Of a stretch of 37,847 nucleotides of DNA, positions 1-37,847 are shown one piece after another. The stretch is from assembly GCA_025456225.1 (NCBI GenBank), contig JALOLB010000015.1, forward strand, positions 1 through 37,847, given 5' to 3'. Source of the DNA: Thermoanaerobaculaceae bacterium (GTDB lineage: Bacteria > Acidobacteriota > Thermoanaerobaculia > Thermoanaerobaculales > Thermoanaerobaculaceae). Positions within the stretch are counted from its first letter, which is position 1. Each line of letters starts with the position of its first letter. The notes under the pieces were generated by a model. That model was not told the DNA's origin. It made no database searches and saw only the letters and a program-made list of their open reading frames with translations. Both the position numbers and the translations under genes were made by a program.

Positions 1-11
1 CGAGGCTCACC

Positions 12-275
12 ATGCTGATGCATGTCCGGTACTTCGACGGCACGACGAGGGTGACCAGGCCCCTGACCCTGGACGTCTCGAGGATCCCTCCCCAGGCGGA
101 GAGGGCCACACCGCTCGATGTCACGGTGCCTGGTGTCGAGGTCAAGGAGGGAGAGGAGCTGGTGCTCCAGCTCGAGGACCAGCCACACCAGGATGTGATG
201 CCGACCTATCCGGAGTACGAGGGCACCGTCAGTTGGGTCCCGACGGCGGCGGCAGCCCGAACCGCGCCTCGATGA
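12..275 (+). CDS. possible 3' end of a hypothetical protein (frame open to window edge)
   Basis: 87-aa ORF with non-repetitive composition; overlaps the 3' end of the opposite small ORF; true start may lie outside the window. Confidence 0.3.
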   Translation: MLMHVRYFDGTTRVTRPLTLDVSRIPPQAERATPLDVTVPGVEVKEGEELVLQLEDQPHQDVMPTYPEYEGTVSWVPTAAAARTAPR

Positions 276-489
276 GCGCATCCAGTCGCGGGCGGACCAC
301 GCGATCGAAGGCCTCGCGCTGGTCGGGGAAGAGGCGCAGGACGGCGACCCGTGCCGCATCCACGAGGCGGAGCGCCTCGCAGAACGTCAGGTCCAGGTCC
401 TCCGCCAGCACCTGCGCCGTGACACTGACCATCAGCTCGATGTGTGCGAGCTGCTCGGGCGGCGCGATGCGGTCATCCATGAGCCCCAT
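229..489 (-). CDS. small hypothetical protein (MGLMDDRIAPPEQLAHIELMVSVTAQ...)
   Basis: C-terminal part of ORF 229..1440(-); internal ATG at 489 gives 86 aa with natural composition; the upstream remainder is antisense to the IMPase gene. Confidence 0.45.
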   Translation of the reverse strand: MGLMDDRIAPPEQLAHIELMVSVTAQVLAEDLDLTFCEALRLVDAARVAVLRLFPDQREAFDRVVRPRLDALIEARFGLPPPSGPN

Positions 490-516
490 TCGAGTGGGCA
501 AACCCCCGGGGGGGCC

Positions 517-1341
517 ATGACAATTCCGCCCGGCGCGGCGAGGGAGCTGCTCGCGCTGGCGATCAGCGCCGCGGAGCTCGGCGGTGGCGTGCTGCAGCGC
601 TTCTTCCGGAGGCTTCGGGCCGGCGAGGTGAGCGAGAAGTCCCGCAACGACTTCGTGTCGGCGGCCGACCAGGCCTCCGAGGCTGCCATCGTCAGCTTCC
701 TTCGGGCCCGGGCCCCCGATCTGGGCATGCTGGCCGAGGAGCAGGGGGCATCCGGTGATGCCACGGTCCGGTGGGTTCTCGATCCCCTGGACGGCACCCT
801 CAACTTCGTGAGGGGGTTCCCGCACTTCGCGGTGTCGCTGGCGCTGGTGGCCGAGGGCCGGATCGAGCTCGGTGTCGTCCACGACCCGATGCGAGGCGAG
901 ACGTTCACCGCCGTGCTGGGTGGAGGGGCCTTCTGCAACGGCACCCCTCTCGAGGCGAGCCGACGCGCCGGCCTGGCGGGCGGGTTCGTGACGACGGGGT
1001 TCCCCTACCGGGTGATGCCCTACCTCGACGAGTACCTTGCCGTGTTCCGGGATGCCTTTCTCCTCGCCGGGGCGCTGCGCCGGCCGGGCGCGGCGGCGCT
1101 GGACCTGGCCCACACGGCGGCGGGGATCTTCGACGCCTTCTTCGAGTTCGGTCTCTCGGCCTGGGACATCGCAGCCGGCACCTTGCTGGTCCGGGAGGCG
1201 GGAGGCGTCGTGACCAACCTCGCTGGCGGGGAAGACGTCTTCGCCCACGGCAACATCGTGGCCGGCGGACCCCAGGTGCAGCCCGAGCTGCTGGCGCTGA
1301 TCGCGCCTCACCTTGCCGGCGGCCGCGTCCCGGCACCCTGA
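517..1341 (+). CDS. inositol monophosphatase family protein
   Basis: Motifs EEQGASG, WVLDPLDGTLNFVRGFPHFAVSLAL and AWDIAAGTLLVREAGG; ATG at 517. Confidence 0.93.
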   Translation: MTIPPGAARELLALAISAAELGGGVLQRFFRRLRAGEVSEKSRNDFVSAADQASEAAIVSFLRARAPDLGMLAEEQGASGDATVRWVLDPLDGTLNFVRGFPHFAVSLALVAEGRIELGVVHDPMRGETFTAVLGGGAFCNGTPLEASRRAGLAGGFVTTGFPYRVMPYLDEYLAVFRDAFLLAGALRRPGAAALDLAHTAAGIFDAFFEFGLSAWDIAAGTLLVREAGGVVTNLAGGEDVFAHGNIVAGGPQVQPELLALIAPHLAGGRVPAP

Positions 1342-1439
1342 ACTTTCACCTGGGGCCGTCCGTATTGGTGAGCGTGGACACTTCCGCCTCGCAATCTGTC
1401 GGAATAGAATCACCCCCGAGTCGTGCTGTGACTGGTCCA

Positions 1440-1667
1440 ATGAAGAGCGTACTTCGCCACGTCGCGGGCTGGGGCTTCCTGTTCCTGGGAGTCGCCGGGC
1501 TTTTCCTCCCTGTCCTCCAGGGGTGGCTGTTCATCGGCCTCGGCGCCCTGCTCCTGTCGCCCGACGTGCTGTTCTTCCGGCGGCTCCTGGAGTGGATCGA
1601 GCGCCGCTCTCCGATGCTCAAGCGTGCCATCCGCACGCTCCAGAAGAAGCTCCGCCTGCATCACTGA
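1440..1667 (+). CDS. small two-TM membrane protein, PGPGW-like
   Basis: MKSVLRHVAGWGFLFLGVAGLFLPVLQGWLFIGLGALLLSPDVLFFRRLLEWIERR...; hydrophobic hairpin plus basic tail. Confidence 0.65.
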   Translation: MKSVLRHVAGWGFLFLGVAGLFLPVLQGWLFIGLGALLLSPDVLFFRRLLEWIERRSPMLKRAIRTLQKKLRLHH

Positions 1668-1782
1668 TCGCAGCGGATCAGCGAATCAGCGGATCAGCAC
1701 CTCAGCAGATCGGGCGTCCTGGCAGACCGGTGCCCGCCGGGGGCCGTCTCTGCTGACATGCTGATTCGCTGATGCGCTGAAT
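1665..1782. repeat. rhyming-repeat locus A: 8-bp word GCGGATCA tandem, with inverted arms 1678-1699 / 1759-1780
   Basis: Arm TCAGCGAATCAGCGGATCAGCA versus TGCTGATTCGCTGATGCGCTGA is complementary at 20/22; begins at the TGA stop of the upstream gene. Confidence 0.85.
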
Positions 1783-1802
1783 TGCTGGGAGGTGGCTGGG
1801 GG

Positions 1803-2273
1803 TCAGGTGGGTTCAGTGGGTCGAGTCAGGGGAGCGGGGCGTCCGAGGAGGGCCTCGATCTGGGCGCGGCGGGGGACGAGGATCAGCATGCCGAGTGTCG
1901 CGGCCCCCAGGAACAGCCAGAACCAGTCCCGACGGGACGAGACGAAGACGAGGACCAGGCCGAGCACGCCGACAGCCTCCACCTGCGCGAGAGCCACGAC
2001 GAAGGCGGCCTGATGGATGCGCAGCACCGGCTCGACGGCGGCGCTGGCGCCGTCCCGGGTTGCGCGGGCGAGCATGAGCTTGAACACCGGCATCACGGTC
2101 AGGAGGTCGATGGCCGCAACGAGGCCCAGGGCCCAGAGGAGGGGGGCGTGCCGGTCGGCTGGGGCCTCCGCGGGCGCAGGCAGAGCGAACGCCAGGGCGG
2201 CGTAGGTCCCGAGGCTGACGAGAAATGCGACCCACAGGATGCGCAGGGTCCGGAGGTGCTGGTCGATACTCAC
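1803..2273 (-). CDS. integral membrane protein, about 4 TM, unknown function
   Basis: GTG start; VSIDQHLRTLRILWVAFLVSLGTYAALAFALP...LLWALGLVAAIDLLTVMPVF. Confidence 0.6.
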   Translation of the reverse strand: MSIDQHLRTLRILWVAFLVSLGTYAALAFALPAPAEAPADRHAPLLWALGLVAAIDLLTVMPVFKLMLARATRDGASAAVEPVLRIHQAAFVVALAQVEAVGVLGLVLVFVSSRRDWFWLFLGAATLGMLILVPRRAQIEALLGRPAPLTRPTEPT

Positions 2274-2337
2274 GGGCTCCCCCTGTCCGCCCAGCCCGGG
2301 CCATCCGGGGGCCGGAGCCGGGCGCGGTGCCAGTCGC

Positions 2338-3282
2338 TCACAGCCCGGACGCGATGGCGTCGACGACGGCGATGGCGGCGGACAGGGCGGCCGTGCCCGC
2401 GGTGCCGTCCACGAAGGCGCCGGCCTCCCCGTGGCAGGCGCGCTGGAACGACAGGTGCTCGGCGGCCAGCGGCTCGGCCTTGTCGAAGGCGATGTCCACT
2501 GGCTCGATCTGCGCCTGGGCGCCACCCCGCACCAGGCGGTAGGACGAGACGGCCTGCTCGGCGTAGTCGATGGAGAAGTAGGCATCAGGCTCGAAGAGGC
2601 GCAGCTTGCGCACCCGCTCCGAGGAGACCCGGCTCGCGGTCAGGTTGGCGACGCACCCGTTGGTGAACTGCACACGGACGTTGCAGAGGTCCACCTTGCC
2701 GGTCAGGACCGGCACCCCGACCGCCCGCACCTCGCGGATCGGGGCGTGCTGGTTGAGTGCCTGCACGATCTGCAGGTCGTGCACCATGAGGTCCACCACC
2801 ACGTCGATGTCGAGGGAGCGCGCGGTGAACGGGGACAGGCGCTGGGCTTCCAGGTAGCGCGGCCGTGGCTGGCGAGCCAGCACCGCCTGCACCGCCGGGT
2901 TGAAGAACTCCACGTGCCCGACTCCCAGCACCACTCCGGCACGCCTGGCCTCCGCCACCATCTGCTCACCTTCGGCCACCGTCGCGGCGATCGGCTTCTC
3001 CACCATGACGTGCCGGCCGGCCCGCAGGCAGGCCAGGGCCAGCTCGCAGTGGGTGACCGTCGGCGAGGCGATGACCACCGCCTGGGACCTCTCGATGGCC
3101 TCCTCGATGCTGGCCAGGGGTGTGGCCCCGTGCTCGCCGCAGACCGTCTCGAGGCGCTGCCGGTCGGGGTCCCAGGCGCCGACGCACGACCAGCCTGGAA
3201 GAGTGCGGGCCAGCCGCACGTGATGCCGGCCCAGGTGGCCGACACCGAGGACACTGACATGGAGGGGGCTCCGCTCGCTCAT
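2338..3282 (-). CDS. Gfo/Idh/MocA family oxidoreductase
   Basis: SVLGVGHLGRHHVRLARTLPG Rossmann start, ASPTVTHCELALACLRAGRHVMVEKPIA. Confidence 0.9.
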   Translation of the reverse strand: MSERSPLHVSVLGVGHLGRHHVRLARTLPGWSCVGAWDPDRQRLETVCGEHGATPLASIEEAIERSQAVVIASPTVTHCELALACLRAGRHVMVEKPIAATVAEGEQMVAEARRAGVVLGVGHVEFFNPAVQAVLARQPRPRYLEAQRLSPFTARSLDIDVVVDLMVHDLQIVQALNQHAPIREVRAVGVPVLTGKVDLCNVRVQFTNGCVANLTASRVSSERVRKLRLFEPDAYFSIDYAEQAVSSYRLVRGGAQAQIEPVDIAFDKAEPLAAEHLSFQRACHGEAGAFVDGTAGTAALSAAIAVVDAIASGL

Positions 3283-3391
3283 GGGGAGGGAGCTTAGCGG
3301 CACCGGGGGCCAGCGGCAAGACCGCCCCTGGCCTGCTGGCGGGGAAGGACATCCTGGCTTGCGCTATACTTCGCCCAGCTTGCGGTGTTGG

Positions 3392-3397
3392 TAGGAG
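3392..3397 (+). promoter_or_regulatory. ribosome binding site AGGAGG
   Basis: AGGAGG just upstream of ATG 3404; TATACT (-10-like) at 3365-3370. Confidence 0.6.
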
Positions 3398-3403
3398 GAC
3401 AGA

Positions 3404-5689
3404 ATGAGCAGCGTTGCCCGGGCAGGCAAGAAGAGCGGGAAGGGTGCCGGAGTCACGACCTTCTCGTCGGCATTCGCAGTGTTCACTCACATGGAGATCG
3501 GGCAGCCCCTGGACGTGGCGGGCGAGCTGGAGCTGCGGGGGCTCGTGGCCGAAGGCGACCACGGCTGCGTGCTCAAGGTCCTCCACAAGCCCAGCAACAC
3601 GTTACGGGCGCTCAAGATGATGCACCCCGAGCTGGTTGCGACGGACGTCGCCCAGCGGCTCTTCGAGGAGGAGCTGGAGAAGCTGGCCGGGGTGGCCGGC
3701 GAGTTCGCGGTGAAGGTCTTCGACATGGGGCCCGTTGCCGTGCTGGGCCAGGCGCTGCCCTGGTGGGCCGTGGCCATGGAGTGGGTGGAGGGACGGAGCC
3801 TCCGGGACCTCGTCTCGGGCTCCCGCTTCTCGCAGCAGCTCTCGTTCGAGCGCTACGTGGACCGCAGCGGTCAGGACGAGGATGTGAGCGGCTCGGGACT
3901 GGCTCCCGAGGAGGCGCTCCGATTCCTGGAGCAGGCGGCCAACGGCGTGGCGGAGCTGCATCGGGCCGGGCTGTGCCACCTCGACGTGCGTCTCGACCAC
4001 CTCCTGCTGGGCAAGGGCAACGCCGTGCGCCTGGTGGGGTTCGGGCTCGGCCCGGAGCTGCGTCGCAGTGCCCAGGAGCTGCTGGGCGTGCGGTGGCAGA
4101 CCTCGCCCTACGCCGCCCCGGAGCTGCTCCGGGGGGACTGGGCGGTGCTCGGGCCGCGGGCCGACGTCTACCAGCTCGCGCTCCTCGCCTACGAGCTCTT
4201 CCGGGGCACCATCTGCTCGCCCTGGGTCGGCTACGAGGAGCTGTGCGAGAGCGCCGACTTCCTGCCCGCCGCCATGGACGAGCTGTTGCAGGACTGTCTG
4301 GGCGACCCGGAGCACCGTCCGGACGACGCCGACGCGTTCCTGGTGCGCCTGCGCGTGGTCGCGGCGCAGTTCGACGAGAACCAGCGCAAGGGTCGCACCC
4401 GTCCCGACCGCAAGGCCAAGGAGATCTGGCAGCGCGCCCAGGGCATGGCCCAGCGGGACATGCCCCAGTGGAGCTACGTCGCCGGAATGTGCCAGCGCCT
4501 GCTCGAGGAGAAGCCGCACCTGCTGCCGTTCGGCAAGATCCCGGTCAAGCAGGTGGACGAGCTGCTGGCGCAGGCCCAGTCCCACCTGCAGACCCGGAGA
4601 CGGGACATGCTCGACGAGCTGCTGGTCCGCCAGGCGTGGGACCAGGCAGCGGCGTTCCTGGAGAGGCTGGGTGGCGAGGTCGCCACCGACGAGGTGGACG
4701 AGCTCAAGCTGGGCTTGGAGCTCGCCCAGGCGGCACTCCACAAGGGCGACCCGGAGGCCCGCGCCCTGGCCCACCAGCGGATCATGGAGCTCCTCAAGGA
4801 GCCCCGCCTCTCGCCGGCAGTGCGGAACCGGGCGGCCTCGGCCCTCGAGATGCTCATGGCGGAGGGACGCTCCGAGCCCGACGCGCCGGGTGCGACCCTG
4901 CCACCTCCCGTGACGGCGGCGATCCCGGTGGCGCCTCCACTGGAGCCCGTGGTGGTCGTGCCGCCGGTCAGCGTGTCCCAGACCCCGGCGGCCCATGAGC
5001 CGGCCCTGCCGATCCCGGTCATGACCGACATGGGCGTGCTGGCGCCGGTCGAGCGCTTCCAGGTGGAGAGCGCCCACGAGACAACGAGCTGGCGGGTCGT
5101 CGTGGGCCCCGCGGTGCGGTTCGGGCGCGGTTCGTTCGAGGAGTTCGGGAACCACCTGGATCTTCGGCCGACACGTCGAGAAGCCGCTGAGAGCTCCATC
5201 ACCCTGGCGCTGGCCCAGCGGCTCAGCCGTGCTGGCCACATGGAGTTCCGGGTCGCCCCGGAGGGGCTGGAAGCCTTCTGCATGGGAACCCACGGCGCCG
5301 CCATGGACGGTAAGGTGCTCAAGCGGGGCGAGCGGACCGAGCTCGGCGAGGAGGGCCGCTGCCTCCTGGCCCAGGGAGCCGCGGAGTTCGTCTACAAGCT
5401 GTGGCGAGGCCGTGACGGCACGCCTCAGGCGGTGGAGTTCACCTTCACGGCGGGGGTGGGCGCCGGCCGACACGCGGTATGGGTGCTGTCGAGCCTTCCA
5501 CTCCAGGTGTTGGCGGCAGGGACCTCCGCCAAGGCGATCAGCGTCCCGACCCCGCAGGGGTGGATGGTCGAGGCCCGGAGCGAGGGCCTGAGCCTGGAGG
5601 GGCAGGACCTGCCGAGAGGGACGCGCCTGCCGTGGCCCGCGGACGCGGTGGTCGACCTGCCCGAAGGAACCCGCATCGTCCATGGCTGA
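3404..5689 (+). CDS. protein kinase-like (predicted pseudokinase) with C-terminal FHA-like region
   Basis: ALKMMHPEL lysine present; HRDxxxxN replaced by HLDVRLDH; DFG replaced by GFG; C-terminal VRFGRGSFEEFGNHLDLRP...LSRAGHMEFRV...GTHGAAMDGKVLKRGERTEL resembles FHA. Confidence 0.8.
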   Translation: MSSVARAGKKSGKGAGVTTFSSAFAVFTHMEIGQPLDVAGELELRGLVAEGDHGCVLKVLHKPSNTLRALKMMHPELVATDVAQRLFEEELEKLAGVAGEFAVKVFDMGPVAVLGQALPWWAVAMEWVEGRSLRDLVSGSRFSQQLSFERYVDRSGQDEDVSGSGLAPEEALRFLEQAANGVAELHRAGLCHLDVRLDHLLLGKGNAVRLVGFGLGPELRRSAQELLGVRWQTSPYAAPELLRGDWAVLGPRADVYQLALLAYELFRGTICSPWVGYEELCESADFLPAAMDELLQDCLGDPEHRPDDADAFLVRLRVVAAQFDENQRKGRTRPDRKAKEIWQRAQGMAQRDMPQWSYVAGMCQRLLEEKPHLLPFGKIPVKQVDELLAQAQSHLQTRRRDMLDELLVRQAWDQAAAFLERLGGEVATDEVDELKLGLELAQAALHKGDPEARALAHQRIMELLKEPRLSPAVRNRAASALEMLMAEGRSEPDAPGATLPPPVTAAIPVAPPLEPVVVVPPVSVSQTPAAHEPALPIPVMTDMGVLAPVERFQVESAHETTSWRVVVGPAVRFGRGSFEEFGNHLDLRPTRREAAESSITLALAQRLSRAGHMEFRVAPEGLEAFCMGTHGAAMDGKVLKRGERTELGEEGRCLLAQGAAEFVYKLWRGRDGTPQAVEFTFTAGVGAGRHAVWVLSSLPLQVLAAGTSAKAISVPTPQGWMVEARSEGLSLEGQDLPRGTRLPWPADAVVDLPEGTRIVHG

Positions 5690-6611
5690 TGCCTTCCCTG
5701 CGCGCCGCCCTCTCGCCGTCCTCCTGGCAGTGGCGCAGGTCGTGCTGGCCCTCGGCGGCTGCGTGTCGGTGAAGACCACGGCCACACGCCCCAGCGAGGG
5801 CCCGGGCGGCGGGCTCGCAGTCAAGGTCTTCTCCGACGACAGCGCGCGCCGCGGAAACCAGGTCGGTCCCATGGGGATCGTCGGGGAGCTGGAGCGCCAG
5901 GACGGCAAGGCCTGGCGCCCGGTCTTCCGCTCGCTGAACCCGAGCTGGGTGGTGGTGGGGCTTCCGCCAGGCTCCTACCGGGTGAGCTTCCGCGCCCGCC
6001 TCACGGATGCCGGTGACGTCGAGAGACTGGAGAAGCCGGTCCAGGAGACCTTCAAGGTGAAGCAGGGGAAGATGACCGACGTCCAGGTCACCCTCTCGCA
6101 CATCTCGCCCGCCCTCGTGGTCATTGCCGTGGTGACCGTGGTCGTCGCGGCCGTCCTGATCGCGGACTACCTCTCCGACCACGACCTCCCCGAGCCGCCA
6201 CTGCCGCCACCGGAGCTCGTTGACGTGGTGTTCCACATCTCCCTGGACCTGGCCACGGCGGCCGCCTGGGGCGGGGTGTGGGATCGCAGTGCACCCACGG
6301 TGACCTCCCACTTCCCGGCTGCAGGGGCGCTGGTCGCCGCGCGCCGGCCCAAGGTGATCTACTGTCTGTCCAAGCCGGTCCAGCCCTCCGAGGTCGAGGC
6401 GCAGGGCGTCTCGGTGCTGGGCGAGAGCTCCGGGCTCATCGAGGGGGTCGTGAGCTACGACACGACCAACTGGTGGGTCGTGTGGACACCCAGCCAGGAC
6501 CTGCCTCCGGGCGACACCTACCACGTGACCATGGCCGGCGACGCCGTCGAGGACCAGGCCGGCAACGAGCCCGGCAGGGCGTTCTCCTTCTCGTTCAAGA
6601 CCGCGCGCTGA
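5682..6611 (+). CDS. lipoprotein-like protein with TM segment and C-terminal bacterial Ig-like (SbsA/Big_5-type) domain
   Basis: LLAVAQVVLALGGC lipobox; VTSHFPAAGALVAARRPKVIYCLSKPVQP...YHVTMAGDAVEDQAGNEPG; overlaps the upstream stop. Confidence 0.65.
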   Translation: MADAFPARRPLAVLLAVAQVVLALGGCVSVKTTATRPSEGPGGGLAVKVFSDDSARRGNQVGPMGIVGELERQDGKAWRPVFRSLNPSWVVVGLPPGSYRVSFRARLTDAGDVERLEKPVQETFKVKQGKMTDVQVTLSHISPALVVIAVVTVVVAAVLIADYLSDHDLPEPPLPPPELVDVVFHISLDLATAAAWGGVWDRSAPTVTSHFPAAGALVAARRPKVIYCLSKPVQPSEVEAQGVSVLGESSGLIEGVVSYDTTNWWVVWTPSQDLPPGDTYHVTMAGDAVEDQAGNEPGRAFSFSFKTAR

Positions 6612-6626
6612 CCGCGCCCCCACCCG

Positions 6627-6794
6627 GGCCTCAGGCCTCAGACCTCAGGGAAGACAGGCCTCAGGCCTCAGACCTCAGGCCTCAGGAACGATAGGAGTGG
6701 CAGGTGAGGGAGGGGGAGCTGAGGCCCGAGGCCTGAGGTCTGGGTGGCTGGGTGGGGGGCTGAGGCCTGTTTGTGCTGAGGCCTGAGGCCGGGC
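6627..6794. repeat. rhyming-repeat locus B: 7-bp word CCTCAGG/CCTCAGA
   Basis: Exact 23-nt direct repeat GGCCTCAGGCCTCAGACCTCAGG at 6627-6649 and 6657-6679; perfect 15-bp inverted repeat 6669-6683 / 6728-6742; further GAGGCCTGAGGC words to about 6790. Confidence 0.88.
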
Positions 6795-7669
6795 GGAGGG
6801 GTGGGCCGCGCGGCAAGCTGGGGGTCGCCTTCGACTACGGGCTGATCGTCCTCGGGTCACTGATCGTGGCGGTCGGCACCAACATGTTCTTCGTGCCCAA
6901 CAACGTGGTGTCGGGCGGTGTGGTCGGCGTCTCGATCATCTTCCACCGTGTCCTGCACAGTCCGGTCGGGCTGGTGACGCTCGGGCTCAACCTGCCGCTC
7001 CTCTGGCTGGGCTGGCGGTACGCGGGCGGCATGCGCTTCTTCGTGCGCACCGCGGTGGCAGTGGTCACCATGTCCCTGGCGATCGACCTCACCGCCCCGT
7101 TCATCTCGCCCCCGACCCAGGACCGACTGCTGGTGATCTGCTACGGAGGCTTGCTCGACGGGCTGGGCATGGGCCTGGTGTTCCGGGGACGGGGTACAAC
7201 TGGCGGCACCGACGTGCTGGCGAGGCTGGCTCACCGCTTCCTGGGAATCGGCGTGGGGCAGGCCCTGTTGGGCATCAACGTGATGATCTTCGCGGTGGCC
7301 GCCTTCATCTTTGGGGCGGAAGCCGTGATGGTCGCTCTGGCGCTTGCCTTCGTCTCGGCCCGGGTGCTGGACCTCGTCCAGGAGGGCTTCTCGGCGGCCC
7401 GCGCGGCGGTCATCATCAGCGAGCAGCCCGAGAGGGTGAAGCAGGCGGTGCTGCAACGGCTCGGGCGGGGCGTGACGGTGCTGCACGGGCAGGGCGGCTT
7501 CACGGGGCAGGACCGGCCGGTGCTGTACGTGGTCCTGGCCACCCACGAGGTCGGTAGGCTCAAGCGGTTGGTGGCCGAGGTGGACCGGCACGCATTCGTG
7601 GCGATCACCCCGGCCCAGGAAGTGCTGGGCGAGGGGTTTGCACCCCACGCGGGCGAGGAGGCGGTGTGA
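6773..7669 (+). CDS. YitT/DUF2179-type membrane protein
   Basis: YGLIVLGSLIVAVGTNMFFVPNNVVSGGVVGVSIIF...FRGRGTTGGTDVLARL...VIISEQPERVKQAVLQRLGRGVTVLHGQGGFTG; GTG start within repeat locus B. Confidence 0.88.
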   Translation: MLRPEAGRRGGPRGKLGVAFDYGLIVLGSLIVAVGTNMFFVPNNVVSGGVVGVSIIFHRVLHSPVGLVTLGLNLPLLWLGWRYAGGMRFFVRTAVAVVTMSLAIDLTAPFISPPTQDRLLVICYGGLLDGLGMGLVFRGRGTTGGTDVLARLAHRFLGIGVGQALLGINVMIFAVAAFIFGAEAVMVALALAFVSARVLDLVQEGFSAARAAVIISEQPERVKQAVLQRLGRGVTVLHGQGGFTGQDRPVLYVVLATHEVGRLKRLVAEVDRHAFVAITPAQEVLGEGFAPHAGEEAV

Positions 7670-8460
7670 TGAAGACATGGCAGTGCTGGGTCCTGGCGGT
7701 GGTGGTGACCCTCGGATCTGCACTCTGGCAGCGCATGAGCGGTCCCACGTACCCGGTGAGAGCCAGGGTGGAGATCGCGGGAGAGACCTCGAAGACCCGG
7801 TTGCTGCGCAGTGGTACGACCGGGGAAGACCTGCCGCTCCGGATCCGTGCGCACCCGTCGGTGACCGGCGAGGTGGCCTGGCGGCGCTTCCCCACCAACG
7901 ATGTGTGGCAGGTGATCCGCATGGAACGACAGGGAGACGAGCTGGTGGCCGCGCTCGCCAGTCAACCGGCCGCCGGCAAGATCGAGTACCAGGTCATGCT
8001 CCGCTCGGGCGAGCAGGTGCTCGCGCTCCCGGACCGGCCGGCGGTTGCCCGGTTCAAGAACCACGTGCCGGAGCTCGTGCTCATCCCCCACATCCTGGCG
8101 ATGTTCCTGGGCATGCTGTTCGCTTCGAGGGCTGGGCTCGAGGCGGCGGTGGGGAGGCCTCGCCTGGCACCGTTGTCGTGGACCGCGTTCGGCCTCATCC
8201 TGTTTGGCGGCTTCGTGCTTGGACCCGCGGTCCAGAAGTACGCGTTCGACGCCTGGTGGACCGGCGTGCCGTTCGGCTGGGACCTCACGGACAACAAGAC
8301 GCTGATCGCCGGTGTCGCCTGGGTCTTCGCCGTGTGGCAGCTCCGCGGCGGCCGCAAGGCGCGGACCGCGGTGCTCCTGGCTGCGCTCGCCACCCTCGTC
8401 GTCTTCGCCATTCCGCACTCGGTCTGGGGCTCCCAGATCGACTGGGGGAAGCCTCAGTGA
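7669..8460 (+). CDS. membrane protein of unknown function
   Basis: Start overlaps the YitT stop (TGATG); multiple TM segments; no family recognised. Confidence 0.7.
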   Translation: MKTWQCWVLAVVVTLGSALWQRMSGPTYPVRARVEIAGETSKTRLLRSGTTGEDLPLRIRAHPSVTGEVAWRRFPTNDVWQVIRMERQGDELVAALASQPAAGKIEYQVMLRSGEQVLALPDRPAVARFKNHVPELVLIPHILAMFLGMLFASRAGLEAAVGRPRLAPLSWTAFGLILFGGFVLGPAVQKYAFDAWWTGVPFGWDLTDNKTLIAGVAWVFAVWQLRGGRKARTAVLLAALATLVVFAIPHSVWGSQIDWGKPQ

Positions 8461-8549
8461 TCGGTGATCGGTGATCGGAGATCAGAGGTCTGGAATCCGA
8501 GGGCGACCCGCCTCCAACCACTGAGCACCGATCACCGACCACTGATCAC
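8457..8549. repeat. rhyming-repeat locus C: 7-bp word GTGATCG; inverted arms 8457-8478 / 8528-8549
   Basis: GTGATCGGTGATCGGTGATCGG versus CCGATCACCGACCACTGATCAC complementary at 20/22; stop codons of both convergent genes lie in the arms. Confidence 0.9.
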
Positions 8550-10606
8550 GGCTTTGCGATGCGGGAGGTGCGATCGGCGAGCAGGGGGCCCCGCAGGTTT
8601 CCACTGAGGGTGCATCGCTCCAGCGTTACCGTGGCGGTCTCGCGTGCCCACACGCCACGGCCGCCGTTGCCGGTGATCGTCGTGTCCCGGGCCGTCGCCT
8701 GCGCGCCCCAGACATCCAGCCCGTGCCCGGCGTTGCCGGTGAGCTGGCAGGTCTCGAGCAGGGCGTCCGCCAGCCCGCGGACCTGGACGCCGACGCCGTG
8801 ACCGTCGCGCACGGCCGTGCGGCGGATGACGAGCCGGCCTCCCGATGCCACCTCGACACCGGCCTGCCCGCACAGTGACACCTCGCAGTCCTCCACGGTG
8901 GCCAGGCCTTTCTCGATCACCTGCAGACCGGCCAGGGGGCAGGCGGTGACCCTGCAACCGGCCATGGAAAGCTCTCCGCCCTGCCGCGCCACCGCGGCGG
9001 CCAGGGTGTTGGTGATCTCGCAGCCCTCGAGTCGGGCCCGGGCCGGTCCCTCGACGACCACGCCGTGGCCGACGTCGGTGGACTGGAGGCGGCAGCGAGA
9101 CAGCGCCGCGGCAGTGCCGCTGCCGGACACCACGACCGCGTCGCCGTCACTCTCGATGGTGCAGTCCTCGATCACCGACTGGCCAGCCAGGGCCTGGATC
9201 GCCGGCGATGGTGTGCCGCCCATCCCGGAGCGGCTCCGCACGGTGAGCCCGCGCACGGTGGCGCGGTCGGCCGACAGCACGAGCCCGGGGCCGGCAGGCA
9301 CCTCGATCACCACCTCGCTGGGGGCGCCACCCCCCAGGAGCTCGACCTCCCGGCTCAGTCGCACCGTCTCCCGGTAGGTGCCTGGCGCGACCACGATCCG
9401 CCCACCGCGACGGACCTTCTCCACGGCCGTGGCGATGGAGGTGACATCCATGCCTGACGGCCCGACACGGACCTCACCGGGTGAACGCGCAAGGCGGAGG
9501 GTCAGGACACCGAGCGCCACCAGGAGCGGCGCGAGGAGGAGTGCGAGGACCGCGACGGTCGGTCCGTTCAGGCGCGGCGGCGTGGCGGCGGGGGGAGGTG
9601 GAGCAGGGGCGGGTGTGGCGCGCGGGCGTTCTTCCGGGATCTTCCCGGGAGCGACCGGCGGGGGCGTTGGCGCCTCGACGACGACGGCCGGGGAGCCGAG
9701 GGGCTCGGCCAGGTGGGTCGGAACGCGATGGGGTGTCGTGGCCAGGGCGCCGGCGGGCTCGAGGGTCGCACCGGTGAGGGCTGACGCGAAGTCCTCACAG
9801 CTCGCGAACCGCTCGTCAGGCTTCTTGGCCAGGGCCCGGAGCACCACGGCCTCGAGAGCCGGGGGCAGCGCGGGGTTCAGGGACCGCAGCGGCGGAGGCG
9901 GCTGGCGGAGGTGAGCCTCCTTCACCACGAAGTCGGTGTCGACGCCTTCCGTCGGGGTCTCGAAGGGCGGCCGTCCCACGAGCATCTCGAAGAGCACGCA
10001 GCCGAAGCTGTAGATGTCGGACCGGTGATCGACCTGGCGCGGGCGCAGGATCTGCTCCGGGCTCATGTAGTGGGGTGTGCCGATGGTGGTCCCGGTCTGG
10101 GTGAGCCGCTGTTGGCCGATCATCAGGGCGATGCCGAAATCGGTGAGGTAGCCGTGGCCCTGCCTGTCGACCATGATGTTGGCGGGCTTGACGTCCCGGT
10201 GCACCACACCCTTCCCATGGGCGTAGCCGAGGCCATCCAGGATGTCGAGCGCCACCGCAAAGGCCATGGCCAGGGGCATCACCCGCTCCTGCTCCAGCCG
10301 GCGCTCGAGGGACTCGCCGGCGATCAGCGGCATGACCAGGAAGAACCCTTCGGGGATGAAGAAGAAGTCGGTGACGGCGACGATGCGGGGATGCACGAGG
10401 GCGGCCTGGGCCTTGGCCTCCTGGCGGAAGCGGCTGGCGAACTGCGGGTCCGCGGCGAGGTGGGGGACGATCGACTTGATCGCCACCGGCCGCGCCAGGA
10501 GCTCGTGCCGGCCGCGCCACACCTCGCCCATGCCTCCGGCGCCGATGCGCTCTTCCAGCACGTAGTGCCCCACGCGCTGCCCTGTCCGCAGCAAGGAGAT
10601 CGTCAT
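8546..10606 (-). CDS. transmembrane Ser/Thr protein kinase with extracytoplasmic right-handed beta-helix domain
   Basis: IGAGGMGEVWRG, VAIKSI, HRDVKPANI, DFG, GTPHYMSPEQ; TM VAVLALLLAPLLVALGVLTL; then repeated beta-helix strands (IEDCTIES, LEGCEITN, VEDCEVSLC, LETCQLTGN, ARDTTITGN). Confidence 0.92.
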   Translation of the reverse strand: MTISLLRTGQRVGHYVLEERIGAGGMGEVWRGRHELLARPVAIKSIVPHLAADPQFASRFRQEAKAQAALVHPRIVAVTDFFFIPEGFFLVMPLIAGESLERRLEQERVMPLAMAFAVALDILDGLGYAHGKGVVHRDVKPANIMVDRQGHGYLTDFGIALMIGQQRLTQTGTTIGTPHYMSPEQILRPRQVDHRSDIYSFGCVLFEMLVGRPPFETPTEGVDTDFVVKEAHLRQPPPPLRSLNPALPPALEAVVLRALAKKPDERFASCEDFASALTGATLEPAGALATTPHRVPTHLAEPLGSPAVVVEAPTPPPVAPGKIPEERPRATPAPAPPPPAATPPRLNGPTVAVLALLLAPLLVALGVLTLRLARSPGEVRVGPSGMDVTSIATAVEKVRRGGRIVVAPGTYRETVRLSREVELLGGGAPSEVVIEVPAGPGLVLSADRATVRGLTVRSRSGMGGTPSPAIQALAGQSVIEDCTIESDGDAVVVSGSGTAAALSRCRLQSTDVGHGVVVEGPARARLEGCEITNTLAAAVARQGGELSMAGCRVTACPLAGLQVIEKGLATVEDCEVSLCGQAGVEVASGGRLVIRRTAVRDGHGVGVQVRGLADALLETCQLTGNAGHGLDVWGAQATARDTTITGNGGRGVWARETATVTLERCTLSGNLRGPLLADRTSRIAKP

Positions 10607-11211
10607 CGACGCCCCTCGTCGGTGGTGGCGGCGGCGATCCCGCCGGAAGGCAGGGAGCCCTGGATGGTTACAGGCACGGTGATCGGCCCGAGCCAGGTTC
10701 CCAGCCGCAGACGCGCGCGGATCCGGGCGGTGGGACGGTCGCCGGCGAGCACCTGCAGCACGGCGCCAACCAGGCGCGACGGCTCCAGGAGCGCCTGGAG
10801 CTCGAGGCTGGTCGTGCCGAATGCTCCCAGCCGTACCGGCACCTCGGGCTTCCACTCCCCCCGGTGGACCTCGACCGTGCCCACGCCCAGGGTGTACTGC
10901 AGCCCGTTCAGGCTGAAGGGGATCGGTGTGCGGTTCGTGACCTCGATCCGGACGGTTGCCAGGAGGCTCGCCTGCTCGCCGGCCGCCCGCGCGAGCTGCA
11001 GGTCGACGACCCGGGCCTCGGCAAGTCGCCCCGCCCAGTGGACCGCCCCCACACGCAGCAGCGCGGCGGTGAGGAGCAGGAAGCCCAGGAAGGCCGCGAG
11101 GCACCAGGACGTCCGGCACAGGACCCGGTCCAGCTTCGGGTTGGAGAGCGTGTCGGGCGATGCCTGCGGGGCGGCGCTACCTTCGGCCTCCACCTCGCCC
11201 GGATCGCTCAC
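10603..11211 (-). CDS. membrane-anchored WHy/LEA14-like protein
   Basis: GTG at 11211; TM WCLAAFLGFLLLTAALL then VRIEVTNRTPIPFSLNGLQYTLGVG...VEVHRGEWKPEVPVRLGAFGTTSLELQ; overlaps neighbours by 4 nt at both ends. Confidence 0.65.
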   Translation of the reverse strand: MSDPGEVEAEGSAAPQASPDTLSNPKLDRVLCRTSWCLAAFLGFLLLTAALLRVGAVHWAGRLAEARVVDLQLARAAGEQASLLATVRIEVTNRTPIPFSLNGLQYTLGVGTVEVHRGEWKPEVPVRLGAFGTTSLELQALLEPSRLVGAVLQVLAGDRPTARIRARLRLGTWLGPITVPVTIQGSLPSGGIAAATTDEGRR

Positions 11212-12482
11212 GGGGTGTCTCCTGTCGGGGTGCCGCCGGGCTCGGTCTGTCCGGGGGTCAGGGCCCGGGTCGGGGTGGTGATCGGCGACGGCACAGGTGT
11301 CGGCTCGCCCGGAGCTGGCCCGGGTGTAGGCTCCAGGGCCGGGGTCGGCGACGGTGTGGGGGCGACAGCAGGTGCGGCGGCGACCGGAGGCGAGGGTGGC
11401 CGCAGCGTGCGCCAGAGCCCAAGCACCAGCATCACGGCGCCTGCCAGCGTCGCCACCACCACGAGGGGACCCGCGACCCGGTGTCGGCGACGAGGCAGGG
11501 GGGTGGGCGGCGCAGCCTGCAGGGGTGCGAGGGGCAGTGCCGGCTCGGTGGGGATCAGCTCCGGCGGCAGCGGGTGCAGGGGTGTCTCGGCGGGCCCAGG
11601 CACAACTGGCGACGCCGGAGGTGAGCCAGCCTCGTGGGGGGGGCCCGACCCGGGTTCGGCGGCCGGCCGGACCTCCGGCTCGCGCCCCGGAGCGTGCCGC
11701 ACCCGTCCGCCGCGCGAGAGCAGGCGGAGCAGGTGCCGCCGTGGGCGCTCCGCGAAGACGACGAGCTGGGCCGTGATGTTGTCGTGGCCTCCGGTGGCGA
11801 GTGCCGCCTCGACCAGGCGACCGACCGCCTGCTGGGGCTCGTCGCCTCCCGCGAGAATCCCGGCGATCACGTCGTCGGTCAGGTCGCCCGAGAGCCCGTC
11901 GGAGCACAGCAGGATGGCATCGCCAGGGCGGATCGCCAGGCTCGGGGAGAGCTCGAGCGAGAGCTCCGACTCGCGTCCGAAGGCGTGGGCCAGGACGCTC
12001 GCCTCGGGGTGATTGCGGGCCTCCTCCTCGCTCAGGAGGTGCTGGTCGACGAGCTGCTGGACCCAGGTGTGGTCGCGGGTGAGGCGGACGAGGCGGCCGG
12101 CGCGCCAGAGGTACGCGCGGCTGTCCCCGAGGTGCCCGATGAGGACCTCCCGGCCCGACACGACGAGGATCACCGCCGTGGAGCCCATGTGGTCGGTGAG
12201 GGGATCGCCCGATGTGGCCGCGGCACAGACGCCGGCGTTGACGTCCACCGAGGCGGCCTTCATGGCGGCGCGGAGCGAGTGCTGGGGCGGTGGCTGGCGC
12301 AGCCAGCGCTCGAAGCCGTCCACGACCATCGATGCAGCCTGGGAGCCGCCCTTGTGCCCGCCCATGCCGTCGGCGACGATGAAGACCTCGCCGAAGGGGC
12401 AGGCGAATCGGCTCATGCGGTCCTGGTTCTCGCGCCGGACGAGGCCGATGTGGCTGAGCGCGCCGACCTGGAGGCTGCTCAT
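11208..12482 (-). CDS. PP2C-type Ser/Thr phosphatase with Pro-rich linker and C-terminal TM
   Basis: RRENQDR, VADGMGGHKGG, GHLGDSRAYLWR, LLCSDGLSGDLTDD, GGHDNIT; TM VAGPLVVVATLAGAVMLVLGL. Confidence 0.93.
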   Translation of the reverse strand: MSSLQVGALSHIGLVRRENQDRMSRFACPFGEVFIVADGMGGHKGGSQAASMVVDGFERWLRQPPPQHSLRAAMKAASVDVNAGVCAAATSGDPLTDHMGSTAVILVVSGREVLIGHLGDSRAYLWRAGRLVRLTRDHTWVQQLVDQHLLSEEEARNHPEASVLAHAFGRESELSLELSPSLAIRPGDAILLCSDGLSGDLTDDVIAGILAGGDEPQQAVGRLVEAALATGGHDNITAQLVVFAERPRRHLLRLLSRGGRVRHAPGREPEVRPAAEPGSGPPHEAGSPPASPVVPGPAETPLHPLPPELIPTEPALPLAPLQAAPPTPLPRRRHRVAGPLVVVATLAGAVMLVLGLWRTLRPPSPPVAAAPAVAPTPSPTPALEPTPGPAPGEPTPVPSPITTPTRALTPGQTEPGGTPTGDTP

Positions 12483-12541
12483 CGCGACCCACCCGGACGA
12501 GAATGGAGCGTGAAGGGACCTGTCCGACGCATGGTGTCGAC

Positions 12542-12583
12542 ATTGTAGCCCGACAGGCTCCGCGACGCGCGGGCAGGTATACT
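12542..12583. promoter_or_regulatory. candidate divergent promoter pair
   Basis: TACAAT (minus, 12547-12542) and TATACT (plus, 12578-12583) facing away from each other between divergent PP2C and kinase genes; -35 elements not obvious. Confidence 0.4.
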
Positions 12584-12662
12584 CCCGGGGTCTGATGCGA
12601 CGCTCATGCTGTGGCTCCCAGGCGAGTCGGCGGACCGGTGAGACCGTCCCCCGGGCGGAGTC

Positions 12663-15600
12663 GTGACCGACGAGACCCGCCTGGCACGTCTGCTGCGCAG
12701 GGCCGTGGAGCGGCGGTGGCTCCAGCCGTCCCAGATCGTGGCCCTGGACGGCCCTGACGAGGGCGACGACGCGGAACGTGACCGGCGCTTTCTCGCCTGG
12801 CTCGAGCAGGTCCTGACGGCGGCGAGCTCGCCCGTCGCACCGAGCGCGGACACGGCGGTGGCCGCCGAGTCGCTGCCGACCGGGGCCCTCGTGGCCGTTG
12901 GGGGGGTCGAGCCGGATGCGGACGGTGAGGGCACGCCCCTGGCCGGCTGGGAGCGCTACGAGCTGCTGAGCATGATCGGGCGGGGAGGCATGGGTCGGGT
13001 CTACCGGGCCCGGGACCCCCGCCTCAACCGGTTCGTGGCCATCAAGCTGCTGCGCCACGAGGACCCCGACCTGGTGGCCCGCTTTCTGCGGGAGGCCCAG
13101 GCCCAGGCCCGGGTGGAGCACCCCGCCATCTGCCGGGTCTACGAGGTGGGTGAGGCGGAAGGCCAGCCGTACATTGCCATGCAGCTCATCGACGGGGGCT
13201 CCCTGCGCGAGTGCGCGGCCGAGCTGACGCTCGAGCAGAAGCTCCTGGTCATGCGGGATGTCGCCTCGGCGCTCCACGAGGCCCACCGCACCGGGCTCGT
13301 GCACCGCGACGTCAAGCCCGGCAACATCCTCCTCGAGCGCGGCGAGGAGGGGGAGTGGCGCCCCTTCGTGGTCGACTTCGGCCTGGCGCGGGAGGTGGAG
13401 CAGCCCGGCACGACGATGCCGGGTGCCCTCATGGGCACCGCCGCCTACATGTCCCCCGAGCAGGCCTGTGGCGACATCCATGGGCTCGACCGCCGCACCG
13501 ACGTGTACTCGCTGGGGGCGACCCTCTACGAATTGCTGTGCGGCGCGCCGCCGTTCGTGGGTCGCACGGACGTCGAGGTGCTCATGAAGGTGGTGAGCGA
13601 GGAGCCGGAGCCCTTGCGCCGGCGCGTCCCGAACCTTCCCCGCGACGTCGAGACCATCGTCAGCACATGTCTGGCGAAGGAGCCGTCCCGGCGGTACGCC
13701 TCGGCCCGCGACCTGGCCGCGGAGCTGCAGCGCGTGCTGGACGGGGAGCCCATCACCGCGCGGCCCGCCAGCCTGGCATACCGGCTGGGCCGGAAGGTGC
13801 GCAAGCACCCCACGGCATCGGCGCTGGTGGGCGCGGCCCTGAGCCTGGCGCTGGTGGCCGCCGGGATGGCGGTCAGGACCGCCTGGGTCGCGGGCCGCCA
13901 GGACAAGCTCGCGCAGGAGTTCGCGGCCGATGTCGGGTATGTCGAGGCGCTCCTGCGGCACGCCTACACCTCGCCGGCCCACGACATCCGCCCCGAGCGC
14001 GAGCAGGCGCGCTCCCGGCTGCTGCACATCGAGCAGCGGGTGCGGGAGGAGGGGAGAGTCGCGAGGTCGCCCGGGAACCTGGCCCTCGGCCGCGGCTGGC
14101 TGGCGCTCCAGGACCCGGAGCAGGCACGGGTGCGGCTGCAGGAGGCGTGGGATGGAGGCTACCGGGGCCCGCAGGTGGCCCTCGCGCTCGGGCAGTCGCT
14201 GGGCCTGCTCTACCAGCGGGCCGTGGAGCAGGCGGAACAAGCCGAGGACCCGGGCCAGCAGCAGCGCCTGCGGGCCGAGGCCGGCCAGCAGCTCAGGCTG
14301 CCGGCCCTGGCGCTCCTCAAGGTCGGGGAGGCTGCCGAGAACGAGGCTCCGAGCCTGGCCGAGGCGCTCGTGGCGTTCTACGAGGAGCGCTACGACGAGG
14401 CGTCGCGGCTGGCCGGCGCCACGGTCGCGCAGTTTCCCTGGATCTACCAGGCGCACCGGCTCGAGGGCGACGTCCGCGTGGCCGAGGGACGACGGAGCGC
14501 CGGGCGCGGGGACTACACCGCAGCGTCGGGCAGCTACGCCAGGGCGGGCAGCGCCTACGAGCTGGCGTCCGCGGTCGGGCGGAGCGACGCCGACGTCCTC
14601 CTGGCCGACTGCCTGCGCCTGATCGAGGTGGCCGAGATCGAGGGGCGACAGGGGAGGAGCCCCCGGCCGGCCCTCGAGCTGGCCGTCAGCAGGGCGGGCC
14701 TGGCGGCGGTCATCAACCCGGACAGTGCGGGGGCCCTCGCCAGGCTGGCGCTCGCCCATGCCTCGCTGGCCGACTGGCAGCGGGACCGTGGCGAGGACCC
14801 GCGCCCGGACCTGGGGCAGGCGATTGCCATGGCGGAGCAGGCGGTGGGGCTGCAGCCCGGGGACGGACAGGCTGCCGCCACGCTCGGCTGGGCGCTCACC
14901 ATGCTGGGCGATCACGAGGCGAAGATGGGCGGCGACCCCCGTCAGACCCTCGACCGCTCTGTGGCCAGCTTCCAGATGGCGCTCCAGGCGAGGCCGACCG
15001 ACGCCGAGATCTGCACGAACCTGGGCTATGCCCACGACAAGCGGGCGCGCTGGGAAGCCGTCCACGGGCTCGACCCTCGTGAGTCCATTGCCGCCGCGGT
15101 GGCGGCGTACCGGCGTGCCATCGTGATCGACCCTGAATATGCCAACGCCTACAACACCCTGGGCATCGCCTGGTGGCGGCGGGCGGAGTACGAGCGGCGG
15201 GTGGGCGCCGATCCGTCTGCGTCCCTGGCGGAGGCGGTCCGGTCCTACCGCCTGGCCGTCGGGCAGAACCCCAAGTACGCCTACGCGTGGGCCAACTTCG
15301 GGACGACCCTGCGCTCGCAGGCGGTGGTGGAGCTGGAGGCCGGCCGGGACCCCGAGGCGCTCATCGGCGAGGCCCGGTCGGCGTTCCGGTCGGCCTGCGC
15401 CGTCAACTCCGAGATCTACTGGGCCTGGAGCGAGCAGGTGGAGACGGAGCTCGTGGCGGCGCGCTGGGCGATGGGAAGGGGGCTCTCGCCGGCAGCAGCC
15501 GTGACGGCGGCCCACGAGGCTCTCGCGAAGGCCCTGGAGCTCAACCCGCGCAGCGCCGAGACCCACCACACGGCGGCCCGGCTGCGTCTCCTGGAGGCCG

Positions 15601-15875
15601 AGTGGGCGATCCAGAGCAGGCGCTCTCCCTCCGCGGCCGTGGCAGCCGGGCTCCGCGAGGTGGAGGCCGCCCTGGCCATCAACGCGCAACGCCCCGACAC
15701 CCAGGCCGTGCGGGGTGCGTTGGAGCTGGCGCTCGGGCAGGCGGACTCTCCCGGATCGCGCCGCCGCCTGCTGCGTGCCCGGGCGGACCTCCGCAGCGCC
15801 CTGGAAGCCAACCCGCTCCTGCGCCGCGACTACGGCCGCTACCTGGACGCCGCGGACGCGGCGCTCGGGACGTAG
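12663..15875 (+). CDS. Ser/Thr protein kinase with C-terminal 46-residue TPR-like repeats
   Basis: IGRGGMGRVYRARD, VAIKLL, HRDVKPGNILL, DFGLAR, GTAAYMSPEQ; TM TASALVGAALSLALVAAGMAV; repeats at 14652-15755; GTG start. Confidence 0.93.
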   Translation: MTDETRLARLLRRAVERRWLQPSQIVALDGPDEGDDAERDRRFLAWLEQVLTAASSPVAPSADTAVAAESLPTGALVAVGGVEPDADGEGTPLAGWERYELLSMIGRGGMGRVYRARDPRLNRFVAIKLLRHEDPDLVARFLREAQAQARVEHPAICRVYEVGEAEGQPYIAMQLIDGGSLRECAAELTLEQKLLVMRDVASALHEAHRTGLVHRDVKPGNILLERGEEGEWRPFVVDFGLAREVEQPGTTMPGALMGTAAYMSPEQACGDIHGLDRRTDVYSLGATLYELLCGAPPFVGRTDVEVLMKVVSEEPEPLRRRVPNLPRDVETIVSTCLAKEPSRRYASARDLAAELQRVLDGEPITARPASLAYRLGRKVRKHPTASALVGAALSLALVAAGMAVRTAWVAGRQDKLAQEFAADVGYVEALLRHAYTSPAHDIRPEREQARSRLLHIEQRVREEGRVARSPGNLALGRGWLALQDPEQARVRLQEAWDGGYRGPQVALALGQSLGLLYQRAVEQAEQAEDPGQQQRLRAEAGQQLRLPALALLKVGEAAENEAPSLAEALVAFYEERYDEASRLAGATVAQFPWIYQAHRLEGDVRVAEGRRSAGRGDYTAASGSYARAGSAYELASAVGRSDADVLLADCLRLIEVAEIEGRQGRSPRPALELAVSRAGLAAVINPDSAGALARLALAHASLADWQRDRGEDPRPDLGQAIAMAEQAVGLQPGDGQAAATLGWALTMLGDHEAKMGGDPRQTLDRSVASFQMALQARPTDAEICTNLGYAHDKRARWEAVHGLDPRESIAAAVAAYRRAIVIDPEYANAYNTLGIAWWRRAEYERRVGADPSASLAEAVRSYRLAVGQNPKYAYAWANFGTTLRSQAVVELEAGRDPEALIGEARSAFRSACAVNSEIYWAWSEQVETELVAARWAMGRGLSPAAAVTAAHEALAKALELNPRSAETHHTAARLRLLEAEWAIQSRRSPSAAVAAGLREVEAALAINAQRPDTQAVRGALELALGQADSPGSRRRLLRARADLRSALEANPLLRRDYGRYLDAADAALGT

Positions 15876-15919
15876 CGCGGATTCCCCTGGATGCGTCGTC
15901 GAAAGGCTGACCGTCGTGT

Positions 15920-15948
15920 TTGACACCGGATTCGCGCGCGGGTAGGCT
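15920..15948 (+). promoter_or_regulatory. candidate sigma70 promoter TTGACA-N17-TAGGCT
   Basis: -35 at 15920-15925, -10 at 15943-15948; ATG at 15960 implies a very short or absent leader. Confidence 0.5.
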
Positions 15949-15959
15949 CCCTCGCTCAC

Positions 15960-17123
15960 ATGGGCTCGCGACGGATCAACCTCGGCATCATCGCCAACGA
16001 GTTCTTCGACGCGGGCATCTCCACGATGGGCGGCTTCGGCTGGGCCGCGCGGCAGGTCACCCGGTGCTTCACTGACGATCCCTCGCTCGGCGTCGACGTG
16101 ACCCTCGTGTCGGGCCTGTCGCCGAAAACCGGGATGCCATCGGAGGCCCGCTCGCACGGCGTGCCGATCGTCTTCCGTGACCCGAGCCGGCTCGCGGTCA
16201 TGCGACGGATGCGGTCCCGGCGCTTCGACCTCCTCCTGACGATCGACTACCGACCGACCTACCGGGTGTACCTGGAGGCGCTTCCGCGGACGCCGGTCAT
16301 CGTCTGGGTGCGCGACCCGCGCCCCCCTGGGGACTGGGACGAGATCGCGACCCTCCGGATACCCGGATCGGACGGCGCGGTGCCGAGCGGGATCCAGCGG
16401 ATAGACTGCCGCTCGCTTGCGGGGATCGTTCGGTGGTCCCGGTTGCTCCGCCGTCGTGTGCGGTTCGCGACGCCGGCGCCGCATCTCGCGGCGAAGATGG
16501 AGGCGACGTACGGCACCGCGCCGCCGGAGGTCACCTGCCTGCCGAACCCGATCGAGCTCGAGCCGGGCGTCGCGACGAAGAGCGAGCGCCCGCGCGTGAT
16601 CTTCCTCGGGCGCCTCGATCCAATCAAGAGGCCGTGGCTCTTCTTCGAGCTTGCGCAGAGGTTTCCCGACGTCGAGTTCGTCGTCCTCGGGCAAGCGCAC
16701 TTCGACGGCGACGGATCGTGGGCGCCCCAGGCGGTCCCGCCGAACGTGCGCGCCGTCGGGCACGTCGACGGCACGGCCAAGACGGAGGTGCTCGCGTCCG
16801 CGTGGGTCCTCGTCAACACCTCGATCCACGAGGCGCTGGCCGTCAGCTTTCTCGAGGGGCTTCGCTGCGCGACGCCGCTCCTCGCGCTCCAGGACCCGGG
16901 GGGGCTGGTGTCGCGCTTCGGGGTCTTCGCGGGCGAGTGCGGGGGCACGGGCTGCGAGGCGCTTCCCCGGCTCTCGGCCGGGCTCGACCGCCTCATCGCG
17001 GATCACGACCTGCGAGGTCGCCTCGGGCGCGAGGGCAGTCGCTGGGTCGCCCAGACTCACAGTGGTGCCCACTTTCTCGCGGCCTTCCGCGAGGTCTGCG
17101 GCAGCATCGGCGTTCGCTGGTGA
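15960..17123 (+). CDS. glycosyltransferase, GT4-like
   Basis: NLGIIANEFFDAGISTMGGFGWAAR...RVIFLGRLDPIKRPWLFFELAQRFPDVEFVVLG...VLVNTSIHEALAVSFLEGL. Confidence 0.85.
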   Translation: MGSRRINLGIIANEFFDAGISTMGGFGWAARQVTRCFTDDPSLGVDVTLVSGLSPKTGMPSEARSHGVPIVFRDPSRLAVMRRMRSRRFDLLLTIDYRPTYRVYLEALPRTPVIVWVRDPRPPGDWDEIATLRIPGSDGAVPSGIQRIDCRSLAGIVRWSRLLRRRVRFATPAPHLAAKMEATYGTAPPEVTCLPNPIELEPGVATKSERPRVIFLGRLDPIKRPWLFFELAQRFPDVEFVVLGQAHFDGDGSWAPQAVPPNVRAVGHVDGTAKTEVLASAWVLVNTSIHEALAVSFLEGLRCATPLLALQDPGGLVSRFGVFAGECGGTGCEALPRLSAGLDRLIADHDLRGRLGREGSRWVAQTHSGAHFLAAFREVCGSIGVRW

Positions 17124-17139
17124 TCCCGGGCGGTTGATC

Positions 17140-18330
17140 GTGCGGATCTGCGTGCTCACCGATGTCTACCCTGTCGAGACCGAGACGTTCGTCTACGAGC
17201 CGGTCCGCTGGCTCCGCGAGCGCGGCCACGAGGTCGCGGTCGTGGCCCACCATCGAGGGTCGCTGCCCCCTCCGGACCCGCCCGAGCGCCCCTCACGGGT
17301 CACGGGGCTACCGCGCCTCCGGAAGCTGCTGGCGATCACGGCGGCACCGTGCCAGTCCGCGCTCCATGCCGCTCGTGCGCTGCGCCTCGTCCGGCCGGGG
17401 CTGACACGGAGCGAGCTCGCCTTCCGGGCCGCGCTGCCGGAGGTGCGCCGCGCGGACTGCCTCGTTGCCCACTTCGGGACGGTCGGAGTCGAGTGGCTTC
17501 CGGTGGCAGTGGTCGTCCGGCGCCCGCTCTGCGTCTTCTTTCACGGGTACGATGCGACGCAGGTCACCCACGAGCAGCCCGGGATCTACGACCGGCTGTT
17601 CGCCTCCGGCGCCGGCATCCTCACGAACAGCGAGTTCCTGAGGAGGCGGCTCGTCGGCTACGGCGCGCCCACCGAGCGGCTCGCGATCGTCCGGCTCGCG
17701 GCGGCGCCGCAGTTCCACGCGGCGTCTCGGGAGCCGGCATCCCCGGAGAGGATCCTGCTCTCGATCGCGCGGCTGGTGCCGAAGAAGGGCATCGAGGATT
17801 CGATCGCCGCTTTCGCGCGCGCCCAGGGCTCCCTTCGCGGCGCGTGGCGCTACGAGATCATCGGCGACGGCCCGCTGCGCGCGGAGCTGGCGGCGGTGGC
17901 CGAATCGGCGGGCGTCGGGGGGCTGGTGCGGTTTCGCGGGGTCGTCTCCCGCGCGGCGACCCTCGAAGCGCTCTGCCGCGCCTCGGTCTTCGTCCTTGCC
18001 AGCAAGCCCGCACCGAACGGCGATGCCGACGGGACGCCGGTGAGCGTGATCGAGGCGGCGGCGGTCGGCGTGCCCGTGGTCTCGACGGTGCAGGCCGGGA
18101 TCCCGGAGATACTCCCCCGGGAGGCCGTGGCGGAGGGCTTCCTCGTCCCGCCGGGTGACGTTGCCGGCCTCGCGGACGCGCTCGCGCGCCTCGGGACGAG
18201 CGATCAGCTCAGGCAGCGGTGGGGTGCCGCGTGCCGCGCCCACGCCTCCGCGAACCACACGCCAGCCGCGCACATCGAGGACCTCCTCGCGGCCGTCGCG
18301 GCTGCGACGCGCCCGCCGTCGCTGACATGA
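17140..18330 (+). CDS. glycosyltransferase family 4 protein
   Basis: RICVLTDVYPVETETFVYEPVRWLRERGHEVAVV...ILLSIARLVPKKGIEDSIAAFA...GDADGTPVSVIEAAAVGVPVVST; GTG start. Confidence 0.92.
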   Translation: MRICVLTDVYPVETETFVYEPVRWLRERGHEVAVVAHHRGSLPPPDPPERPSRVTGLPRLRKLLAITAAPCQSALHAARALRLVRPGLTRSELAFRAALPEVRRADCLVAHFGTVGVEWLPVAVVVRRPLCVFFHGYDATQVTHEQPGIYDRLFASGAGILTNSEFLRRRLVGYGAPTERLAIVRLAAAPQFHAASREPASPERILLSIARLVPKKGIEDSIAAFARAQGSLRGAWRYEIIGDGPLRAELAAVAESAGVGGLVRFRGVVSRAATLEALCRASVFVLASKPAPNGDADGTPVSVIEAAAVGVPVVSTVQAGIPEILPREAVAEGFLVPPGDVAGLADALARLGTSDQLRQRWGAACRAHASANHTPAAHIEDLLAAVAAATRPPSLT

Positions 18331-18466
18331 CACACCGTCACGGAGCCGGGGCCTCGACGGTGCCCGGCGCGAGCACCGGCGAACCGTAGCCACGACCATC
18401 ACGTGGATGTGTTGACAGCGGAGCGAGCAGGCCCACGCTCGCGACCGGGAAGGCAGGCGAACAAAG

Positions 18467-18496
18467 GCCCGGGGACTGGAAAGCTCGTCCCCGGGC
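18467..18496 (-). terminator. hairpin GCCCGGGGAC-N10-GTCCCCGGGC
   Basis: Perfect 10-bp stem downstream of the small minus-strand gene. Confidence 0.55.
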
Positions 18497-18521
18497 GACT
18501 TCAGTGCTGCAGCCTGCTGAC

Positions 18522-18743
18522 TCAGGGCTTGCGGGCGTAGGCGGGGGACGGGGTGTGCGCTCCCATCTCGCCGGAGACGACGAGGACAGGCCATCGCGTG
18601 AAGCAGGCCTGACAGACGAGACGGACGGGCGAGAAGGCGTTGTCAGCCACCTCGCCCTCCACGAGCATCCCGTGTTCCGTCCGGAGGCAGACACTGCACT
18701 GGCCGCTGCGCTGGCTGTCGAGGCGCCAAACCGGTCCGCTCAT
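18522..18743 (-). CDS. small zinc-ribbon-like protein (CxxC...CxxC)
   Basis: MSGPVWRLDSQRSGQCSVCLRTEHGMLVEGEVADNAFSPVRLVCQACFTRW; 40 nt after the ssb stop. Confidence 0.55.
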   Translation of the reverse strand: MSGPVWRLDSQRSGQCSVCLRTEHGMLVEGEVADNAFSPVRLVCQACFTRWPVLVVSGEMGAHTPSPAYARKP

Positions 18744-18783
18744 GCCGTCCTCCGGATCCCGCACGACATCGTATGCACCGGTG

Positions 18784-19197
18784 TCAGAACGGCACGTCGC
18801 TGCCCTCGTCGTCGGGCGGGAAGTCGGGCGGTTCGGCGGGACCCCGGTCGGCGGCTCCATCGCCCTGGGGACGAGGCCCCACGAGCTGGATGTTCTGGGC
18901 GCGGACCTCGGTGAAGTACCGGCGGTTGCCCTTCTCGTCGTCGTAGGTGCGGGTGCGCATCGTGCCCTCGATGAACACCGTGCGCCCCTTGGCCAGGTAC
19001 TGGGCGCAGAACTCCGCCTGCTTGGCGAAGGTCACGATGTTGAACCACTCGGTGTGCTCCTGCTTCTGGCCGTTCTTGTCCTTCCAGACCTCGTTGGTGG
19101 CCACCGAGAACTTGGCGACTGCGAGGCCTCCGGGCGTCTGCCGGAGCTCGACGTCGCGACCGACGTTTCCGAGAATCAGGATTCTGTGAAAGCTCAT
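18784..19197 (-). CDS. ssb: single-stranded DNA-binding protein
   Basis: ILILGNVGRDVELRQTPGGLAVAKFSVATNE...WFNIVTFAKQAE...GRTVFIEGTMRTRTYDD; acidic tip DDEGSDVPF. Confidence 0.96.
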   Translation of the reverse strand: MSFHRILILGNVGRDVELRQTPGGLAVAKFSVATNEVWKDKNGQKQEHTEWFNIVTFAKQAEFCAQYLAKGRTVFIEGTMRTRTYDDEKGNRRYFTEVRAQNIQLVGPRPQGDGAADRGPAEPPDFPPDDEGSDVPF

Positions 19198-19277
19198 GGT
19201 TTCCTCCCGGCGTGAACGGGAGCCCAGAGTAGCAAAGCCCGGGGCGGAAATCGAGAGTGGATGCCTTCGCCCGTGAG

Positions 19278-19543
19278 CTCACAGCGTGTGAGGAAATCGC
19301 CAGCGAGCGATTGGTCAGCCGGTGAAGGTCCTCACGGCGTCAACCTGGACGTGGACGTGGTCGTGGACGTGGACCCGGTTTCGTGCGTCGGGACGCTGTG
19401 AGGCATTCAGTAGTTGCATCAGGTGTTTCGGTGACGGCCTTGCGGTGAACGTCAGGTTCGCAGCACATCTGTCCACGTCCACGTTGCCAGCGGGCACGAT
19501 CGGCGCCCCGAACGTCCTCGCGGCATGGGTTCACACCCTCTCA
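19278..19543. repeat. rhyming-repeat locus D: 6-bp word GGACGT tandem with distal inverted copy; possible non-autonomous element
   Basis: GGACGT/GGACGT/GGTCGT/GGACGT/GGACCC at 19347-19376; perfect 13-bp inverted match 19362-19374 / 19471-19483; 63-nt block 19481-19543 shared with 29169-29231; CTCACAGCGTGTGAG palindrome at 19278-19292. Outer limits are inferred. Confidence 0.6.
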
Positions 19544-20011
19544 GCTCGCGTCCCTGGCAGGTAGGCACTCGAGGTGGGATCGAAACGTCTCGTTGAACAG
19601 CGCTCCGGGCCGTCGCGCCTGCAGGCGGGCCACGGCGTCCTTCCCGGACATGCCCAGCTCGACCAGCACCAGGCCCGCCACCAGCGCCGAGCGGTTGAAC
19701 CCCATCCCGCAGTGGCTCAGCACCCGGTGGCCGTCCCGCACCAGGCCGGCGGCCAGGCTCGCGACGGCGCGCAGCTTGGCAAGGTCCGGGAGATCCTCGT
19801 CCAGGATTGGGAAGTAGACGTAGAGAACCTGGTTCGGCACCGTCGGCACGCCGATGTCGAGGCCTCCCTCGAGGTCGATGACGACGTCGATTCCCCGGGC
19901 AGCGACCGGTCCCCATGCGTGGATGGCGGGGGAGATGAAGAGGGTCTCGTGGTCGTCCACGGGGACCGGGCCCCCCAGAACCTTGCAGACCTCAAGCTCG
20001 ATCGTGCTCAT
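19541..20011 (-). CDS. dual-specificity/tyrosine phosphatase-like protein
   Basis: VLSHCGMGFNRSALVAGLVL (HCx5RS); WPD-type region not assessed. Confidence 0.85.
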   Translation of the reverse strand: MSTIELEVCKVLGGPVPVDDHETLFISPAIHAWGPVAARGIDVVIDLEGGLDIGVPTVPNQVLYVYFPILDEDLPDLAKLRAVASLAAGLVRDGHRVLSHCGMGFNRSALVAGLVLVELGMSGKDAVARLQARRPGALFNETFRSHLECLPARDAS

Positions 20012-20069
20012 GTCACCCCACAACCCGGGATGTGGCCGTTCCAGTCCACCCCCCGGTGCCGGAAATGGA

Positions 20070-20097
20070 AGGGACGGGAGCCGGAGCTCCCGTCCCT
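20070..20097 (-). terminator. hairpin AGGGACGGGAG-CCGGAG-CTCCCGTCCCT
   Basis: Perfect 11-bp stem, 6-nt loop, downstream of the M35 gene. Confidence 0.65.
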
Positions 20098-20117
20098 GGT
20101 GAGGCGGCAGCCGCAGC

Positions 20118-21203
20118 CTACGGCTGGTCCTCGGCGAAGTACTCGTGGTTGTCGGCGTTGTTGATGGCCTTGCTGGGGCTCGTCTTGGCGAGGTTCTTGG
20201 CGCCCGTGGCCCCGTACACGTAGTCCTTGGTTCCGGCCACGACGGTGAAGTGGCTGGTCTCGTGGACCAGGGTGCCGGCCTTCGAGTCGCGACCGGTCGC
20301 GGGGGCGGACCAGAAGGCTCTACACAGGTAGACCTTGTAGGGCTGGCTGGGGTAGACGTACGCGTAGGCGCTCTCGGTGCACGAGCAGTCGAAGGTGAAC
20401 GTCTTGCTCGCGAAGGTGCTCTTGAGGTTCGTGAAGTGCGACTTCACGGTGCTGAAGCGGCTGGAGTTGTACGTCCCGAACCAGGTCGTGTAGAGCGTCG
20501 AGCCGGTCGGGTAGCTCACCAGGTGGTTGTAGGACTTGGTGCACATCGTCCCGGCGTTGGCGTGGGCGGTCTGGAGCGCGGTCTTCTGGGAGTTGGAGCA
20601 GGACGTGTAGCCGCCGATCCCGGTGATCCCCATCGCGAAGTCCTCTTCGGGCACCGGGACCTGCAGCTCACGGCCCTCGACGAACAGCGAGATCTGGTTC
20701 GACGAGACGATGCCGAGCTCCTCGCCCTGGACCACCGCCTGGGTTTCCATCGCGAACGGGTCGGCGGGGCTCTCGTCGAGGACCGCGCGGTAGCGGATCG
20801 AGTAGTTGCCGGTCACGGACATGTCGTACACCGAGGACAGGTCGATGACAGCCGAGACCGTCTCGCCCGCGCCGATCTCGACGTAGTCGCTCTCGGTCGG
20901 GGCGGCCCACTTCACGAGGCGTCCGGTGTAGGCGACGGGCTCGCCATCCCGGGTGACCACGAAGAGGTCGTTGCTGACGCCCCGCAGTGGCGTGAGCCAG
21001 TGCAGCACTCGCACGCTCGCCTCGCTCCGGTTGGTGAGGGCGAAGGTCACGGCCACCTCGTCGGTCATCGTGAACGATGCCTGGTCTACCTCGATGCTGC
21101 TGCTCAGGGCCGGTCCTTGGGTCGCTCCCGCGAACGCCTGCGCGCCGGCCAGCAACGCAGCCGTCACCACTGCCAACACCACCAACTTCACGCTGTGCTT
21201 CAT
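20118..21203 (-). CDS. secreted M35/LysN-type aspzincin metalloendopeptidase
   Basis: Signal peptide; HETSHF (HExxH) followed by GTKDYVYG (GTxDxxYG); NADNHEYFAE; SD AGGAGG upstream of ATG. Confidence 0.85.
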   Translation of the reverse strand: MKHSVKLVVLAVVTAALLAGAQAFAGATQGPALSSSIEVDQASFTMTDEVAVTFALTNRSEASVRVLHWLTPLRGVSNDLFVVTRDGEPVAYTGRLVKWAAPTESDYVEIGAGETVSAVIDLSSVYDMSVTGNYSIRYRAVLDESPADPFAMETQAVVQGEELGIVSSNQISLFVEGRELQVPVPEEDFAMGITGIGGYTSCSNSQKTALQTAHANAGTMCTKSYNHLVSYPTGSTLYTTWFGTYNSSRFSTVKSHFTNLKSTFASKTFTFDCSCTESAYAYVYPSQPYKVYLCRAFWSAPATGRDSKAGTLVHETSHFTVVAGTKDYVYGATGAKNLAKTSPSKAINNADNHEYFAEDQP

Positions 21204-21432
21204 GATCCCTCCTCCTGTCAAACGTGCCTGCACCCCTGGCAGGCCAACGGGTGTGCACCTCTTGGTTGGGCGTCAGGACGGGTCGCCACGTAAAGCTCGG
21301 GAGCTGTCCCGGGGCCGATTGCGCATCCCGCGTGGGACGGAATACTCACCTTCCGGGTTCCCTGGGAGCTCGTGGCCTCTCCCCCTTGCTCTGCTCCGGC
21401 GGTTGTTCCGCCGAACCGTGATCTTGGTGATC

Positions 21433-21461
21433 GTTCTAGAGGCGAATCGGGTCGTTGTCAA
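21433..21461 (-). promoter_or_regulatory. candidate sigma70 promoter TTGACA-N17-TAGAAC
   Basis: -35 at 21461-21456, spacer 21455-21439, -10 at 21438-21433; implies an about 220-nt 5' leader for the M35 gene. Confidence 0.55.
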
Positions 21462-21636
21462 GTGGTTGTTCGGATGTGGCGCCCTGATCCCCTGATTCGA
21501 CATCCGCGACTCGAGGTCCCGGTTCGGATTCGTCGCTTTGTCGGGTCGTGTCCGGTTCGCGCCGAAGATTCGTCACCCGGGCTCTTCCGGCCTGTCGAGC
21601 GCCCGGCGCGCCGCCGCGGCGCCCGCTCCGCGCGGG

Positions 21637-22734
21637 CTACTCGAAGAGGTCGAGCTGGAGCAGGGTCGCGGGCACGAGGGTGGAGGTCGAGACGCCCAGC
21701 AGGCGGACGCGCCGGTCGCCGGCCGGCGTGTGACGCAGGAGGCCGCGGGCGAGCGCCGCGATGCGCCGCGGTCGCTGGGTCGGGATGCCGAAGGTGCGCG
21801 ACCTGGTGAGGGTCGTGAAGTCGTCGAGGCGGACCTTGACCGTCACCGTGCAGGCGGCGAGCTGGCGGCGCTCGAGGCCGTCCGCCACCTCCTCGGCCAT
21901 GCGGCCCAGCTCCTCGTCCATCTGCTGGAGGTCCTGCAGGTCGCGGGGGTACGTGGTCTCCGTGCCCAGGCTCTTGCGCTCGTGCTGCGTCTCCACCGGG
22001 CGCTCGTCGACGCCGCGTGCAAAGGCGTGGAGCATTCGTCCGTGGCTCTTGAAGCGCTCCAGGAGGCGCTCCAGCGGCTGGGCACGGAGCTCGGCCACCG
22101 TGGTGATCCCCATGTCCCGCAGCGCGCCCTCGGTGGCCGGGCCGACCCCGTGCAGCCGCCGCACCGGCAGGAGGTCCAGGAACGCCTGGACGCGTGAGGG
22201 CGGCACCACGGTGAGGCCGTCGGGCTTGTGGAAGTCGGAGGCGATCTTGGCCACGAGCATGTTGGGGCCGACGCCCACGGAGACCGTCAGCCGGCGCTCC
22301 TCCCGGACCCGCCGCCGGATGTCCTGGGCGATGGCGGTGGCGCTGGGGAAGCGGCCCAGGTGATCGGTGACATCCAGGTATGCCTCGTCGAGGGACACGG
22401 TCTCCACCAGCGGCGTGTACTCGTGGTAGATGGCGAAGATCCGGTCGGACTCCCGCCGGTAGCTCGGGAAGTCGGGCCGCAGGAAGACGGCGTGCGGGCA
22501 GAGCCGGTAGGCGTGGGCCGCCGCCATCGCCGAGTGAATGCCGAACTTGCGGGCCTCGTAGCTGGCCGACGCCACCACCCCCCGGCTGTCCGGGCTCCCA
22601 CCCACCACCACGGGTCGCCCCACCAGCGTCGGGTCGTCCCGCATGTGCACCGCGGGGTAGTAGCAATCCATGTCGCAGTGCAGGATGCGCCGCACGCGCT
22701 CCGACTCGCTCACGTCGGGATTGTACGGCGGCAT
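21637..22734 (-). CDS. dinB: DNA polymerase IV (Y-family)
   Basis: DMDCYYPAVHMRDDP, SLDEAYLDVTD, SVGVGPNMLVAKIASDFHKPDGLTVV; C-terminal clamp-binding-like QLDLF. Confidence 0.94.
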   Translation of the reverse strand: MPPYNPDVSESERVRRILHCDMDCYYPAVHMRDDPTLVGRPVVVGGSPDSRGVVASASYEARKFGIHSAMAAAHAYRLCPHAVFLRPDFPSYRRESDRIFAIYHEYTPLVETVSLDEAYLDVTDHLGRFPSATAIAQDIRRRVREERRLTVSVGVGPNMLVAKIASDFHKPDGLTVVPPSRVQAFLDLLPVRRLHGVGPATEGALRDMGITTVAELRAQPLERLLERFKSHGRMLHAFARGVDERPVETQHERKSLGTETTYPRDLQDLQQMDEELGRMAEEVADGLERRQLAACTVTVKVRLDDFTTLTRSRTFGIPTQRPRRIAALARGLLRHTPAGDRRVRLLGVSTSTLVPATLLQLDLFE

Positions 22735-22930
22735 GACGAGAGGAGCGCTCAGCCGGAGGCGCGATCGAGGCGGGCCAGATAGGCGTCCAGCACCTCAGGG
22801 GCCAGCTCGTGCAGTCGGACTCGCGCCGCCACTGCAGCCTCGAAATCCTGCCGACGAAGCGCCGCTCGCTCCCGTGTGGCGGCCGGTGGTCACCGGCCGT
22901 CCCGGGTGGGAGGGGGCCACCGCCCGCCCC

Positions 22931-22948
22931 GGCCGATGGCCATCGGCC
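22931..22948 (-). terminator. palindrome GGCCGATGGCCATCGGCC next to A2M stop
   Basis: Perfect 18-nt palindrome adjoining the stop at 22950; second stem GGCCGGTG-GT-CACCGGCC at 22881-22898. Confidence 0.45.
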
Positions 22949-22949
22949 G

Positions 22950-25900
22950 CTACTCGGTGCCGTTGATCGTCATCACGAAGCCCGTCGAGTACGCGTTGAA
23001 CTCGGGGGCGTACATCGACTGCACCGTGGCCGGGCCGATGCGGAAGGTGCCGGCCATGTTGGCCCGGAGGCGGTACTTGAAGGTGTACTCGCCGACCGGG
23101 AGCGACTCGAAGAAGAAGTTGGACCCGGAGTCGCGGATCTCCTCGTACCAGCCGATGCCCAGGTTCCACTTGAACCCCGAGCGCGGGTTCTCCGGCTCGA
23201 GCCCGGCCGCCCGCGGGTCGCGCAGGTGCACGTACTCCGCCTCGTGCTTGCTGCGCAGGGAGATCTGCACCTCGATCTGGTCGCCGACGGCGATCGGCGT
23301 GCCCTCGGCGAGCGGGCGGAGCACCCACTCCCGGCCGTCCATCTCGCGCCGGAAGTACGTGCGGGACACCTGGAAGAAGTCGCCGCGCTCGGCGTCGGGG
23401 AGCTGCTCGGTGGAGAACTGCCAGGTGGCCGAGGCGAAGGCGAATCCCTTCGAGGTCTTCTCGACCGTGACCTCGGCGGTCTGGGGTCCGACCTTCTCAC
23501 CTGGGATGACCACCTGGTTCTTCTTGCCCTCGTACCGGTCGGGGTCAAAGACGAATGTGGTGGTCTGCGGTCCCACCTGCACCGTCATGTCCTCCCTGAT
23601 GCCCAGGGTCTTCTCCGCCTTCATGTAGTGGACGAGGGCGTAGATGACCTCGGCGGTGGCGCGGGTCGACTTCCACTGGTTGAGCTTCTTGTTGAGGAGC
23701 AGCCACTGCACCAGGCCGTCCCGCCGCGAGTCCTTCGGCGAGAGCTCCATCAGGGTGCGGAGCGCGAAGGCGTGGCTCTCGATGGTGTCGTTGTACCAGA
23801 GCCAGGAGCGGTCCTCGGGGGCCCAGAAGGTGCCCTCGTCCTGGGTCGACTTCGCCGAGTCCATGACCGAGTCCCACACCAGTATCGCGTCCTTCGGGCG
23901 GTCCATGCGCTGCAGGGTGAGGGCGAGGTAGCCCTTGAGGTACGGCGAGTGCCGCTTCCAGTGCTTGAAGGAGAACGCGAGGATCTCCTTCCGCTCGTCG
24001 AGCGTCAGGGCGCCGCCGGTCCAGGAGTCGTCGGGGTAGGCGGTGGCGACGTAGTTGAGGAACGTCAGCACCTCCCAGCAGCAGTCGTCCTTCATCATGC
24101 CGCGCCAGGTCTCCCGGTAGTGCTTCGCGAGATACTGCCAACCCTTCTGCACCATCTCCTTCGGCACGTCGATGCCGAACTCGGTGGCCCTGGCGAAGCC
24201 GTGCATGAGGTAGAGCGTCATGTACGGCGAGGGCGGTCCGCCCTCCCACCAGGGGAAGCCGCCGATCGAGGTCTGCGCCTTCTGGAGCTTGGCGAGCGCC
24301 CCGTCGCGGTTCGCCTTCGCGACGCGCGGGTCGAGGACGTTGACGGATCCCTCGCCGGCATCCTTGCCGCCCTTTGCCTGCACGAGCCACGGCGTCTCCT
24401 CGAGCGCCATGCGGCGGTTGGGGTCGGCGGCGTCGAAGGTCTCGAGCACGGTTTCGCGCCTCGCCATCTGCTCGGCCATCCTGGCGACCGCCGGGTAGTC
24501 CTGGTAGACCGACGAGACGATGCCGGTGGAGAGGAAGCGGTTGAGGGTCTGCTCGGTGCACTCGTACGGGTAATTGACGAGGTAGGGGAGCGCCGCCAGG
24601 ACCTGGTAGAAGAGCTGGGCGTCGACGGTCACGACCATCTGCTCGTTGACGAGGGTGGGGTCGCCGCCCTTCATCAGGTCCTCGAAGCGCATGACGCGGC
24701 GGTCGGCGTTGCGCAGCGTGACGAAGCGCGACTGGGCAAGGTGCATGCGGGAGGGCAGCACCGGCAGCGGACGCAGCTCGCCGTCGGAGAGGTCCCCGGC
24801 TGAGGCCACGACCTTGAACGCCACCTGACCGACGCGCTTTGGCGCCGTGAGGTCGAACGCGAGGTTGGTCCCGCCGCCGGCCTTGACCGTGAAGGGGCGC
24901 ACGGCGTCGGAGGGCTTGAGTCCGAAGTCGGCGAGCAGGCTCTGGTTGGTGTCGGGGTCGAGGATCTCGAAGGCGAGGCGGCCGGAGAGGTCCGTCTCGC
25001 CTGCGTTGTTGACGACGACCTTCATCACCGCCCGGTCGCCCTCGCGGAGGAACCGCGGCACGTACGGTCGGACCATGAGGTCCTTCACCGAGCGCGCCTC
25101 CTTGTGGAGGGCGCCGGAGCGCAGGTCGCGGGTCACGGCGTGCACCCAGACGTTCCACGAGGTCACCGAGTCGGGTACGGTGAACTCGATCGACGCCGTC
25201 CCGTCCGGCCCCGTGAGCAGGTGCGGCTGCCAGAAGGCAGTCTCCGCAAAGTCCGACCGCAGCTCGGCGGCCGGTGCCTCGGGTGCGGCCGTGCGGGCCT
25301 CCTCCTCCTTGTCCTCGCCGGCGGCCCGCCCTGGGGCCGCGTAGGCCAACTGGGAGCTCACGGACAGGGCGTCCATCGACATGGCCGCCATGGGCGCCGG
25401 CGGCGGCGCGGACTCTGCCACCACGCCGCCCGCAGTCCCGAACGCCATCTTGCGCATGCGGCGGCCGGGGCCGCCCTGACCGTACCCCGAGAAGAAGACC
25501 AGCCGGTCCCCGCGCAGCACCGGCGGAGACGGCAGGCCCGGGAACGAGGTGTCCTCGAACCCCTGGGCACTGGCCTGGGCGAGATTCGGCTGCACCCACA
25601 CCGGCTGTATCCGGTACGGGTAGACCGAGAGCGGGCTCGGGGGGGTGTGCGGCGCGAAGACGTCGAGGCTGCGGTCGTACATGTAGGCCAGCAGCTCGGC
25701 CGCGCCGACCTCGGCCGGCTTGCCGTCGGAGGTCTTGACCTGCACCCGCCAGGTCTCGTGGCCCTTCGGCCGCATCCGGTCGCGGAACGTCGCGAACGTC
25801 ACGTCGAGCTGCCGGTCGTCCCACGGCACGTGGACCGGCTGGCTCCCGGAGAGCACCTGGTAGTCGCGGGCCGCCACCACCTGGACCATGAACCCGCCCC

Positions 25901-28900
25901 GGTCCTCCTCGCCGATCGGCAGCTCGACGACGGAGGGGTCCCGTCCAGCCAGGAGCTGCCGCCGGTCGACGAGCTTGCCGCTCCGGTAGCGGTCGAGGTA
26001 GAGCGTCTGGCCCGGAACGCCGCTGTGCACGAGCAGGCGGGCCGTCTGGCCCACCCGCACCGAATCGGCCTCGGCGCGCACGAGCAGGGGCAGGGCGAGG
26101 TTCCCGGCCGCGCCGCCGACCACCATCTCGCGGCTCGTCTCGTAGGCGGCGCCGAGCTCGTCCTTCGTCATGTACGTGATCCGGTAGGCGCCGGCTGCGA
26201 GCGCCGGCAGCTCCGCGATCGCCCGACCGGCGACGTCGTGCTGGCACGCCCCCCCGGCCACCCGCACGCCGGCCTTCCAGCTCCTGAGCGTGCGCTCGGG
26301 GCGGTAGTCGGGTGCCCAGCGGGGCTTCAGGCGGTCGCCCGGCGTGGCGTACTGTGCTTCCGACGCCTGGAGCGGGACCTCCTCCTCGGCCGGCATGACG
26401 GCGCGAGCAGGCTGCTCGAGGGCGAAGAGCTCCCACGAGCCGTCGCCGGGCCGCGGCACGTCGTCCAGGCTCATGCGGCTGATGGTCGCCCTGGACGGCT
26501 TGCCGGCCGGCGTGAACCCGCCGCCGACGTCGATGCTCGCCTCGACCGCCACGAACCCCAGCCGGAACGCGCGCTCGGCACTGCGGGTCTCGCCACCCTC
26601 GTCGGTGACGTCGGCCTCCAGGCGGAAGCGGTAGGTCGTCTCCCTGCTGGTCTGGGCGAGCCGCTCGTCGGCCTTGGGCACGAAGCTCACCGTGAACGTG
26701 CCGTCCTCGGCGAGCTTCGTCTCGCCCGACGCGACCTTCTGGGTCGAGGTGTTGGCCGGCCGGCCCCACCACCACCCCCACCACCAGGGGTACACGGGCT
26801 CCCGGGTCACGCGCCACCGGACCGAGCCGGTGGTCACAGGGAGGCCGAAGTAGTAGCGGGCCTCGCCCACGAAGGACGCCTCGCGGTTGAGCCGCAGCGC
26901 ACCCTCGGGGTCCTTGACCGAGACCTCGAACGTCGGCCGCTTGTACTCCTCGACGCGCAGCACGGCCTGGCCGGTCAGCGAGGACTGGAGCCTCCAGGAC
27001 CCGAGCGGGCGCCCGGCGGGGATCACGAGCTCGCCCGAGGCGGTGCCGTGGGCGTTGGTGGCGAGGTCCAGGGAGGCCACGGTCTCGCCGTTGGGGTCCA
27101 GGAGACTCACCGACACCGGCGTGCCCGCCGTGACGCGAAAGCGTCCCTTCTCCGAGCTGCCCTCGTACGCCAGGACCTTGAAGAGCACCTTCTGCTGCGG
27201 CCGGTAGACGCTGCGGTCGGTGTACACGAACGAGCCGTGCATGTCCTGGGCGGGAGGTCGTTGAGAGAAGCCAACGTAGCGGTCGTCCAGCAGCGCCTCG
27301 CCGGGCCGCTCGAGGACGATGAAGAAGCTCTCCGAGCGGCGCTTCTCGGTGCTGTCGAAGGTCACGATGCCGGTCGCTTCGGTGGTGAGGGTCTTGACCC
27401 GCCGGTGGCCGTCGCGCCAGTTCCGCAGGTAGAGGTGGACCGAGACGCCGGCCAGCGGCTCGCCGGTGGTGCCGGCCACCACGCGCACCTCCTGGCCACC
27501 GACGCTGTCGTCCCGGCGCAGCACGACCATGTCGGTGACGGAGAACGGCATGGCCAGCAGCACGTTGTCGCCGCGCCCGAAGTCGGCGCGCGCCGAGGAG
27601 ACGACGATGTAGAACCCCTTCTCGCTCAGGGTGGGTGTGACGAAGGTCCGGTGGCTCCGCAGGTCCGGCGTGGGCGGCAGCTCCACCTGCCAGGAGGCGG
27701 CCGGCTGGGCCGACCGGACCAGGGTGCGGATGTCGTTGGCGTCCGGCCGGAGGTTCCAGTCGCGGGACTGCTCCGCAAAGCGCACCGCGTCCATGCGGTA
27801 GGCGCGGAAGTGGAGCCTGGACAGATTCTTGTGTGTGACCTGCAGGGAGCGCCGACCTGCCCCGTCGGCGTTGAGCCCGCTCAGGCTGTATTCCGGCGCA
27901 TCGAGCCGCGACGCGATGCTCGTGCAGTGCTGGGCGCCGACCGACCTTGGGTAGGCCTTCTCACCCTGCCTTGCGAGGTCGCGGGCCTTGATCAGGCTGT
28001 CGGGCTCGCTCTCGTCCTCGACCAACTCGGCGAGCTCCGCCATGCCCTCGGCCCACCACGCGACCTGCCGGAAGGCGGGCAGGCGCTTCTCGAGGTCGGC
28101 GCGGATAGCGAGGCGGTCCTCGCTCTCCGTGAAGGCGTCGCGCAGGCGCCGCGACCGCTCGAGGCGCGCCTCGAGCTGTGCCTCGGTGCGGCCCACCGCC
28201 CGCGTCCACGCCTCCTGGTCGTCGAGGAGCGCGCAGACCCGCAGCAGCGGGTGGACCGCCGGGTCGTCGAGCTTGAGCGTGACGGTTTCGGTCTGCCGCT
28301 CGCGAAGCAGGCTTGCAAGCCCGAGGGCGTACGTCTCGTTCTCGTGCTCCGGCCGCCAGTGCGAGGTGTCGGCCAGCAGCTCGACGAAGAGGTACGCCAC
28401 GGCGTCACGCAGCCGCCCCCGCACCTCGGCCGGGTAGGTGTTCTGCTCGAGGTACTCGCCGAGCCTGCCGATCGGCACGTCCGAGAGCTTCTCGCGCCTC
28501 GACCACACCTCCAGATAGGCGCGCACGGCGGCGGTGTAGATCTCCTCCATCGTCCAGGCCTTGAGGTCCACCTCGGCCTTCGACTCCACTCTCTCGCGCT
28601 GCCGGATCTCCCAGGAGTAGCGGTCGGCGTAGGTCACCAGGGCGTGGGCGAAGTACAGGTTGAGCGTCGCCCGCGCCCACTCGTCCGTGGGCCACGGCTG
28701 CTCCTTGAGGTGGCGCACCGCCGTCTCGTAGCCGTGGAGGGCGATGCGGAGCTGCGTCTCCTTGACGAGGGCGCGGGTCCACTCCTCGGCGTCGCCGGCC
28801 TTCCGGGCCGCCTCGCGGATCGCGGCGACGCCCTGGGCGGCCTGCTCCATCTTCTCCTCGTCGATGAGCGTGTCGATGGTCTTCCAGGAAGGCGGCTTGT

Positions 28901-29060
28901 TCACCTGGGGGCTCCCTTCGGGCAGGTGGGTCGGCTTGACAGGCGGTGGCGCGCCCTGTCCGCTCCCTCCACCGGCTGTCACCAGCAGCGTGACAGCCAG
29001 GCAGGCGACGACGACGGCGAGAGACATCGCGGTTTGGCGGACGAGGGTTTTCGCGCTCAT
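22950..29060 (-). CDS. bacterial alpha-2-macroglobulin family protein
   Basis: 2036 aa; N-terminal export signal; MG2-type RSVYRPQQKVLFKVLAYE; VTSWNVWVHAVT; thioester motif YPYECTEQTLNRFLS. Confidence 0.94.
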   Translation of the reverse strand: MSAKTLVRQTAMSLAVVVACLAVTLLVTAGGGSGQGAPPPVKPTHLPEGSPQVNKPPSWKTIDTLIDEEKMEQAAQGVAAIREAARKAGDAEEWTRALVKETQLRIALHGYETAVRHLKEQPWPTDEWARATLNLYFAHALVTYADRYSWEIRQRERVESKAEVDLKAWTMEEIYTAAVRAYLEVWSRREKLSDVPIGRLGEYLEQNTYPAEVRGRLRDAVAYLFVELLADTSHWRPEHENETYALGLASLLRERQTETVTLKLDDPAVHPLLRVCALLDDQEAWTRAVGRTEAQLEARLERSRRLRDAFTESEDRLAIRADLEKRLPAFRQVAWWAEGMAELAELVEDESEPDSLIKARDLARQGEKAYPRSVGAQHCTSIASRLDAPEYSLSGLNADGAGRRSLQVTHKNLSRLHFRAYRMDAVRFAEQSRDWNLRPDANDIRTLVRSAQPAASWQVELPPTPDLRSHRTFVTPTLSEKGFYIVVSSARADFGRGDNVLLAMPFSVTDMVVLRRDDSVGGQEVRVVAGTTGEPLAGVSVHLYLRNWRDGHRRVKTLTTEATGIVTFDSTEKRRSESFFIVLERPGEALLDDRYVGFSQRPPAQDMHGSFVYTDRSVYRPQQKVLFKVLAYEGSSEKGRFRVTAGTPVSVSLLDPNGETVASLDLATNAHGTASGELVIPAGRPLGSWRLQSSLTGQAVLRVEEYKRPTFEVSVKDPEGALRLNREASFVGEARYYFGLPVTTGSVRWRVTREPVYPWWWGWWWGRPANTSTQKVASGETKLAEDGTFTVSFVPKADERLAQTSRETTYRFRLEADVTDEGGETRSAERAFRLGFVAVEASIDVGGGFTPAGKPSRATISRMSLDDVPRPGDGSWELFALEQPARAVMPAEEEVPLQASEAQYATPGDRLKPRWAPDYRPERTLRSWKAGVRVAGGACQHDVAGRAIAELPALAAGAYRITYMTKDELGAAYETSREMVVGGAAGNLALPLLVRAEADSVRVGQTARLLVHSGVPGQTLYLDRYRSGKLVDRRQLLAGRDPSVVELPIGEEDRGGFMVQVVAARDYQVLSGSQPVHVPWDDRQLDVTFATFRDRMRPKGHETWRVQVKTSDGKPAEVGAAELLAYMYDRSLDVFAPHTPPSPLSVYPYRIQPVWVQPNLAQASAQGFEDTSFPGLPSPPVLRGDRLVFFSGYGQGGPGRRMRKMAFGTAGGVVAESAPPPAPMAAMSMDALSVSSQLAYAAPGRAAGEDKEEEARTAAPEAPAAELRSDFAETAFWQPHLLTGPDGTASIEFTVPDSVTSWNVWVHAVTRDLRSGALHKEARSVKDLMVRPYVPRFLREGDRAVMKVVVNNAGETDLSGRLAFEILDPDTNQSLLADFGLKPSDAVRPFTVKAGGGTNLAFDLTAPKRVGQVAFKVVASAGDLSDGELRPLPVLPSRMHLAQSRFVTLRNADRRVMRFEDLMKGGDPTLVNEQMVVTVDAQLFYQVLAALPYLVNYPYECTEQTLNRFLSTGIVSSVYQDYPAVARMAEQMARRETVLETFDAADPNRRMALEETPWLVQAKGGKDAGEGSVNVLDPRVAKANRDGALAKLQKAQTSIGGFPWWEGGPPSPYMTLYLMHGFARATEFGIDVPKEMVQKGWQYLAKHYRETWRGMMKDDCCWEVLTFLNYVATAYPDDSWTGGALTLDERKEILAFSFKHWKRHSPYLKGYLALTLQRMDRPKDAILVWDSVMDSAKSTQDEGTFWAPEDRSWLWYNDTIESHAFALRTLMELSPKDSRRDGLVQWLLLNKKLNQWKSTRATAEVIYALVHYMKAEKTLGIREDMTVQVGPQTTTFVFDPDRYEGKKNQVVIPGEKVGPQTAEVTVEKTSKGFAFASATWQFSTEQLPDAERGDFFQVSRTYFRREMDGREWVLRPLAEGTPIAVGDQIEVQISLRSKHEAEYVHLRDPRAAGLEPENPRSGFKWNLGIGWYEEIRDSGSNFFFESLPVGEYTFKYRLRANMAGTFRIGPATVQSMYAPEFNAYSTGFVMTINGTE

Positions 29061-29113
29061 GGCATTACCTTTGGACAGGGTAGCGCAGGTTTGGTTCCGC
29101 CGCCCCCGCCCGT

Positions 29114-29231
29114 CCGGTCGAGAGTCGCAAGAGGTCGAGAGTTGAGAGTCCAGAGGCGAGAGTCAGGAACGTGGCCATCGGTGACGATCGGCGCTGCAAA
29201 CGCCCTCGCACGGTCAGCTCACAACCTCTCA
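29114..29231. repeat. rhyming-repeat locus E: word GTCGAGA, followed by the 63-nt block shared with locus D
   Basis: GGTCGAGAGTCGCAAGAGGTCGAGAGTTGAGAGTCCAGAGGCGAGAGTC, then 29169-29231, 47/63 identical to 19481-19543 without gaps. Confidence 0.75.
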
Positions 29232-29367
29232 TGGGAAGCGGACCCGAGCCGGCCTGCCACGCGTGCGTCTCGCGCCGGCCGCCCGATGGCGGTCGGACTC
29301 GGCAGCGGGTGCTGGACGAAACCGGCGAGGAGAGCGGGCTATCATGCACGGCAGCGAGGAGGGCGTC

Positions 29368-30171
29368 ATGGAGCGAGTGGAGAGCGATCGGAGGAGTCTG
29401 CTGGGCGCGGTGGGGGGGATGCTCGGGTTGGTGGCGCTCGGTGAGCTGGGCTCGAGTGGCCTGGCCGAGGGGCAGGTGGCTGGCACAGGTCCAGGCGCCG
29501 ACGCCATGTCCCGCGTGCCGTGGCCGTACCGGCCGCTCGACGCCGACGGCGTGGGTCACGCGGCGTTCGTCGCCAACGGGCAGGGCGGCTGCATGTTCGG
29601 CGTCGTCGAGCCGATCGTCGGAGGTGTCGCCCGCCAGCTCGGGGCCCCATACACCTCGCTTCCCCTGGCGTTGTTCATGTACGGGTCGGCCGGTGTGGTC
29701 GGCTGGGGCAGTCTGTGCGGCGCGCTCAACGGTGCCGCCGCCGCGCTGGCACTGCTGTCGGCCCGGCCGCAACCGCTCATCTCCGAGCTCTATTCGTGGT
29801 ACGAGCGCGAGGCGCTGCCCGACTTCATGCCGAAGGGCGCCCGCTTCCCCAACGTGGCGTCGGTGGCCGGCTCGGTGCTGTGCCACGCCTCGCTCACCAG
29901 GTGGTGCAACGCCTCCGGCAAGAAGGTCGCCTCGCCCGAGCGGGCCGAGCGCTGCGGCGCGCTGGCCGCCTCGGTGGCGCGCAAGACGGTGCAGCTCCTC
30001 AACGCGCAGTCCGCCGGCAACCCCGCTGCGGGAGCGCCCGAGCCCGCGACCGCCGCGTGCCTGAGCTGCCACGGCACCCGCGGCACCGAGTGCGACGCCA
30101 GCGGCCGCATGCGCTGCGCCTCCTGCCACGCTCCGGCCGAGCTCAAGGCGGCCGGGCACCCGGCCACCTGA
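29368..30171 (+). CDS. Tat-exported C_GCAxxG_C_C-type protein with two C-terminal CxxCH haem motifs
   Basis: SDRRSLLGAVGGMLGLVAL; GGCMFGVVEPIVGGVARQLG...GSLCGALNGAAAALALL...LCHASLTRWC; CLSCHG and CASCHA. Confidence 0.75.
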   Translation: MERVESDRRSLLGAVGGMLGLVALGELGSSGLAEGQVAGTGPGADAMSRVPWPYRPLDADGVGHAAFVANGQGGCMFGVVEPIVGGVARQLGAPYTSLPLALFMYGSAGVVGWGSLCGALNGAAAALALLSARPQPLISELYSWYEREALPDFMPKGARFPNVASVAGSVLCHASLTRWCNASGKKVASPERAERCGALAASVARKTVQLLNAQSAGNPAAGAPEPATAACLSCHGTRGTECDASGRMRCASCHAPAELKAAGHPAT

Positions 30172-30185
30172 CCGGGAAACCGCAT

Positions 30186-30201
30186 CGCAAGGCGCCTTGC
30201 G
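30186..30201 (+). terminator. palindrome CGCAAGGCGCCTTGCG
   Basis: Perfect 16-nt palindrome 15 nt after the cytochrome-like gene stop. Confidence 0.4.
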
Positions 30202-30456
30202 CAGGTCTGCGGCCACGGAAGCAGGTCGAATCTCCGCTGGAGCGGGAAGCTGCGTGAAGGTGGGGCAGAAATCGCGGAAGCCAGCCTGCCGCGTCTGGTG
30301 GCACACAAAGGGCCTGCGCCATGGGGGCTGCAGGTCCGCCGTCAGCCCCGTGGCCTGACCGGCGAGGCAGCGTCCGCACCCACCTCCGTAGTCCAGGTAC
30401 GCACCTGCCAGGGCAACCCCCCTCGGTCCAGTCCATCGCCGCTGATGCTGCGTGGG

Positions 30457-31053
30457 TCAGATCTCGGCTCTCGTCGCCTCCGACCACTCCGCGGGGATCT
30501 CCGGGAGGGTGAGGCTCTGTAGGCCGGAGAGCTGCACCGCCAGGTGTCGGTATTCGGTTGTCAGGGATCCGAGCTCCGACTCCGAGACATGCAGGAGGTC
30601 GAGAAGATCGGCCTTCTTCTTGCCCTCCTGGCTCGTGAGGAAGGCGGCCTTGGCGCCGAACTCGTAGACACGCCTGAGGTGGGAGCCCTCGATTGTTGAC
30701 ACGAACCCCGAGTGGTCGGTGTCTGCTACCACCCGGAGACGACTCAGGACCGCTCGCTTCGTCCGCTCCCGGTCCGTTCGCAGCGCTTCGGGCTTCGGCG
30801 ACGAGGGACCTGGCAGCGGGCAAGAGTCCTCGCTGCTTCGGTAGTAGTTGCCGTAGGTTCGTCCACTCGGGTCCCTGGGAAACGTGAGGACCGTCTCGCC
30901 GACGAGAATGCCTGCGACCATCTCCAGCGAGTCGCTCGCCGACTCGGTGCACCCCGCCAGACGGATCTCCTCGAAGTAGGCAGCAAGGTCAGCGGGCACC
31001 GGCGTGGCCTGAGCAAGGACGAGAGTCGCCAGGAGGGTGGGCACGAGGGGCAT
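30457..31053 (-). CDS. secreted hypothetical protein with one EF-hand-like loop
   Basis: Signal peptide MPLVPTLLATLVLAQATPVPA; DTDHSGFVSTIE matches a 12-residue EF-hand loop. Confidence 0.65.
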   Translation of the reverse strand: MPLVPTLLATLVLAQATPVPADLAAYFEEIRLAGCTESASDSLEMVAGILVGETVLTFPRDPSGRTYGNYYRSSEDSCPLPGPSSPKPEALRTDRERTKRAVLSRLRVVADTDHSGFVSTIEGSHLRRVYEFGAKAAFLTSQEGKKKADLLDLLHVSESELGSLTTEYRHLAVQLSGLQSLTLPEIPAEWSEATRAEI

Positions 31054-31139
31054 GGGTGATCATCTCCTTCCCCCGTGTGTACGGATGGGGGAGTGACTTC
31101 GCCTGGATGCCTGTCGTGTCGACGGTGTGGGCGACAGGT

Positions 31140-32063
31140 CTAGCCGCTCCGGAAGACGTCGGTGTTGAGGTACTTCAGGCCGGAGTCGCAAAGGAGCGTG
31201 ACCACCGTGGCGCCCGGCCCCAGCCGCTCGGCGACCCGGATCGCGGCGACCACGTTGGCTCCGGACGATGTCCCGGCGAAGAGCGCTTCCTCCCGGGCGA
31301 GGCTGCGGGTCATCTCCTTCGCGTCGGCGGTCGCGACCGCCTCGACGCCGTCCGCGAGGCCCGGGTCCCAGAGCGGGGGAACGTACCCGACCCCGACGCC
31401 CTCGATCTTGTGCGGGCCCGGCTGACCCCCCAGCAGCACCGACGACTCGGCGGGCTCGACGGCGATGAGCCGGATGCCCGGCCGGTGCCGTTTGAGAGCG
31501 GTGGCGACGCCGCGCGACGAGGCCCCCGTGCCCACGCAGTGGACGAAGGCGTCGACCTTGCCCTCCGTCTGGCTCCAGATCTCCTCGCCCAGCGCGTGGT
31601 AGCCGGCGATGCTGTCATGGTTCCTGAGCTGGTCGGTCCAGAACGTGTGCGGCTCCCGGCTCAGCTCCCGCGCGGCCTCGATCATGTCAAGGATCAGCTT
31701 CTTCGTGGTGAGCCCTCCCTCGCTCGGGACGAGCGTGAGCTCCGCCCCCAGCGCCGCCATCTGGTCGCGCTTCTCCCGGGCGAACGCGTCGGACGTGACG
31801 ATCCGGAGCCGGTACCCCCTGGCGGCGCAGACCAGCGCCAGCGACGCCCCGGTGCTGCCGCCCGTGTACTCGACGACGGTGTCCCCGGGCCGCAGCCGGC
31901 CGTCCTCCTCCGCTTGCGAGATCACGGCGAGCGCCATGCGGTCCTTCATGCTACCGGTGGGGTTCTCCCACTCCAGCTTCACGAGGACGTCCGCACACCC
32001 GGGCGGCACGACCTTACGAAGCCGAACCATCGACGTCTTGCCGATCGCATCGTGAATGTCCAT
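31140..32063 (-). CDS. PLP-dependent cysteine synthase family protein
   Basis: IGKTSMVRLRKVVPPGCADVLVKLEWENPTGSMKDRMA; EYTGGSTGASLALVCAARGY; GTSSGANVVAAIRVAERL. Confidence 0.92.
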   Translation of the reverse strand: MDIHDAIGKTSMVRLRKVVPPGCADVLVKLEWENPTGSMKDRMALAVISQAEEDGRLRPGDTVVEYTGGSTGASLALVCAARGYRLRIVTSDAFAREKRDQMAALGAELTLVPSEGGLTTKKLILDMIEAARELSREPHTFWTDQLRNHDSIAGYHALGEEIWSQTEGKVDAFVHCVGTGASSRGVATALKRHRPGIRLIAVEPAESSVLLGGQPGPHKIEGVGVGYVPPLWDPGLADGVEAVATADAKEMTRSLAREEALFAGTSSGANVVAAIRVAERLGPGATVVTLLCDSGLKYLNTDVFRSG

Positions 32064-32141
32064 CGGGCGGTTCCTTCCTCTGGTGACCGCTTCCATCGAC
32101 ATGCCCGGCTTGTCGAGCACGTGCACGACGGTCTCCAGCGG

Positions 32142-32654
32142 TCAGGGTAGCGCAGGCGGGAAGAGGGCGTGCGCGGTCTCGCTCATGGGCGCGACCTGGT
32201 CGTCGGGCACGCGCAGCCAGACGCGCTCGAGCGACGACGGCTCGGCCCCGGCGAGGACGTCGCCCAGGAGAGACACGAAGCGCTCGGGGTCGAATCGCCC
32301 ATGCACCGCGCCGAGCAGCGGCAGCGAGAGCGAGCGGAGCTGCAGCCGGCGGGCGATGCGGAGCACACCATCCAGGGCCTGGATCACCCACTCCTCCCGC
32401 CAGGTGGGCGTGCACGAGAGGTCATGCACGACGGCGAGCAGGCACTTCGGCTTGCCTCGGCGCAGGGCGACGCTGCCCGGGGGAAGTGGATGAGCCCGCC
32501 GCACCAGCTCGATCGCGGCTTCGAGGCTGCCGCCGGTCGACTCGATGTGCGCCTCAGCGGTGAGCACAAGGTAGGTGTCCTCCTCCTCGACGAGAGCATC
32601 GAGGGCGATGGGCGTCACACCTTCCGGCACCACGAGCACTTCGACCATTGCCAC
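32142..32654 (-). CDS. divergent macro-domain-like protein
   Basis: CLLAVVHDLSCTPTWREEWVIQALDGVLRIARRLQLRSLSLPLLGAVHGRFDPERF resembles the C-terminal half of macro domains. Confidence 0.45.
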   Translation of the reverse strand: MAMVEVLVVPEGVTPIALDALVEEEDTYLVLTAEAHIESTGGSLEAAIELVRRAHPLPPGSVALRRGKPKCLLAVVHDLSCTPTWREEWVIQALDGVLRIARRLQLRSLSLPLLGAVHGRFDPERFVSLLGDVLAGAEPSSLERVWLRVPDDQVAPMSETAHALFPPALP

Positions 32655-32817
32655 CTACCTCGGTCCCTCCCAGGTGCTCCCCAGTATGCGCCGTCTGTTG
32701 GGTGGCGAGGCACTCTTGTCGATCAGTCCACGGGGTCACGGACCGCGGGCCTCCAGGCCCGCTCTTCGTCTCTGCCAACCCGGGGAGCAGGGCTGGAGCC
32801 CCGGGCCCGTCGGTGGG

Positions 32818-34245
32818 TCAGCTCCCGACGGCCGTCTCGTCGTCGCGGACGCGGGGGGCCATCGTGAGGCCGGTGAAGCCGAACAGCACGAGGATCAGCA
32901 CCGACAACCAGCTCATGAGCGCCCAGGGCGCGTAGGCGACGGTGGGCACGCCGATCGTGCCGGTGATGTAGACCGATGCCATGCTCCACGGGACGAGCGG
33001 CACGATGGTCCCGCCTGACTCGATGACGAGGCGCGAGAGGTTCTTGGCGGCCAGCTTGCGGGCGCGGAACGCGGGGGCCAGCAGCTCGCCGGGCACCAGC
33101 ACCGAGAGGTACGAGCTGCCGGTGACCAGCGCCGTGAGGATGCAGGAGCCGACGGTCGTGAGGACGAGCGTCCCGGTGCGCCGCGCCAGGCGCAGGACCC
33201 GCTGCAGCAGCACGTCCAGGAGCCCGGCCTTCTGCATGATGCCGCCGAAGGAGAAGGCGGCGAAGGCGATGAGCTGGGTCTCCATCATGCTCATGAGGCC
33301 GCCCCGGGCGAGCAGCCGATCCACCTCGGGGACGCCGGTGGCCGGCTTGAAGCCGGTGTTGAGCGCCTGGGCCAGGGTCACGAGGGACTGCTTCTGGTAG
33401 AGCAAGGCCAGCACGAGCGCCACGACCACCGAGAGCAGCATGCCGGGGATCACCGGCTTCTTCGCGAACGCGAAGGCGAAGACGACGAGCATCGGGAGCA
33501 GCAGCACCGGGCTGAACGTGAACGCCTGGCCGAGGGTGACGCGGATGGTGTCGACGCTGCCGCCTGCCAGCCCCGTGCCTCCGTACCGCAGGCCGATCAC
33601 CAGGTAGAACCCCAGCCCCAGCAGCCACGCCGGCCCGGCCGACCAGACCATGTGGCGGAGCGTGTCGTAGAGGTTGGCCCCGGTGGCGGCGGGCGCGAGG
33701 TTCGGGATGTCGGAGAACGGCGACATCTTGTCGCCGAAGTAGGCCCCGGCCACGATCGCTCCGGCGGCTGGCCCGAGCGGGATTCCCTGGGCCTGGGCGA
33801 TGCCGATGAACGCCACGCCCAGGGTGCCGATGGTGCCCCAGGAGGTGCCCGTGGCGAGCGCCGTGACCGAGCACACGAGGCAGGCCGTGGCGAGGAAGAA
33901 CCGCGGCGAGATCAGGCCGAGCCCCCAGGACATGACCATCGGGATGGTGCCGCAGGCGATCCAGGAGGCCACGAGCAGCCCGACGCACAGCATGATGAGG
34001 ATGGCCGGCAGCGCCTTGCGGATGCTGTCGACGATGCCCTGCTGCATCTCGTCCCACGAGAGGCCCACGGCCCAGGCCGTGAGCCCGGTGATGACCGCCG
34101 CGGCGATGAGCAGCACCTGGGCCTTGATGGCGTACACGCCGTAGCCGATGCCCAGCAGCAGGCCCATCGCCACGAGCGGCACGAGCGCCACCCACACGGA
34201 CGGCGCCTTCCTTGCTTTGGCCTGCTGGGGACTCGGGTCGGGCAT
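32818..34245 (-). CDS. nhaC: Na+/H+ antiporter NhaC family
   Basis: GTSWGTIGTLGVAFIGIAQ, GAIVAGAYFGDKMSPFSDIPNLAPAATG. Confidence 0.9.
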   Translation of the reverse strand: MPDPSPQQAKARKAPSVWVALVPLVAMGLLLGIGYGVYAIKAQVLLIAAAVITGLTAWAVGLSWDEMQQGIVDSIRKALPAILIMLCVGLLVASWIACGTIPMVMSWGLGLISPRFFLATACLVCSVTALATGTSWGTIGTLGVAFIGIAQAQGIPLGPAAGAIVAGAYFGDKMSPFSDIPNLAPAATGANLYDTLRHMVWSAGPAWLLGLGFYLVIGLRYGGTGLAGGSVDTIRVTLGQAFTFSPVLLLPMLVVFAFAFAKKPVIPGMLLSVVVALVLALLYQKQSLVTLAQALNTGFKPATGVPEVDRLLARGGLMSMMETQLIAFAAFSFGGIMQKAGLLDVLLQRVLRLARRTGTLVLTTVGSCILTALVTGSSYLSVLVPGELLAPAFRARKLAAKNLSRLVIESGGTIVPLVPWSMASVYITGTIGVPTVAYAPWALMSWLSVLILVLFGFTGLTMAPRVRDDETAVGS

Positions 34246-34346
34246 GTGCACCCCCTGGGTGATGGAGAGACTACACGACGCAGGCGAGACGCGTGCCTTC
34301 GTGATCGCGCCACGCGGTGGCGCGGCGGCGCACTGGGTGCGCCGAT

Positions 34347-34438
34347 GCGCCGCCCGGAGGTCGGCGCCCACCTCTCGGACCTTGGTAGCAGGGCCGAAAC
34401 AGGCGGGCGCAAGGTGGGCGCGGACCTCCGGGCCGCGC
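34347..34438 (-). promoter_or_regulatory. long hairpin between ppa and nhaC: arms 34347-34373 / 34412-34438, 38-nt loop
   Basis: 27-nt arms complementary at 25/27 (core 34352-34373 / 34412-34433 at 21/22). Confidence 0.7.
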
Positions 34439-34454
34439 CGGGTGGGCGGGGGAA

Positions 34455-34486
34455 AGCTCTTGACCTGCAGCTCTCAGCTCTCGACC
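34455..34486. repeat. rhyming-repeat locus F: word GTCGAGA/GCTGAGA (minus-strand reading)
   Basis: Minus strand reads GGTCGAGAGCTGAGAGCTGCAGGTCAAGAGCT; starts 7 nt past the ppa stop; shares words with locus E. Confidence 0.6.
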
Positions 34487-34493
34487 GGGTGGG

Positions 34494-35042
34494 CTACCCT
34501 CTTCGGTGCATGTACGCGAAGAGCTTGGCGTAGAGCTGCGCGCCGTGGGTGACGACCTTGCGGGCCTCCTCGGGGCCGAGGAACTCCTCGACCTTGACGT
34601 CCTTGTGCTCGAGGGTCTTGTAGTCCTCGAAGAAGCGCTTGACCTCGATCATGCGGTGGGGCTGCAGCTCGCTGATGTGGGTGAACTCCCGGTACTCCGG
34701 GTCGTCGAGGTGGACGCAGATGATCTTCTCGTCGTTCTCGCCCTGGTCCACCATGACCATGAGGCCGATCGGCCGCACCCGCAGGATCGACAGCGGCGCC
34801 ACCGGCTCCTGCATGAGCACCAGCACGTCGAGGGGGTCATGGTCGTCGCCGAGGGTCTGGGGGATGAACCCGTAGTTCGCCGGGTAGATGACCGAGGAGT
34901 ACAGCACCCGGTCGACGCGCAGGAGCCCTGTCTCCTTGTCGAGCTCGTACTTCACCTTGCTGCCCTTGGGGATCTCGATGACGGCCGGGAACTCGCCCGG
35001 GGCGTCGCTGCCGATCTCGACGTCGTGCCAGGGGTGGCTCAT
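34494..35042 (-). CDS. ppa: inorganic pyrophosphatase
   Basis: [51 protein letters not shown]. Confidence 0.96.
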
Positions 35043-35150
35043 GGCGTTCGCTCCAGTCGCCGGGCATGGTCCAACGCTCCCGGCCCGACACGATCCTACC
35101 GCACTTGCCTCCTCGGGGCGCCCGAACCCCACCCGTGCGGGTGGGGGAGC

Positions 35151-35246
35151 TGATCCGCTGACCACCTGATCTGCTGATCCCCCGATCCGCTGACCCCCTG
35201 ATTCGCTGACCTCCTGATCCCCTGGTCCCCTGTCTTGACCCCTCCC
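35151..35246. repeat. rhyming-repeat locus G: 16-bp tandem repeat, 5 copies plus a degenerate sixth
   Basis: TGATCCGCTGACCACC / TGATCTGCTGATCCCC / CGATCCGCTGACCCCC / TGATTCGCTGACCTCC / TGATCCCCTGGTCCCC / TGTCTTGACCCCTCCC. Confidence 0.93.
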
Positions 35247-35266
35247 CGCGAGCGGTCTACCGTGCC

Positions 35267-35971
35267 GTGCCGGTGACGATGCCCATGGAGCCCGATTCCA
35301 GCTCGCGAGCGTCACGTGCCTCGACGGCGGTGCGGTCAGCCGGCGAGTGGCTGAAGGAGCCGCCGCGCCCTGGAGCTGTGGTCGGACCGGTGTCGGATGC
35401 CCGGTCGAGCGCGATCACTCCCGGCCTGCTGGCGGCCATCTTCGAGCAGTACACCCTGCCGCTTCTCGGTTTGCACGGCGTCCGGCACTGGGCGCGGGTG
35501 CTGGAGATCGGCCGCAGGCTCCTGCCGCTGACCGGGGCCCGGGCCGACGTGGTCGAGCTCTTCTCGGTCCTGCACGACGCCTGCCGCCACAACGAGAACC
35601 ACGATCCCCGACACGGGGCGAGAGGTGCGCTGCTGGCCGTGGCGCTGTGCGGGCGAGCCTTCGAGCTGGACGCCTCCGGGCTCGTGCTCCTGCAGGAGGC
35701 GTGCGCCCGTCACACCGACGGCAGGTGCGACGCCGACGTGACCGTGCAGACGTGCTGGGACTCCGACCGCCTGGACCTGGGGCGGGCCGGGATCCGGCCC
35801 AGCGCTCGCAAGCTCTGCACGATGGCCGCGTGCGACCCGGGCCTCATCGCCTGGGCGACGGTGCGCAGCCAACGGGACGAGACGCCAGACCTCGTCCGGG
35901 AGGAGTGGGAGATCCCGGAGTCGCTGCTGCCAGGCGTCAGGCCCAGAGACAACGATCAAGAGGGGCGATGA
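35267..35971 (+). CDS. HD-domain-like protein
   Basis: [17 protein letters not shown]...[10 protein letters not shown]...[11 protein letters not shown]; start uncertain. Confidence 0.65.
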
Positions 35972-36009
35972 GGCGATTCGTCACCTCGAAGACAACACGG
36001 GAAGAAACC

Positions 36010-36546
36010 ATGAGCGACTCGAAGGACATCATCCGCCAGCGAGGCGAGTTTCTCCTCTACCAGACCGAGGATGGACGCACGCAGGTCGAGGTCCGGTTTG
36101 ATGGGGAGACCGTCTGGCTTTCGCTGGGCCAGATGGCCGACCTTTTCCAGCGCGACAAGTCCGTTATCTCCAGGCATATCAAGAACGTCTTCGATGAGCG
36201 GGAGCTGAGCCCCGGCGCAACCGTTGCAAGATATGCAACGGTTCAGCGAGAGGGGGAACGCGACGTCACGCGCGAGGTCGAGTACTACAATCTCGACGTC
36301 ATCATCTCGGTCGGGTACAGGGTGAAGTCGCACCGGGGTACGCAGTTCCGCATCTGGGCTACCCAGCGCCTACGGGAGTACATCGTCAAGGGTTTCACCT
36401 TGGACGATGAGCGACTCAAGAGAGCCGGCGGCGGAAGCTACTTTGATGAGCTGCTCGCTCTCGTGAGGGTCAATCCGGGATCGGTCCGAGAGCCTCGACA
36501 CCCCGCCCCGCTGAACGGGCCGCGGTCCACATCCGATAGAGCATGA
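36010..36546 (+). pseudogene. truncated RhuM family protein
   Basis: VEVRFDGETVWLSLGQMADLFQRDKSVISRHIKNVF...VEYYNLDVIISVGYRVKSHRGTQFRIWATQRLREYIVKGF...GGGSYFDELLA, then unrelated sequence antisense to the next gene. Confidence 0.75.
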
Positions 36547-37847
36547 AACCACCCGAGAGGTTCGAGCAGTTGAAGCCCTCCTGCTGGAGGATCCGGCAGG
36601 CCGCGTAGCCGCGGATCCCGACGGCGCAGATCACCAGGATCTCCCGGTCGCGCGGCAGCTCGCCCAGGCGACCGCGCAGGTCGTTCAGGGGGATGTAGAT
36701 CGCACCCGGCACGGCTCCTGCGGAGACCTCCTCGGGATCGCGGACGTCGAGGACGAGCTGGTGCGCCCCGGGTGCCGCGACGTCCGCCACGTCCGCGAGG
36801 CGGACGTCGCCCCGGAGGGCGTTCGAGGCCACGAAGCCGGCCATGTTGATGGGGTCCTTGGCGCTGCCGTAGGGTGGGGCGTAGCAGAGCTCGAGGTGCT
36901 CGAGGTCGAAGACGGTCATGCCGGCCCGCAGGGCCACGGCGAGCACGTCGATCCGCTTGTCGACGCCCCTGGCGCCCACTGCCTGGGCGCCGAGGATGCG
37001 GCCGTCCCCGGGGTGGAAGAGCAGCTTCAGGTGGATCGGCGTGGCGCCCGGGTAGTAGGAGGCGTGGTCCGCGGCGTGGACGTAGACCTTCTGGAACGGG
37101 CGTCCCAGCCGGCGCAGGGATTTCTCGCTCTGGCCGGTCATTGCGATGGCAAGGTCGAAGACCTTGCAGATGGCGGTACCCTGGGTGCCGCGGTAGGCCG
37201 CCTCCCGGCCGAGGATGGCGTCCGCGGCGGTCCGCCCCTGGCGGTTGGCGGGGCCGGCCAGCGGCAGCAGCGCCGGCTCGCCGGTCACGAGGTCGCGCAC
37301 CTCGACCACGTCGCCGGCCGCCCAGATGGCCGGGTCCGAGGTGCGCATGGTGGCGTCCACGAGGATGCCGCCGGTGCGGCCGATTTCGAGCCCCGCCTCG
37401 GAGGCGAGCCTGGTCTCGGGCCGCACGCCCGTGGCCAGGATCACCAGGCCGCAGGTCAGGGTGGTGCCACTCGATAGCACCACTTCGAGATCCTCGCCCT
37501 GGGGACGGATGGCGGCGACCGTGGTGCCGAGGTAGATGTCCACGCCGTTCCGGATGAGCTCGGGGTTGCACAGGACGGCCATCTCCGGGTCGGCAGGGCC
37601 CATCACCTGCGGCAGGGCCTCCACCAGGCTGACGTCGACGCCCGCGAAGCACAGTGCCTCGGCCATCTCGAGCCCGACGTACCCGGCGCCGACCACCACG
37701 GCCCGCTCCACGGGGGGCGACTGCAGGGTCGCGAGGATGGCGTCCATGTCGTCGAGCGTTCGCAGGGTGAGGACCCTCGGGTGGGCCGCGCCGGGGATCG
37801 GCGGCCGGCTCGGCTCGGCGCCGGTGCACAGCACGAGGGCGTCGTAG
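36470..37847 (-). CDS. FAD/NAD(P)-dependent pyridine-nucleotide disulfide reductase with C-terminal rhodanese domain (CoA-disulfide reductase-like; N-terminus outside window)
   Basis: AVVVGAGYVGLEMAEAL; ILATGVRPETRLA; IWAAGDVVEVRD; YAPPYGSAKDPINMAGFVA; rhodanese loop ICAVGIRGYAACRIL. Confidence 0.92.
   Translation of the reverse strand, partial: YDALVLCTGAEPSRPPIPGAAHPRVLTLRTLDDMDAILATLQSPPVERAVVVGAGYVGLEMAEALCFAGVDVSLVEALPQVMGPADPEMAVLCNPELIRNGVDIYLGTTVAAIRPQGEDLEVVLSSGTTLTCGLVILATGVRPETRLASEAGLEIGRTGGILVDATMRTSDPAIWAAGDVVEVRDLVTGEPALLPLAGPANRQGRTAADAILGREAAYRGTQGTAICKVFDLAIAMTGQSEKSLRRLGRPFQKVYVHAADHASYYPGATPIHLKLLFHPGDGRILGAQAVGARGVDKRIDVLAVALRAGMTVFDLEHLELCYAPPYGSAKDPINMAGFVASNALRGDVRLADVADVAAPGAHQLVLDVRDPEEVSAGAVPGAIYIPLNDLRGRLGELPRDREILVICAVGIRGYAACRILQQEGFNCSNLSGGFMLYRMWTAARSAGRGVEALGPIPD

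Follow-up and report, generated by a model that had tools for sequence, protein, structure and literature searches.

The tandem heptamer arrays scattered through the genome of a Thermoanaerobaculaceae bacterium probably represent a relative of the 23S rRNA intervening sequence on a genome-wide scale, accompanied by derivatives that have no S23 gene. The parent form, about 500-650 bp long, consists of tandem heptamers, an S23/IVP four-helix-bundle gene (TIGR02436/PF05635), and the heptamers once more in reverse complement. This cassette is dispersed, and its words differ from copy to copy. S23/four-helix-bundle genes are widespread, and no settled function for them was found in the literature; site-specific heptamer arrays place these genes in a defined element, supply natural substrates for them and suggest a role that can be tested.

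Two sets of S23 genes, 30 from the class and 80 from named genomes in more than 10 phyla, were picked irrespective of their flanks. Arms were scored by matching the upstream against the downstream flank in inverted orientation and without gaps, the best match needing a score of at least 14. Inverted array pairs are present at 28/30 S23 genes of the class set, compared with 0/125 control genes, and at 49/78 genes of the broad set, compared with 0/234 anchors in the same loci; these counts ignore kinship among S23 genes, and the broad set spans many phyla. Mismatched flank pairs reached the same score in 41/870 cases for the class set, an excess that arises at least partly because related loci share words, and in 11/1170 cases for the broad set. 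The preliminary description of this DNA had suggested that similar repeats flank four-helix-bundle (S23/IVS-type) genes in other genomes, and that link was borne out by these complementary arrays. About 37% of the broad-set S23 genes are without a clear paired array, which counts against the S23 cassette as parent.

The array period is 7 or 14 in 57 of 77 cassettes. Words are distinct in 50 of the 58 cassettes scored for this, with no fixed terminal inverted repeat common to the copies; inverted ends that differ between copies yet stay matched are unlike fixed transposon ends. The 5' arm is rich in G and purines, AGT occurring in 40 and ACT in 5 of the 77 left arms. Telomere-like ends were considered and rejected, as the G-rich strand would run inward, opposite to telomeres. 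The arms fold around the S23 ORF (for example, z = -6.9 for cassette L001 and -8.8 for L140). Only one confident S23/IVP gene (PF05635) was found in the genome under study, G000; it belongs to L001, where it is flanked by a CAGGCCT array and the reverse complement (GCCTGAG), the word of locus B described below. L001 and other cassettes score above the cut-off for both PF05635 and TIGR02436. No paired arrays at a score of at least 14 occur at the avd-RT pair of G000 (L002) or at two weak PF05635 genes, and for this reason the trait is assigned, as far as tested, to a stand-alone S23 subfamily.

Placement relative to neighboring genes is oriented. The upstream neighbor is in the same sense as S23 in 60 cases vs 10 and the downstream neighbor in 52 vs 10, and sense orientation may also reflect a need for read-through transcription. 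An upstream ORF of at least 100 codons is present in 68/77 cassettes; the array lies within -12 to +30 nt of its stop in 56 of these 68, and the first array unit often includes the stop codon itself. A heptamer with a stop trinucleotide blocks all three frames; 52/77 left arms have such a trinucleotide in sense vs 34 expected from shuffled words, and this may make insertions at gene ends more tolerable. The cassettes examined follow protein genes and are not inserted in a ribosomal RNA gene. For example, in one family (f6) the cassette lies between ABC ATPase and permease genes in several genera, and the two genes are adjacent and cassette-free in G046, G047 and G048.

The DNA from which the arrays were first described, referred to here as the window, is the whole stretch of 37,847 nt analysed. 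It comes from G000, a MAG of 4.88 Mb in 450 contigs that is 82% complete. Seven intergenic repeat loci, A to G, had been proposed in it, four of them with long inverted arms; all seven were recovered by direct reading, TRF and an inverted-repeat search, and each was compared with 500 dinucleotide shuffles, for which p = 0.002 is the floor. For A, B, C and D, to which no strand is assigned, the tandem p was 0.002 and the inverted-repeat p no more than 0.004, so that the inverted arms are confirmed; the search gave complementary arms of 29, 49, 35 and 16 nt, and the hairpin folding z values are -7.3, -3.5, -6.9 and -1.8, respectively. Locus A (1671-1787), two-armed with the 8-nt word GCGGATCA, has its left arm at 1671-1699 and its right arm at 1751-1779 (to about 1787), and begins 3 nt past the upstream gene's TGA stop (1665-1667); its inverted-repeat p is 0.002. 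Locus B (6627-6796) is two-armed with the 7-nt word CCTCAGG, the arm word of L001, and its right arm provides the predicted GTG start (6773) of a YitT-family gene. At locus C (8457-8549; word GTGATCG; arms 8457-8489 and 8517-8549) the array units contain the TGA stops of both convergent genes (8458-8460 and 8546-8548). Locus D (19346-19486) has a 6-nt word, GTGGAC/GTGGTC, in arms at 19346-19374 and 19471-19486.

The remaining three loci are one-armed and fold no better than shuffles. Locus G (35149-35232, minus strand; tandem p = 0.002) contains about 10 units, on which a higher-order period of 16 nt is superimposed, and its word, TGATCCGC, is the reverse complement of the locus A word. Locus E (29117-29164, plus strand; tandem p = 0.03) is a GTCGAGA array and locus F (34468-34494, minus strand; tandem p = 0.012) a GTCGAGA-GCTGAGA array; both are short and, taken singly, weak and unconvincing. 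The locus E word is common elsewhere in G000, and locus F lies 8 nt past the TAG stop of an inorganic pyrophosphatase gene. Loci A to G are themselves without an S23 gene, and no Rfam match was found in the window.

To call arrays genome-wide, intergenic DNA was given a k-mer array score, with a cut-off of at least 16. A 286-kb sample of G000 has 33 of 150 intergenic regions at or above this score vs 0.43 expected, and two arms with a hairpin stem are present in 28 of 36 array regions; the shared architecture noticed in the window is a family trait that recurs throughout the genome. The accompanying claim of a different word at each locus did not hold. About seven word classes recur genome-wide (CCTCAGG, GTCGARR, GTGRTCG, GTGGACG, GGGGTCC, GCTCAAG and GCGGATCA), and the CCTCAGG dimer CCTCAGGCCTCAGR alone is present 421 times in G000 vs 0-1 times in 11 other genomes. 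The reported proximity to stop codons persists as a tendency: between tandem genes the array lies a median of 36 nt past the stop and 72 nt ahead of the start, and it is nearer the stop in 14/21. Arrays occur in 2/24 divergent intergenic regions (p = 0.10). A fixed TAG target was also considered (21/34 beside arrays vs 36/101 at plain intergenic gene ends) and is not claimed because the excess is only moderate.

Samples of 150-290 kb per genome, from drafts of which several are incomplete, gave 115, 29, 72 and 81 arrays per Mb in the S23-bearing G000, G008, G020 and G038, and 4, 0 and 0 in G001, G010 and G007, where no S23 gene was found; the figure for G003, which carries two S23 genes, is 12. 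Repeated 7-mers of dispersed arrays recur in S23 cassettes of their own genome in 11/12 cases for G038 and 10/11 for G020, whose larger word sets favor matches somewhat, and in 3/5 for G008 and 11/29 for G000. In G010 and G013 the flanks of the G008 cassette L155 are 14 nt apart, with no cassette between them; matches to the L155 arms occur at about 45 other places in G008 and nowhere in G010. Several observations count against S23 cassettes as the source of all arrays. Beyond those 11/29, the G000 words have no known S23 partner, with one cassette found in the 82% complete MAG; arrays occur in dnaE2 of G016 with no S23 found (74% complete); and a few GTCGAGA arrays occur in G001, which is 98% complete and has no S23.

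These data bear on whether the arrays are ordinary simple-sequence repeats, generated by slippage in unconstrained intergenic DNA, with fold-back arms and S23 irrelevant. For bacterial heptamer repeats, slippage is an origin proposed in the literature (PMC4692102, discussion), and it would suit the varying copy number and the point changes among units. It leaves unexplained the complementary arrays that flank S23 genes in both sets and are missing at every control gene and anchor, the sense placement at stop codons, the recurrence within a single genome, hundreds of times, of a few words that its relatives lack, and the sharing of words with S23 cassettes. We regard this explanation as quite improbable.

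The congeneric sister species G001 (98% complete) provides empty sites. Its contig C187 is collinear with positions 1-29138 of the window, and arrays are absent from the sites orthologous to A, B, C and D, which accords with the presence/absence differences among relatives anticipated for dispersed elements. One of 135 intergenic regions in a 234-kb sample of G001 has an array score of at least 16. A GTCGAGA array is located at G001:C15:1411-1457; sequence related to locus E occurs in G001 at other sites, and GTCGA-type dimers number 5 in 233 kb of G001 vs 60 in 286 kb of G000. With a few GTCGAGA arrays present, G001 is not entirely without the family. At locus C the sequence CAGTGATCG at the left stop codon is also present in G001, where the arrays are absent; this suggests that a word may be copied from its target site, a pattern not seen at A or B. 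The filled and empty site pairs found are too diverged to define element ends or a target-site duplication.

In G001 the stop codon at the locus A site is conserved, and the GC hairpin that follows it is a different one. This would fit an explanation in which S23-less arrays are kept by selection at gene ends, as bidirectional terminators or as hairpins that stabilise mRNA, the word drifting because only pairing matters. Such a role would also account for the good folding of A-C (z -3.5 to -7.3), the location of arrays at gene ends and between convergent genes, and the retention of pairing while the word differs. The sequence has no T-run after the arrays, however, the one-armed E-G gain nothing over shuffles in folding, and most close relatives lack the arrays. 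Selection for pairing alone would yield neither tandem unit identity nor a shared vocabulary. As the main explanation of the arrays this is unlikely, although a terminator or hairpin function could be a secondary role.

Orthologous sites can carry different words. One cassette (L156) sits inside a dnaE2-like gene, named by its sequence motifs. Across four sister species the dnaE2 loop has four words, each matched in both arms: GGGGTCA in G015, as a cassette with S23, and GTGGTCC in G006, GGGGCTC in G012 and GTGGCCG in G016, as S23-less arrays; no such arrays occur in the loop in G010, G013 or G003. Flanks of the site are 87-92% identical among the array-bearing species, and the arm match score is 20-25 within species vs 5-9 between species. 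The dnaE2 frame is open through the inserts checked (G016 left out), including the whole S23 cassette, whose S23 gene is in another frame. The ABC-transporter site carries GGACTGA in the two arms of G049 and GTGCTGA-type words in most others. The word of the G006 S23 cassette L151 is also that of the G006 dnaE2 arrays. Words had been described as locus-specific; that part stands insofar as close species differ at one orthologous site with arms still matched, and fails insofar as words recur or are copied within a genome. The dnaE2 differences may have arisen by rewriting of arrays where they stand or by independent insertions into one hotspot.

The closest known system is the intervening sequence in the 23S rRNA of Coxiella burnetii, which contains an S23p ORF, a 28-bp terminal stem and tandem GACAGAT heptamers that adjoin the ORF and vary in copy number between strains; it is excised by RNase III (PMC4990558). 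23S rRNA intervening sequences and the present cassettes both enclose an S23 ORF, with tandem heptamers beside it, in about 430-650 bp; in both, complementary termini form a long stem, and both are presumably transcribed within a host RNA. In contrast to the rRNA elements, the cassettes here lie between protein genes or inside dnaE2, their arms are arrays whose word varies by copy, and scattered S23-less arrays number in the hundreds in the genome. Coxiella S23p is apparently not expressed (PMC4990558), which counts against an S23-bearing parent.

By analogy with the S23-bearing Coxiella element, the cassette would be transcribed by read-through, its arms would pair to form a long stem cleavable by RNase III, and the mRNA-borne cassette would be excised; insertion after stop codons would therefore be tolerable. 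S23, a relative of Avd, may bind the arms and help the element to copy itself, and the S23-less derivatives may move in trans or be relics. Nucleic-acid binding by S23 is plausible in view of the homologue structures 2gsc (Xanthomonas campestris) and 2rld, with five chains each as deposited, and the relation of the family to Avd (a weak Avd-model match). For word turnover, the 7-bp unit could expand by slippage, with one arm templating the other through a hairpin; alternatively, arms could be overwritten by copies of the active S23 cassette of the genome.

S23 shares a homologous four-helix fold with the Avd protein of DGRs, and words that differ between copies, together with the avd-RT pair of G000, invite the proposal that a reverse transcriptase or DGR-like writer generates the words, S23 acting like Avd. 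Unlike DGRs, S23 cassettes occur without an RT or a template/variable repeat pair seen, and the DGR-type avd-RT locus L002, as noted, is without paired arrays. G020, G012 and G058 have S23 with no PF00078 match (divergent RTs could be missed), and G001 and G013 have an RT with few or no arrays. This co-occurrence contradicts an RT as required writer, and the reverse transcriptase link raised in the preliminary description was not upheld. A reverse transcriptase appears not to be required, and a writer of this kind is very unlikely.

REPs and MITEs are small, non-coding, inverted, dispersed elements, often at gene 3' ends, and have fixed, conserved ends. The arrays, likewise short, inverted, dispersed and near gene 3' ends, might be moved by an unrelated transposase (e.g., RAYT/Y1) with S23 as passenger. 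Unlike REP/RAYT elements and MITEs, however, the end sequence varies freely here with complementarity kept; ends wholly different between copies and species are not those of fixed transposase-binding sites, and S23 is a recurrent enclosed gene across phyla. We rate this explanation as highly improbable.

Dispersed intergenic tandem heptamers are also known as STRR repeats, which the arrays resemble in the 33/150 regions and 421 dimers of G000. About seven words in that genome and the high share of two-armed regions (28/36) differ from single-word, direct-repeat STRR. The TAACTGA repeats of Beggiatoaceae and cyanobacteria are dispersed intergenic heptamer arrays with related variants; they occur as direct repeats, inverted pairs being almost absent, and mostly point toward start codons, and no S23 link is reported for them (PMC4679880). 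GGGAATC in Xanthomonas and GGGGA(C/T)T in Nostoc form imperfect intergenic heptamer arrays of 2-26 units near stop codons, with 70-75 inverted pairs per Xanthomonas genome; the study, concerned with G-quadruplexes, describes one word per genus, generally no mobile-element association, and makes no mention of S23 (PMC4692102).

A link between S23 genes and dispersed heptamer arrays was not found in the open-licence literature, and an earlier description is possible. A broader proposal is offered tentatively, with doubt outweighing confidence: S23 cassettes may form a mobile-element class of their own, in which a rewritable heptamer word takes the place of fixed end sequences; an RT-free process that depends on S23 would copy the current word to both arms and to scattered sites, so that arrays are overwritten together, and the known dispersed bacterial heptamer repeats would be its traces. 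The association of arrays with S23 genes offers one possible origin for heptamer repeats previously described separately in single genera. A word other than GGGAATC, namely GGGGACC, was linked to S23 in two relatives. Dimers of this S23-arm word number 20 in cultured Xanthomonas codiaei and 81 in Pseudoxanthomonas wuyuanensis, and several of them form inverted pairs 100-220 nt apart.

A stop trinucleotide in the sense orientation is found in the left arms of 52 of 77 S23 cassettes (S23/IVP four-helix-bundle genes between complementary heptamer arrays), compared with 34 expected from shuffled words. Placed in a 7-nt repeated unit, such a trinucleotide is presented in all three reading frames.

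One loop of the dnaE2-like gene, so named from its sequence motifs, carries in-frame insertions that differ among related species (L370 2583-3123 in the related genome G015; also L371, L372, L374 and L377). In G015 the open dnaE2 frame traverses an entire S23 cassette, so that overlapping DNA would encode both the dnaE2 and the S23 protein, each in its own frame. Downstream of this cassette are two additional dispersed repeats (L156 2607-2806), both with many matching places in every g6 genome, those lacking S23 included.

The right arm of the two-armed CCTCAGG array of the window, locus B, contains the GTG predicted to start a YitT-family gene, together with the codons for its first residues (window 6773-6830). 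The N-terminus of its orthologue in the congeneric sister genome G001 is unrelated at the stretch matching this arm. Missing from G001 is a segment of about 2.4 kb adjoining the array at locus D (window 19541-21600), which includes an M35-type (aspzincin) metallopeptidase gene.

An Avd-like four-helix gene is followed directly by a reverse transcriptase at L002 (G000:C172:854-4144, about 1446-2750). This pair, at which heptamer arrays are absent, is probably a diversity-generating retroelement core in G000, the genome containing the window.

The array at locus F is adjoined by a strong GC-rich inverted repeat (window 34347-34442) with 27-nt arms that are 93% complementary. This looks like a member of another dispersed palindrome family, since a 30-nt piece of it (34413-34442) recurs at no fewer than five places in G001.
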